Assembly (NCBI GenBank): GCA_017591395.1
Contig: WEDG01005299.1
Span: 62,001 to 126,000, forward strand
Length of the DNA: 64,000 bases
From: Schistocephalus solidus
Lineage: Eukaryota; Platyhelminthes; Cestoda; Diphyllobothriidea; Diphyllobothriidae
Direction: 5' to 3'
The notes under the pieces were generated by a model that was not told where the DNA came from, ran no database searches, and worked only from the letters and a program-made list of their open reading frames with translations. The translations under genes were made by a program, and so were the position numbers. Shown in pieces: positions 1 to 64,000 of this stretch. Position 1 is the stretch's first letter; each line of letters starts with the position of its first letter.

Positions 1-575
1 TCTACAAAAAATAAGATCAAGTATGTTTGATCCTCGGGTGGGAAAATCAACTACCTGGTCCCACAGGCCTATATCTATGGCCTCAAGTAGGTCTTCGAAC
101 TTTGCAGGAACGGAAGTTGGAAACCAGTGAACTACAGGAAGATTTAAGTCACCTGCAATCAAGCAGTACTTCAGATTTAAGTCAGCTGCAGCGTGAAATG
201 CCAGCAGGAGACAAAGATCGTAATCCTCGCTGGCATTGGGTGGGCGATAGACACTACCAACGAGTAAAGAGTAGTTACTTTTAGTACTACTCGGAGCCAA
301 CAGCTCTCCTCTACCGCGGTATATTGGCAATAGTCCAATAGAAAAAAATGTAAGTGGTTGCCTAACATAGATACAGCTTCCTCCGCCATGGCCCTCGTGT
401 CGATCATTACGAATGTAAGCGTAGCCTAGAATAGAGAGTTCGGAGTCGGATACACAGGGTGTTGCCCATGTCGTTGTAACTATTTAAAATGTCGGGGCGA
501 TGGATGAAAACCAGAGTCTGGAGCAAAGGCATCTTATTAAGCAGAGATCTGGCATTGAGGACGATTAGTTTAAGC
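1..575 (-). pseudogene. LINE-H endonuclease (APE type), N-terminal part
   Basis: The minus-strand frame starts with LKLIVLNARSLLNKMPLL, the first strand and catalytic Asn loop of apurinic-endonuclease-like LINE nucleases, which nick target DNA for target-primed reverse transcription. It continues through a TETW-type Glu motif and an RGGGSCIY-type glycine loop as in the copy at 21670. Two frameshifts (around 460-410 and near 180) break it. The reverse transcriptase lies outside the window. Confidence 0.75.
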
Positions 576-1883
576 GGGCACGTTTTTGGTTTCTGACACG
601 GGACAGTTAGGCTGTCAGGGTGACTGCCTTCGGCCATAGAAATGCTTTTTTCACTTGAGCTATCTGTCCGTCCCTTATTTTGAGATTTGCCTCGCCATTG
701 GTCCTTCGTCTTTCCAAGTTCTATTATTAGTTGTCGCATTTTCATTTGCTCTTCCAGCCCATATTCCGGTTGAAAAAACACTCCAGAATGCGGACCCCGC
801 AGGGTTGATTTTCTCTGTAGCAGGAGCTGTGCCTGTGCTTCGTTTTCCAAGATTATTTTAAGAGGTCTTGGTCAAGAATTTGAGTCGAGTGTAGACAGAG
901 CCTTCCCTATTCTATATGCCTTGAGAATATAAATGGACTCGCCGTCCAATAGCAGCGTCTTTGCATACAATTAAAGGAGTTCCAAGTCATGTTTAACTCG
1001 CTCCTTCGGAATAATTGAAGCTGACTTCGGGACACCTTTAAAAAAAATAAAATAAAATTCTGTTTTCTACTCAATCGAGGGCCCGTTTGTAACTCAGATC
1101 TTTCAGCTGAGGGAGTACTGGTAACCAGTTCACTTTGCCTGATACGTCCAGATGAACCGGGTGTTGGGCAGGCAGGAGCCAAATCTCTGCACGACTTGCA
1201 CTTCTTAGACCTTTTCTTCTTTGGCTTTACAAACTCGCCAACCTCTTCAACATCGCATGTTGGTGCAATGTCTTCCAGTGATGTAGCGATGGGCAGTAAA
1301 GCCAGATTAGTGCTGATGCTACCCGAACTAAGTACTGGTGGAGTGGCGCAAGGACTGGATGGGGCTTCCTTCGGAAGTAGCGAAAATTCCTCTGGTTTAC
1401 CGGGTCCAGCAATCGCAATATGTTTAATGTGCTTTTTATGTAAGCTTAAAGAAGCTAAATATGAATACGAGTTTTGCTTTGTGGTAGGTTTATTACGAAC
1501 AAGAGCTTTTTTAACAGTTGGGAAAGATATAGATTTTTTAAGTTATCTATTACTTGTCTTAGGTGGCTTATTTCATGCTCCATTCCTGAGAATGTCTGCT
1601 GGAGGCTGAAACACCCCATACATGTTTTCGTCTTCGTAAGCTACATTAGTTAAGCTTACTGAACGTTTACCCCGTTTAGCGGGAGGTGAACAAATAGCAG
1701 AATAACGAAAGTTACAATTGTTTTCTGCTTGTCCATTAACTTGCCTAACAAGATCCCCTACCACTATGGCCGAGTGGGTAGAGGCGCCGATAGACGGTCC
1801 CAAGCAAATTTGTGGTGCAGATTCAAAACTAGGTCGTGGACCACTTTTTGTGACAATAAACTTAAGGAACTTGAGTTTTGCAT
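576..1883 (-). pseudogene. LINE-H ORF1 protein (RNA-binding), broken
   Basis: Reading minus from the ATG at 1883, the frame is broken by indels into pieces at 1803-1573, 1418-1227, 1182-907 and 850-576. Pieces in order are: an N-terminal segment ending in SPPAKRGK and YEDEN; a linker with KPKKKRSKK-type basic residues; the phrase SRKQN; and a C-terminal region with RPLK followed by QAQLLLQRKS. That C-terminal region resembles the RRM-like half of CR1-type ORF1 proteins, which bind the element RNA and act as nucleic-acid chaperones. A frameshift near 735 puts the end of ORF1 in the endonuclease frame, giving an artificial ORF1-endonuclease reading frame at 407-850. Confidence 0.75.
1760..1840 (+). 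other. tRNA-like module antisense to LINE-H ORF1
   Basis: On the plus strand there is an A-box-like string TGGCCGAGTGG (1767-1777) as in tRNA-Leu/Ser, followed 43 nt later by a B-box-like GATTCAAAACT (1820-1830). Acceptor and T stems do not pair well, so this is not a working tRNA gene. The plus-strand H copy keeps the A-box part (18878-18888, complement) but has lost the B-box part by a 24-bp deletion. Confidence 0.4.
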
Positions 1884-2314
1884 GTTAGAATTGCCACAAA
1901 ATTAACAGAGAGTCAGTTAGGATATTCAACAAAAAGAATATGAAAATATAAGAACTCAGCCTTTGGTTTGAGCCCCTTCCGCGATTAAGAGCAGATGCAG
2001 GGAGCACACAACCGGCGTGAGTTTCAGAAAGCAGCAAAGATCGAGGGTCCAAGTCACAATTTACAAACTCAGAGGAATATAAAGACAATTCTTTAATAAT
2101 TTTCCAGCACCGTGTCTTCTACACTGAGGAAGAGACCAAAACTCGTAGGCTCGAGGTACTTGAAATTCGAAACCAATTTAAAACAACGCGCCAACAATTG
2201 GTAACGTAAAATTAAGTGCGGTATGCAGAGAAACCGTGTGGGTTGCAATGTTACAAAAGTCGGTCATAAAATATGAAAAGTGGTGCACAATTCTCGAGGG
2301 TTAAGATAAATTCC

Positions 2315-4123
2315 TCATTGCTCAGGCTCGTTTTGGAACATAAAACTGTCAAGGTTTCTTTTAAAGATTTCCAGCGATGGTGAAATCACTACGTCTTCAG
2401 GGAGGGCATTCCATGGTTTAACCACTCTTACAGAGAAGGAGAACTTGCGCACATCCAGTCTCGCCTGCTGGACATGCAGTTTCAATGGGTGACCTCGGAG
2501 ATGGGTCGTGGTGGCAAATTCAAAGAAGTCCGAGAATTCCAGGAAACAATCCAATCCCTTCACAATGCGGAATGTCTGCAGGAGATCACCACACATTTGC
2601 CTATTACTCAAAGGGAACAGATTAAGATTCATTAGGCGGGTTGGATACGGCAAGAAGCTTTGACTTCTAACCATTTTGGTGGCTTTCCTCTGTACTCTTT
2701 CGAGGCAGTTCTGACCTTGAACTGTCCAGGGTTTCCAGGCTTGCATAACATATTCCAAATGCGGCCTAATGAATGTTCCAAAAGTCTAAGCGAAGAGATC
2801 TTCATCAAAATCCAAAAAGGCTCGTCTGAGGGCATGCAACACCGCAATTGCGCTCTTTGACACTTTCGAGCAGTGAGACGATCGTTTTAAGGTGGCGGTC
2901 GTCAGCACACCAAGGTCCTTTTGGGTTTCCACATCTTTTAAGGCTTCACCGTTGAGAAATTAACTTCTACTTTTGGCAGATCCAGATGGGTTGCCTAAGC
3001 GAAGTACTGTACACTTATCGACGTTGAACCACAAAAGCCAATGATTCGACCACTTCTCCAACCGAGTTAGGTTGAGCTGCAGTTTATCTTCGTCAGAAGG
3101 GCTCTGGATTACATTCCAGATTTAAATGTCATCGGCAAACATTGCTGCTTCACAGTCAAGATTCCTGACACCATCGTTCACGCATATTAAAAACAGTATT
3201 GGCCCTAGTACTAAACCCTGAGGAACCCCATTCTCGACCGCAGCAGAACTTGACCTCTCTTGGCCGATGCACAAAACCTGGCGCCGACCCACGAGGAAGT
3301 TTTCGATCCACTTGAGGAGGTAACCTCTGATTCCAATTCTTTCTAGCTTGTACAACAGTCTCTCGTGCGGCACAGTATCGAAGGCCTTTTGAAAGTCAAT
3401 GAAGGCAATGTGAACCGCGTGTCTATCTTCAAGTGCTTGGATCCACCCGTGGAGCGAATAAAGCAAATTCGTTGTGCATGATCTTCCTTTTCTGAACCCG
3501 TGTTGACAGCTTGATAACAAATTATGAGTCTCTAGGAATTTCACCAATTCGCTCTTGATGATCCTTTCCATAATCTTGCAAAGGATGCATGTCAAGCTTA
3601 TGGGCCTGTAGTTTGTCACTGACGCCCGGCTACCACTTTTGTACAAGGGAGTTATATGTGCCAGCTTCCAATCGAAAGGAAGTGTTCCGGAGTCAAAGGA
3701 CTTTTGAAATAGCACTGACAAAAAGTGCGGAAAGTTCATTGGCGAGTTCTTTCGGAAGCTTGGGTGGAAGCTCGTCTGGTCCTGGGGATTTCGACTCTTT
3801 TTAGTTCTTTTTAATTCCTTTTGGATCAGAAATTCTGAGAATAGTATGTGGCTAATGCTTGCAGTCGGCGGGTTATCCACTGAGGGACGAAGGAACCTTG
3901 CCTCGTTTGTGAAGACTGAGCGGTAGAACTGTGAAAAGTACTTGGCTTTTTCCCTGTTTTCAGAAATTTCGACGCCCATGGCAGTCTTAATCAGCGGTAT
4001 TTGATGCTTTATTCCTTGTACATCTACGGAGGTAACTGTAGACTTACTTTGGATTCTGCGTTGCCTTTTTGCAACAAAAGCCTTCTCAAATTCTCTTCGC
4101 GTTTTAAGAATAAGGCTTCTCAT
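2315..4123 (-). pseudogene. LINE-A reverse transcriptase and C-terminal domain
   Basis: The first open frame (4123-3122) carries palm and finger motifs in order: LPFDWKLAHITPLYKSG, NYRPISLT, QHGFRKGRSC, the catalytic first Asp in FIDFQKAFDTVPH, GVPQG.VLGPILF, and MFADDI with the double Asp. A frameshift near 3122 and stops near 2970 and 2800 then separate the C-terminal domain (2758-2315), which ends in a motif of the type RVVKPWNALPEDVV. The enzyme copies LINE RNA at the nicked target. Catalytic Asp residues are present but the frame is broken. Confidence 0.85.
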
Positions 4124-4825
4124 TTTTGTTTCTCTGTGTTTTTATACTTATTAAAATAGGCGACTTGATTAGACTCGCAATATTTTCTCCACAACTTGTG
4201 CTTCCTGTTTATTTCCCTTTTTAAGTTGCTGTCTAGCCACCCAGGACGCTTGCTGGGATGGACACTCGTTAGTGGGCAGTGGTTGTCCATAAGTTGCAGA
4301 AGAACATTTCGGAAGGACTCCCAATCTTCGTTCACGGTGCTCGAAAACATTGAGGTCCAGTTGATGTCTGTTAAATCTGCTCGCATCTGATGAAAGTTTC
4401 CTCGCCAAACGTTACGCCGTTTCATCTATAGCAGGCGCAACGGAGAATAAGGAGTTGTCCCAAATAAGCACCACATGATCACTACGACCGAGCGGAGGCA
4501 TTGAAATAATCTCGTCAATGCTGCCTGATGTTTTCTTGAAAAGCAGGTCGAGAGAGTTAGCCCTTTTTCCTTCACGTGTTCTGGTGAGGGACATGTTGTG
4601 TGAGGAGTGCCTTCAAAGTCTTTTGCAGAAAAACATAATCAAAAGTCGATTTCGGGCATGCTGATTGAACAGTGCTCCAGTTAATTCCTGGTGCATTGAA
4701 GTCACCCGTTATCACCCATATTGCTCACTAAGTAAAACGTTCACCTAGGTTGTTAAAGCTGGATTTACATTGTTCAGCAGTATCGGGACAGGATAATATT
4801 TAAGGATTACTATATGGCAAGACCC
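4120..4825 (-). pseudogene. LINE-A endonuclease C-terminal part and linker
   Basis: The minus-strand reading contains VITGDFNAPGINW near 4700 (the GDFN catalytic Asp/Asn motif of APE-type LINE endonucleases) and a GRSDHVVL-type SDH motif near 4480. A linker toward the reverse transcriptase follows, including RPGWLDSNLKREINRKHKLW. Several stops and frame changes interrupt it; pieces are open at 4594-4412 and 4425-4120. The N-terminal half is missing. Confidence 0.75.
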
Positions 4826-5120
4826 TAGGAACCGGTTAATGGCCTAGCAACTCCATTCATTAATTAGATTTCAATAGATTTCCTTTAAATTTAAACTGCC
4901 CTCCAAGTTTCTCACACACATTCACTCATAAATTTCCTACTTATACGGTAATGTTTGGATCAAAGATTAGTCTTTCACTTGGTCACCGTTAACCTCCTCT
5001 TTGATAACTTTTTTACCACTGCAGTCGTAAGCTAAGTATTATTGCGTGCAAAGATTTCCGCGAAAAATCACTTTCCATAATGATTGAGGTCAGGATAAGG
5101 TATGTACCTTTACCGAACTG
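4826..5120. other. Unassigned stretch
   Basis: About 300 bp of AT-rich sequence between LINE-A A2 and the A3/H chimera. No coding frame, RNA gene or repeat shared with the rest of the window is recognisable. Confidence 0.5.
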
Positions 5121-5213
5121 AACTCCACCACGGCCCTCGTGTCCATCATTCTGAATGTAAGCGTAGCCTAGAATAGAGAGTTTGGAGCCGGATACACAGG
5201 GTGTTACCCATGT

Positions 5214-5726
5214 CTATGTAACTATTACAATGTCGGGGCGGTGGAGGAAAACCAGAGTCTGGAGCAAAGGCATCTTATTAAGCAGAGATCTGGCATTGAG
5301 GACGATTAGTTTAAGCGAGAAGTCCGAGAATTCCAGGCAACAATCCAATCCCTTCACAATGCGGAATGTCTGCAGGAGATCACCACGCATTTGCCTATAA
5401 CTCAAAGGGAACAGATTAAGATTCATTAGGCGGGTTGGATATGACAAGGAGCTTTGACTTCTAGACATTTTGGTGGCTTTCCTCTGTACTCTTTCGAGGC
5501 AGTTCTGATCTTGAACTGTCCAGGGTTTCCAGGTTTGCATAGCATATTCCAAATGAGGCCTAATGAATGTTCCAAAAGTCTTAGCGAAGAGATCTTCATC
5601 AAAATCCAAAAAGGCTCGTCTGAGGGCATGCAACACCGCAATTGCGCTCTTCGCCACTTTCGAGCAGTGAGACGATCGTTTTAAGGTGGCGGTCGTCAGC
5701 ACACCAAGGTCCTTTTGGGTCTTCAC
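5214..5726 (-). pseudogene. Chimeric open frame: LINE-A RT C-terminus fused to LINE-H endonuclease N-terminus
   Basis: A 170-codon uninterrupted minus-strand frame. The first about 137 residues are the post-catalytic domain of LINE-A reverse transcriptase (from KTQKDLGVL to LEFSDF). The last about 33 are the start of the LINE-H endonuclease (LKLIVLNARSLLNK and onward). In a normal element the endonuclease precedes the reverse transcriptase, so this order is the wrong way round. It is probably a 5'-truncated H insertion or a deletion across two head-to-tail elements. No evidence of expression or function. Confidence 0.75.
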
Positions 5727-5732
5727 ATCTTT

Positions 5733-6145
5733 TTAAATAAATAAATAAATAGGTTTATTGATTTGGCACTGCTTGGCGCCGTCAAATCCTTAGAACACAG
5801 GAAAAAACCTAAAACAAACTCCTCTTTTCATTAAACACTTAAGCTTTGGTTTGTTTGTTTGCTTAAATAGCAGTGTTGAAATGACGAGTTTGTTTTTAAG
5901 TAAAAAAACCTGTTTTCCAAGGTTTAGAAATAGCAAAAATGAAGTAAAAACAGCTATACAGAATGAAGATGAATGTATCAGGGAAATAATGTTTAGAGTC
6001 AAGACTAGTCTGTTATTGCCGTTCGAAGGTATTCATTTGACAGAGGTAGAAACGTCTGCGGTCGATTCGAAGGGCTAGGTACTTCCAATCAGATGCGAGC
6101 GCAGTCGATTCCGGTGTGAAGTCTGCCGAATAATTAGACTTAGTT
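5733..6145 (-). repeat. Dispersed repeat E, copy 1 (LINE-like 3' end) inserted in LINE-A A3
   Basis: About 410 bp, nearly identical to 34386-34815. On the minus strand it ends in AATAAACC followed by a TTTA-repeat tail, like the 3' end of a non-LTR element or SINE. It interrupts the LINE-A reverse transcriptase frame with loss of roughly nine target bases. No coding frame is evident. It carries a class II hairpin at 5797-5913. Confidence 0.8.
5797..5913 (-). ncRNA. Class II U-loop hairpin of repeat E, copy 1 (ENE-like)
   Basis: On the minus-strand RNA: outer helix ACAGG with CCUGU; opposed U tracts of 7 and 6 (complement of 5902-5908 and 5802-5807); then an inner helix of about 14 pairs between the complements of 5886-5900 and 5808-5821, with one bulged base. 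Copy E2 keeps the same fold, with one outer pair changed to G-U. This matches the geometry of class II hairpins in LINE-B and LINE-H although the sequence is different. Confidence 0.55.
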
Positions 6146-6644
6146 GAGCAAGTAGCTTCTTCTGGCGGCAGATCCGGATGGGTTTCCTAAGCGAAGTATC
6201 ATACACTGAGGGCCGTTGAACCGCAGAAGCCAATGTTTCGACCACTCCTCCAACCGAGTTAAGTTGATCTGTAGTTTATCTTTGTCAGCAGAGCCCTGGA
6301 TTGCATTCCAGATTTTCCTGTCGTTGGCAAAAATTTCTGCTTCACAGTCCAGATCCCTGACATAATCGTCCATGTAAACTAGGAATTATTGGCCCTAGTA
6401 CTGAACCCTGAAGAACCATACTTTCGACCGCACCCGAACTTGACTACTCTTGGCTGATGCACACAACGTAGTGCCGACCCACGAGGAAGTTTTCGATCCA
6501 TTTGCGGAGGTAACCTCTGATTCCAATTCTTTCTAGCTTGTACAACAATCTCTGGTGCGGCAAAGGGTTAAAGGCCTTTTGAAAATCAATGAAGGGGAGG
6601 TGAACGACGTCCCTTTAAGTCACTTTAAGTCACTTTATTGAGGG

Positions 6645-6675
6645 AAGTAGGCTTTCACCCTTGAGCTCCCTATTC
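6645..6675 (-). ncRNA. Class I 3'-terminal hairpin of LINE-D
   Basis: In RNA sense GAAUAGG at one end pairs, with one mismatch, with CCUACUU at the other. It is followed by CCCUCAAUAAA and the tandem tail. It aligns with the 3' ends of LINE-A, C and F. Confidence 0.55.
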
Positions 6676-7526
6676 ACATGCAAAAATGTCAATAGATCAA
6701 ACGTTGACAGTGATAAATCTGACAAATAAAAATGTAGGGTCATCGATATGTGTGGGCCAGGCGCAACCTGCCACTGTTTACACAATCTTCATTATATTGA
6801 CAAAAGTTTCTCAGAAAATGAGTATCTAGTTTAAATTTAAATGTGTCAACAGTTTCTGAAAGGTCCACCACGTCAGGGAGTCCGTTCCATGCTCCAACGA
6901 CCCTCTGCGAAAAGGCGTTCCGACGGACTTCCGTGTGGACAAACTTCCTCTGCAGTTTAAAGGATGACCCCGCAGATGTTCCGTCCCAGCCAATTCGAAG
7001 AAGTCAGCAAATTCTAGGGCACAATCGCGGCCTCTGACAATCAAGTAGGTTTGGATGAGGTCACCGCGTAGTTGCCTGTAATTTAGAGGAAACAAATCAA
7101 GTTCAACCAGTCTGGCTTCGTAAGGCAGATGACTTAGATTCTTGACCATCTTCGTAGCCCTCGCCTGCACTCGTCAGCTGTAGATAATCCTTCTTAAACC
7201 ACGGAAGCCAGGCCTGGATGGCATATTCCAAGTGAGATCGAACAAATACCCGAAGGTTTTCCGGAAGAGTTCCTTATCAATCTGCACAAATCCACGTCTG
7301 AGCGCAAATAAGACCTGTGTAGCGCGTTTAGCTGCCTTTAAACACTGTGAAGATGGTTTAAGTGAGGAGTTTATTAGAACACCGAGGTCCTTCTGTTCCT
7401 CAACAATTGAAAGAGCTGCCCATTGAGAATGTATTGGTAGGAATCATCCTCCTCACTGGTCCTTCTGGTACGCAGTCTTAGGACCTCACACTTCCCAACG
7501 TTAAAATTTAAGAGCCAACGAGCAGA

Positions 7527-8183
7527 TCAACTGCTTAGACGGTTGAGATCCTCTTGAAGTGCGTGCCTATCGAAATCAGTTCTGATGACCCTCCACAATT
7601 TAACATCATCTGCAAACATGATGGCGCTGCAATCCAGGTCGTCGACACAGTCGTTGATGTACACTAAGAAGAGTAACGGCCCTAATACCGAGCCTCGAGG
7701 GACACCACTTAGAACCGGAGTAGGTGTTGACTTCGAGGTATCGACGCACACAGTTTGCAATCTATCTGTAAGAAAGTCTGCGATCCATGTCAGCAGCATT
7801 CCTCTTATACCGATTTCAGATAATTTGTAGATGAGACGTTTGTGTGGGACACTGTCAAACGCCTTGAAATCAGTGTATATGACGTCAACCCTACCATTTT
7901 CATCCAGTGCACGAGTCCACTGCTCTGTGGAGAATAATAAACTAGAAAGACAGGAGCGATTCTGTCTGAAGCCATGCTGGAGATCTGAGAGTAATTGGTT
8001 TTCCTCAAGGAACTTCATGGTTGCCTTCTTGATTATTGATTCCATTATTTTAAAGCAAATGGAGGTTAGGCTGACAGGCCGATAATTGTTGACATTAGAT
8101 CGAGCACCACTCTTGTATATGGGGTATATATTTGCTGCCTTCCATTCGGATGGCAGTTTCCCTGATTCAAATGACGAATTCAA
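7527..8183 (-). pseudogene. LINE-D reverse transcriptase
   Basis: A 218-codon frame with KLPSEWKAANIYPIYKSGA, NNYRPVSLTSICFKIME, LQHGFRQNRSC, VIYTDFKAFDSVPHKRL (a Gln-Lys pair usual in this motif is reduced to one Lys), GVPRGSVLGPLLFL and MFADDVKLW. The catalytic Asp residues are present. Downstream, frame changes near 7527 and 7400 break the C-terminal domain, and the last piece is open at 7170-6826. It is distinct from LINE-F although of the same general lineage. Confidence 0.85.
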
Positions 8184-8482
8184 TATATGCGCTAGTGGTT
8201 TGGACAGTTCGCTGGCCAGTTATTTCAAGAACTTGGCCGGTATATCGTCCGGACCAGATGACTTCCCTTCTTTCAGATTTCGCAGTTCTAGTTCCACGAG
8301 AGGTTCCTGGAAGATTATATATTCAAGCACTGGACCGGCGTCTATAACAGCACTGTTGACGTGGTCAAGCTGATGTTCCGGTTCTCTAGTGAAAACCGAG
8401 GCAAAAAAAACAACCTAAGTACTCGGCTTTGTCGCAATTTTCAACGACTTCAACACCATTCCCATCCATGAGTACTGCTTGT

Positions 8483-8546
8483 TTTTTAGTCGGCTTGTTT
8501 TTTAGTCGGGTCCTTGTTTTTTAGTCCTTGTTTTTTAGTCGGCTAT
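8483..8546. repeat. Short tandem repeat at a LINE junction
   Basis: Four imperfect units of CTTGTTTTTTAGTC (with GG, GGGTC or nothing between) lie exactly between the 5' end of minus-strand LINE-D and the 5' end of plus-strand LINE-B. This looks like filler made by slippage when a truncated element was joined to the chromosome. Confidence 0.6.
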
Positions 8547-9650
8547 CGATATGAACGAATCTAGCTGTTCAAAAATTGAAAATGTCCATAGACAGTTCAC
8601 AAAAAACTCCTATATCCGACTCTTTTAACTACTTCCTACTCAACAAGATGCCAGCTAATGAAGCTAAAATTTCTTTGGGTCAGGAGACTTGAAGCAGGCT
8701 TTTGTCTACTTTTCCGACTAAATAATAGCTAAACTCTCCCCAAACTTCCTGTCATTACCCCCGTTGGTCTTCCTTACAACCTTAGAAATTCTACATTAAT
8801 TATACCTCCCTATGCACCCTCCACGTGTAAACGCTCTCTTTTCTTTGCTTCTAGGTATAGTTTTCTTTGGAATAACTTGCCAATTGAAATTAGGTCGTTA
8901 ACTAGTCTATCTGCATTCAAGCGAAGACTGCACATTTATCTTAAAACTGATTCTATTAAACTTTTATTTTCCTCATCTTTTCCTAGTAGCTTTCCCCATG
9001 AATCGGAGAAAGGACCATCGGGAATTGAAGTGACCCTCTTGAAACTATATTTTCATTACCTCGAGTCGCCCATGAACTATGATGTCACCTTATATCACCA
9101 GTCATTCAAACGATGACGTCATTCGGACGTTCACATTCGGTGGTCCACAGTCTAAAAATGCTACCGTTTCTTTTGGATACTAACCATCATCAGAATTCAA
9201 TTATGGATCCTAAGATGCTGAGGACTTAAGTTCATTGACGCATTTTTCGTGAGATTTTGTTTCATACGCCTAAGTGATCATGAACCAATCACCTCGACGT
9301 TTAAATATCTCATTATGAACTGCTACTTCAGTATTACCCTACCCTACTCTACCACCTGACCATTTTTTGCTAAGCAGTTTTTTTCTCCTACCTTCTATTT
9401 AAAAACATGAAGGCCTATTGAACTCTGCCTCCATTTTTATGGTAGGAGTTTTTTTCACTGCCTATTTATTTCTAGTTCACCACTAATTTTTAAACATTGC
9501 TAACTGTTGACATAACAGGACAAGTTATGTATTTGTACATTTTATCTGCACAAATTGTCATAACTTTATTTCGTTACTAATGTTTGCTTAGACAGTGCCT
9601 TCCGGTGCTTACCAAATATAAATTCTAAATTCTAAATTCCAACACCGATT
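8547..9650 (+). mobile_element. LINE-B copy B3, 5'-truncated 3' end
   Basis: Plus-strand copy of the last 1.1 kb of LINE-B as seen at 28100-29195: broken C-terminal domain of the reverse transcriptase (MNESS... to about 9115), 3' UTR with class II hairpin (9374-9461), and a tail of AAATTCT units at 9625-9650. It sits inside LINE-F copy F2, which resumes at 9651. Confidence 0.85.
9374..9461 (+). ncRNA. Class II U-loop hairpin, LINE-B copy B3 (ENE-like)
   Basis: GCAG (9374-9377), seven U, CUCCUACC (9385-9392), a 48-nt loop, GGUAGGAG (9441-9448), seven U, CACUGC (9456-9461). The eight-pair inner helix is perfect and the outer helix pairs GCAG with CUGC, so the U tracts face each other as a symmetric internal loop. 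Confidence 0.65.
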
Positions 9651-11055
9651 TCGCTGTTTCTTAAAAGCGGAAAAATGTTCGGGTTGTTGATATCTGGCAT
9701 ATGTTCTCCACAGTCTTCTTTTCTTCTTGAGATTCCTTTTTATTTCCGATACCACCCACTCGGGTCGGGAGACGCACGATCGCCTTTTAAGTGGGTTGAA
9801 TTTCTTGACCAACTGCTGAATCAATTTACTAATGAAGAACCAGGCAGCATTTGGGTCAGGTGCATGTGCAGGGCTCCAGTCTATCCCATTCAGTAATTCT
9901 TTCATTTTGGGATAATCCCCTTTCCATACATTTATCTCCCTAACTGCACGACGTTTGGGTACAGAAAAATGACTGTACTCCCAAGCAAGAACACAATGAT
10001 CACTTCGTCCAAGTGGTACGTAAAAACTTACTGCAAGGATGCAATTGTCGTCTCTACTAATGATTTAATCCAAACAGCTTGACTGCTGCCCATTTCGGAA
10101 CCGCGTCTACATTGTGACATGTTGGGTAAGAAACTCGTCATTCACCAACTGAAGTAATTTCTGTTCGAATGAATTTTCCGATCGCGAGCAGTACATTGAC
10201 ACCCAATCGATATCGGGAGCGTTGAAATCTCTAAGAATTAATAAGTGTTTGCTACGGCAGATTTGCTTTACCTCTGTGATGAGTGCTTCGTCCGTGTCCA
10301 TTCGCTGTCCTGGTGGTCGATATACCACGGCAATATGGAGGTCTGGTTGGTTTGGGACTTTCAGTTTAAAACAAAGTATTTCGCAAGATGAGATCCTGTT
10401 TGGCGAGGGTCCATCCGGAATGAATTCAATGCCTTCTCGTATTAACATTGCGATTCCACCACCCCTACGTCCATTTCTATCCATGAGTATAAGCTGAAAA
10501 CCGTCTATTCAGACTTCTGTGTCTGCGATTTGTTCATTTAACCATGTTTCAGTTAGAGCTATGAAGTCAGGTTGTAAATGGTCCATGACCAGTTTAATTT
10601 CATCCATTTGTTCAATAGACTCTGCACATTTGTGAACATCATTTTGATCTTGTTTCCTACCCTCGATTTCTGAAGATTTTTAGTTCTTTCTTCCACATGG
10701 CGATTTTTGCTGAATATTTCACAAGATATATCCAGTCTTTTTTCTGGGTTCAAATCTATCGGCATTTGGTAGGGCTTTTGACCGGCGTGGTTGCCGTCAA
10801 TTTCACCGTTCCCATAAAAACGAGTGCACCGTTTTGACGATTTTGTTGTCTACAATTTTCAAGTTTTGTTCTCCCTCGTATTGACGTCTTTTCAATTCTG
10901 CTACCAGTGTCCTCATTTTCATACGATCGGTGGGAGAGTAATCCAGCTGGAAAAAAACCCAACGATTATTCTTTCGTAGTCGGGACTTACGAGAGAGCAA
11001 TAGATCTACCTGCTGTTTGCTCCCCAAGACGACTTTTAACGATCTTGGTCGAAAA
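9651..11055 (-). mobile_element. LINE-F copy F2, partial (ORF1 end, endonuclease, linker)
   Basis: Minus strand, closely similar to 51985-53450 of LINE-F copy F1. It holds the ORF1 end (11027-10803, QQVDLLLSRKS then SPTDRMKMR), endonuclease (about 10700-10000) and the linker into the reverse transcriptase (9905-9651), where LINE-B B3 interrupts it. The reverse transcriptase half is not found on the other side of B3. Confidence 0.8.
10000..10700 (-). pseudogene. LINE-F endonuclease (copy F2)
   Basis: Minus-strand pieces: IKMMFTNVQSLLNK (the first catalytic motif, Asn-Val-Gln variant), a TETW-type motif near 10550, RRGGGIAMLIREGIEFIPDG, IAVVYRPPGQ, and LLILRDFNAPDIDW, where the usual Gly before DFN is Arg. 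Frameshifts near 10600 and 10100 break the frame. APE-type endonucleases make the target nick for LINE insertion. Confidence 0.75.
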
Positions 11056-11059
11056 ATCG

Positions 11060-11457
11060 TAATGAGATGTAACCTCCTCGAGCAGATCGTAAACTTCCTA
11101 GTGGGTCAGCGCCAGGCTGTGTGCATCGGCCAAGAGAGGTCCACTTCGGCTGCGGTCGAGAGTGGGGTTCCTCAGGGTTCAGTACTAGGGCAAATACTGT
11201 TCCTAATATATGTGGCCGATTGTGTCAGGGATCTGAACTGTGAAGCAGCAATGTATGCCGACGACATGAAAATCTGGATTGTAATCCAGAGACCTGTCGA
11301 CGAAGATAAACTACAGATCAACCTACCTCAGTTTGAGGAGTGGTCCAACCATTGGCTTTTGCGGTTCAACGTCGATAATTGTACAAAACCTTGCTCAGGC
11401 AACCCATCCGGATCTGTCGACAGTAGAAGCTTATTTCTCAATGGTGAAGCCTTCAGG
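11060..11457 (+). mobile_element. LINE-A copy A4, internal RT fragment
   Basis: A plus-strand piece of LINE-A reverse transcriptase only: LEQIVNFLVGQRQAVCIG, ESGVPQGSVLG, then MYADDMKIW and LRFNVDNC, up to FLNGEAF. Both ends are truncated. It is open through repeat R1, which gives a misleading 183-codon frame (11017-11568). The mutation FADD to YADD and the lack of flanking domains make function unlikely. Confidence 0.75.
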
Positions 11458-11815
11458 TTTAAGGTGGGTTGCTCTAGTGGAAGTTTAACGCGAAGAGGAT
11501 GTTTGCGTCTAAGTACTGACTGGGGTTTCATATTGGTTTTAAAATATAAGTACTTTTTAAATCAATAATACGAAGGAAAATTGTTACTAGTAACGTTTTG
11601 CGGAATAAAAGATTTAATATTTTAAGCAAGTCACTGCAAGCAAATATCTGCTAGGTAACGAGTTTAAACTGAAAATAGAATTAGCGAAGAGGCTATGCAG
11701 GATGAAAAATTACATCAACTGGTATACCAGTTACTACAAATTATTCTTCGCTGGAAATAAGGTAAACTTACAAATTTTCAACTTTATTTCTAGTATTAGC
11801 CTTCAGATTCCGTCG
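11458..11815 (+). repeat. Dispersed repeat R1, copy a
   Basis: About 360 bp shared with 34003-34372 at high identity, starting TTAAGGTGGGTTG and ending CCGTCGTTTTGACG. It contains two perfect palindromes, GTTACTAGTAAC (11583-11594) and AACTGGTATACCAGTT (11717-11732), both kept in copy b. There is no coding frame, no terminal inverted repeat and no obvious tail. A diverged echo of its GAGGCTATG...GAAAAA segment follows at about 11840. Confidence 0.7.
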
Positions 11816-12060
11816 TTTTGACGTAAATCTGCGAGAACTTTAATGAGGCTATGTAGGGTGAAAAAGTTTAAAAACTCTATATTTCTCCCTTTTGCAATTG
11901 CAATAACTGCAGGTATGTGCAGCTGATGATGAGGTAGAAATACAATTAATTGTAAATAATTAAGCTAATATTTTCTACAGGAAACGTAGAAATCAGTTGA
12001 AAATTCGAGAATTCCCTTATCTTCAAATTTGAACCAATCGCCTTCGACCTTGACCGCAGG
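11816..12060. other. Unassigned stretch after R1a
   Basis: AT-rich, with a weak internal echo of R1 at about 11835-11865 and otherwise nothing recognisable. Confidence 0.4.
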
Positions 12061-12990
12061 AATGTAATCCAGAGCCCTGCTGACGAAGATAAACTGCAGA
12101 TCAACCTAACTCGGTTGGAGGAGTGGTCAAATCATTGGCTTTTGCGGTTCAACGTCGATAAGTGTACAATACTTCGCTTAGGCAACCCATCTGGATCTGC
12201 TGAAAGTAGAAGTTACTTTCTCAATGGCGAAGCCTTAAAAGACGTGGAAACCCAAATTGACCTTGCTGTGCTGACGACCACCACCTTTTAACCGTCCGCT
12301 CAGTGTTTGAAAGTGCAAAGAGCGCAATAGCTGGGTTGCATGACAGCAGACAAGTCTTTTTGGGTTAAGATGAAGATCTCGTCACTAAAATTTTTGGAAC
12401 ATTCGTTAGGCCGAATTCGGAATATGCTGTACAAGCCTGGAGACCCTGGGCAGTTCAAGATCAGAAATGCCTCGAAAGAGTTATAGGCAAATGCGTGGTG
12501 ATCTGCGGCAGACATTCTGCATTGTGAAGGGATTGGATAGTTGCGGGGAATTCTCGGTGTTCATTTAATTTGCTGCCACGAACCATCTCCAAGGTCACCC
12601 ATTGAAACTGCGCGTCCAGCAGGCGATACTGGAAGTCCGTTGTACATTTTGAAGGGTAACAGGCATTGCCCATGATGTGCGCAATTTCTCCTTCGGTCAG
12701 AGCGGTCAAACCATGGAATGCCCTCCCTGTAGCCGTTGTGCGTCACCATCTCTGGAAAGCCTTAAAAGAAACCTTAACAGTTTTATGTTCCGATATGAGC
12801 CGGAGCCATGAGTAATCTAACTTAACCCTCGAGACCCGCACCACTTGTCATATTTATGCTTGCCTTTGAACTTTTGCAACCCACATTGTTTCTCCGTATA
12901 CCTCACTTAATTTAACGTTGCAAATATGCCACTCAATGGCCCATGCTTATTTCCCTCGAAAAATTGAACTGAATTGAATTGAAAAATTTC
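12061..12990 (+). mobile_element. LINE-A copy A5, 5'-truncated 3' end
   Basis: Begins at NVIQSPADEDKLQ of the reverse transcriptase and runs through a heavily broken C-terminal domain to the 3' UTR, a decayed class I hairpin region near 12925-12960 and a tail of TTGAA-type repeats (about 12965-12988). Several stops and indels show it is older than A6 or A8. Confidence 0.8.
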
Positions 12991-13021
12991 ATACATATAC
13001 ATCCGTCTTATTAGTAAAAAA

Positions 13022-13072
13022 CCATTCAGTCACTTTATTTAGGGAATGAGGCTTTCGCCCTTGAGCTAAATT
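13022..13072 (-). repeat. Very short LINE-D-like 3' end
   Basis: About 45 bp matching the LINE-D 3' terminus in reverse complement (TCACTTTATTTAGGGAATGAGGC, given here in two parts: TCACTTTATTTAGG then GAATGAGGC). It looks like an extremely 5'-truncated insertion that kept only the class I hairpin and tail. Confidence 0.5.
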
Positions 13073-14650
13073 TCTGCCATTTCTTCTAATGACCGTTGTG
13101 TTTGCATGATTGACATGGTACTTAGCGACCCTGTTCAGTACTAGCACCAACTAATAACGACTACAGATGCGTTCCTTGACCATGTACGTGCCAACCTCGA
13201 CGTCTTCGGCGGTAACAGGAGAACATGATATCAGTGAAGTGTGTTCTGTAAGTCTATTGTTCACAAATGATCCAACTAAGAATTTTAGTGTAGCGTCAAA
13301 AACTAGTGTGTGGTTGGAAAATTCAAAATTAGACACAAAATAAAAAATATTCTCGACATTTGGGCATTTTTAGTTTCATTTTGGCAATATACGAGCAAAA
13401 TGGATGGCCCGTTTTCTGTCACAAAATGTATGGGATCTTTCTGCCAGTTTAAGGCGAGCTTACTCTTTGTACCTATCCAGCTGCACCATCTGGAGTGTTT
13501 ACACTCTCGTATGACTGAAACTGAGACGGTTTATGGAAATAATAAGGTTTTAAAAGTTCTAAAATCTTATTTGTTAGCGGGATTTCGGCGTGGAGTTACT
13601 GAGGCGACTCACCGAGAAGGCTAACCGTAATTTGCCAAATGTAAGAGATATAGATCTCTCAAAACTGCGAACTTACTTCAAATAAACTCTCTATGACCTT
13701 CGGAATGTTCGTTTGAAGACACTGTCGGAGTCTTCGCTTCTTGAGGTAATGAATTAACCGCATCTTCTTGTATGTGCTCTCAGGGCATGTTTCGCACAGA
13801 TAAAATCAATAGGCGAGCCGGGTATATATATCCCCCGTAACATTCATACTGACGACTCCTAGCTGCGTCTTATAATGCGTTTATTGAATTCCAAACTATT
13901 AGTCAATAAAAATTGATTGTGGCTCCAAATTTGTGCCCTTTATTTGTTAATGTCGCACTTTATTTTGGATCTGTTTTGAATTCTACTTGTCTCGAACTGT
14001 GTACCAACTATTTCAGGTGAAGCATGAATATCAAAGTTCTGAAAATGAGGCTCTAATGCAGGCGTTAGATAACTTGATTTTTAGTGTTTTTTTGGTGAAA
14101 AGTGGTCTTGCAAGCCGAAATATGACTCGCAATTAATTGCGATTGTTGACTCTACTGCAACTTCATCAAAAAGCAATGTCATAGTACTACGCATCAGTTC
14201 TATACATGCATGCATGGCATTCCAGCCCCAGACAAAAGAAACAACAGCGCGTATCCAATAATCTTCCATGTGGACTTTCAGCACGCTCTCCAGAGAAAAC
14301 CACTTTTTTAAAAAAGCACGAGTTTAAAACTTAGTTGACACCAAAAGTGGAAGATTGATGCACACTAAGTGACCGTATTCTTCTCTTTTCACGAAGACGC
14401 TTAAGATTTGGCAAAGAAAAGGTACGCAACTAACCTTTTAGGTTATTTAAAGTCCCGGAGACTTAACTGTTTTTTCCCACCGTTCGTTTCGAGTCCTTTC
14501 AAACGTAAGTGAAAATCAGATTCCTAGATTTTTTGTTTCATTTATTTTTGGTTATAAATAATCAACACTTAGAAGATTCAAATGCGATCAGCCCGCTTAA
14601 CAGTTTTGAAATAAGGACGCTCAGAGAGTTCCGATTTTCTTTTTGTGCAG
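13073..14650. other. Unassigned, probably intron or upstream region of the exocyst gene
   Basis: No repeat shared with the window and no recognisable protein. A 104-codon frame at 13310-13624 has no family resemblance I can name. The stretch ends in a pyrimidine-rich acceptor before the exon at 14651, so at least the right end should be intronic. Confidence 0.4.
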
Positions 14651-15277
14651 GAAAAATGCAGGAAGGTAAATGCATCCGTTCTGGAAGAAATGTCTCGGCT
14701 CAACGCTAGGTTGGAAGAGGCGACTGCCTCCTTCAAACAACTTGACACCAAAATAAACGAAATCACCGGCAAGATTATCCACCTAGGTGAACAGCTAGAG
14801 TGCAAAAATGCTCCTCGTGAAAATCTCCAAAACGCCCGAAAGCTCATTTTGGAATTCTCCAAGCTCCTTGGGGCAGGAGGTGGCACGTCTGCAAATGTGT
14901 TCATTAACTCTCAGGCTGAGGATATTTCGGTATGCCGCCAACAGCCTTTCTTTTCAAACTTTCTGCAGTTACTCGAAAAAGCCTCAAGCATCCGAACTCT
15001 GAGCGCACTCTGCCTGGAGCTACCAGATTATGAACGTTTTCTTGGTGCCAAGCAGAGGATAACAGGTGCGTTTATTTTGACCAGCCTCTCCCTTTATGAA
15101 GTATTGCTCCTGTGTGATGCAGTGGCCAGTCAAAACCTAGAGAATATACTAGTTAAACGTTTCCGCTATAATTTCTCTATTGAAAACTGGCAGATGATGC
15201 GTTGCATTGCTGAAGTTCTCGCCTGTACCAAAAGCCATGCCATCTGTGCCGATGTCTTTATTGATGAGATGCTCAAG
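14651..15277 (+). CDS. EXOC5: Exocyst complex component 5 (Sec10)-like, three internal exons
   Basis: Sec10 is a subunit of the octameric exocyst, which tethers secretory vesicles to the plasma membrane. Exons are 14651-14929, 14969-15065 and 15123-15277, separated by introns of 39 and 57 nt (GTATGC...CTGCAG and GTGCGT...GATGCAG). Removing them keeps the frame and removes residues that do not fit Sec10. Recognisable stretches are KIIHLGEQLE followed by APRENLQNARKL, FINS, LELPDYERF, and IAEVLACTKSHAICADVFID. These follow the N-terminal third of animal Sec10: a coiled coil first, then a helical region. The acceptor is TTTTGTGCAG at 14641-14650. The donor after 15277 appears to be GC (AAG then GCAAGG). 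Exons before and after were not found in the window, presumably because introns are long. Family assignment is from memory of animal Sec10, without alignment. Confidence 0.8.
14930..14968 (+). other. 39-nt intron of the exocyst gene
   Basis: Starts GTATGCCGCC and ends TTTCTGCAG. Its length is a multiple of three, so the reading frame stays open across it, but splicing it out gives the better match to Sec10. Confidence 0.65.
15066..15122 (+). other. 57-nt intron of the exocyst gene
   Basis: Starts GTGCGTTTAT and ends TGTGTGATGCAG, phase 1, again a multiple of three. The 19 codons it would add are hydrophobic (TSLSLYEVLLLC) and have no counterpart in Sec10. Confidence 0.7.
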
Positions 15278-15619
15278 GCAAGGCCATTTCAGTCTAGCTT
15301 TTTTGTTTCAATTTTTTGGCTTCTGCCTCTATAATGTTTAAGAGGTTTCACTTTACAATCGCATATTCCGCATGAGCTTGGCCTGGTTCCATTCTTTCCT
15401 AAGCAATTTTGTTAAATGCAATTAAATAGGTCGAGTCTTCATGGCCGTGTGCTCGGCTCCCATTTGCTGGTAATGCTAACCATATAATGGACTCATAAAA
15501 ATCCCGAATACCCTCGCTTTAGTTCAGTCCACATGGCGCTTAGATAACAGTAGCATTAAATAAAATCCCACAGCTTTAAAAGTCAGACGTTAAGATCTTA
15601 ACTTCCTCATCTTTTTGAA
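15278..15619. other. Unassigned, likely intron
   Basis: Follows the GC-type donor of the third exon. No coding frame or shared repeat is recognisable before the ORF1 relic begins. Confidence 0.45.
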
Positions 15620-15664
15620 TGTCGGCCGTAAGCTTATTTGCCTAGTTACAAAAAAATTCATCCC

Positions 15665-16560
15665 TTATTCATCAGACCATTCCTTCAGAGAAGTGCACTT
15701 GGGAACCCCTTTTATAACGAGATTTCGTTTTCGGTCGACATGTTTGTTTGGTGACTTTGAGTTCCGATTTTTTGATAGAGCATCAGTATCAGGAAGAATT
15801 CTACTCTGATCGACGATGTTATTTGCGTCAGTATGAGCAACTATTGCTAAATTTAATGGCAAACCCCTTTTGGAAACTTTGCCAATTCGTCCTGCACTTG
15901 CTCCTGTATTATAAACAGAGGGTTGCACTTGAGCATCTATCGGTAAGAATGAGCTTTTTCCGGAGTTCAAACCCATTTTTGTGAAAGCTTCTTGGCCCTT
16001 TCGACTTCGAATTCCTTGTCTTCGGTCCTTCGAATTCGACGAGCTTTTCAACTTCGCCCTTTTTTGTATCATCCAGCAACGATGCCACATATGTTTGTGT
16101 ATCCAGCACATTTCTGCTTCTGTCTTAGCTGGATGACAGTAGTAAGGTGCATGAGCTGGTTTGATCTCCCTTTTGAAGGAAGGAAATGCCTACTGATTTA
16201 CTGAGCTCTGTAGACGCAATGTCTTTAAGCTCCATTTTAGGTATTCTTGAGGAAGCTATATTTGCAAACGTAATTTCTTTGGTTGGAATTCTCGTTGCTA
16301 CGTGTGTTTTATTTCCGGGTGAACAATGTACCTTCTCTTTTAGAACGGCCATTTCTTGTTTCAAGTTACTTATCTCTTTCTCCATCAATAAGAATTTCTG
16401 CAAGAGATTTAAAAACTTCATGCACTTTCGTCCTCGTAGGTGACATTTCATCAGTGTTCCCAGGCTTTTTGCCCGCTTGGCAGGAGGAGAAGTAGTAACA
16501 GAATAGCTGTCTATGTAATCTTATTTTGTTTGCATACAATTTTGTTTTCCAAATTGTCAC
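15665..16560 (-). pseudogene. ORF1 protein relic of LINE-H-like element
   Basis: Minus-strand pieces: SPPAKRAKS near 16480, a coiled-coil segment LLMEKEISNLKQEMAVLKE (heptad-like, 16385-16330), then at 16111-15665 a basic linker and the phrase DRKRNLVIKGVP. That phrase matches RKQNVVIKGVP in LINE-H ORF1 at 21190. The coiled coil probably served ORF1 multimerisation. Two frames are needed, so the copy is broken. Confidence 0.7.
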
Positions 16561-16635
16561 AAGGACATAGCGCAGTGGTTATTTGAGTCGCCACATGAAT
16601 CTGCAACCTGGGTTCAAGACCCGCCCGCACCGCGA
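16561..16635 (+). other. tRNA-like module antisense to the ORF1 relic
   Basis: A box TAGCGCAGTGG (16568-16578) and B box GGTTCAAGACC (16611-16621) are spaced as in a normal tRNA (T8 to G53 about 44 nt). The T arm pairs at four of five positions. Acceptor ends do not pair, so I read it as a tRNA-derived promoter relic and not a tRNA gene. Confidence 0.45.
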
Positions 16636-17125
16636 ACGTTTTTCCTCCGCACAGATGAATCCTGAGCGTCTGTGTTTTCCATACCTCTTAGGATTGTATT
16701 CGAATGCATTTAATTTATAAATCCTCTTAAATATCTGTGCTAGGATGCAATAGTATTCAGCAGTCAGACTTCTAATAAGCATTCAACGACTCAGCCTTTT
16801 TTGTGACTTCTCCTTCCCTGATTGAAAGCAGATTAGAGCAGCACACCACTGGCGTGAATTTTGGAAGCAAGTGAACGTTGAAACTTGTATTTCTCGTAGG
16901 GATAATGTCCTGGACGTTGAATAATCCTCAGTGAAAGAATATTTGGATAGCCGCAGAATCGTTAAATCCAAGTAAATATTTCCCAAATTAAGAGACTGGA
17001 CAATCCACTCAAGAGTTATTCCAAATCAACGTGTCTTTTACACTAAGATAGAGACTAAAATTTCGGAAACTCAAAGGAGCTGAAATTCGAAAGCAATTTC
17101 AAATGACGCGCAACGTTGTTACCGT

Positions 17126-17475
17126 TGTGAACATTATGAAAAGAGTTAAAAATCGCAAAGTCTGGATTAAAATAAATATCACTAAGTTAATAATGTTTTA
17201 ACCTGAAATGCGTAAACTGTAACGAAATTGAGATAATCACCATGTCTTCGGACGCGGAATGAGTTGTGAAAATATGACCACAGGTGGGACATACTGTTTC
17301 AACTGCACGAACGTACTTCCTTCCTGCTCATCTGAAATTTGTGCCGAAATTCGTCATAAAACGGCATCAAATTGGAATCTGTTTATTATCTTATTCAAGT
17401 TGACTACGCAGCCTCTGCACCAATAAAAACTGATAACCACTCATGGAACCAAATGTGTACAACCTCTTGAAGATC
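17126..17475. other. Unassigned stretch
   Basis: AT-rich sequence, no shared repeat or coding frame seen. Confidence 0.4.
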
Positions 17476-17830
17476 TGAAGTTATAATAATAATAATAGTT
17501 GTATTTAATACCGGTTTACAGGCATTGTCAGGTGAAATATTCAGTGGGTAGAGGCTGGCAGTGAAAAAACTCCTGAATATATATCATTATAAGTGTTTTT
17601 CCTATTTTCATGTTATTCAGGAGAAAAAACTGCCGCCTGTAAGGATGATAGCAATTCAGATCAGGGAAGGGCTAACACAATTGCAGTCTGTATGCAGTCT
17701 CTGTCTTTGCTAGGAACCGGGATTCTGCCTCAGGCAAGAAAGCATCCGTGTGCGGTCGCTCACTGTCTGCCGAAGAAGTCAACGGGTGCAGGCTGAGTCG
17801 TTCCTGCATATTTTGCATACCATTTACAGT
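17476..17830 (-). mobile_element. LINE-H-like 3' end fragment
   Basis: On the minus strand the end of a coding frame (to the stop at about 17672) runs SADSERPHTDAFLPEAESRF and ends QLC. This parallels the LINE-H C-terminus SADLNRLISQ...HQHLC. It is followed by a class II hairpin (17557-17634), a TGCCTGTAAACCGG motif also seen near 48790, and a TAA/TTA-repeat tail at 17481-17495. Confidence 0.7.
17557..17634 (-). ncRNA. Class II U-loop hairpin, H-like fragment (ENE-like)
   Basis: In RNA sense GGCAG, six U, CUCCUGAAUA, a 34-nt loop, UAUUCAGGAG, six U, CACUGCC. The inner helix is a perfect ten pairs and the outer GGCAG-CUGCC is five pairs. Compared with LINE-B, inner stem positions 6-8 are changed on both strands, so pairing is conserved and sequence is not. 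Confidence 0.65.
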
Positions 17831-17970
17831 TTTTTTAAAGCTTTTTTGAACAAGTTTGCGCATTTTTTGTTCATATTGCTGTAAATACTCACCATACTCC
17901 AAACCCAGTCGAAATCTTTCGTTATACGCCCAAAACAGAACATACGCACACACAGTGTTTTTAAAACTCA

Positions 17971-18480
17971 TGGACTCAAAGAAATTGTTTGATAGCAGCA
18001 TAACCAGTAATGGCACTTCCTTTAAAGGAAAGCCTGTTGAGCTTGTTTCTGCATCCACGACTGGCCCTCGATTAGTTTACACTTACAAGAAAGGACCAGC
18101 AAAGCGCGCAAAAAGCGTAATGGCAGCTAAATCCGTCGGATACGAGGACGAATATTGTGTGGGATGTTCTCATATGTTACTAAGAGTTCAAAAACAAGAA
18201 AATGAGCTTGCAGACTTAAGGAAGCTCTTGCAAGAAAACAATACTTGACGAAATACGGTTAGCCATATTAAAGGTAAAAATGCAGTGACCAAAGCATCAA
18301 AAGTACAAAAAACTACAAGTCGTTACAACTCAAAATGTTCGGACGCGAATACCCATAACGACCGAATAACAGGAAAACAGTCTTCGAATCCTACGGACGA
18401 AGACCAAAGCGAACCACAAATCACATCCTCCCAGCTTGTGTACTCTAACAAGACCGTAGTAGCAACCCATAGTTGCAACA
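17971..18480 (+). pseudogene. ORF1 protein relic (+ strand), possibly of LINE-C
   Basis: Opens at ATG 17971 and runs to a stop at 18246: KKGPAKRAKSVMAAKSVGYEDEYCVGC, then a coiled coil LLRVQKQENELADLRKLL. It is the same domain order as LINE-H ORF1 but clearly diverged. After the stop the frame resumes at 18285-18480 with a Ser/Thr-rich linker. LINE-H begins immediately after. It could be the 5' part of the LINE-C whose reverse transcriptase follows LINE-H at 24690, but the endonuclease between them is missing. Confidence 0.6.
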
Positions 18481-19332
18481 CGGCGCGTTGTTTGAAATTG
18501 GTTTCGAATTTCAAGTACCTCGAGCCTACAAGTTTTTAGTCTCTACCTCAGTGTAGAAGACATGGTGCTGGAAAATTATTAAAGAATTGTCTTTATATTC
18601 CTCAGAGTTTGTAAATTGCGACTTGGACCCTCGATCTTTGCTGCTTTCTGAAACTCACGCCGGCTGTGTGCTCCCTGCATGTGCTCTCAATCGCGGAAGG
18701 GACTCAAACCAAAGGCTGAGTCCTTATATTTTCATATTCTTATTGTTGAAAACTCAGCTGACTCTCGGTTAATTTTGTGGCAATTATAACATGCCAAACT
18801 CAAGTTCCATTAGTTTATTATCACAAAAAATTGGTCCACGACCAAGCTGCTTGGGACCGTCTATCGGCGCCTCTACCCACTCGGCCATATTGGCAGGGGA
18901 TCGTGTTAAGCAAGTTTATGGACAAGCAGAAAACAATTTTAACTATCGTTATTCTGCTATTTGTTCACCTCCCGCTAAACGGGGTAAAAGTTCAGTAAGC
19001 TTAACTAATGTAGCTTACGAAGACGAAACATGTATGGGGTGTTTCAGCCTCCAGCAGAAATTCTCAAGGATGGAGCAGGAAATAAGCAATCTAAGACAGG
19101 AAATAGATAACTTTAAAAATCTATATCTTGCCCAACTGCTAAAAAAGCTCATGTTCGTAATAAACCAATTACAAAGTAAAATTCTTATTCATTTATAGCT
19201 TCTTCAAGCTTACATAAAAGTCACATTAAACATATCGCGACTGCTGGAACCGGTAAACCAGAGGAACTTTCGCTACTTCCGAAGGGGGCCCCATCTAGTC
19301 CTTGCGCCACTCCACCGGTACTTTCCGCACCT

Positions 19333-20755
19333 TTGTCAGTGCTCTTTCAAAAGTCCTTTGACTCCGGAACACTTCCTTTCGATTGGAAGCTGGCACATAT
19401 AACTCCCTTGTACAAAAGCGGTAGCCGGGCGTCAGTGACAAACTACAGGCCCATAAGCTTTACATGCATCCTTGGCAAGATTATGGAAAGGATCATCAAG
19501 AGCGAATTGGTGAAATTCTTAGAGACTCATAATTTGTTATCAAGCTGTCAACACGGGGGTTCAGAAAAGGAAGATCATGCACAACGAATTTGCTGTATTC
19601 GATCCAGAGGTGGACCCAAGCACTTGAAGATAGACACGCGGTTCACATTGCCTTCATTGACTTTCATAAAAGGCCTTCGATACTGTGCCGCACGAGAGAC
19701 TGCTGTACAAGCTAGAAAGAATTGGAATCAGAGGTAACCTCCTCAAGTGGATCGAAAACTTCCTCGTGGGTCGGCGAAAGGTTGTGTGCATCGGCCAAGA
19801 GAGGTCAAGGTCTGCTGCGGTCGAGAGTGGGGGTTCCTCAGGGTTCAGTACTAGGGCCAATACTGTTTTTTTAATATACGTGAACGATTGTGTCAGGGAT
19901 CTCGACTGTGAAGCAGCAATGTTTGCCGACGACATTAAAATCTGGAATGTAATCCAGAGCCCTGCTGACGAAGATAAACTGCAGATCAACCTAACTCGGT
20001 TGGAGGAGTGGTCGAATCATTGGCTTTTGCGGTTCAACGTCAATAAGAGTACAATACTTCGCTTAGGCAACCCGTCTGGATCTGCCGAAAGTAGAAGTTA
20101 CTTTCTCAACGGTGAAGCCTTAAAAGACGTGGAAACCCAAAAGGACCTTGGTGTGCTGATGACCACCACCTTAAAACCATCGTCTCACTGCTCGAAAGGG
20201 GCGAAGAGGGCAATTTCGGTGTTGCATGCCATCAGACGAGCCTTTTTGGATTTCGATGAAGATCTTTTCGCTAAGACTTTTGGAACATTCATTAGGCCGC
20301 ATTTGAAATATGCTATGCACGCCTGGAAACCCTGGACAGTTCAAGATCAGAACTGCCTCGAAAGAGTCCAGAGGAAAGCCACCAAAATGGTTAGAAGTCA
20401 AAGCTCCTTGCCATATCCCACCCGCCTAATGAATCTTAATCTGTTCCCTTTGAGTTATAGGCAAATGCGTGGTGATCTCCTGCAGACATTCCGCATTGTG
20501 AAGGGATTGGATTGTTGCCTGGAATTCTCGGACTTCTTTGAATTTGCCGCCACGACCCATCTCCGAGGTCACCCATTGAAACTGCGTGTCCAGCAGGCGA
20601 GACTGGATGTGCGCAAGTTCTCCTTCTCTGTCAGAGTGGTTAAAACCATGGAATGCCCTCCCTGAAGACGTTGTGATGTCACCATCGCTGGAAAGCTTTA
20701 AAAGGAACCTTGACAGTTTTATGTTCCGCAACGAGCCTGAGCGATGAGGCATTTA
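19333..20755 (+). pseudogene. LINE-A reverse transcriptase (A8)
   Basis: Motifs in two frames: SVLFQKSFDSGTLPFDWK and NYRPISFT (to 19737, with a frame change inside the QHGF motif); then 19685-20665 with ESGGSSGF.TRANTVFLIYVND, where an extra G garbles the VPQGS motif, MFADDIKIW, LTRLEEWSNHWLLRFN, and the C-terminal domain from DVETQKDLGVL to LDVRKFSFSVRVV. A final indel near 20645 breaks the WNALPEDVV end. Three frameshifts but few stops suggest a fairly young copy. Confidence 0.85.
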
Positions 20756-20861
20756 TCTTAACCCTCGAGAGACGTGCACCACTTGTCAAATTTTATGACA
20801 GCCTTTTGTACCTTGGCAACCCACACGGTTTCTCTGTATACCGCACTTAATTTTACGTTAC

Positions 20862-20892
20862 AAATAGGGTACTCAAAGGCCCATGCCTATTT
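20862..20892 (+). ncRNA. Class I 3'-terminal hairpin of LINE-A (A8)
   Basis: AAAUAGG (20862-20868) pairs perfectly with CCUAUUU (20886-20892), and the loop can form GGC-GCC inside. CCCUCAAUAAA and the TTGAA-repeat tail follow. It is the presumptive recognition end for the reverse transcriptase. Confidence 0.6.
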
Positions 20893-21669
20893 CCCTCAAT
20901 AAATTGAATTGAATTGAATTGAATTTAGTTCGGGTAGCATCAGCACTAATCTGGCTTTACCGCCCATCGCTACCTCACTGGTAGACGTTGCACCAACATG
21001 CGATGTTGAAGAGGTTGGCGAATTTGTAAAGCCAAAGAAGAAAAGGTCTAAGAAGAACAAGTCGTGCAGAGACTTGGTTCCAGCCTGCCCAACATCCGGC
21101 TCATCTTGGCCTATCAGGCAAAGTGAGCTGGTTACCAATACTCACTCAGCTGAAAGATCTGAGTTACAAACGGGCCCTAGATTGAGTCGCAAACAGAATG
21201 TAGTCATTAAAGGTGTCCCGGAGTCAGCTTCAATTACTCCAAAGGAGCGAGTTAAACATGACTTGGAACTCCTTCAATTGTATGCAAAAACGCTGCTGAC
21301 GGACGGCGAGTCCATTCATATTCTCAAGGTATATAGAATAGGGAAGGCTCTGTCTACACCCGATTCAAATCCTCGACCAAGACCTCTTAAAATCATCTTG
21401 GAAAACGAAGCGCAGGCACAGCTCCTGCTACAGAGAAAATCAACCCTGCGGGGTCCGCATTCTGAAGTGTTTTTTCAACCGGAATATGGGTTGAAAGAGC
21501 GAATGAAAATGCGACAGCTAATAATAGAACTGAAAACACGAAAGACCAATGGCGAGGCAAATCTCAAAATAAGGGATGGACAGATAGTTCAAGTGAAAAG
21601 AGCATTTCTCTCGCCGAAGGCAGTCACCCTGACAGCCTAACTGTCCCGTTTCAGAAACCAAAAACGTGC

Positions 21670-22330
21670 CCACTAAAACTAATTGTCATCAATGCCAGAT
21701 CTCTGCTTAATAAGATGCCTTTGCTCCAGACTGTGGTTTTCATCCACTGCCCGGACATTGTAATAGTTACAGAGACATGGGCAACACCCTGTGTATTCGA
21801 CTCCGAACTCTCTTTTCTAGGCTTCGCTTACATTCGGAATGACCGACATGAGGGCCGTGGCGGAGGAAGCTGTATCTATGTTAGGCAAGCACTTACATTT
21901 TTTCCATTGGGCTATCGACAATTTACCGCGGTAGAGGAGAGCTGTTGGCTCCGAGTAGTCCTAAAAGATAACTACTCTTTACTCGTTGGTAGTGTCTATC
22001 GCCCACCCAATGCCAGTGAGGATTACGATCTTTGTCTCTCGCTGGCATTTCACGCCGCAGCTGACTTAAATCTGAAGTACTGCTTGATTGCAGGTGACTT
22101 CAATCTTTCTGAAGTTCACTGGTTGCCAACTTCAGGTCCTGCAAAGTTCGAAGACCTACTTGAGGCCATAGATATAGGCATGTGGGACCAGGAAGTTGAT
22201 TTTCCCACCCGAGGATCAAACACACTTGATCTTATTTTTTTAAAAGCTGCCAGCCATCGTCAGTGTCACCTTTAGATCCACTTGGGAATTCTGATCATAC
22301 TATAGTTCTTTCTACACTAGAACTAGAGGC
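21670..22330 (+). pseudogene. LINE-H endonuclease (APE type)
   Basis: Open from the ORF2 start region to 22275: LKLIVINARSLLNK, VTETWATP (catalytic Glu), FAYIRNDRHEGRGGGSCIY, VGSVYRPPNAS, CLIAGDFNLSEVHW (Asp/Asn) and FPTRGSNTLDLIF. A one-base change near 22250 shifts the frame before the final NSDHTIVL motif, the catalytic SDH. The enzyme would nick target DNA to prime reverse transcription. Confidence 0.85.
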
Positions 22331-22734
22331 TCCTGAAACGTTTTCCAAAAAATAAAGCTTTTTCCGTGATTTCAGATCAGCAAATATGAGGGAATTGATA
22401 ACACACCTAAATTCCCACGACTGGACTAACTTCTTTGTATGTTCTCGTTTTTTTCCCCGTAAGAAAATAATTAATGTCAAGGATGAATTCTACCTACCTT
22501 AATCATTCCGCCGTAGACTGCGTATACTCTACTATCGTTTTTATCTACAAAACGACACCTCCGTCCTGCCCTTGATCCAGAAAATGTTTGAAGAGGCTTA
22601 GAGGCTGTCTGACGAAAAACGACAAGCCGATGAGGTTAACTTTGCCAAAAACCTTTCGTTAAATGTTGCAAAGCTCTTTTCGCGCACAGTAAAAACGCAG
22701 AGAGGCCTTAGGAAACCCAATAGCTGACGCTAAG

Positions 22735-24550
22735 TTGACTGCTGATAGCTTCAATGTTTTCTTGTCTAGAACGTTTAGTGAACATACCGTCGCGCCCTTT
22801 CCTAACATCCGGGTTTGGACCGGTAACGTCCTCGAAACCAAAACTTTTACCCTCTGGGACGTGACCGTAGCCATTCGGCGTTTTCGTCAATCTTACAGTC
22901 CTAGACCAGATGGCGTCCCGGTCAGCGTTCTAAAGGCGGATGCAAACGATATTTTTCCGTCCCTTCTGTATAAGATATTTAATCTTGCTCTTGAAATTGA
23001 AACTTTCCCTATTTTATGGAAGGAATCGCACATACTGCCTTTTCCGAAACACGGCCGACCTACGTCATTTGACGACTTTAGACCAATAAATACACTACCA
23101 GCAGTCTCGAAGATCTTCGAGTCCTTGATCAAAGACAAGATGATGTGTCATCTAAGAGAAAATTACCAAGTTAATGCCGTTCAGCATGGTTTTCCCGCAA
23201 AAAGGTCTTGTGACACTTGCCAGCTCTCTTTCTTTGATCATGTGCTACAATCTAGAGACAGCGGTTTTGCAATTTACACCGTTAACTTCGATTTCACTAA
23301 GGCTTTTAATCGTGTTGACCATGATCTCCTTCTGCTGAAACTTACCTCCTTCGGCATAGGTAACAAGCTTCTGAACTTAATATTTTCCTATTTGAATGCT
23401 CGCGCACAACGGGTTAAAATTTCTGATGTTATCTCCAACCCCACGCATGTGAGGAGCGGAGTTATTCAGGGCAGCGTGCTCGGCCCGCTTCTATTTTGCC
23501 TCTTTGTCAACGATGTTCCTGATTGTTTTCAGTATGGTAGGCCCTTTCTGTACGCTGACGATTTTAAAGTTGCCTATCGATATAAACCGATTGATCGCAA
23601 CATCGTGCTTGAGCTCTTAAAAATGGATCTTCAGGCCTTCGCTCAGTGGTGTCGCACATGGCACCTCTCACTTTCTTGGCAAAGTGCTCCGTTATGGTTA
23701 TTGGCGACAACCATCAGCCCCACCTAAGCATAGATGGTCACGATCTTAACGTGCCCGGAGTTATAAAGGATCTGGGCGTATCATATTTGAGTAGTCTTAA
23801 TCTGTCAGAGCACTGCACCCTGATTGTCTCGAAAGCACGCCAAACTACTGGGTTTATTCTCAGAAATTTCAAAACCGTCAAAATTAGAATCAGCCTCTAT
23901 AAAATGTATGTCAGGCCTAGTCTGGAATACTGCTCATTCTATTTAGTCTTCTGCACGCTAGTGAACGAAAGAAGATAGAATCAGTCCAGCACTTCTTTAC
24001 AAAAAGTGTTTTCTATTCAGATTACCGAAACCTGTCCAATCACCAACGCTGTGAGCTTACAAGCCTTGACCCGCTGTGGCTTCGCAGATTACAGAAGGGA
24101 CTATTTTTACTGTTTAAACTACTAAACAGTTGTACATTTAACCCCCTTACATCTCTGAGGCACCTCCACCACTCTCGGCGCACCAGTCATCGAGATGTAT
24201 TTTTATTTCTTCCTTTGGCACGCACAGTTAGATACCGACAGTTTTTTTCGGTAAACGCTATAGCAATCTGGAATAAGCTACCTAGAAGTATCAAAATTCA
24301 GCAAAGCTATCCCTTGTTTATGCGAATTGTCACTAGTTTTCTACATTCAGGACACCTTCCAAAACTTTTGGGTGCTGACTCTGTTGAAGCTCTCTTCGGT
24401 TCTGCTGAGGGCAATATTACTGGCTCTGCAGACCTCAATCGGCTTATTTCTCAGTCGACAGCGGACAGACGCTCGCCGACATACCTGCTGGCGCAGAAAA
24501 CCGGATCCGTAACACTAAATGGAGAGGTTCTTCACCAGCACCTGTGTTAA
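22735..24550 (+). pseudogene. LINE-H reverse transcriptase and C-terminal domain
   Basis: The main frame 22735-23727 has WKESHILPFPKHGRP, DDFRPINTLPAVSKIFE, VQHGFPAKRSCDTCQ, VNFDFTKAFNRVDHDLL (first catalytic Asp), GVIQGSVLGPLLFCL and PFLYADDFKV (catalytic Asp pair). After a frameshift the thumb continues at 23646-23978, IKDLGVSYLSSLNL to YVRPSLEYC, and the C-terminus at 24215-24550 ends in LTGS/TLNGEVLHQHLC-type sequence. YADD with CDTC-type residues places it nearer LINE-B and LINE-G than LINE-A. Confidence 0.85.
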
Positions 24551-24585
24551 CGCGTCTCAGTCCAGAACTTTTATTAATCAATAAT

Positions 24586-24644
24586 CTGCAGTTTTTTCTC
24601 CTGAAAACACCTGAAACATCAATCAGGAGTTTTTTCACTGTCAG
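24586..24644 (+). ncRNA. Class II U-loop hairpin, LINE-H (ENE-like)
   Basis: CUGCAG (24586-24591), six U, CUCCUGA (24598-24604), an 18-nt loop, UCAGGAG (24623-24629), six U, CACUGUCAG. The inner helix is seven perfect pairs. The outer helix is CAG-CUG, extendable to the flanking CUG...CAG with mismatch. It lies about 40 nt before the 3' end of the element. Confidence 0.65.
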
Positions 24645-24690
24645 CTTGACCCTCTACTGTATATATATATTTATTTTTCAAAAGCCGACG

Positions 24691-25465
24691 GGATAACGAG
24701 AGGAATTTGCTCCAGAGAGCAGTTCACAATCCCAAATTGCTCTATAGCTATGTACGAAAAAGCACACGTAACAGAAACCCGATTCCTATCATGAGAAACG
24801 ATGACGGTTTCGAGATATCAGAAAATAAAAACAAAGCTGAATACTTTTCCCAGTTCTTTCTGTTGGTTTTCACCAGAGCAGTTGTTTTTATTCCATCTAG
24901 TAACGAGACTATGAGAGCACCACTTATTCAGGATATGCTCTTTCGAGAATAGCCGGTATTTGAAGAACTAAAAAGTCTGAAGGCATGTAAATCCCCTTGC
25001 CCCGACGAGATTTCAGCAAAGCTACTCCTCGAACGTGCTAGAGAACTGGCAAAACCGCTATCCTTTCTGTGCCAGAAATCATTCGATACGGGAATTATCC
25101 CTGCCGACTGAAAAAGAGCCCACATCCCACCGCTTCACAAAAGTGGTAGTCGTGCATTTGCTACAAACTACAGGCCTGTCAGCCTGACCTCAATCTGTTG
25201 CAAGGTTATTGAGAAGGTTGTCAAAAATGAATTGATGATTTATTTCGAAACCCGTTACCTCTAATCAACTGCACAATATGGTTTTTGTATAGGAAGATCG
25301 TGTGTTACGAACTTTCTTTATACGATGCAAAGCTGGACAAAAGCACTCGATGCAAAAGACCCTGTGCATGTGGCCTACATTGATTTCCAGAAGGCCTTCG
25401 GTAGTGTTCCACACCAGCGTCTCATTTACAAGCTGAGAATGTTTGGTATTAGAGGCAAACTTCCT
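24691..25465 (+). mobile_element. LINE-C, first reverse transcriptase part (C1)
   Basis: Plus-strand frame pieces: FEISENKNKAEYFSQFF, KACKSPCPDEISAKLL, a stop in the FDWK-type motif (IIPAD then stop), NYRPVSLTSICCKVIEK, a damaged QHGF motif, VAYIDFQKAFGSVPHQRL and FGIRGKL. It breaks exactly before the motif that resumes at 29200, so LINE-B copy B1 is inserted here. Catalytic context is present but stops show it is dead. Confidence 0.82.
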
Positions 25466-25739
25466 TTTTCAAATGCACGTTTTCCGCCAATTTTTGCTAA
25501 CGTCCCTCAAAATCTCATTTCTCTGCCACCCCCCTTTCTTTCAAACGCCACAATATAGCCTTCCCTTCCAAGGTTTTCATCCAAATATGCCGCTGTACAA
25601 TAATCTCAGTTCTCTTAACAGTAACATTTCGACAAATTGTAGACCAGAGCAATTTTGTTTCCCACCTTTCGTTTCTTCTTTCCAGTTTTCTTCTCCGCCA
25701 CCAAATTATCCTTTTTTATAAATACTGATGAGCGTAACC

Positions 25740-26380
25740 TGCCGCTCAGGAATACGCTCAGCTTAGTTTCACTCAATGCGAGGTCAGTTGTAAATAAGAT
25801 GGCTGAGCTTAGAACAGTAGCCTTTGAGCTTGATCCAGATGTGCTGTGCATCACTGAATCCTGGGCTTACTCTCTTATTTCTGACTCGACGCTTGCTATA
25901 GATAATGTCAATTTGTACCGACAAGACCGCGCTGAAAAACGTGGCGGTGGTTGCCTCCTTTATATTTAGTCATCCTTTGTACATTTCCCTTTTCATCTGA
26001 ACATTTCGTCTTTTTCTGGAAATGTATGCTTTGCTTCAGTCGTCCTCCCGCACAATAAAAAAGCGGTAATTGGCTGTGTCTATAATCCTCCGTGTTATTC
26101 TGGCAATGAAAGTGAGCTCTGTGAACTATTTGAAAAAATTGCAGACACTCAGTTTGATGTCAAAATAATCGTAGGCGATTTTAATCTGCCAGACATTGAC
26201 TGGCAGGCCAATTCCTCTCCGCCTAAACATCAGAAATTGGTCGATACTATTAACTTTACAAACATGTCCCAACTGGTCAGATCAGTTACTAGAAATGACA
26301 ACATTTTAGATTTAATTTTTACAAACGATGTCTTCCCTCTCTTCATGAATTTTCATCGTGATCTATTTTACAAGTGATCA
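25740..26380 (+). pseudogene. LINE-B endonuclease
   Basis: SLVSLNARSVVNKMAEL, LCITESWAYSLI (catalytic Glu) and KRGGGCLLYI are open to 25969, where a frame change or stop falls. VIGCVYNPPCYSG, IIVGDFNLPDIDW (Asp/Asn) and LDLIFTND follow. The SDH equivalent (TSDHAIIH) is in the next frame at 26365. Two or three lesions inactivate it. Confidence 0.8.
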
Positions 26381-28458
26381 CGCAATAATTCACTGTTGTC
26401 TTCCAGTTCCCCTTCTTACGAAGCCTGAGGTTAAATGCAATAACCTCGACTTTGATAACATAAACCATGAAACAGTAAATAATTTCGTAAGCACTCTAGA
26501 TTGGCATAGCATATTCTCAATCAACGATCTAAACTTTTTTCGTGAGCTATTGCAGAGCCTCACAGAAATAATCCAGGCTTTTATCCCGTTTAAGATTTTT
26601 AATTCACATTCAGCTTCTTCTACTGTTCCGCATTTTCTCCAGAACAGACTTAAAAAATTACAAAACCAACTTAAACATTCATCTAAAAGCTCTTTGTCAG
26701 TTCATTTAAGGATTGCACAAATATTTGAATTAACATCGAGAATAAGGCTCGCGCGAGATAAGCGTAGGGAGTCTCGGGCACTAAGTGATGCCAATTCATC
26801 CAAATCTGTTGCTCAACTCTTTCATGTTCGGTCATCGGCTAAGCGTCTGAATGTAACTCCGCCCTTACTCGACTGTAACCAGAAAATTTGTTACAGATGA
26901 TTTGGGCAAAGCAGAATTGTTAAACTCGTTTTTTGCCAACCACTTTACCACTGAAACTAGCCCCACTCCCACAATTCCTCTGCTTTCAAATTGGCTTCTA
27001 TCAACTATTAATTTCTCGCCTTCATGTATTCAAAAAGAAATAGCTCACCTAAAAAATTCACATTCAGTTGGAACTGATAACATTCCAAACTCACTTATTA
27101 AACATTTAAGGGATTTTCCACATTTGCTAAGCAAATTATTCTCAGTATTTCTCGAAAATGGTTTTTTCCCCGATTATTGGAAAACTTCTATTATAATACC
27201 AGTTTTTAAATCTGGTTCCCGCTCGGACATTCATAACTATCGCGGTGTTCATAAAACGCCCTCTCTTGCTAAACTCTTCGAAAAACTAATTGCAAAACAA
27301 ATCACGGATTTTTGCATAAGCAATAAAATTATCAACTTTTCCCAACACGACTTTTTACCGGACCGTTCTTGTGAAACCTGCCACATGTCTTTTCTAAATC
27401 TACTAACATCTCCTCGTAATGATCATCTATCTGTAGTAGTTATCTATTTTGATCTTTGTAAGGCATTCGATAAGGTGCCTCATAAACGACTTCTAGCTAA
27501 ACTAGAAGCAAAAGTATTTCGTAGTCCCCTTACTGACTTTATTAGATCACACCTAAATGATCGAAAACAAAAAGTTTTAGTAGGGTCCTCATACTCAAGT
27601 GCTACCCTGATTGTTAGTGGTGTCCTTCATGGTACCGTATTAGGTCCTTTGTTGTTCTTACTGTATATAAATGATATTTCATCGATAGTTAAACATTCTC
27701 AATCTTTTATTTATGCTGATGACCTCAAATGCGTGTATTCCTTCTCTAACTCTACGACCGAACGGTGCCTAGAACAAATTCATTCAGACTTACACGCTCT
27801 TTCGGCCTGGAGCTCCACATGGCTAATTGAGTTCTCACCTACTAAGTGTCGCTACATGAGTTTTGGGCCTGTAAGGCTGCCGCAACCTCTTATCTTTGAA
27901 GGTTGCCATATGATTGAATGTTCCTCCATCAAGGACTTGGGCTTAAGCTACACCAATAAATTAGATCTTTCGCCTCATGCCGATAGAATTACGGCCAAAG
28001 CTCCTCAGATTTGCGGCTTTATTTCTTATAATTTCTACCTTCCTGAAATTATATTAAGACTTTTTCGTATGTTTGTACTTCCCATTCTTGAATTTTGCTG
28101 TCCTTTCTTCGGTTTGATGAACGAATCTAGCCGTTCAAAAATTGAAAATGTCCAAAGACATTTCACAAAAAAACTCCTATTTCCGACTCTTTCAACTACT
28201 TCCTACTCAACAAGATGCCAGCTAACGAAGCTAAAATTTCTTTGGGTCAGGAGACTTGAAGCAGGCTTTTGTCTCCTTTTTCGACTAAATAATAGTTCAA
28301 CTCTCCCCAAGATTTCTGTCATTACCGCCGTTAGTCTTCCTTATAACCTAAGAAATTCTGCACTAATTATACCTCCCCTGCATCCTCCACGTGTAAACGC
28401 TCTCTCTTCTTTGCTTCTAGGTATAGTTTTCTTTGGAATAACTTGCCAATTGAAATAA
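26358..28458 (+). pseudogene. LINE-B reverse transcriptase and linker
   Basis: The linker frame (26358-26900) ends in a stop at the phrase QKICYR. The next frame (26902-28458, 518 codons) is long and intact: PDYWKTSIIIPVFKSGSRS, HNYRGVHKTPSLAKLFEK, FSQHDFLPDRSCETCH, VIYFDLCKAFDKVPHKRL (first catalytic Asp), GVLHGTVLGPLLFLLY, FIYADDLKCVYSF (Asp pair), WSSTWLIEFSPTKC and IKDLGLSYTNKLDL. The thumb then continues to a frameshift at about 28450 before the ending LSAFKRRL. GVLHG replaces the common GVPQG. All catalytic Asp residues are present; the single in-frame lesion upstream and the missing 5' end make this copy non-autonomous. Confidence 0.85.
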
Positions 28459-28935
28459 GGTCGTTTAACTAGTCTATCTGCATTCAAGCGAAGACTGCAC
28501 ATTTATCTTAACACTGATTCTATTAACCTTTTATTTTCCTCATCTTTTCCCAGTAGCTTTCCCCATGACTCGGAGAAAGGACCATCGGGAATTTGAGTAA
28601 CCCTCTTGAAACTATATTTACGCTACCTCGGGAGACGCCCATGAACTATAATGTCTCCTTATATCACCCGTCCTCCAAACGATGACGTCATTCGGACGTA
28701 CAAATTCGGTGGTCCACAGTCTTAAATGCTGCGGTTTCTTTGGATACTAACCATCATCAGAATTCAATTCTGGATCCTATGATGCTGAGGACTTAAGTTC
28801 ATTGACGCATTTTTCGTGAGATTCTGTTTCATACGCCTAAGTGATCAAGAACGAATCACCTCGACGTTTCATTATCTCATTCTGAAATGCTACTGCAGTA
28901 TTACCCTATTCTACCACCTGACTATTTTTTTCTAA

Positions 28936-29021
28936 GCAGTTTTTTTCTCCTACCTTCTATTCGAAAATGAAGGCCTATTGAACTCTGCCTCCATTTTTCA
29001 TGGTAGGAGTTTTTTCACTGC
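28936..29021 (+). ncRNA. Class II U-loop hairpin, LINE-B copy B1 (ENE-like)
   Basis: GCAG (28936-28939), seven U, CUCCUACC (28947-28954), a 47-nt loop, GGUAGGAG (29002-29009), six U, CACUGC (29016-29021). The helices are identical to B3; the U tracts vary in length by one. Confidence 0.65.
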
Positions 29022-29199
29022 CTATTTTTTTCTAGTTCACCATTAATTTTTAAAAACATTGCTAACTGTTGACATAGCAGGACAAGTTATGAATTTGTAC
29101 ATTTTATCTGTATACATTGTCATAACTTTATTTCGTTACTAATGTTTGCTTAGACAGTACCTTCCCGGTGCTAACCAAATATAAATGTTAAATTCTAAA

Positions 29200-29339
29200 A
29201 AAAACGTGGATCAAGAATTTTCTCGTTGGTCCTTCCCAAGTGGTCTGTGTAGGTGGTTCGCGATCAAAGCGCACATTCATCGAGAGTGGAGTCCCACAAG
29301 GTTCATTGCTCTGACCAATCCTTTTTCTCTTGTTCATTA
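29200..29339 (+). mobile_element. LINE-C reverse transcriptase remnant between B1 and B2
   Basis: Reads TWIKNFLVGPSQVVCVGG, then FIESGVPQGSLL, stop, PILFLLFIN. This is the direct continuation of the frame that stopped at 25465, and it ends just before the expected ND..LDC..FADD region. That region is found, in the right strand and register, at 47783. Confidence 0.8.
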
Positions 29340-29517
29340 ATTTAGAATTAAGAATTTATATTTGGTTAGCACCGGGAAGGTACTGTCTAAGCAAACATTA
29401 GTAACGAAATAAAGTTATGACAATGTGTGCAGATAAAATGTACAAATTCATAAATTGTCCTGCTATGTCAACAGTTAGCAATGTTTTTAAAATTAATGGT
29501 GAACTAGAAAAAAATAG

Positions 29518-29602
29518 GCAGTGAAAAAAACTCCTACCATGAAAATGGAGGCAGAGTTCAATAGGCCTTCATTTTCGAATAGAAGGTAGGAGAAAAAACC
29601 GC
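29518..29602 (-). ncRNA. Class II U-loop hairpin, LINE-B copy B2 (ENE-like)
   Basis: In RNA sense GCGG, six U, CUCCUACC, loop, GGUAGGAG, seven U, CACUGC. The outer helix has a G-U in place of A-U, so pairing survives a substitution. Confidence 0.65.
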
Positions 29603-32530
29603 TTAGGAAAAAATAGTCAGGTGGTAGAATAGGGTAATACTGCAGTAGCATTTCAGAATGAGATAATGAAACGTCGAGGGTGATTCGTTCTTGATCACTT
29701 AGGCGTATGAAACAGAATCTCACGAAAATGCGTCAATGAACTTAAGTCCTCAGCATCATAGGATCCAGAATTGAATTCTGATGATGGTTAGTATCCAAAA
29801 GAAACCGCAGCATTTAAGACTGTGGACCACCGAATTTGTACGTCCGAATGACGTCATCGTTTGGAGGACGGGTGATATAAGGAGACATTATAGTTCATGG
29901 GCGTCTCCAGGTAGCGTAAATATAGTTTCAAGAGGGTTACTCAAATTCCCGATGGTCCTTTCTCCGAGTCATGGGGAAAGCTACTGGGAAAAAGATGAGG
30001 AAAATAAAAGGTTAATAGAATCAGTGTTAAGATAAATGTGCAGTCTTCGCTTGAATGCAGATAGACTAGTTAACGACCTTATTTCAATTGGCAAGTTATT
30101 CCAAAGAAAAACTATACCTAGAAGCAAAGAAGAGAGCGTTTACACGTGGAGGATGCAGGGGAGGTATAATTAGTTAAAATTTCTTAGGTTATAAGGAAGA
30201 CTAACGGGGGTAATGACAGAAAGCTTTGGGAGAGTTGAACTATTATTAAGACGAAAAAGGAGACAAAAGCCTGCTTCAAGTCTCCTGACCCAAAAGAAAT
30301 TTTAGCTTCGTTAGCTGGCATCTTGTTGAGTAGGAAGTAGTTAAAGAGTCGGATATAGGAGTTTTTTTGGTGAAATTTCTTTGAACATTTTCAATTTTTG
30401 AACGGCTAGATTCGTTCATCAAACCGAAGAAAAGGACAGCAAAAATTCAAGAATGGGAAGTACAAACGTACGATAAAGTCTTAATTTAATTTCAGGAAGG
30501 TAGAAATTATAAAGAAATAAAGCCGCAAATCTGAGCAGCTTTGGCCGTAATTCTATCGGCATGAGGCGAAAGATCTAATTTATTGGTGTAGCTTAAGCCC
30601 AAGTCCTTGATGGAGGAACATTCAATCATATGGCAACCTTCAAAGATAAGAGGTTGCGGCAGCCTTACAGGCCCAAAACTCATGTAGCGACACTTAGTAG
30701 GTGAGAACTCCATTAGCCATGTGGAGCTCCAGGCCGAAAGAGCGTCTAAGTCTGAATGAATTTGTTCTAGGCACCGTTCGGTTGTAGAGTTAGAGAAGAA
30801 TAAACGCATTTGAGATCATCAGCATAAATAAAAAGATTGAGAATGTTTAACTATCGATGAAATATCATTTATATACAGTAAGAACAACAAAAGGACCTAA
30901 TACGGTACCTTGAAGGACACCACTGACAATCGGGGTAGGACTTGAGTATGAGGACCCTACTAAAACTTTTGTTTTCGATCATTTTAGGTATGATCTAATA
31001 AAGTCAGTAAGGGGACTACGGAATCCTATAGCTTCTAGTTTAGCTAGAAGTCGTTTATGAGGCACCTTATCGAATGCCTTACTAAGATCAAAATAGATAA
31101 CTACTACAGATAGATGATCATTACGAAGAGAGGTTAGTAGATTTAGAAAAAGACATGTGGCAGGTTTCACAAGAACGGTCCGGTAAGAAGCCGTGTTGGG
31201 AAAAGTTGATAATTTTATTGCTTATGCAAAAATCCGTGATTTGTTTTGCAATTAGTTTTTCGAAGAGTTTAGCAAGAGAGGGCGTTTTATGAACACCGCG
31301 ATAGTTATGAATGTCCGAGCGGGAACCAGATTTAAAAACTGGTATTATAATAGAAGTTTTTCAATAATCGGGGAAGAAACCATTTTCGAGAAATACTGAG
31401 TATAATTTGCTTAGTAAAGGTGGAAAATCCCTTAACTGTTTAATAAGTGAGTTTGGAATGTTATCAGTTCCAACTGAATGTGAATTTTTAGGTGAGCTAT
31501 TTCTTTTTGAATACATGAAGGCGAGAAATTAATAGTTGTTAGAAGCGAATTTGAAAGCAGAGGAATTGTGGGAGTGGGGCTAGTTTCAGTGGTAAAGTGG
31601 TTGGCAAAAAAACGAGTTTAACAATTCTGCTTTGCCCAAATCATCTGTAACAAATTTTTCTGTTACAGTCGAGTAAGGGCGGAGTTACATTCAGACGCTT
31701 AGCCGATGACCGAACATGAAAGATTTGAGCAACAGATTTGGATGAATTGGCATCACTTAGTGCCCGAGACTCCCTACGCTTATCTCGCGCGAGCCTTATT
31801 CTCGATGCTAATTCAAATATTTGTGCAATCCTTAAATGAACTGACAAAGAGCTTTTTAGATGAATCTTTAAGTTGCTTTCGTAATTTTTTTAAGTCTGTT
31901 CTGGAGAAAATGCGGAACAGTAGAAGAAGCTGAATGTGAATTAAAAATCTTAAACGGGATAAAAAGCCTGGATTTTTTTCTGTGAGGCTCTGCAATAGCT
32001 CACGGAAAAAAAGTTTAGATCGTTGATTGAGAATATGCTATGCCAATCTAGAGTGCTTACGAAATTATTTACTGTTTCATGGTTTATGTTAGCAAAGTCG
32101 AGGTTATTGCATTTTAAACTCAGGCTTCGTAAGAAGGGGAATTGGAAAACAACAGTGAATTATTGCGTGATCACTTGTAAATAGATCATGATGGAAATTC
32201 ATAAAGAGAGGGTGAACATCGTTTTGTAAAAATTAAATCTAAAAATGTTGTCATTTCTAGTAACTGATCTGACCAGTTGGGACATGTTTGTAAAGTTAAT
32301 AGTATCGACCAATTTCTGATGTTTAGGCGGAGAGGAATTGGCCTGCCAGTCAATGTCTGGCAGATTAAAATCGCCTACGATTATTTTTGACATCAAACTG
32401 AGTGTCTGCAACTTTTTCAAATAGTTCACAGAGCTCGCTTTCATTGCCAGAATAACACGGAGGATTATAGACACAGCCAATTACCGCTTTTTTTATTGTG
32501 CGGGAGGATGACTGAAGCAAAGCATACATT

Positions 32531-33700
32531 TCAGAAAAAGACGAAATGTTCAGATGAAAGGGAAATGTACAAAGGATGACTTAATATAAAGGAGGCAACC
32601 ACCGCCACGTTTTTTTCAGCGCGGTCTTGTCGGTACAAATTGAAATTATCTATAGCAAGCGTCGAGTCAGAAATAAGAGAGTGAGCCCAGGATTCAGTGA
32701 TGCACAGCACATCTGGATCAAGCTCAAAGGCTACTGTTCTAAGCTCAGCCATCTTATTTACAACTGACCTCGCATTGAGTGAAACTAAGCTGAGCGTATT
32801 CCTGAGCGGCAGGTTACGCTCATCAGTATTTATAAAAAAAGGATAATTTGGTGGCGGAGAAGAAAACTGGAAAGAAGAAACGAAAGGTGGGAAACAAAAT
32901 TGCTCTGGTCTACAATTTGTCGAAATGTTACTGTTAAGAGAACTGAGATTATTATACAGCGGCATATTTGGTTGAAAACCTTGGAAGGGAAGGCTATATT
33001 GTGGCAGTTTGAAAGATAGGGGGTGGCATAGAAATGAGATTTTTTTGAGGGACGTTAGCGAAAATTGGCGGAAAAACGTGCATTTGAAAAAGGAATAATT
33101 GATTTCGAAAAACTGGTAGCATAATTAGAAGCCTTAAATATTTGTGGATTTCGGACAATTTTTTTGGGTTGGGAAAAGATGCTAACGTTAGCGTTCGCAG
33201 CTGTTGTAGATGCTGAGGGGTTAGCAGGTTTCCCATCGGTAATGCCATTGCTGATCTTAAAAGCCTGGATTAGCCACAGATTTAGATTTACTAGGAGTTT
33301 TTCTTAGGGTTAGTAGATTTGGCAGGTATAGCCGGCATGGTTTTGCTTGGGATGAGAAAAGAAGTGGAGTTGACACAATTTCCCTCAAACCAGAAACAAG
33401 GTTAACGGGTGAAGATTCAGCTGGAATCGAAATTCCTGTCGATCCGGAGGGCCGTGGGCTTGCTTTAGCTTCAGGACAAACCTCTGAGATAACTTTTTGG
33501 TATTGAAGGTGTAGACCAAGGCTTCTTGTTTGCTAATGAGGGTGAAACCCGACGTTCCATTGGGGTTTTATCCCTACAGATAAACAACCTGTTTTTTTCA
33601 AATATTGAGCTGAGTGCTCATGCCTAGAGAAAATAAGGTCAACTTCAATCGCTGAAAAAAAAGTTTGACCAGAATAGGAGGGTTTTTACTACGGGAAGAT
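32531..33700 (-). pseudogene. LINE-B ORF1 end and endonuclease start (B2)
   Basis: The minus-strand frame 33248-32994 reads MALPMGNLLTPQHLQQL and so on; upstream a broken region contains RRVSPSLANKKPWSTP. The endonuclease start (32965-32531) has SLVSLNARSVVNKMAEL and LCITESWAHSLI. There are multiple stops and frameshifts in the ORF1 region. I could not identify an RRM-like domain with confidence. Confidence 0.6.
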
Positions 33701-34002
33701 AACCTTTTTAGCTTCAGCGACTTTAAAGTTAAAGCCGCACGAGTAAAAGGAAATGAAATGCAACGTCCAGGGGATTTTACTCTTGGGAACGTTTTTTTAA
33801 AAGAAAATTGAAACTCCTTTTATGTCGGTCAAGTGACTCAGTACTGACCATGTTTATAAAAGGCTCTAGTTTCACGCATTGTTGAGAAGTGAGTGAAGAC
33901 AACTTTCCTCAAAATGGTACCAAGGATCGTGAAGAGAGAACCATATTTAGACATAAAGGGTATTAAAGTTTTCCAGGGCGTCAAGATCTAATTTCTTCAT
34001 GC

Positions 34003-34372
34003 TTAAGGTGGGTTGTTCTGAGTGGAAGTTTCACGCGAAGAGGATGTTTGCGTCTAAGAACTGACTGGGGTTTCATATTGGTTTTAAAAATATAAGTACT
34101 TTTTCAAATCAATAATACGAAGGAAAAATTGTTACTAGTAACGTTTTTGCGGCATAAAAGATTTAATATTTTAAGCAAGTCACTGCAAGCAAATATCTGC
34201 TAGGTAACGAGTTTAAACTGAAAATAGAATTAGCGAAGAGGCTATGCAGGATGAAAAATTATATCAACTGGTATACCAGTTACTAAAAATTATTCTTCGC
34301 TGGAAATAAGGTAAACTTACAAATTTTCAACTTTATTTCTAGAATAAGCCTTTAGATTCCGTCGTTTTGACG
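34003..34372 (+). repeat. Dispersed repeat R1, copy b
   Basis: Same 5' start (TTAAGGTGGGTTG) and 3' end (CCGTCGTTTTGACG) as R1a at 11458, with a few indels. Palindromes GTTACTAGTAAC (34131-34142) and AACTGGTATACCAGTT (34266-34281) are intact. There is no reading frame and no tail. Confidence 0.7.
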
Positions 34373-34385
34373 ATTGTGTACAGGA

Positions 34386-34815
34386 ATTTAAATTAAATTA
34401 AATTAAACTAAATAGGTTTATTGATTTGGCACTGCTTGGGCGCCGTCAAATCCTTAGAACACAAGAAAAAAACCTAAAACAAACTCCTCTTTTCATTAAA
34501 CACTTAAGCTGCGGTTTGTTTGTTTGCTTAAATAGCAGTGTTTGAAATGACGAGTTTGTTTTAAGTAAAAAACCTGTTTTCCAAGGTTTAGAAATAGCAA
34601 AATTGAAGTTAAAACAGCTAAACAGAATGAAGATGAATGTATCAGGTAAATAATGTTTAGAGTCAAGACTAGTGTGTTATTGACGTTCGAGGGTATTCAT
34701 TTGACAGAGGTAGAAACGTCTGCGGTCGATTCGAAGGGATAGGTACTTCCAATCAGTTGTGAGCGCAGTGGATTCTGGTGTGGGGTCTGCCGAATAATTA
34801 GACTTAGTTGAATGA
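34386..34815 (-). repeat. Dispersed repeat E, copy 2
   Basis: Matches E1 (5733-6145) over its full length, with an AAATT-repeat at the left (3') end where E1 has AAATA repeats. AATAAACC precedes the tail in RNA sense. It lies directly beside R1b. Confidence 0.8.
34461..34577 (-). ncRNA. Class II U-loop hairpin of repeat E, copy 2 (ENE-like)
   Basis: Outer helix ACAGG with CUUGU (one G-U), U tracts of six and seven, inner helix of fourteen pairs between the complements of 34552-34565 and 34473-34486. The base change in the outer helix relative to E1 is pairing-compatible. Confidence 0.55.
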
Positions 34816-35316
34816 TTGCTAAAAAGGTGAAAATAGATTAGGAGCAAGAAGAGTTCAATGGTAAGAAACTTTCAATGCAGTCATACAGTCTTCATATTTG
34901 TATTATATATCATAGTGTTGATCATGTTTGATCATGCTGTATGAAACAGCTAGTACCATTCGTTTCATAAAGCTATATCAAAAGCTAGACGTGTGGCTCA
35001 TTGCGCATTCGAATAACATAGAGCATAAATGATGTTAAAAACAAAAAAACATACTACTAACAAACAGAGATAAAAAATAATAAGTTTTGCAAGTTAGTTT
35101 TAAAGCAGATTGTTTACTAATCATAAAATTATACATAAAAATAAAGACGCTATCCAAAAACATTTTAAAATGTAAAGTTATCATAACTTTTTAAAATAGT
35201 TTTAACAATAGAAAAAAAGCTGCTTTTAGATAATGGATATATAAATCATTAAATTGAGAGCCCTTGTGCATAGCCAGAGGATAGGTATTTATGAGTTTGT
35301 AGGTCACTAGCCGCCA
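34816..35316. other. Unassigned AT-rich stretch before the gypsy element
   Basis: No frame, repeat or RNA gene recognised. It ends in the target-site copy CTTA (35317-35320). Confidence 0.5.
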
Positions 35317-35320
35317 CTTA

Positions 35321-35837
35321 TGTAACGGGCCCGTATTAGATGCGCAACTAATCCAAATGAACGACGCCCAAGAGAGAACAAGACAGTAGGCAAGGGGAAG
35401 AGTTTAGGGATTAGTTGAAGCTAGAAATTGGAACTCTATTTGGGGCTTGGTCCTGGGAGGATCCTTTGGTGGGGATCGGCTGTCCTGGGAGAATCCTTTG
35501 GTAGGGATTGGCTGTCCTGGGGAGATCTTCGGGAGGTCCGTGGAGAAGGAGAGGCGATGGCTGGAGAAGCGTCAGAGAGCGGTCTCCGGTCCAAAGTGAT
35601 GAGCCTCAATTCTCCTCGGTATTTATGTCATGTTCTCCAGACGATTTGATAGGTTTACATAGAATAGACCAATGGGTAGGCGTAAATCATACGTTGTAGA
35701 TCGAAAACAACCAATAGGGTTAAGAATTAAGATTTTATAGACTTCCGGGCTGGTGCTAGTAATCTGGGCTACTGGAGTAATCTGCTAGTAATTTGGGCTA
35801 TTAGAGAAAATCGAAAAACTTTGATTCCATCTTTACA
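35321..35837 (-). repeat. Gypsy LTR 1 (3' LTR of the left unit), 517 bp
   Basis: TGTAAC...TTTACA on the plus strand. It differs from LTR2 at six positions, all in the left two thirds (for example 35335, 35474 and 35647). A TATA-like TATAAAA in transcription sense lies at 35733-35739. An imperfect 24-bp direct repeat, 29 bp apart, sits at about 35754-35806. Confidence 0.95.
35733..35739 (-). promoter_or_regulatory. TATA-like box in gypsy U3
   Basis: TATAAAA in transcription sense, preceded by GAAGTC. It is repeated at the equivalent place in LTR2 and LTR3 (about 40604 and 45477). The transcription start cannot be placed from sequence alone. Confidence 0.4.
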
Positions 35838-36177
35838 TTGCCCCCTCCTGCGTTAAGTTTTCACTGTCCTCAGCGAGCTCAATGTCATTTCGAAAACGCA
35901 CGGAGTCCCTTGAATTTTGAATGTTATAAGGCATTACGGTTTCTTCTCCACATTCGGTTGGGATTTCAACCCACCTCTCGACCCCCTCGTGATCTACGTA
36001 ACGCACTGCATCGCCTGGGCATTCTGCTCTGCGGTTATCTTCCATTGGCCTCTCCCCCAGTTTAAGTCTATTAAAGTGAACCGTGAATTCAGAGGTGAAA
36101 GGTCGATTTCGACCTTGAATGACGCAGGTCGTATCAGAGAGCATTCTGGTGACGGTATATGGCCCTGACCAGTCCAT
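35833..36177 (-). CDS. pol: Gypsy integrase C-terminal (GPY/F-like) module, left unit
   Basis: 114 codons after TAG 36184-36186. It begins MDWSGPYTVTRML and continues to VHFNRLKL, the pattern of the GPY/F module after the integrase core. An acidic tail follows. It ends at the polypurine tract, and the stop TAA belongs to the LTR. There is no chromodomain and no env gene. Confidence 0.85.
   Translation of the reverse strand: MDWSGPYTVTRMLSDTTCVIQGRNRPFTSEFTVHFNRLKLGERPMEDNRRAECPGDAVRYVDHEGVERWVEIPTECGEETVMPYNIQNSRDSVRFRNDIELAEDSENLTQEGAM
35838..35851 (-). promoter_or_regulatory. Polypurine tract, left unit
   Basis: In element sense GCAGGAGGGGGCAA directly precedes the 3' LTR. It encodes the last residues of the pol frame (QEGAM), whose stop TAA falls in the first bases of the LTR. 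The same tract is at 40709-40722 in the right unit. Confidence 0.7.
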
Positions 36178-36279
36178 TACTAACTAACTCGGTAATCCCT
36201 GGGGAGTCGCATGTTCCCTGAGCCAAACCACATCACCGATATCATATGGACACCCATGTGCCAGCCTGTCATAGTGTTC

Positions 36280-37170
36280 CTAATGGTGCCTCTGGGCTCC
36301 TTGTAAGTGTATCCGTGCTTCCTCCGTGGCTATATGCATTTTGTTGTGCAGTGAAGCGACGTAAGAACCAAGCGTTATTTGATTATTCTCAAGAGGTACT
36401 CGTAGATCCTCTGGTATTCGCATTTCACGGCCACAGGTGAGTGCGAAAGGCGTCTGTTGTGTCGAAGAGTGAACCGTGGACCGGTATGCAAGCATGCACG
36501 CTGGCAACGCATCATCCCACGTGAAGGGAACCTGACGATCTACAAAAGCCTTTACTAAACCAACTAGCGTCCTATTCGTCCGCTCCACTTGACCGTTTCC
36601 TTGCGGGTGGTAAGCCGTGGTGCGCGTCTTATTGACCTTTAAGTATTTGCACAGACTGTGAAGGACCGCGTTTTCAAACGAGGACCCTCGATCCGAATGG
36701 ATCTGTTCCGGTGTGCCCCATCTACATACCCAATTGTTAAAGATGGCCTGGGCAACAGTGTCAGCCGACATGTTGGGAAGGGGTTCCGCTTCAGCCATTT
36801 TGGTAAAGAAATCAACCATCACTAGAATATATCGGTTGCCCCGAACTGATGGTGGTAGTGGTCCCACTAAGTCAACGCCTACATGTTCGTTGGGGTATCC
36901 CGTCAGAATAGGCTGAAGAGCAGCCCTATTCAGCTGTCGTGGCGGTTTGATCTGATTACACAAGGTGCAATACCGAATAAAGTTCCACACTGACCGCTTC
37001 AAGTTAGGCCAGTAGTATCGGCGCCTAAGGGCCCACTCGGTCTTATGGATGCCCACGTGCCCCAACTGTGTGTGGATTCTATTAAGAACCTCGTCTACCA
37101 TGGATAAGGGTATAAGAATACGTCGCGGGTATTGTTCGCCATCCCGATAGAACAAAACGTCATTATCCAT
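36280..37170 (-). CDS. pol: Gypsy integrase, left unit (open between two shared stops)
   Basis: 296 codons. The zinc-binding HHCC module has His33, His37, Cys68 and Cys71 (H-x3-H-x30-C-x2-C). The DDE core has Asp100 (VGVDLVGP), Asp160 (HSDRG) and Glu196 (GQVERTN), with the D-x35-E spacing of retroviral-type integrases. It inserts element cDNA into the chromosome. An in-frame TAA at 37183-37185 precedes the apparent start and a TAG at 36280-36282 ends it; both interrupt what would otherwise be a continuous pol. Confidence 0.92.
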   Translation of the reverse strand: MDNDVLFYRDGEQYPRRILIPLSMVDEVLNRIHTQLGHVGIHKTEWALRRRYYWPNLKRSVWNFIRYCTLCNQIKPPRQLNRAALQPILTGYPNEHVGVDLVGPLPPSVRGNRYILVMVDFFTKMAEAEPLPNMSADTVAQAIFNNWVCRWGTPEQIHSDRGSSFENAVLHSLCKYLKVNKTRTTAYHPQGNGQVERTNRTLVGLVKAFVDRQVPFTWDDALPACMLAYRSTVHSSTQQTPFALTCGREMRIPEDLRVPLENNQITLGSYVASLHNKMHIATEEARIHLQGAQRHH

Positions 37171-37392
37171 AAAGAGTTTGTCTTACACCGTGTGCAAGCA
37201 ACGCGTCTCATAGCTATGGCCTCTCAGTTCAACTGCACTAAGTGGTCGAGAACCACTTAACTTCCTATGATATATCGGGCCAATATAAGGATCTCCTTGC
37301 TGCGCTTGCACCCAAAGATGGCTTTGATCGTCTTGTAGTGACACGGCACTAATGTTAATGTCTGTACATGACGGACATTCGCCATGGGGACG

Positions 37393-37758
37393 TTAGGGCT
37401 TTCGAGAGAGAGCATCAGCATTATTGTGCTGACGTCCTGGACGGTATATGCATTCGAACTCATACCCGGCTAGTCTCTCTTGCCACCTAGCGACCTGTCC
37501 TTCAGCGTTCTTAAAGTTCTGCAACCAGGTCAGAGAGCTATGATCCGTACGCAGGATGAAAGGCCGGTATTGGATGTATGGCCGGCATTCCTCCACGAAG
37601 TGGGTGAGTGCGAGCATCTCCCTTCTGGTCACACAGTAACGGCGTTCTGCCTTTGTCAGGGATCGGCTTAGATACTGAATGACGCCCTCTGTACCATCTG
37701 GTTGTTGCTGGGAGAGGATGGTGCCTATGGCAGTGTCACTTGCATCGGTATCTAGCAT
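37393..37758 (-). pseudogene. pol: Gypsy RNase H domain, left unit
   Basis: Starts at LDTDASDTAIGTILSQ (first catalytic Asp) and contains REMLAL (Glu), LRTDHSSLTWL (Asp) and NADALSRKP (final Asp motif). The frame ends at TAA 37393-37395. Upstream, the left unit lacks two A near 37790 compared with the right unit, which shifts its frame between the reverse transcriptase and RNase H. Confidence 0.9.
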
Positions 37759-37945
37759 AAATTTCCTGGCGTCATTGCTTATGTCAGGAAACTAAAAAAG
37801 GAGTAGTGCACAACTTATCCTTCAACGTCTGGAAGCTACTAGTACAGCCAGCCGTCCACTTAAATTGTACTTCTTTCTGGGTCAGCTTGTGAAGCGGACC
37901 AGCTAGGTGAGCATAGTAATTAATAAATCTTCGATAGTAGGAAGC

Positions 37946-40165
37946 TTATCCTAGAAAACTGTGGACTTCAGTTACGTCCATAGGGGTGGGCCACTCACGG
38001 ATTTGCCTAACTTTATCTTCGTCCGTTTCGATGCCAGAGGCCGAGACTACATGCCCTAAAAACTTGACACGAGGTCTAATAAAAACACATTTACAGGGCT
38101 TAAGGGTGAGACCAGCCTGTCTGAGACTGGTAAACACGGCACGGACATTGCAAATATGACTATCAAAATCCTTACCAAGAACAATGATGTCATCCATATA
38201 AACTAGGCATGACTTGGGAATGAGTTGAGCCAGGACTTGATTCATTAGCCGTTGAAACGTACTGGGAGCATTAGCTAGGCCAAAAGGCATTGTCTCAAAC
38301 TCGTAAAGACCCGAGGGGACTGCGAAAGCAGTCTTCTCTCTGTCACTGCGTCGCACTTCTACTTGCCAGTAACCGGCTGCTAGATCTAAAGTAGATAATA
38401 CCTGATTACCCGAAAGGGCATCTAGGGTGGCATCAATCCTGGGCAGAGGGAAAGAATCCTTAGTTGTTACTGCATTTAATTTGCGATAGTCAACACATAA
38501 CCGCATAGTGCCATCCTTCTTCATAACTAACACGACCGGAGACGACCAAGGTGAATTGGACAGCCTGATAATTTTCCGGTCTAACACATAATCGATCATG
38601 GCTTTTAACTGTGTCTGGTAGAACACGGGTAATTGCCTAGGAGGAATCTTCGTGGGCCGAGTCACACCTGTATCAATCTCATGCTGGGCCACATTGGTAC
38701 GTCCGAGTGAACGGCCGTCCCAATCGAAGATATCTTTAAACTCCTCTATTAAACTACATAATTTAGACGAGCTATTCTTGTCAAGAGTAGGGGGCACTAA
38801 ATTATTGACATCTTCTAACTTGAATGCATTAATTACAGGTTGACTAACCGGTACCTCGGTCCTAAAAGGCACCTTAGTACCACCGACATGGAGAGTGTTA
38901 ACGTAAAAGTCTAAGGAAAATTTAAACGCATAAATAAAGTCGGCACCTACTATACAGTCCCAGGCAATGTCAGGACAGACAACAAACTTATGACTAAAAA
39001 TAAGGTCACTTATCTTCAAACTAAGCTCTATCATGCCTTTATGTCGCAATGTGGCTCCGTTTGCCGTCTTCAGGCTGACCTTAGGCTTTGTGCAATACTT
39101 CACTCTAGCCTGAAGTTGAATGAAAATATTCTGCCTAATGATGGAGCAGCCGGCTCCTGAATCAACTAAGCATGGCAACTTAGTATTTCCTATGGTTGCA
39201 TCTATAGCAGGGTAGTGTGGAATGTAACCTACGTTTGCAACAAGCATATCAGATATGAATATGCACTTACCAAGGGCTTCTTCCTCACCTGAGGTGATCA
39301 CATGAACACCTGGGGAAGGTGGAGGGCGGGTCTGATGACTACGTTGTTGCCTCCAGTTCCCGCGTCGAGGAGGCTGTGGAGAGCCTCGCCAAGGAGAGGT
39401 CGGCTGTGGAGGGCCGCGCCACGGAGTTTGGGGTTGTGGAGAGCTACGCCAAGGAGTGGGCTGAGGAGGGCCCCACTGCCATTGGGCCGTTTGCGTGCCG
39501 ACGTCGCGGCTCTGTCGCTGTCCCATGGCGAAGACATCGACTGGAGCGTCCTGTATGGTGGCAGGAGCTTGATGAAATCCATAGGCTGATGGGGAGACTT
39601 GGACCAAGGGACAGGCCGTATAAATGGCCTCCTCTCGCCGAGCAATATCGAGGGCAACCTTGATGCTGCTGGGGGGGTCGCAGAGGAATCGGTGCCTGAT
39701 CTCAGGGAGAGAGATCCCGTCGACAAAGTTCTCCAGAATTCTGGCCTCGAGCTCAGTGAAGGACTCGGTAGGGTAGGCTTGACGGGCCAGGACGCGAAGA
39801 TGTCGTTTGAAATCCACGACAGACTCGCCCGCGTGTTGTCGGCGGCTTTTGAGGGCGGCGCGGGCAACCCAGGGCATCGACGACCGTCCGAATTCGCGCC
39901 GCAGACGCTCAAAGATGGTCGCGGAGGTGAGCGACGCTGTCAGGTTGGCAGCCCTGGCCACCGTGTTCACCTCGTTTTCTAGCCGTCCCAGGATGGCAGC
40001 TGGTCGGGCACCTTCGTCTACGGCCTCCAGGTAGACTTTCATACGGTCCTCCCATAAGTCATAATCGTCATAAACCGTGAGCTTATCCGGCTTAGGTTGA
40101 CGGCCTCCAGAGCTTGAGACCCGCTCCATCGCCTGAACTAGTCTAGTTATCAAGTCTTCGGACAT
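37946..40165 (-). CDS. gag-pol: Gypsy gag-protease-reverse transcriptase polyprotein, left unit (ends at a premature stop)
   Basis: 739 codons. Gag is about residues 1-230: a capsid-like helical region (WEDRMKVYLEA, FERLRREFGR, VVDFKRHLRVLARQAYP). Residues 231-280 are rich in Pro, Trp and Arg with repeats of the type PWR..PQP and RRGN; no CCHC zinc knuckle is visible. Protease has DSGAG at 335-339 and IVGADF at 405-410. Reverse transcriptase runs from about 510, with LDLAAGY at 593-599, MPFGLANAPSTFQ and YMDD at 656-659. The frame ends at TAA (37946-37948) after VHSFLG, where the family continues into the connection domain and RNase H. The start ATG lies only five bases downstream of the primer-binding site. 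Gag and pol share one frame without a shift. Confidence 0.93.
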   Translation of the reverse strand: MSEDLITRLVQAMERVSSSGGRQPKPDKLTVYDDYDLWEDRMKVYLEAVDEGARPAAILGRLENEVNTVARAANLTASLTSATIFERLRREFGRSSMPWVARAALKSRRQHAGESVVDFKRHLRVLARQAYPTESFTELEARILENFVDGISLPEIRHRFLCDPPSSIKVALDIARREEAIYTACPLVQVSPSAYGFHQAPATIQDAPVDVFAMGQRQSRDVGTQTAQWQWGPPQPTPWRSSPQPQTPWRGPPQPTSPWRGSPQPPRRGNWRQQRSHQTRPPPSPGVHVITSGEEEALGKCIFISDMLVANVGYIPHYPAIDATIGNTKLPCLVDSGAGCSIIRQNIFIQLQARVKYCTKPKVSLKTANGATLRHKGMIELSLKISDLIFSHKFVVCPDIAWDCIVGADFIYAFKFSLDFYVNTLHVGGTKVPFRTEVPVSQPVINAFKLEDVNNLVPPTLDKNSSSKLCSLIEEFKDIFDWDGRSLGRTNVAQHEIDTGVTRPTKIPPRQLPVFYQTQLKAMIDYVLDRKIIRLSNSPWSSPVVLVMKKDGTMRLCVDYRKLNAVTTKDSFPLPRIDATLDALSGNQVLSTLDLAAGYWQVEVRRSDREKTAFAVPSGLYEFETMPFGLANAPSTFQRLMNQVLAQLIPKSCLVYMDDIIVLGKDFDSHICNVRAVFTSLRQAGLTLKPCKCVFIRPRVKFLGHVVSASGIETDEDKVRQIREWPTPMDVTEVHSFLG

Positions 40166-40170
40166 TGATT

Positions 40171-40188
40171 ATCCCACCGCTGCCACCA
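40171..40188 (-). promoter_or_regulatory. Primer-binding site, tRNA-Leu, left unit
   Basis: The plus strand reads ATCCCACCGCTGCCACCA, exactly the 3' end with CCA that I recall for animal tRNA-Leu (AAG type). The minus-strand RNA is therefore fully complementary over 18 nt. Three A (40189-40191) separate it from the LTR, as in other gypsy elements. Confidence 0.85.
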
Positions 40189-40191
40189 AAA

Positions 40192-40708
40192 TGTAACGGG
40201 CCCGTTTTAGATGCGCAACTAATCCAAATGAACGACGCCCAAGAGAGAACAAGACAGTAGGCAAGGGGAAGAGTTTAGGGATTAGTTGAAGCTAGAAATT
40301 GGAACTCTATTTGGGGCTTGGTCCTGGGAGGATCCTTTGGTGGGGATTGGCTGTCCTGGGAGAATCCTTTGGTAGGGATTGGCTGTCCTGGGGAGATCTT
40401 CGGGAGGTCAGTGGAGAAGGAGAGGAGATGGCTGGAGAAGCGTCAGAGAGCGGTCTCCGGTCCAAAGTGATGAGCCTCAATTCTCCTTGGTATTTATGTC
40501 ATGTTCTCCAGACGATTAGATAGGTTTACATAGAATAGACCAATGGGTAGGCGTAAATCATACGTTGTAGATCGAAAACAACCAATAGGGTTAAGAATTA
40601 AGATTTTATAGACTTCCGGGCTGGTGCTAGTAATCTGGGCTACTGGAGTAATCTGCTAGTAATTTGGGCTATTAGAGAAAATCGAAAAACTTTGATTCCA
40701 TCTTTACA
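40192..40708 (-). repeat. Gypsy LTR 2 (shared middle LTR), 517 bp
   Basis: It serves as 5' LTR of the left unit and 3' LTR of the right unit. Its left part carries the LTR3 alleles at all six sites where LTR1 differs, while its right part is full length like LTR1 and lacks the LTR3 deletion. Confidence 0.95.
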
Positions 40709-41048
40709 TTGCCCCCTCCTGCGTTAAGTTTTCACTGTCCTCAGCGAGCTCAATGTCATTTCGAAAACGCACGGAGTCCCTTGAATTTTGAATGTTATAA
40801 GGCATTACGGTTTCTTCTCCACATTCGGTTGGGATTTCAACCCACCTCTCGACCCCCTCGTGATCTACGTAACGCACTGCATCGCCTGGGCATTCTGCTC
40901 TGCGGTTATCTTCCATTGGCCTCTCCCCCAGTTTAAGTCTATTAAAGTGAACCGTGAATTCAGAGGTGAAAGGTCGATTTCGACCTTGAATGACGCAGGT
41001 CGTATCAGAGAGCATTCTGGTGACGGTATATGGCCCTGACCAGTCCAT
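40704..41048 (-). CDS. pol: Gypsy integrase C-terminal module, right unit
   Basis: Identical 114-codon GPY/F-like module, ending at TAA in LTR2. The TAG before the apparent start is shared. Confidence 0.85.
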   Translation of the reverse strand: MDWSGPYTVTRMLSDTTCVIQGRNRPFTSEFTVHFNRLKLGERPMEDNRRAECPGDAVRYVDHEGVERWVEIPTECGEETVMPYNIQNSRDSVRFRNDIELAEDSENLTQEGAM

Positions 41049-41150
41049 TACTAACTAACTCGGTAATCCCTGGGGAGTCGCATGTTCCCTGAGCCAAACC
41101 ACATCACCGATATCATATGGACACCCATGTGCCAGCCTGTCATAGTGTTC

Positions 41151-42041
41151 CTAATGGTGCCTCTGGGCTCCTTGTAAGTGTATCCGTGCTTCCTCCGTGG
41201 CTATATGCATTTTGTTGTGCAGTGAAGCGACGTAAGAACCAAGCGTTATTTGATTATTCTCAAGAGGTACTCGTAGATCCTCTGGTATTCGCATTTCACG
41301 GCCACAGGTGAGTGCGAAAGGCGTCTGTTGTGTCGAAGAGTGAACCGTGGACCGGTATGCAAGCATGCACGCTGGCAACGCATCATCCCACGTGAAGGGA
41401 ACCTGACGATCTACAAAAGCCTTTACTAAACCAACTAGCGTCCTATTCGTCCGCTCCACTTGACCGTTTCCTTGCGGGTGGTAAGCCGTGGTGCGCGTCT
41501 TATTGACCTTTAAGTATTTGCACAGACTGTGAAGGACCGCGTTTTCAAACGAGGACCCTCGATCCGAATGGATCTGTTCCGGTGTGCCCCATCTACATAC
41601 CCAATTGTTAAAGATGGCCTGGGCAACAGTGTCAGCCGACATGTTGGGAAGGGGTTCCGCTTCAGCCATTTTGGTAAAGAAATCAACCATCACTAGAATA
41701 TATCGGTTGCCCCGAACTGATGGTGGTAGTGGTCCCACTAAGTCAACGCCTACATGTTCGTTGGGGTATCCCGTCAGAATAGGCTGAAGAGCAGCCCTAT
41801 TCAGCTGTCGTGGCGGTTTGATCTGATTACACAAGGTGCAATACCGAATAAAGTTCCACACTGACCGCTTCAAGTTAGGCCAGTAGTATCGGCGCCTAAG
41901 GGCCCACTCGGTCTTATGGATGCCCACGTGCCCCAACTGTGTGTGGATTCTATTAAGAACCTCGTCTACCATGGATAAGGGTATAAGAATACGTCGCGGG
42001 TATTGTTCGCCATCCCGATAGAACAAAACGTCATTATCCAT
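41151..42041 (-). CDS. pol: Gypsy integrase, right unit
   Basis: The 296 codons are identical in sequence to the left unit, with the HHCC module and DDE core intact. The same TAA upstream (near 42054) and TAG downstream (41151-41153) are present. Confidence 0.92.
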   Translation of the reverse strand: MDNDVLFYRDGEQYPRRILIPLSMVDEVLNRIHTQLGHVGIHKTEWALRRRYYWPNLKRSVWNFIRYCTLCNQIKPPRQLNRAALQPILTGYPNEHVGVDLVGPLPPSVRGNRYILVMVDFFTKMAEAEPLPNMSADTVAQAIFNNWVCRWGTPEQIHSDRGSSFENAVLHSLCKYLKVNKTRTTAYHPQGNGQVERTNRTLVGLVKAFVDRQVPFTWDDALPACMLAYRSTVHSSTQQTPFALTCGREMRIPEDLRVPLENNQITLGSYVASLHNKMHIATEEARIHLQGAQRHH

Positions 42042-42263
42042 AAAGAGTTTGTCTTACACCGTGTGCAAGCAACGCGTCTCATAGCTATGGCCTCTCAGTT
42101 CAACTGCACTAAGTGGTCGAGAACCACTTAACTTCCTATGATATATCGGGCCAATATAAGGATCTCCTTGCTGCGCTTGCACCCAAAGATGGCTTTGATC
42201 GTCTTGTAGTGACACGGCACTAATGTTAATGTCTGTACATGACGGACATTCGCCATGGGGACG

Positions 42264-42698
42264 TTAGGGCTTTCGAGAGAGAGCATCAGCATTATTGTGC
42301 TGACGTCCTGGACGGTATATGCATTCGAACTCATACCCGGCTAGTCTCTCTTGCCACCTAGCGACCTGTCCTTCAGCGTTCTTAAAGTTCTGCAACCAGG
42401 TCAGAGAGCTATGATCCGTACGCAGGATGAAAGGCCGGTATTGGATGTATGGCCGGCATTCCTCCACGAAGTGGGTGAGTGCGAGCATCTCCCTTCTGGT
42501 CACACAGTAACGGCGTTCTGCCTTTGTCAGGGATCGGCTTAGATACTGAATGACGCCCTCTGTACCATCTGGTTGTTGCTGGGAGAGGATGGTGCCTATG
42601 GCAGTGTCACTTGCATCGGTATCTAGCATAAATTTCCTGGCGTCATTGCTTATGTCAGGAAAAACTAAAAAAGGAGTAGTGCACAACTTATCCTTCAA
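42264..42698 (-). pseudogene. pol: Gypsy connection end and RNase H, right unit
   Basis: 144 codons. Unlike the left unit, the frame here is continuous from the shared TAA after FLG into RNase H (LDTDASD, TDHSSL, NADALS), because two A are retained at about 42660. It ends at the shared TAA before RPHGEC. Confidence 0.9.
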
Positions 42699-42885
42699 CG
42701 TCTGGAAGCTACTAGTACAGCCAGCCGTCCACTTAAATTGTACTTCTTTCTGGGTCAGCTTGTGAAGCGGACCAGCTAGGTGAGCATAGTAATTAATAAA
42801 TCTTCGATAGTAGGAAGCTTATCCTAGAAAACTGTGGACTTCAGTTACGTCCATAGGGGTGGGCCACTCACGGATTTGCCTAACT

Positions 42886-43746
42886 TTATCTTCGTCCGTT
42901 TTCGATGCCAGAGGCCGAGACTACATGCCCTAAAAACTTGACACGAGGTCTAATAAAAACACATTTACAGGGCTTAAGGGTGAGACCAGCCTGTCTGAGA
43001 CTGGTAAACACGGCACGGACATTGCAAATATGACTATCAAAATCCTTACCAAGAACAATGATGTCATCCATATAAACTAGGCATGACTTGGGAATGAGTT
43101 GAGCCAGGACTTGATTCATTAGCCGTTGAAACGTACTGGGAGCATTAGCTAGGCCAAAAGGCATTGTCTCAAACTCGTAAAGACCCGAGGGGACTGCGAA
43201 AGCAGTCTTCTCTCTGTCACTGCGTCGCACTTCTACTTGCCAGTAACCGGCTGCTAGATCTAAAGTAGATAATACCTGATTACCCGAAAGGGCATCTAGG
43301 GTGGCATCAATCCTGGGCAGAGGGAAAGAATCCTTAGTTGTTACTGCATTTAATTTGCGATAGTCAACACATAACCGCATAGTGCCATCCTTCTTCATAA
43401 CTAACACGACCGGAGACGACCAAGGTGAATTGGACGGCCTGATAATTTTCCGGTCTAACATATCATCGATCATGGCTTTTAACTGTGTCTGGTAGAACAC
43501 GGGTAATTGCCTAGGAGGAATCTTCGTGGGCCGAGTCACACCTGTATCAATCTCATGCTGGGCCACATTGGTACGTCCGAGTGAACGGCCGTCCCAATCG
43601 AAGATATCTTTAAACTCCTCTATTAAACTACATAATTTAGACGAGCTATTCTTGTCAAGAGTAGGGGGCACTAAATTATTGACATCTTCTAACTTGAATG
43701 CATTAATTACAGGTTGACTAACCGGTACCTCGGTCCTAAAAGGCAC
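42886..43746 (-). pseudogene. pol: Gypsy reverse transcriptase, right unit
   Basis: 286 codons with CVDYRKLN, LDLAAGY, MPFGLANAPSTFQ and YMDD as in the left unit. It has two coding differences (YVLDR to DMLDR, RLSNS to RPSNS). An extra T near 42900 ends the frame after SASGIE. Confidence 0.92.
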
Positions 43747-43784
43747 CTTAGTACCACCGACATGGAGAGTGTTAACGTAAAAGT

Positions 43785-45038
43785 CTAAGGAAAATTTAAC
43801 GCATAAATAAAGTCGGCACCTACTATACAGTCCCAGGCAATGTCAGGACAGACAACAAACTTATGACTAAAAATAAGGTCACTTATCTTCAAACTAAGCT
43901 CTATCATGCCTTTATGTCGCAATGTGGCTCCGTTTGCCGTCTTCAGGCTGACCTTAGGCTTTGTGCAATACTTCACTCTAGCCTGAAGTTGAATGAAAAT
44001 ATTCTGCCTAATGATGGAGCAGCCGGCTCCTGAATCAACTAAGCATGGCAACTTAGTATTTCCTATGGTTGCATCTATAGCAGGGTAGTGTGGAATGTAA
44101 CCTACGTTTGCAACAAGCATATCAGATATGAATATGCACTTACCAAGGGCTTCTTCCTCACCTGAGGTGATCACATGAACACCTGGGGAAGGTGGAGGGC
44201 GGGTCTGATGACTACGTTGTTGCCTCCAGTTCCCGCGTCGAGGAGGCTGTGGAGAGCCTCGCCAAGGAGAGGTCGGCTGTGGAGGGCCGCGCCACGGAGT
44301 TTGGGGTTGTGGAGAGCTACGCCAAGGAGTGGGCTGAGGAGGGCCCCACTGCCATTGGGCCGTTTGCGTGCCGACGTCGCGGCTCTGTCGCTGTCCCATG
44401 GCGAAGACATCGACTGGAGCGTCCTGTATGGTGGCAGGAGCTTGATGAAATCCATAGGCTGATGGGGAGACTTGGACCAAGGGACAGGCCGTATAAATGG
44501 CCTCCTCTCGCCGAGCAATATCGAGGGCAACCTTGATGCTGCTGGGGGGGTCGCAGAGGAATCGGTGCCTGATCTCAGGGAGAGAGATCCCGTCGACAAA
44601 GTTCTCCAGAATTCTGGCCTCGAGCTCAGTGAAGGACTCGGTAGGGTAGGCTTGACGGGCCAGGACGCGAAGATGTCGTTTGAAATCCACGACAGACTCG
44701 CCCGCGTGTTGTCGGCGGCTTTTGAGGGCGGCGCGGGCAACCCAGGGCATCGACGACCGTCCGAATTCGCGCCGCAGACGCTCAAAGATGGTCGCGGAGG
44801 TGAGCGACGCTGTCAGGTTGGCAGCCCTGGCCACCGTGTTCACCTCGTTTTCTAGCCGTCCCAGGATGGCAGCTGGTCGGGCACCTTCGTCTACGGCCTC
44901 CAGGTAGACTTTCATACGGTCCTCCCATAAGTCATAATCGTCATAAACCGTGAGCTTATCCGGCTTAGGTTGACGGCCTCCAGAGCTTGAGACCCGCTCC
45001 ATCGCCTGAACTAGTCTAGTTATCAAGTCTTCGGACAT
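43785..45038 (-). pseudogene. gag-pol: Gypsy gag-protease, right unit
   Basis: 417 codons, identical to the left unit through protease (DSGAG, IVGADF). Loss of one A in a run near 43798 then shifts the frame and ends it. The same five-base distance from primer-binding site to ATG applies. Confidence 0.92.
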
Positions 45039-45043
45039 TGATT

Positions 45044-45061
45044 ATCCCACCGCTGCCACCA
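45044..45061 (-). promoter_or_regulatory. Primer-binding site, tRNA-Leu, right unit
   Basis: Identical 18-nt complement of the tRNA-Leu 3' end, again three bases inside the LTR. Confidence 0.85.
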
Positions 45062-45064
45062 AAA

Positions 45065-45552
45065 TGTAACGGGCCCGTTTTAGATGCGCAACTAATCCAA
45101 ATGAACGACGCCCAAGAGAGAACAAGACAGTAGGCAAGGGGAAGAGTTTAGGGATTAGTTGAAGCTAGAAATTGGAACTCTATTTGGGGCTTGGTCCTGG
45201 GAGGATCCTTTGGTGGGGATTGGCTGTCCTGGGAGAATCCTTTGGTAGGGATTGGCTGTCCTGGGGAGATCTTCGGGAGGTCAGTGGAGAAGGAGAGGAG
45301 ATGGCTGGAGAAGCGTCAGAGAGCGGTCTCCGGTCCAAAGTGATGAGCCTCAATTCTCCTTGGTATTTATGTCATGTTCTCCAGACGATTAGATAGGTTT
45401 ACATAGAATAGACCAATGGGTAGGCGTAAATCATACGTTGTAGATCGAAAACAACCAATAGGGTTAAGAATTAAGATTTTATAGACTTCCGGGCTGGTGC
45501 TAGTAATTTGGGCTATTAGAGAAAATCGAAAAACTTTGATTCCATCTTTACA
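45065..45552 (-). repeat. Gypsy LTR 3 (5' LTR of the right unit), 488 bp
   Basis: Identical to LTR2 as far as I can see, except for a 29-bp deletion between two copies of GCTAGTAAT (corresponding to 40626-40634 and 40655-40663 in LTR2), typical of slippage between direct repeats. Confidence 0.95.
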
Positions 45553-45556
45553 CTTA

Positions 45557-45879
45557 TATCTTGCCCATAACCAGAGGGTGTACCACATAACCAAATGATA
45601 AGATTCTTAATCTCTGTGTGCATTGCAGGTCGTCGTAGGTGGTGTATAAAAGGACAGGAAATAACTAATCGTAGGAGATTCTGGCCTGAGTATCCGGTTC
45701 TAGTGAAATGGCTATCACCGTTATCGGAAGCGCTCACAAAGTACGTTTAGATTTTTAGCTTGACTTCTAGGTGCAGATAAGGCAGCTCATCGGGAGAACT
45801 CAGGATTGAAGAAGCTATCGCCAACAGTAACTGCCGCGTCAGAGCCTTTCGGTCTGAAGAACTGAGTTGAAAAATGCCC
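45557..45879. other. Unassigned flank of the gypsy element
   Basis: No frame or repeat recognised. It separates the gypsy insertion from LINE-G. Confidence 0.4.
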
Positions 45880-47770
45880 TATCTTATTCAAAAATAGATG
45901 TGTAGTATTATTTAACATATATTGTTTGATTTTTATTTTAAATTCTCGTATGGTTCAACTATTTCTAATAGAATTTGGCAGGGCATTCCATATTGTCGCG
46001 TATCATATGGAATAGAAGTTGGATCGTTGGGCCTTTTTGAATTTCGGAATTTTTATAATATTTTCTGAATTTCTAGTGTCTCGGGAGCCGTTTTGATTTG
46101 TTAGTATATTCATTCTGAGAATATCTTGGTCGTGTGTGATTTTGAATAGAAAAGTGAGACCATTTTTGAGTCTTCTGATCCAGGCGGGTTGAAGACCATA
46201 TCTATCGTACAGTTCCATGTATGAGCCTTGAAATGCATCACATTTGGATAAGGATATGGTAAAGCATCTTTCAATGGCTTCTAGTTTCTTTCGGCCATCT
46301 GATGGCATAATGCCAAAAAAATTGAGCAGTAATCCAAGAGAGGTAAAACGTACATTTTATATAGTCTTGTCTTTTAGGGCGGGTGAGGAGAAATTTTTAC
46401 AAATGAATCCGCATAGTCTAGTGGCTTTTGGTGATATTTGTTTAACGTGGGGAGATAAATCAAGAGTATTTGTATAGCTAAGACCTAAGTCTTTATTGAT
46501 GTTGTCTCGGTTATTTCCTGATTATTGAAAAATATGAGAGGAAGTTTTTGTGAACCAAAAATCAGGAGATGACATTCACTTGGAGCGAATGGCATTTGTC
46601 ATAGAGTAGTCCATTCGCTTAGTTTTTTAAGATCATTTTCAATCGTTCTATGCATATTGGATACTGTATGCTGGTTATATGCATATGCAAGTTTTAAGTC
46701 GTCCGCATATAAAAATGTTTTAGATGACGTTGATATAGAGGATAAGTCGTGAGTATATATAAGAAATAGGAGGGGACCTAGGATAGTCCCCTGAAGTACT
46801 CCACTACTAATATGAGATGGTTCTGAGACTACGTTTCGAATTTGTACTACCTGATATCGGTTTTGAAGGTAAGATTTTAGAAAGTCAAGAAGGGGAGACC
46901 CAATCCCATGACTTTTTAGCTTCACTAGAAGCCTTTGATGGGCTACTTTATCGAACGCTTTTTTTTAGGTCAAAGTATATCGTAGCTACCGTGTTTTCGT
47001 CATCTCTGTTACTTGAAACGAATTCAAGGAAGGTGAGATGGCAGGACTGACATGACTTTTTAGGTAAGAAAGCGTGTTGAGAGGAAGGTATGAGGTTAGC
47101 GTTTGTTAGATAGTTTAGCATTTGGTTCGAAATTATTTTTTCTAGTATTTTTGCTATAACCGCTGTTCGGTGAACACCACGATAGCTTTGTGTATCAGAT
47201 CGGTTCCCGTTTTTAAAGATTGGTGTAATGCTTGACTATTTCCAGATTTATGGATACATACCATTCGATTGGAGTAAGGAGAATAGACTAGACAGCAGTA
47301 TTGGAGCATATAGCATATGCTTCAGTATGCAAGGTGGGATTTTATCCGTCCCATAAGAGGTGGAATTAGAAAGTTGTCTGATATCTTTTTTCACGGTTTC
47401 TTCGCTAAAACAGATCTCATTGAAGGTAAATGTTATCATTTCTGTTTGGTGGGGTATCGGCTCCTTCTCAACTGAATAGTTGGCTGAGAAGTACTTATTG
47501 AATAAATTTGCTATTTGATTATCGTCCGTTATTACTTGTCATGCATCATCAATCATGAGTTAGGGACCTGGTTTTCGATTAGGGTTCATTTGCTTCCGAA
47601 CGATCTGGGCTGTTTTTTTCGGAGGACTCTATTGCCCAGCAATCCGCTGCTATGTTTTTATTTGCTTCAATTTTTTCAACTAGATCATGAATTTCCCTAA
47701 TTCGTCTGAGTGTGGATAAATAACTAACTGAGGGATCATGAAGTTGTTTTTTTAATTTGTTTAGTCTCTT
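45880..47770 (-). mobile_element. LINE-G fragment (reverse transcriptase and C-terminal domain)
   Basis: A minus-strand LINE of the YADD lineage related to LINE-B. Both ends are truncated: the 5' end within the linker before the reverse transcriptase, the 3' end before any recognisable terminal hairpin or tail. Confidence 0.8.
46003..47439 (-). pseudogene. LINE-G reverse transcriptase
   Basis: Minus-strand pieces: ICFSEETVKKDIRQL then TDKIPPCILKHML (47439-47248); ITPIFKNGNRSD, SYRGVHRTAVIAKILEK, SSQHAFLPKKSCQSCH and ATIYFDLKKAFDKVAHQRL between frames; GVLQGTILGPLLFLIY and TFLYADDLKLAYAY (46925-46599); and a C-terminal region (46308-46003) with LQPAWIRRLKNGLTFLFKI. Catalytic Asp residues are present, but at least four frameshifts or stops break it. 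Confidence 0.82.
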
Positions 47771-47782
47771 GGATTTTTTTAG

Positions 47783-48770
47783 TCTCTTGGAATTGGACTG
47801 TAACTTCGCTATGTTTGCGGACGATATAAAAATCTGGAAAGTTATCCACAGTGCTGCCGATGGAGACGATTTCCTAGAAAATCTTTTTCAATTGGACGAG
47901 TGGTCCCGCAAATGGCTTTTGTCCTTCAACTCAAAAAAATGCACCCTGCTACGTCTGGGAAATCGAAATCAGGTCACTGATATGCGACCCTACTATTTGA
48001 GCGGTTCGACACTCCGAGAAGCACACACATAGAAGGATCTTGGAGTTCGGATGAAAGACAACCTGAAACCTTCTAAGCAATGTTGCAAGGCAGCTAAATC
48101 CACCAATTTAATGCTGTTTGCTATCAAGCGGGCATTTAAAGTTTTCGATGAATAAATAAATAAATAAATTGTATATTTAAGGCCCAGAGGGCCCCATAAT
48201 TACAAACTTAGTATCGTGGTTTAAATAAATACAAAGTGGATAATTGCTGCACTATGTGAGCATCCATATGAACAGCAGAAATGTGTAGTATGGTAAACCT
48301 ATCCAATTAAGAATGATTTTCCATTTTCTAAAGTATTTGGTACGTTTGTAAGACCACATCTTCAATGTGCGATCAAAGCCTGGCGACCGTGGACCCAACA
48401 GAACTACAACATGCTCGAAAGGGTGCAGCGGCGAACCAAAAAATTAGTAAGAGGTCAAGGTGAACTGTCATATGAGATTCGTCTAAATACACTAAAGCTC
48501 TATCCTCTGAGTTATAGGCAGCTGTGCGGAGACTTGATACAAACCTTCCGTATCGTGCGTGGCATGGATTGCGCCCTCCTATGTGATGATTTTTTCCAAC
48601 TTGCCACTACGAATAATCTCAGAGTTCATTCATTCAAACTAAGTGTCCCGCAAGTAAGATTGGATGTGAGGAAGTATTTTTTCACCAACCGTGTCGTGCA
48701 ACCGTGGAATAACATATTGGAGGCGATTGTAATGTCCCAGTCTGTGAATACATTCAAACATTTTATTTTA
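47783..48770 (+). pseudogene. LINE-C reverse transcriptase end and C-terminal domain
   Basis: FAMFADDIKIWKVIHSAADGD, LDEWSRKWLLSFNSKKC, RLGNRNQ, and KDLGVRMKDNLKPSK after a TAG, to AIKRAFKVFDE, where S1 is inserted. It resumes at 48330 with VFGTFVRPHLQCAIKAWRPW, ERVQRRTKKLVRG, YPLSYRQLCGDLIQTFRIVRG and DVRKYFFTNRVVQPWNN. The frame 48411-48854 runs on into the LINE-H insertion and its end is artificial. Confidence 0.82.
48150..48328 (-). repeat. Short interspersed repeat S1 inside LINE-C
   Basis: About 180 bp with an AAATA-repeat at the left end, so its 3' end in minus sense is a TTTA-type tail. Just before the tail is a perfect GGCCC-TCT-GGGCC hairpin (about 48180-48195). It precisely interrupts the reading frame between VFDE and FGTF. 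No coding frame. It could be a SINE or the 3' end of another LINE. Confidence 0.6.
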
Positions 48771-49100
48771 TTTTATTTATTTATTGCCAGTTTACAGGCA
48801 AGGTCAAAAATATATATAGTAGAGGGTCAAGCTGACAGTGAAAAAAACTCCTGATCGTTGTTTCAGGTGTTTTCAGGAAAAAAAACTGCAGCTTATTGAT
48901 TAATTAAAGTTCTGGACAGGGACGCGTTAACACAGGTACCCAGTGAAGAACCTCTCCATTTAGTGTTACGGATCCGGTATGCTGCACCAGCAGGTATGTC
49001 GGCGAGCGGCTGTTCGCTGTCGACTGAGAAATAAGCCGATTGAGGTCTGCAGAGCCAGAAATATTGCCCTTAGCATGAAGACCGGCACAGAATTTGCTTG
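48766..49100 (-). mobile_element. LINE-H 3' end fragment inserted in LINE-C
   Basis: Reverse complement of 24400-24680: the end of the LINE-H frame (AKGNISGSADLNRLISQS, then TGSVTLNGEVLHW), the 3' UTR, a class II hairpin (48833-48891), and a longer 3' end than the copy at 24690, with TTGACCTTGCCTGTAAACTG and a TTTTA/AATAAATA tail at 48766-48785. A short ACAT duplication may flank it. Confidence 0.82.
48833..48891 (-). ncRNA. Class II U-loop hairpin, LINE-H fragment (ENE-like)
   Basis: In RNA sense CUGCAG, seven U, UCCUGA, loop, UCAGGAG, seven U, CACUGUCAG. Loop sequence and U-tract lengths differ from 24586-24644 while both helices are kept. Confidence 0.62.
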
Positions 49101-49240
49101 ACATACAAATGTTGCAGCACCACGAAGACTATGTGACTACTTAATCTTGACAATATCAGTGTACCACGTAAATCTGCCTGCATTCACTTCACTGTAATTT
49201 CTTTACTTTGCTTCTTATTCTTGCTATTTTTATGTAACGT

Positions 49241-49267
49241 ATAGGGATTTCAAAGGCGTTAGCCTAT
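49241..49267 (+). ncRNA. Class I 3'-terminal hairpin of LINE-C
   Basis: AUAGG (49241-49245) pairs with CCUAU (49263-49267), with GGC-GCC inside, followed by UUUCCUCAAAUACA and a TGAAC-type tail. Confidence 0.55.
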
Positions 49268-49297
49268 TTTCCTCAAATACACTGAACTGAACTGAAC

Positions 49298-50061
49298 ATT
49301 CCGGAAGCTGACTAAGTATGCTGGATTAATTCAATGGAGTAGTTTTACCTTCTCAGTTTCCTCCTGGCCTTTTTTTCTCCCCCCGTACCTGTCTCTGGCA
49401 CTATGGAACCAGTCAATAGCTGATCTGCGAATAACATCCGCGGAACATTTATTGAAGCTGGTATTTTGGCAAATGGATTTGCACACGTCAGGGAAACGTT
49501 ATGACCTCCCAGTAAAAACTGCAAAGAGCAGGCGGCCAATAAATGACCGCCTGTCAGTGGATCTGCTCCAACAGAAGTTGAGGCACAGGGGTGGTCCAAT
49601 AAAACATGTCAAGAGATTTTGGACGAAGTCTCTTTTATTTCTTCTTCTAACCACAGACAGCCTTTCTATCTACAAATCACAAAAAATACTCAAAAGGAAA
49701 GGCTGTAAAACTATCCAACACTCCAAACTGACTCACATCTTCATGTTGGTGAACTAAACAATGAATATTATATACAATCTCCGCAGGACTTTACAATATG
49801 GCAAAATCGGAAATAAAGTTATTTAATAAAAGGCGGGCAAAATCAAAACAGGTCTTATGTAAAATAGGATGACAAACAATATATAGTGCAACAGAAAACT
49901 GCAAAAAATGCATAAAACGGTCTTTGTCAAGATATTTTCAAAACATTAGGGCCTGTATACAGCAAAAATTGACGAAATTCGGCAACCTTCTAAAACTCGA
50001 GAAAATCTAATGTTCTACACTTGCGGGAAAATTCCATCGACAAACACCGGTTTCATTTTTT
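49298..50061. other. Unassigned stretch with an orphan 101-codon frame
   Basis: A plus-strand frame with no identified family runs from about 49380 through 49757 (NQSIADLRITSAEHLLKLVF, then DLLQQKLRHRGGPIKHVKRF). It is preceded by a pyrimidine-rich TTTTTTTCTCCCCCC stretch that could be a splice acceptor. It may be a host exon, an unknown repeat, or chance. Confidence 0.25.
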
Positions 50062-50102
50062 TATAAGGTCATTAATTCAGTATAATTCAGTATATATAAG
50101 GG

Positions 50103-50132
50103 AGATAGGCAGAGCCTTTGAAAACCCTATTT
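50103..50132 (-). ncRNA. Class I 3'-terminal hairpin of LINE-F
   Basis: In RNA sense AAAUAGG pairs with CCUAUCU (one mismatch), with GGC-UCU-GCC inside. CUCCCUUAUAUA and the tail follow. Confidence 0.58.
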
Positions 50133-50307
50133 ACAGATAGACGCTAGCAAAACAAGCAAATGTTACATGGCGATAGTCGTTTTAGTATATCAATCATTGC
50201 TGTCGACTAAATATATGTTCATCAAGTAAAAAAATGCATCAAGTCTTCTTTTAAACATTTCAACGCTTTCAGCCTGAACAACTGAGGCTGGCAGTTTGTT
50301 CCATTCG

Positions 50308-51900
50308 TCAATCACCCGTTGGGAAAAAGAAGTTGGCCCGTACTTCAAGTTTGGCGTGATTTCTTTTCAGTTTGTATTGGTGACCTCGGAGACTTGTCAT
50401 GTTTGCCAATTCAAAAAAGTTGGCCATCTGAAGAGCACAATCAACTCCTCTGACCAGTTTGAAGACTAAGATCATATCCCCTCTGTATTGCCTATAAGAG
50501 AGAGGAAAAATTTTAAGTCTTTCTAGGCGGCCCTCATAGGGTAGGCATTCCAATCCGCTGACTAGTTTTGTTGCCCTCCGTTGAACTTTCTCCAGCAGAG
50601 CGTAGTCATGTTTCGTCCAAGGGCGCCACGCCTGAACGCAATATTCCAACACCGGCCGGATAAATGTTCCATAAACGCGCCCAAAAAGCTCTTCGTCAAA
50701 ATTAACGAAGGACCTCCTGATTGCGCCTAAGATACACATTGCTTTCTTTGCGATATTCGCACAGTGCGACGATGGTTTGAGAGTTGGTGTTATCCATATA
50801 CCCAAGTCCTTTAGAATATTTACCTCCTGGAGTTGGTGACCACTGATGGAGTACTGGTATTCAAAACTAATCAGCCTTCTGGAACTAGACCGCAGTCGGA
50901 TTATTTGGCATTTGTTAAGATTAAGGTTCAGCAGCCACTCATCACACCATGTTTGCAAGCGATCTAAGTTTTGTTGTAATTTTCGCGCATCCTCCGGTTT
51001 TTTTCAATCGAGTTCCATAACTTCAAATCGTCAGCGAACATTACCTTCTCGCATGTCAGACAATCCAGGCAGTCGTTTACGTATATCAGAAACAAAAATG
51101 GGACCCAGAACGCTGCCCTGCGGAACTCCACTGTGAACGGTTTCCCAGTGAGACTTGGTGTCTCCGATACAAACACGCTGGCGCCTGTCTGTGAGAAAGT
51201 CGGCCAACCATTTGAGTAGGTTGCCAGTCACACCCATTTGACGGAGCTTAAAGATCAGACGTTTGTGTGGAACCCTGTCAAAGGCTTTGCTAAAGTCAAT
51301 GTAGACCGCATCGACTGACAAACCCATTTCTAATGATTTTGTCCAACTTTCCATGGATGTGAGCAAGTTTGTGAGGCAGGATCGACCACTTCGAAATCCA
51401 TGTTGATATGAACTTAGCAAGTTATTCTCTTCAAGATGCCTCATCAGTTCCGTTTTTAATAATCTTCTCCATCATTTTTGCAACAGATACTTGTGAGGCT
51501 GACTGGTCGGAAACTGTTTGGTGATGTCCTCTCTCCTCCTTTATAGATGGGGGTTATGTTGGCTATCTTCCACTCGGTAGGCAGAGCCCCCGCCTCCATC
51601 GAACTTTCAAATATCTTGGAGAGCGGAAGGGCCAGCTGTTCTGTGAGTTCATTGAGAACTTTTGCGGATATACCATCTGGGCCAGGTGATTTAGTGGGCT
51701 GTAGCTGTTTCAGAGTTTTTTTCTTACTGTGTCCATTGGGAACGACACCGTGCTTATTTTTGTTTGTAGATGTGGCAGTACTGTAGTATTCATCCTCGTC
51801 AAAAAAATGGTTCCTCGGTATACACGGACATAAAGAAATTGGATAAGAGGCAGGTCTTATCAGAGTTATCAATTAACCTGTTTCCCCTGATTGTCTTTAA
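50308..51900 (-). pseudogene. LINE-F reverse transcriptase and C-terminal domain
   Basis: 51872-51456: SPGPDGISAKVLNEL, ALPTEWKIANITPIYKGG. 51444-51031: YQHGFRSGRSCLTNLL, AVYIDFSKAFDRVPHKRL (first catalytic Asp), HSGVPQGSVLGPIF. 51176-50964: FLIYVNDCLDCL, VMFADDLKLW (Asp pair). 50958-50308: WCDEWLLNLNLNKC, ILKDLGIWITPTLKPSSHC, FIRPVLEYCVQAWRPW. Frameshifts fall at three motif boundaries; few stops. Confidence 0.85.
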
Positions 51901-52239
51901 GACAAGGAATGCAGTCGCGATTTCGTTTTTTGCCTTATTAACGTAAGCATAAAACCTTTTTCGAATTTCTTGGTATGTCTTTGACTATTTCTGACTCAAA
52001 GTTTGATCTTTCTTTTTCTCAGAAGATTCCGACACCGATTTCGCTGTTTCTTAAAAGCGGAAAAATGTTCGGGTTGTTGATATCTGGCATATGTTCTCCA
52101 CAGTCTTCTTTTCTTCTTGAGATTCCTTTTTATTTCCGATGTCACCCACTCGGGTCGGGAGACGCATGATCGCCTTTTAAGTGGGCAGAATTTCTCACCA
52201 ACTGCCGAATCAATTTACTAATGAAGAACCAGGCAGCAT

Positions 52240-53060
52240 TTGGGTCAGGTACATGTGCAGGGCTCCAGTCTATCCCATTCAGTAATTCTTTTCATTTTTG
52301 GGATAATCCCCTTTCCATACATTTCTCTGCCTAACTGTACGACGTTTTGGTACAGAAAATGACTGTACTCCCAAGCAAGAACACAATGATCACTTCGTCC
52401 AAGCGGCACGTAAGAACTTAATGCAAGGATGCAGTTGTCGTCTCTACTAATGATTAGATCCAAACAGCTTGACTGCTGCCCATTTCGGAACCGGGTCTTC
52501 ATTGTGACATGTTGGGTAAGAAACTCCCTCATTTACCAACTGAAGTAATTTCTGTTCGAATGAATTTTTCCGATCGCGAACAGTACATTGACACCCAATC
52601 GATATCGGGAGCGTTGAAATCTCCAAGTATTAATAAATGTTTACTACGGCAGATTTGCTTTTACCTCTGCGATGAGTGCTTCGTCCGTGTCCATTCGCTG
52701 ACCTGGGGGTCGATATACCACGGCAATATGGAGGTCTGGTTGGTTTGGGACTTTCAGTTTACAACAAAGTATTTCGCAAGACGAGATCCTACTCTTGGCG
52801 AGGGCCCATCCGGAATAAAGTCAATGCCTTCTCGTATAAACATTGCGATTCCACCACCCCTACGTCCGTTTCTATCCATGCGGATAAGCTGAAAACCGTC
52901 TATTCGGACTTCGGTGTCTGCGATTTGTTCATTTAACCATGTTTCAGTTAGAGCTATGAAGTCAGGTTGTAAAATGGTCCACGACCAGTTTAATTTCATC
53001 CATTTTTGTTCAATAGACTCTGCACATTTGTGTACATCATTTTAATCTTGTTTCCTTGCC
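52240..53060 (-). pseudogene. LINE-F endonuclease (copy F1)
   Basis: Minus-strand pieces: FIALTETWLNEQIADTEV (catalytic Glu), RRGGGIAMFIREGIDFIPDG, a VVYRPP-type motif near 52700, a DFNAPDIDW motif near 52600, and DLIISRDDNCILALSSYVPLGRSDH (Asp/His; given in parts DLIISRDDNC and LGRSDH). At least three frame changes. Confidence 0.75.
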
Positions 53061-53239
53061 TCGATTTCTGAAGATTTTTAGTTCTGTCTTCCCGCATGGA
53101 GATTTCTGCTGGATATTTCACAAGATATATCCAGTCTCCTGTCTGGGTTCAAATCTATAGGCATTTGGTAGGGCTTTTTGACCGGCGTGGTTGCCGTCAA
53201 TTTCACCCCGGATGTTCCCATAAAAAAACGAGCGCACCG

Positions 53240-54772
53240 TTTTTGACTATTTTTGTTGTCTACTATTTTTCAAGTTTTGTTCCCCCTCGTATTGACGTCT
53301 TTTCAATTCTGCTACCAGTGTCCCTCATTTTCATCCGATCGGTGGGAGAGTAATCCGGCTGAAAAAAACTCCACGATGATTCTTTCTGTAGTTGGGACTT
53401 TCGAGAGAGCAATAGATCTACCTGCTGTTTACTCCCCAAAACGACTTTTAATGGTCTTGGTCGAACCTCATGCGTTTCATTTGTAACGAGAGGTCCCAAT
53501 CGAAAGATCTTTTTGATGTCGACTGTCACACCAGTTTCTTTGCGTATCATTCAATAAATTTTTGGAATGTCAGCAGATCCTGTTTTTACCCTTTCTTTTG
53601 GCGTTTCCCCAGCAGCCTCGGGAGACTCCCCTGAACTACCAGACAACATGACCTGTCGGTGGAAAAAACTCGTTTCTGCATCCCTGCTTTCTTTTTAGTG
53701 ATTGAAGGTTGAATCATACCCCTTTGATACAGTCTTTAATACTGTGCTCAAATTTGTCTTCATCGGTGAGCCTGTTGGTTCATTTGCAGACATCTCTATG
53801 GACCTTTCAAACTGCGTGAGTTCTCCTGACAATGCGTTTGCACGAATAGCACCCGGGAAAACCTGCATTTTTGGTTTATGGCATCCAGGTCTGTCGATAA
53901 GTCGTAGGCCACTTTTTCCGCCATTACTTTTGCTGGTTACCATGCCCCTGCTTCATTGTTGTTCGATGGACATGTAAAAAGCATGCTGCTGTCGCTCGTC
54001 CGTGGCAGTAAAGAAACCTTTACGATTACTGTTTTTTTGACTTTTTCAGAGACCGTCGATCGCTGATTTACTTTTTGTGCAGTCGGATTCTATGTGCATT
54101 AGATTTCCCGAACCTGGGGAAACGCAAGACATAATTTCCTCCTCGCTTATTTTTCTTTCTGGTCATCTGTATTTCAACTGACTCAGAGGTTTGTTCTAAT
54201 GACTTCGTTCTTTTTCTCTTTTTGTTTGCGCTTAATGTTGTGCCTATTGACTTCTACCGTTTCCTTGTGATAATTATGTTCAAGCTTGCTGATGTTTTTT
54301 TCGGCTCATTCGCATCGTGTTTCGGCGAGTTAATTTTTATTATGTTTTATGAGGACTGATATTATTTCCGATAGGAGATCGAGGTCTCCTTCTAATCTCA
54401 AAAACTCTGGTTGTGAGTCCTCGGCATCCATCACAGTGTGCCAGCCCTTCACTGTTTAGCTTAGTTTTTGGTAATGTTCAGTAGTTTACTGCTTTCTTCA
54501 TTATTGCTGCTTTGTGGTTCTTCTCGGTCTGCTGAGAGTGACTTGAGTATTTCTGGTAAGTTTTTGTCACATGAAATCGAAAACGGTTTACAAAGATAGG
54601 AGAGATCATTATTTTTGTAGTGTATACTATTTGTTTTTTCTGCTGGTTTCCCGGGCGTGGCCGAGCGGTCAAGAGCATCAGTAGCTAATCGAGAGGTTGG
54701 TGTTTCGAGTCCTGGCTGAAGCGGTGAATAATTTTTTCGCATGGTCGGGTCGTGAACATTTGCGTTTCCCAT
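53240..54772 (-). pseudogene. LINE-F ORF1 protein
   Basis: The N-terminal frame opens at 54772 (MGNANVHDPTMRKNYS). A charged coiled-coil-like region follows near 54350-54200 (ERAEKNISKLEHNYHKE). A middle piece is at 53943-53695 and an RRM-like C-terminus at 53550-53263: IRKETGVTVDIKKIFRLG, RPRPLKVVLGSKQQVDLLLS. The last part matches LINE-H ORF1 in pattern. Several stops interrupt it. Confidence 0.7.
54650..54725 (+). other. tRNA-like module antisense to LINE-F ORF1
   Basis: A box TGGCCGAGCGG (54658-54668) and B box GTTTCGAGTCC (54702-54712) at tRNA-like spacing, on the strand opposite ORF1. The T stem mostly fails to pair, so a functional tRNA is unlikely. Confidence 0.4.
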
Positions 54773-54800
54773 TCAGCAAGATCTATACGAGGATGCATTA

Positions 54801-55118
54801 AGTTTTTAACGAGCAGCTTAAATTATCAAGCGAATAGTTTACTGAGCACAAAAGAAGTGCTTTTTCCGAACCGAATTCACTATCGAATGTTACTACGAAG
54901 CAAAGAATGATGCAACCCTCGAAGTGATCCAATGACAACTTATTTCGTTTAGTCCTGACTTTTGGGAACAGATTATTGGCCAAAAAGTCAAAAGCTTGGA
55001 GACGAGCGAATTTCAAACGGAGGTCCAACGACGCCGCAATAGAAACAATATGAGCAATAAATGCGCTCTATTCGTTCAAAAAACCACTTTTAAAAACAAT
55101 AAATGATAGGAAGAATAT
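54801..55118. other. Unassigned stretch between LINE-F and the DNA transposon relic
   Basis: A minus-strand 76-codon frame (55028-54798) has no family I can name. It might be downstream sequence of the transposon relic T1. Confidence 0.3.
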
Positions 55119-55990
55119 TCAGGAACGACTCAGCCGTTTGTAGAGGTCAAAGGTCCTGGATAACTTCAGATCTTCAAGGGGGTTTTGCACTTTTGGTCCA
55201 CTGAGCAGTTGACAGTATTTATTGGTGAAGAGGCTGTTTTTATCAAGTCGACGAAGGTGATAAACAAATTCCAATTTGATGTCGTTTTGTGAGGTAATTC
55301 GGCACAAGAAAAAATTTCCAGAAAATTCCAAAGAGCAATTACGTTCGTGCAGTGGCAGTTTTAATGTCAGAATCCGAACAAGCGAAGTGTTAACGATTTT
55401 CAAACTTTCCAAGTCGGAGAACAAAAAGATACGTGGTGGAGAAAACCTCTTCACACACAATCTAAGTAACTTCTGCATTACACCCAAGAACACAAAGTGC
55501 ATGTAGTCCATTGGGAAGCTACTAACCATGTCGAAAGGTAACTTCTCGAAGGGCGATATGCCGCTGTGGTGGAGTCCCTCCTTTCGTGATTGAAACGAAC
55601 GGTCATCGCGAAGACGCCCGCTATACACAGGAAACGTCATGTGGTTAGCAATGGAAATTCCAACATCACACCACCTAGAGTGTTTTCCATTTCCTTCACC
55701 AAATGACGTACTTGTCACATCCATCTGCTTTGTAATTCGCTTGGTTATTCCATGACCCTATTGATTCTGCATTCCAACTCAAAATAATATTGCCTGAAAA
55801 CTTACCATTTGAAACCTCGGGAAAGATTTCAGGCATTTGAGGCTCCAGTGAGGGGTATAACGCCGACGACGAAGATGACGAAGGACCATCTGCTACTTCG
55901 GTTGCAGCATAATACGCCTGCATTGCACGGAATACCCGCTTATACACGGTGCTTCTCTTGATTCTGTAATATTTTCGCTTCATGGCTACT
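55119..55990 (-). pseudogene. CACTA/TNP2-like transposase relic T1
   Basis: Minus strand. An N-terminal piece (55983-55696) starts MKRKYYRIKRSTVYKRVF. After a frame change, 55724-55119 has ISIANHMTFPVY, HHSGISPFEKLPFDMV and FPMDYMHFVFLGVMQKLL. The D-x-M-H-x-V-x-L-G-V motif is typical of a large animal transposase family that I place, tentatively, with CACTA/EnSpm (Transposase_21). The piece between the two frames (substrate-domain region) is mostly lost and the C-terminal third is missing. Terminal inverted repeats were not found. Confidence 0.6.
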
Positions 55991-56290
55991 TTTCACGGAC
56001 AACAAAACACAATATATAAATGATATGAGGGCATATTTAACATTCAGTGAGCAACAAAAATTACCGTTAATATTTCGCATTTAACTCGAGCATACGTAAA
56101 TTAACATGAAATTTAAAAGCAAAAGTTAGCAAATTGTATTATAAAACATCTCCAGCCCTCTGGCCTACCTACCTGAGTATCAGCAGCTTTGAGAACAATA
56201 ATTCAGTCTTACAAGGCACACAGCAGGCTGGCACACGCTTAGTAGACAAATGGCGTCTTAATGTCTGACTTAGACAAAGCATCACAAATC
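55991..56290. other. Unassigned stretch
   Basis: AT-rich, probably 5' non-coding sequence of T1 or plain intergenic DNA. Nothing recognised. Confidence 0.35.
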
Positions 56291-56485
56291 AGTTTTATTT
56301 ATTTATTTAGAATTTATATTTTGTAAGCAGTGGCAAGGCACTGTCTAAGCAAACATTAGTAACGAAATAAAGTTATGACAATATGTGCAGATAAATTTCA
56401 AATACTTAATAATGTAGACATAACTTGTCCTGCTATGTCAACAGTTAACGATGTTTTGAAATTAATGGTGAACTAGAAAAAATAG

Positions 56486-56572
56486 GCAGTGAAAAAAAAC
56501 TCCTACCTTAAAAATGGAGGCAAATTTCAATAGGCCTTCATTTTTGAATAGAAGGTAGGAGAAAAAAACTGC
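56486..56572 (-). ncRNA. Class II U-loop hairpin, LINE-B copy B4 (ENE-like)
   Basis: In RNA sense GCAG, seven U, CUCCUACC, loop, GGUAGGAG, eight U, CACUGC. The helices are the same as in B1 and B3. Confidence 0.65.
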
Positions 56573-56648
56573 TTAGGAAAATAAGGTCAGGTGGTAGAGT
56601 AGGGTAATACTGCAGTAGCATTTCAGAATGAGATAATGAAACGTCGAT

Positions 56649-57752
56649 ATTTAATTCAATTCAATTCCATTCAATTTATTGAGGGAAATAGGCATGGGCT
56701 TTTGAGTACCCTATTTGTAACGCAAAATTAAGTGCGGTATACAGAGAAACCGTGGGGGTTGCAAAGGTACATAAGGCGGTCATAAAATATGACAAGTGGT
56801 GCACGACTCTCGAGGGTTAAGATAAATTCCTCATCGCTCAGGCTCGTTGCGGAACTTAAAACTGTCAAGGTTCCTTTTAAAGCTTTCCAGCAATGGTGAC
56901 ATCACAACGTCTTCAGGAAGGGCATTCCATGGTTTAACCACTCTGACAGAGAAGGAGAACTTGCGCACATCCAGTCTCGCCTGCTGGACACGCAGTTTCA
57001 TTGGGTGACCTCGGAGATGGGTCGTGGTGGCAAATTCAAAGAAGTCCAAGAATTCCAGGGAACAATCCAATCCATTCACAATGCGGAATGTCTGCAGGAG
57101 ATCACCATGCATTTGCCTATAACTTAAAGGGAACAGATTAAGATTCATTAGGCGGGTTGGATATTGCAAGGAGCTTTGACTTCTAACCATTTCGGTGGCT
57201 TTCCTCTGTACTCTTTCGAGGCAGTTCTGATCTTGAACTGTCCAGGGTTTCCAGGCGTGCATAGCATATTCCAAATGCGGCCTAATGAATGTTCCAAAAG
57301 TCTTAGCGAAAAGATCTTCATTGAAATCCAAAAAGGCTCGTCTGATGGCATGCAACACCGAAATTGCGCTCTTCGCCACTTTTGAGCAGTGGGACGATGG
57401 TTTTAAGGTGGTGGTCGTCAGCACACCAAGGTCCTTTTGGGTTTCCACGTCTTTTAAGGTTTCACCGTTGAGAAAGTAACTTCTACTTTCGGCAGATCCA
57501 GAAATGTTGCCTAAGCGAAATATTGTACACTTATCGACGTTGAACCACAAAAGCCAATTATTCGACCACTCCTCCAACCGAGTTAGGTTGATCTGCAGTT
57601 TATCTTCGTCAGCAGGGCTCTGGATTACATTCCAGATTTTAATGTCATCGGCAAACATTGCTGCTTCACAGTCAAGATTCCTGAAACAATCTTTCACGTA
57701 TATTAAAAACAGTATTGGCCCTAGTACTGAACCCTGAGGAACCCCACTCTCG
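56649..57752 (-). mobile_element. LINE-A copy A6, nested in LINE-B B4
   Basis: A 1.1-kb 5'-truncated copy with a TTGAA-type tail (56651-56680), class I hairpin (56686-56716) and an almost clean frame. Both flanks are LINE-B sequence that is contiguous in B2 (ACGTCGA to GATTCGTTCTTG), with about four target bases missing and no duplication. Confidence 0.88.
56686..56716 (-). ncRNA. Class I 3'-terminal hairpin of LINE-A (A6)
   Basis: In RNA sense AAAUAGG and CCUAUUU pair perfectly; the loop differs from A8 at one base (AAAAGCCC for AAAGGCCC). Confidence 0.6.
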
Positions 57753-57796
57753 ATTTGTTCTTGATCACTTAGACGTAAGAAACAAAATCTTACCAA
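56831..57796 (-). pseudogene. LINE-A reverse transcriptase, C-terminal half (A6)
   Basis: A 321-codon frame; its first 15 codons are antisense LINE-B sequence read through the 5' junction. Then ESGVPQGSVLGPILFLIYVKD, MFADDIKIWNVIQSPADED, LTRLEEWSNNWLLWFNVDKC, VETQKDLGVLTTTTLKPSSH, FIRPHLEYAMHAWKPW, and the complete end RVVKPWNALPEDVVMSP, stopping at 56831. It is the cleanest LINE-A C-terminus here and gives the family's true stop. The palm N-terminal half is absent. Confidence 0.87.
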
Positions 57797-58995
57797 TATT
57801 CGTCAATGAACTTAAGTCCTCAGCATCTTAGGATCCAGAATTGAATTCTGATGATGGTTAGTATCCAAAGAAACGACAGCATTTTAGATTGTGGATCACC
57901 AAATGTGTACGTCCGTATTACTTCATCGTTTGGATGACTGGTGATACAAGGAGACATCATATTTCACGGGCGACTCGAGGAAGCGAAACTATAGTTTTAA
58001 GAGAGTCCCTTAAATGCCCGATGGTCCTTTCTTCGAGTCATGGGGAAAGCTACTGGGAAGAGATGCGGAAAATAAACAAATTAATAGAATCAGTGTTAAG
58101 ATAAATTTGCAGTCTTCACTTGAATGCAGATAGACTAGTTAACGACCTAATTTCAATCGGCAAGTTATTCCAAAGAAAACTATACCTAGAAGCAAAGATG
58201 AGAGAGCGTTAACACGTGGAGGATGCAGGGAGAGAGGTATAATTAGAGCAGAATCTCTTAGGTTATAAGGAAGACTAACGGGGGTAATGACAGAAAGCTT
58301 GGGGAGAGTTGAACTATTATTTAGTCGAAAAAGGAGACAAAGCCTGCTTCAAATCTCCTGACCCAAAGAAATTTTAGCTTCGTTAGTTGGCATCTTGTTG
58401 AGTAGGTAGAAGTTGAAGGAGTCGGAAATAGGAGTTTTTTGTGAAATGTCTTTGGACATTTTCAATTTTTGGACCGCAATATTCGTTCATTAAACCAAAG
58501 AAAGGACAATAAAATTCAAGAATTGGAAGTACAAACATACAATAAAGTCGTTATTTAATTTCAGGAAGGTAGAAATTATAAGAAATATAGCCGCAAATCT
58601 GAGCAGCTTTGGCCGTAATTCTATCTGCATGAGGCGAAAGTCCTTGATGGAGGAACATTCAATCATAGGACAACCTTCAAAAATAATAGGTTGCGGCAGC
58701 CTAACAGGCCCAAAACTCCTGAAGCGACACTTAGTAGGTGAGAACTCCATTAGCCATTTGGAGCTCCAGGCCGAAAGAGCATCTAAGTCTGAATGAATTT
58801 GTTCTAGGCACCGTTCGGTCGTAGAGTTAGAGAATGAATACACGCATTTGAGGTCATCAGCATCAATAAAAGATTGAGAATGTTTAACCATCGATGAAAT
58901 ATCATTTAAATAAAGTAAGAACAACAAAGGACCTAATATGGTACCTTGAAAAACCACACACAATCAGGGTAGCACTTGAGTATGAGGACCCTACT

Positions 58996-60899
58996 ATTGA
59001 GCCCACTCTATTGCTATGCATAGCACTGAATTCCCTACACGTTGTTTAGCCGGCAGCTAGACGTTACCTCTCAATCCCGTTGGATTGTTCGTTGTTGTAA
59101 CGTATTCCTTTTTCATACATTTTCTTTTTTTATATATTAAAGCGATATTCATTATTAGCATATCTTTTGTACTGCGTAAGTCATGTTCTAGCTCGCTCGC
59201 TTGCCTGAATGAGTGGGGTTGAATCAAAAAATATCTTTTCAGCTTGCACTGCATTATAAGATATCCGTTCTACATTATCCTGTTCGTGTCTTCATCGGCA
59301 TCCTTGGATGCTTCAAAATTAAGGAAAAAAGCTAGACAAAAGAAATTGACAAGATGAATTTCCAACGAATGGGTATAAAGGCTAGGAGAGGCCTCGGTTG
59401 ACGAACAGAATGAGTTTTTTGCGCATCTTGGTTACTCAACTAATTAACATGAAAAATGTATGGAACTCTGTTTTAAAGTTTACTGCGCTGGTAAGCAGGG
59501 AGAAGCTTTATTTTGAAGGCATCAATTCCAAATACTCAGAAAAAGACCTCCATTCACAATGGATAAAGTGGGTACGCATTGGAAGAAAACAAAAAATTAC
59601 AGAATGATCAAAAAGCTGCAACTGTCAGCATCATGAACGGCTGGCCGTGAATGAGTTCCAAGCATTTTACGCATGAGTTTCTTCATTCAAAACGGCGTCG
59701 GCGTTATGTGCAAATTAGATCATTTTTATACGTAAAAAAACAAAGAGTAGTTAAATGCAGTGGCTTATGAGCAAAATGGGCCAACCAATACACAAATAGG
59801 AAAATCCACGTGTGAATGGAGGAGAAAATGGCAGCTAAATTTCAAAAGCTCTGGATTAGCGGTTAGAGAGTGGACAAAGATGAGCAAACTTGTCATTCTT
59901 TTTCCGTTTTGCGCAACAATGGTAGCTGTCCAAGACAACCTTGTAATACTACTGTAAATGATGTGGCCTTTACCGATTCATAAAAAGGAAAAGAACAAAT
60001 AAATTCGTAAGCTATTGTTGAAAAATGTAAGGTGGTCTGCAGGCCCTACGTCCCTAATAGTATGTCTATATCCATCGTATATCGGCCTGATATAGACATG
60101 TCGAGATACGTATATCGACTTTGAATCTTGTATCTATTTATTCCTAATATCGACATGTCGATATTTGTCAAAATAGGCGAAAGAGGTTCAATTATTTCCT
60201 GCACAACCTCCCATCGAAAACGAATTTATACGGCTCACCCAATCCAATTACTTAACTGCGTCCGCCTACTAAGTTACCATCATTTTTTCATCCTTTATAT
60301 ATCGCGTATACGCCACTGCAGTCGCATTTATCCATTCCTTACGTTTTGTAAAGAAATGTAAACACACATCTGAAGAGAACTTATAATAAGGTTCAGTATA
60401 AAACGTGCAAAATAATAAACCTACAAAAAGTTAATAGTTTTGGAATATGTACAATATGGGGTTATTGGATGCGTTCAATCATGGGGTAGGTGGGTTTTGA
60501 TCAGGTGGGATAGGAATGGAGGTGGCAATTGCAGGGTTGCTGTCTAAAATAGATAGTTTAGTTATAAGAAAGTAAATCAACCAACCATTAAAGGCGAATT
60601 CGGCTGCGTGCCTTTGTGCCCTCTTGTGGTGGCGTCGAGGGACCTTTTGAGGCGCCTTATAAATGCGGCCTCCAATTAAAATAGGTTAAGGCGACTGCCG
60701 CCATTCCACTTAACGTAGATTTCTACATAGATCAAGATTTAAAAGAGAAAGTATAACCCACCTGTAATAAGCTCATACACTTTCGATCCGCATAAGCTTT
60801 ATTTTCCTTTTTAACCTTGGAAATTTAGCTCCAAGGCGATGGCATCATCGAAAATCAAATAAAATCTTCATCTTACGAATTCGTCGGAATTTCTGTCAC
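58996..60899. other. Long unassigned stretch
   Basis: About 1.9 kb without a recognisable gene or shared repeat. A 69-codon frame at 59398-59607 and a 65-codon frame at 59760-59957 match no family I know. A palindrome cluster lies at 60059-60170. A GC-richer patch is at 60590-60720. Confidence 0.45.
60059..60170. repeat. Palindrome cluster
   Basis: AATATCGACATGTCGATATT (60146-60165) is a perfect 20-bp palindrome. Just upstream TATGTCTATATC (60061-60072) and GATATAGACATG (60089-60100) form an inverted repeat, and TCGAGATACGTATATCGA lies between. The role is unknown; it could be the end of a decayed DNA transposon. Confidence 0.5.
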
Positions 60900-60953
60900 C
60901 TAGGCATAGTAAGTAGGACTCCTAAGTCAAAATGTAAGTAAATGATTGTTACT

Positions 60954-61404
60954 AACCAGTTCCTTGTGGAATGATGTTTCCAGCAGCCGGGCATAAAGTT
61001 GTTGGAAGGCAGCGCGGCTAGAAATGACCTGTGTCACAGGATTAGCCGGCATATGGAATCCCTGCTCAATCGGAGCTGTACTTGACCCGCCCTGGGCCAG
61101 CTCGTGTGTTCGTTGCCGGGAAATTAAGCGGCGAAGCATGCCCATAATCCACAGCTGCCGCTTAGCTAGTATGTTCAATTTTCGATTTAGTGTTGAGAGG
61201 GAGTGCGTTGATGCTGAAGACTGTGAGGAGCCTATGACAATCAAATTTCATATTAAATTTCGTTCTTACCTGGGCGTTCTGGACACCTGCCTGTTGGAAA
61301 TGTTTCATTTGAGGACTCCGCTGCGGCATTTTTGTCCGCTTCCGATTCCAACTTATATGTGGAATAGGCAACCTACCGGTGATAAGGGCGGTGTTTCGTC
61401 CCAT
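60954..61404 (-). pseudogene. DUF4806-like C-terminal protein of T2, two exons
   Basis: The intron is 61232-61269 (donor GTAAGA, acceptor TCATAG, 38 nt). Splicing joins a Glu/Asn-rich linker to SSQSSASTHSLSTLNRKLNI, LAKRQLWIMGMLRRLIS and then GFHMPANPVTQVISSRAAF with LLETSFHKEL. The last part fits the DUF4806 pattern (P-x-x-x-x-x-x-L...F-x-x-x-L). A GTTAGT donor after HKEL suggests another exon to the left, not identified. The function of DUF4806 is not known to me; it often accompanies this transposon type. Confidence 0.5.
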
Positions 61405-61865
61405 ACCTATTGCGAGACCCCTCCTTGCTCCGACGGGGCCTCTTTGACTGTCGTTGGTAGCTCATGCTAAAATCTACAACCGCACAGGTAGGTAGAAGTT
61501 ATGGGGTGTTAATCTGTAAGCTATTGCCACTTCAACCCCTCAGTGCACATGAACCTCTACCTACGTGGGCTGTGCGGTTGTAGGGTTCACGTGCAATGTT
61601 CCCATAGGGAAGGGTGTGTAAGTGGCCGGTGTATCAAATGTCTAAAGTTGTCTTACGCCCTGGGTCGATTAATTCTATTAACACATATAAACCGTCTAAA
61701 GGGAAGCAAGCAAACTTACGAATAGATTACGGTAAATCCTTACAAAGGACAGTTGTTCCCATAGTGGCCTTATACACATGCATATCAGATGAGCTAATAG
61801 GGTAGTATAAGTAATCATAATAACTATTCCTAAGAAGAGGATAAACTGACGAAATTTGCACCCTT

Positions 61866-62815
61866 TCAGGAATCATATTCCTGCAAGATCCTGCCCCGCT
61901 GTGAAAATTCAGCTGGTAGATATGCATTAAATGACAAGAGTCGACGACTAACTTTTTCTACTGCAGAGGTTGACAGCACAGGAGGGTATACTAAACCGCT
62001 CCTCTTAGACATTCGACTCCTAACCCACATACCAATCAACTTCTTCACTACACCTAGATATACTTGATGAAGTGGATCTAAGGGAAAATTAGATATGAGA
62101 CCTAACTTACAGGCAGTGAATGGTGAAACTCGTACCCTGTGTTCGCCGTCCAAGGGCAAATTGAAGTCATCGTCCTTTCTATCCCTATGGTCGTCACCAA
62201 TATAAACAACTTTTTCAATAAATACCCCAACAATGTCGCATCGTTCACATCCATGATATGCATTAACATTCTTGATTTGCTTAAAAAAGACCTAACATCT
62301 CTTTTCCAGTAGTCGCTTAAGTTGGCACCCCAGTCCTATGTAAACATACTCCCCACTATCCATTGTAACAACTGTAAAGCTGTACGATGCCCTCATCAGC
62401 GTTCGAGGGTCTGTGGGCATGTCAGGGACAAGCGATTGTAAAATATCAAGAACAGTGCGTAGGTGACTATGGGCAATATTTGATTCAATAGCCCATTCCC
62501 TAACCCTATCACGAATCGACGTGTGCGAGGATGTACAACTCTCATTGCTGCTTTACTCTTCCTCTGACGACGAATTGCTATATTCCTTGCTGTCATCCGT
62601 GGGCTCAACTGCAGATGACCACAACGATTATTCATCTGTATCTAGGGGCACATCCATATAAGTTCGATCACTCGACGGTGCAGAAGTGCCTTCCTCATTA
62701 CCTTATGCACGTTTGCGCTTTAAAATATACCTCTCCACTTCCTCCGTAACTTCGCGGCATATTTCCGCCACATCGCGGGCAACATGCCTTCTAATTGTAC
62801 TCTTTCTGGGCTGCC
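61866..62815 (-). pseudogene. Transposase-like protein of T2
   Basis: The start region reads STIRRHVARDVAEICREV and, after a stop, an acidic stretch. Then DRVREWAIESNIAHSHLRTVLDIL, MPTDPRTLMRAS and TVVTMDSGEYVYIGLG, the pattern of the N-terminal part of this transposase family. After TAG and a deletion: NVNAYHGCERCDIVGVFIEK, FTACKLGLISNFPLDPLHQVYLGVVKKLIGMW (given in parts FPLDPLHQVYLGVVKK), and LPAEFSQRGRILQEYDS. The usual DYMH is DPLH here, so a catalytic-region residue pair is changed. Confidence 0.6.
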
Positions 62816-62820
62816 TAAAC

Positions 62821-63324
62821 AATACAGAAGGTTAATATACAAAATAAATGGATAAAGTAGACAGAAATGAAATGTAAATGCAAAAATGGGTGGGTCAGAA
62901 GTACATACAGAATAACGGTCAAGCACGCAGGCCACGACATATAAAAGTGACATGGCCGCGCCCCGCGCCCACTCTAGACACACAAACACGTCAACCAATC
63001 ACATCACGGAGTCTTAATATAGATTGACAAATGAGCAGGGGTTATGTTTAGATCGGATTCAATTTTATTATATGAAAGTACCTATTGAAATGTTCAGAAT
63101 AAGGTTTGGGGTTCGGAATTGGTTGTTATTGCGAGTTAGGTTTAGAGTAACGGTAAGGTTTAGGGTTACGGCGTGGTTGAGAATTAGAATAGGAGTTAGG
63201 TTAAATGTTAAGGTTGCTAAGAAAGAGACACGATTATTGGAACAAGAGCTCTCTTAGAATGAAAGGCATGTAGGCGCATAGTACTTACATATCAATTGCA
63301 ACATGGAACATCTAGCTAGTCAGG
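62821..63324. other. Unassigned stretch with degenerate telomere-like repeats
   Basis: 63095-63215 is rich in GTTAGG/GGTTTAGGG variants (for example GGTTTAGGGTTACGG at 63157-63171), resembling a decayed TTAGGG array. The rest is featureless; its left end may be the 5' region of T2. Confidence 0.4.
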
Positions 63325-64000
63325 GAACTGTCAGTATCAGTATCAGTATATTTGAGGGAGATGTAGGTGAGTCAGCTTTGAATTCCCTATTTGTACATGC
63401 GAGTTATGGTATCAAAAAAATAGTATCTGCATATGTTGGCAAGGGGAACATAGTTGAAAAAGAGCAGAAAAGGCAAAAAAACTCCCGGTGATATTTAGAA
63501 GAAAATAACTGTCGCCCTTGGGGGGGGGGGGGAGTCCAACGGGGGGCATTTGGGAGGTCACATGAATCAGCCAGATTCTCCCTTGCTGATTGCAGAGTCC
63601 GTTGAGGGATTTCAAAGGCGGAAATATATGTCCAGATCATCCTCGGTCCATTGCGGTTCGAACCAAGGGAGAACGTTCATACACCTCATGGACGACGGTC
63701 GCCAGGTCCAGCTGATGCGAACACTCACGGTGTCACCAAGGTGTGCAAATAAGTTAAGCAGCGAAGACCTCGAGGACCGCAGCATGGGAATAATGGGAGA
63801 ATGCAAGCCCTCAAACGAAAATAACAAACATAAAGAAATGTTACTCAAATATAGCTAGTAGTATCATACATGCCTTATTTTCTGACGTCACACTTGCAGC
63901 TTTCAGTTAGTGTTGTAGCTCGCACCATTGTATCGATCTAACTTTCGTTTAAAAACCTCCAAGGAGTCCGACATAACAACATCCAGAGGAAGACTATTCC
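63325..64000 (-). mobile_element. Right-edge CR1-like LINE, 3' end
   Basis: The minus-strand frame from 64000 to a stop near 63907 reads NSLPLDVVMSDSLEVFKRKL, the typical end of the C-terminal domain (compare NALPEDVVMSP in LINE-A). A 3' UTR of about 540 bp follows with a G run (63520-63532 on the plus strand), a class I hairpin (63392-63362) and an ACTGAT-repeat tail (63328-63350). The upstream part lies outside the window. Confidence 0.75.
63362..63392 (-). ncRNA. Class I 3'-terminal hairpin, right-edge LINE
   Basis: In RNA sense AUAGG and CCUAC-type strands face each other (four to five pairs). CUCCCUCAAAUAUA and the ACTGAT tail follow, aligned with LINE-A, C, D and F. Confidence 0.5.

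Follow-up and report, generated by a model that had tools for sequence, protein, structure and literature searches.

An ENE-like fold with opposed U tracts in the 3' UTRs of one LINE clade, a candidate poly(A) clamp

Why should LINEs whose genomic copies lack poly(A) and close with short tandem repeats carry in their 3' UTRs an RNA fold that resembles poly(A)-clamping ENE elements? The question is raised by a 64-kb stretch of flatworm DNA (the window), for which a preliminary description had listed nine sites with a common layout. We indeed read this plan in all nine intervals (9/9): an outer helix, a tract of U6-8, an inner helix, a loop, the returning strand of the inner helix, a second tract of U6-8 and the closing strand of the outer helix. 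The sites are given below with the strand that carries the U tracts, the lengths of these tracts (5'/3') and the kind of evidence, together with two reverse transcriptase (RT) frames of the same elements.

9374..9461, plus strand: B1 fold, U7/U7; layout, descriptor match, energy z-score
26857..28458, plus strand: RT frame of the LINE-B copy bearing B2; Pfam RVT_1
28936..29021, plus strand: B2 fold, U7/U6; layout, descriptor match
29518..29602, minus strand: B3 fold, U6/U7, with a single G-U within the outer helix; layout
56486..56572, minus strand: B4 fold, U7/U8; layout, descriptor match
22693..23727, plus strand: RT frame of the LINE-H copy bearing H1; Pfam RVT_1
24586..24644, plus strand: H1 fold, U6/U6, in a copy without the usual H terminal hairpin and tail; layout, energy z-score
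48833..48891, minus strand: H2 fold, U8/U7, differing from its own predicted minimum-energy fold; layout
17557..17634, minus strand: Hl fold, U6/U6, of a separate family; layout, descriptor match, energy z-score
5797..5913, minus strand: E1 fold, U7/U6, with a long inner stem; layout, descriptor match, energy z-score
34461..34577, minus strand: E2 fold, U6/U7, with a long inner stem; layout, descriptor match

At B1 to B4 and H1, the U tracts lie on the strand of the RT-coding sequence upstream in the 64-kb window, and for H, Hl and E the same agreement of strands is seen in other copies. The fold is found in five LINE families, i.e., B, H, Hl and E together with Bx, a fifth family absent from the preliminary list. 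What had been taken for an H-like fragment (Hl) is a separate and abundant family, with at least 40 matches at 99-100% identity, and repeat E, which does have the fold, turned out to belong to a LINE of the same RT clade, whose 3' end it forms. E as a short element with a fixed start was rejected, given that other copies extend upstream into LINE sequence; at two loci (L114 and L117), E-type RT runs into the E 3' region, though these stretches stop or leave E before the fold. Two protein searches supplied a sample of 16 RT hits; the fold lies downstream of 15 of these, and the sole miss is L114, where another LINE copy of E type occupies the expected place; at L106, L110 and L116, the fold is present with point changes in a stem. 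As far as sampled, the fold marks a single LINE reverse-transcriptase clade, across which the RTs of B and H share only 34% identity over 319 residues. LINE family A is represented in the window by two complete 3' UTRs, and neither has the fold.

A descriptor requiring at least five T on each side, an inner helix of at least six and an outer helix of at least four pairs, with G-U pairs excluded, matches six places in the window, every one of them on the preliminary list. The same descriptor found 2 matches in total over 40 shuffled windows (dinucleotide shuffles in 500-nt blocks, n = 40), a mean of 0.05 per window. B3, H1 and H2 escape it because of G-U or mismatched stem pairs. Sense-strand energy z-scores were -3.7 for B1, -4.4 for Bx, -2.5 for H1, -4.7 for Hl and -5.8 for E1, and those of the three antisense strands tested were comparable (B1 -5.2, Hl -4.0, E1 -3.6), so that energy cannot pick out the strand; for H2, the minimum-energy prediction is another fold and not the clamp-like one. 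Scanning the window against Rfam at the gathering score gave no match, and permissive scans yielded nothing above the families' cut-offs at three loci and E values of 0.8 to 2.3, all below the families' cut-offs, for B1.

The proposed position near the 3' end holds: in one copy of each of the five families, the fold lies 47-204 nt upstream of the genomic terminal repeats on the sense strand. No encoded A-tract above 5 stands between fold and tail, the longest A-runs being 3 to 5. In all five families (one copy each), a separate hairpin is predicted immediately upstream of the repeats, with those of H and Hl alike, and a poly(A)-signal hexamer or variant occurs at most 12 nt from the start of the tail. 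In B and Bx, the hexamer is a weak variant, and such words arise by chance where A+T content is high. At B1, the terminal elements are as follows.

9604..9613, plus strand: letters of the terminal hairpin, GGTGCTTACC; the B-type hairpin is predicted in another copy
9620..9639, plus strand: terminal tail of (TTCTAAA)n repeats in place of poly(A)

The stem-loop with short tandem repeats that is typical of the 3' ends of stringent-type LINEs thus corresponds to the terminal hairpin and tail, not to the clamp-like fold, and the predicted terminal hairpin is perhaps the handle of the RT. The likeness extends to the 3' tails of ZfL2 and UnaL2, in which a hairpin is likewise combined with short repeats (PMC4176376); the clamp-like fold, with its U-U internal loop, comes in addition to such a tail and lies upstream of the terminal hairpin. 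Since this separate hairpin lies between fold and tail, we infer a role of the fold in RNA stability rather than in RT recognition, and we regard the earlier suggestion, presentation of the 3' end to the RT, as weakened. The same arrangement bears on an alternative in which the LINE protein chooses its template for target-primed reverse transcription through an RNA signal that includes the fold, with the U-U loop binding the protein. Stringent-type LINEs are described as requiring a 3' stem-loop bound by their own protein (PMC4176376), and both the restriction of the fold to one RT clade within the sample and its absence from the two complete family A 3' UTRs of the window speak for such a function. 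However, the predicted hairpin that adjoins the repeats in five families occupies the place of the known signal, H and Hl have similar terminal hairpins besides the fold, and the fold itself sits 47-204 nt upstream of the repeats, which makes this explanation unlikely in our view. Recognition signals larger than the terminal hairpin are possible.

Free replacement of the U tracts in other copies, named beforehand as the observation that would speak against a clamp, is not what we found, and both tracts are kept nearly everywhere. At least five unbroken U are present on both sides in 29/30 copies of B, 30/33 of H, 11/11 of Hl, 29/30 of E and 4/4 of Bx, and the same count in a smaller locus set, from which the Bx figure comes, gave 24/25, 29/33, 11/11 and 28/29 for B, H, Hl and E, respectively. 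Within each family, the copies are young and differ very little, and their retention of the tracts is therefore weak evidence of selection; tract substitutions are fewer than those of flanking T in B and H and not fewer in E. The arms of B, Bx, H and Hl are almost the same, whereas their 3' UTRs otherwise barely align: 35/35 aligned letters are identical between H and Hl and 35/36 between B and Bx, each within a poorly alignable surrounding 3' UTR, and E shares only the common plan with the other four. When the arms of the five families, a sample too small to judge significance, were aligned by hand and compared without a shuffle control, both partners of inner pairs 6-8 were found to differ among B, H and Hl, and E to have its own stem pairs around the same U loop (MAFFT alignments, with or without E, shifted the arms by at least one column, and the hand alignment was used instead). 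The outer helix is CAG/CUG. On its outer side, the U loop is bordered by a G-C pair in all families, separated from it on the 3' strand by a spacer (CA or A) in all but E, and on its inner side by C-G in B, Bx, H and Hl and by A-U in E.

The letters U6-8-CUCCU are kept along with the pairing in B, Bx, H and Hl, and they might be conserved as a single-strand site, merely displayed by the helices, to which a host protein with a preference for U or pyrimidines binds. We find this very doubtful, as E without CUCCU still has opposed U tracts in a helix and the complementary strand of the stem is conserved as well. That the fold is nothing but a foldback passed on by shared 3' UTR ancestry is highly improbable even though the families are related by descent, their copies are young and near-identical and the antisense strand folds as well, given that the descriptor matches only 0.05 times per shuffled window, that a simple inverted repeat would place A, not T, opposite a T run, and that the arms are kept while the flanks diverge.

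We therefore somewhat favor the reading of the fold as an ENE-like 3' UTR element of a single LINE clade and a candidate poly(A) clamp. Directly seen are the fold itself, its recurrence in several families, where it lies and the tails, together with predicted hairpins and hexamers; at least about five opposed U in an internal loop, as expected of an ENE, are present at the nine sites and in copies. The original ENE proposal stands insofar as the plan recurs in five families, is conserved far beyond its surroundings in four and has some pairs that change on both sides, but it finds no encoded A partner and comes with repeat tails. These tails of the genomic copies and the lack of a following encoded A-tract above 5 count against a simple ENE. 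The A-U in place of G-C at the inner loop border of E counts against a clamp.

MALAT1-type 3' triple helices combine two U-rich strands with a genomically encoded A-rich tract, and the LINE folds share the U-rich strands but not the encoded A-rich tract. With the ENEs of plant and fungal transposons, they share the order of helix, U tract, helix and U tract near the 3' end. The earlier set of these ENEs reportedly stems from non-metazoan species, one fish and dicistroviruses, with no more than five stacked triples predicted. ENEs are described in plant and fungal transposon RNAs including a double ENE of rice hAT (PMC12846552, PMC10078130), compared to which ours is a single fold with U6-8 per side. 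The closest parallel in location is the Copia93/Evade ENE of Arabidopsis, with U-rich internal loops between helices in a retrotransposon 3' UTR, where the U loops and neighboring G-C pairs are reported to be required for the in vitro complex and deletion of the ENE to lower RNA stability and mobility (PMC12501189). Evade, however, is a plant LTR element with four U tracts and demonstrated poly(A) binding (PMC12501189), whereas the elements described here are LINEs with two tracts, known from sequence, and genomic copies without poly(A). The ENE of KSHV PAN RNA likewise has a U-rich loop close to the RNA 3' end, though in a viral noncoding RNA whose triple helix with poly(A) has been solved by crystallography (PMC4246217).

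If the fold is a poly(A) clamp, the LINE RNA would probably be cleaved and polyadenylated near the AAUAAA-type hexamer at the terminal repeats, and the opposed U6-8 tracts between the CAG/CUG outer helix and the inner helix would take up the post-transcriptional poly(A) tail. The resulting U.A-U triple helix might slow deadenylation, and the protected RNA might survive for translation and copying. Copying would begin elsewhere, at the terminal hairpin and the short tandem repeats, and we propose that poly(A) therefore stays out of new genomic copies. A stronger version, in which these LINEs keep two jobs apart and the clamp, by locking poly(A) in a triplex, not only shields the RNA but also hides poly(A) from the RT, so that copying must begin at the upstream hairpin and repeats, appears quite unlikely to us; if true, triplex masking would be one reason for the poly(A)-less genomic copies.

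In the portions of the literature examined, transposon ENEs come from plants and fungi and from LTR and DNA elements. A conserved candidate in abundant flatworm LINEs would extend poly(A) clamping to animal non-LTR retrotransposons, and it raises the testable question of how LINEs handle the probable poly(A) tail of their transcripts when the RNA is copied from a site other than poly(A).

The helix and U-tract plan set out in the preliminary description (outer helix, U tract and inner helix, a loop, then the same three elements in reverse) is present at 9/9 sites, comprising four copies of LINE-B, two of LINE-H, two of repeat E and one of the separate family Hl. A mechanical descriptor of this fold gave six matches in the window, every one among these sites, and two in total across 40 dinucleotide-shuffled windows; the three sites that it missed have G-U or mismatched pairs. 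On the sense strand the fold energies are 2.5 to 5.8 standard deviations lower than those of shuffles, the energy z of the antisense strand is about equal (three tested), and the predicted best fold of the second LINE-H site differs from the clamp-like one. With looser limits, a scan of 327,570 bases (the window plus 88 partly overlapping loci, most of them chosen for holding a B, H or E copy) gave 87 matches, of which 82 are assignable to B, H, Hl or E. The other five are three H variants, one weak match inside sequence coding for reverse transcriptase (RT) and the fold of a new LINE family, Bx:

L083:857-950, Bx fold, from the looser-limit descriptor scan

A second sample was led by the RT rather than by the fold. 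The best named-protein match of the LINE-B RT is from Sparganum proliferum (57-64% identical, covering 44-59% of the query), followed by Schistosoma, Dicrocoelium and Trichobilharzia, and two unnamed metagenomic proteins outscore it. The genome is likely that of a flatworm. We queried the genome (604 Mb in 8019 contigs, of which the window covers 64 kb in a single contig) using the C-terminal portions of P0017 and P0002, metagenomic relatives of this RT, at 150 hits each. Eight P0017 hits were picked for spread of alignment range and identity, and eight P0002 hits in near-even steps (ranks 10, 30, 50, 70, 91, 110, 129 and 141; rank 90, an already known B copy, was skipped). The fold was found at 8/8 of the former (five H-type, three Hl-type) and 7/8 of the latter (four B, three Bx); it was not found at the remaining P0002 hit, L114, where another LINE occupies its place. 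Since all sampled hits with the fold belong to known families, this sample tests its presence inside one RT clade and not the existence of new families. Family A, the window's other main LINE, showed no fold in both complete 3' UTRs seen:

window 20665-20925, family A 3' UTR without fold, tail (ATTGA)n after CAATAAA
window 56653-56831, family A 3' UTR without fold, tail (ATTGA)n after CAATAAA

The RTs of B and H share 34% identity over 319 residues. The fold arms match at 35/35 aligned letters between H and Hl, against 90/125 in the upstream (170 columns) and 53/81 in the downstream flanks (93 columns), and at 35/36 between B and Bx, against 202/264 (432 columns) and 108/143 (230 columns), respectively. 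In the six pairwise comparisons among B, Bx, H and Hl, exact matches extend to at most 11-18 nt per fold half versus 6-9 nt in flanks; against E they reach 7-8 nt in the fold, not better than in flanks (4-9 nt), so that E has the same plan in other letters. When one copy from each of the five families was compared pair by pair on hand-aligned arms, as a description, the outer CAG/CUG and inner pairs 1-5 were invariant in B, Bx, H and Hl; E forms all of inner pairs 1-8 with mostly different letters, pair 3 being U-G. The other inner pairs vary among the first four families:

inner pair 6: A-U in B and Bx, G-C in H and Hl
inner pair 7: C-G in B, A-U in H and Hl, unpaired in Bx
inner pair 8: C-G in B, A-U in Hl, unpaired in Bx and H

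Both U tracts keep a run of five or more U without interruption in 29/30 B, 30/33 H, 11/11 Hl, 29/30 E and 4/4 Bx copies. Substitutions affect 11/1333 U-tract letters versus 117/6132 flanking T (Fisher p 0.005), a contrast that is no more than suggestive, since the copies share descent and the alignment of homopolymers is loose. Its source is B and H together (6/835 vs 92/3738, p 0.0008); no difference was seen in E (5/359 vs 22/1842).

Genome copy searches scored 40 matches per family out of larger pools of first-look candidates (1827 for B, 3427 for H, 2114 for E, 2118 for Hl and 2466 for Bx, which are not copy numbers). Identity of the 39 scored non-self matches to their query is 96-98% (B), 98-100% (E), 99-100% (Hl), 95-97% (Bx) and, across about two thirds of the query, 93-95% (H). 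An RT match lies upstream of Hl matches on three contigs (C7210, C4636 and C1154) and of Bx matches on two (C84 and C3986). E copies contain LINE sequence, and at L114 and L117 an E-type RT runs into the E 3' region, the fold itself not being reached there. The E-type 3' UTRs of L071, L073 and L117 change to other sequence past TTCGGCAGACC, which points to a variant E 3' UTR. Contig G000:C6481 carries H-type 3' ends on one strand at about 2.25 kb spacing (matches 4993, 7253, 9500 and 11750; L031, L032, L045 and L055), a tandem-like array of H copies. Two oppositely oriented B elements face each other tail to tail at window 26685-31856; about 0.5 kb separates B2 from B3. Two near-identical Gypsy-like frame sets at window 35320-45363 are bordered by three 300-nt repeats (98% identical) at a spacing of 4.87 kb, as if tandem LTR elements had a common LTR or the assembly contained an artefact. 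Matches to the mir-9 family beside E copies (L083:1997-2074 and L072:1131-1208) score 34 bits, far under the cut-off of 58.6.

B copies end in (TTCTAAA)n, Hl in TTA repeats, Bx in ATTT repeats, E in TTA or TTTA repeats or directly, and most H copies in A-rich AATAAA-type repeats, some breaking off in TA repeats. Downstream of the first H fold (window 24645-24760), the sequence stops after the TA repeat and has neither the A-rich tail nor the terminal hairpin seen in other H copies. Among twelve signal hexamers sought in one copy per family, one lies within 12 nt of the tail start, as AATAAA in H, E and family A, ATTAAA in Hl and AATATA/TATAAA in B and Bx. In one copy per family, a short hairpin is predicted immediately 5' of the tail in all five, and the fold stands at these distances:

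E: 47 nt from fold end to tail, longest A-run between 3
H: 50 nt, longest A-run 3
Hl: 59 nt, longest A-run 3
B: 159 nt, longest A-run 4
Bx: 204 nt, longest A-run 5

The terminal hairpins of L104/L105 (H, TTGCC..GGCAA) and L107 (Hl, ATGCC..GGTAT) have like loops and different stem letters. The H/Hl hairpin is a second candidate RNA element and the likely handle for the RT.

Tycowski et al. in 2016 reportedly found ENEs, the poly(A)-clamping RNA elements, in species outside the Metazoa, in a single fish and in dicistroviruses. No ENE in a LINE or a flatworm is reported among the titles and abstract openings of the listed matches, a scope outside which most subscription papers fall. In known ENEs, two U strands grip poly(A), and deadenylation is blocked (PMC12501189, PMC4246217, PMC12846552); the Evade ENE requires its U loops and adjoining G-C pairs in vitro, and RNA stability and mobility both drop when it is deleted (PMC12501189). 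Stringent-type LINEs have a 3' stem-loop that is required by the enzyme (PMC4176376). The present LINEs apparently have both, an ENE-like fold as in known ENEs and a 3' hairpin as in stringent-type LINEs, and we therefore favour a division of labour between the two. Beyond this anatomy the mechanism, including polyadenylation of these LINE RNAs, is what we infer: the terminal hairpin and short repeats would serve copying, and the fold would govern the life of the RNA through poly(A) presumably added post-transcriptionally.
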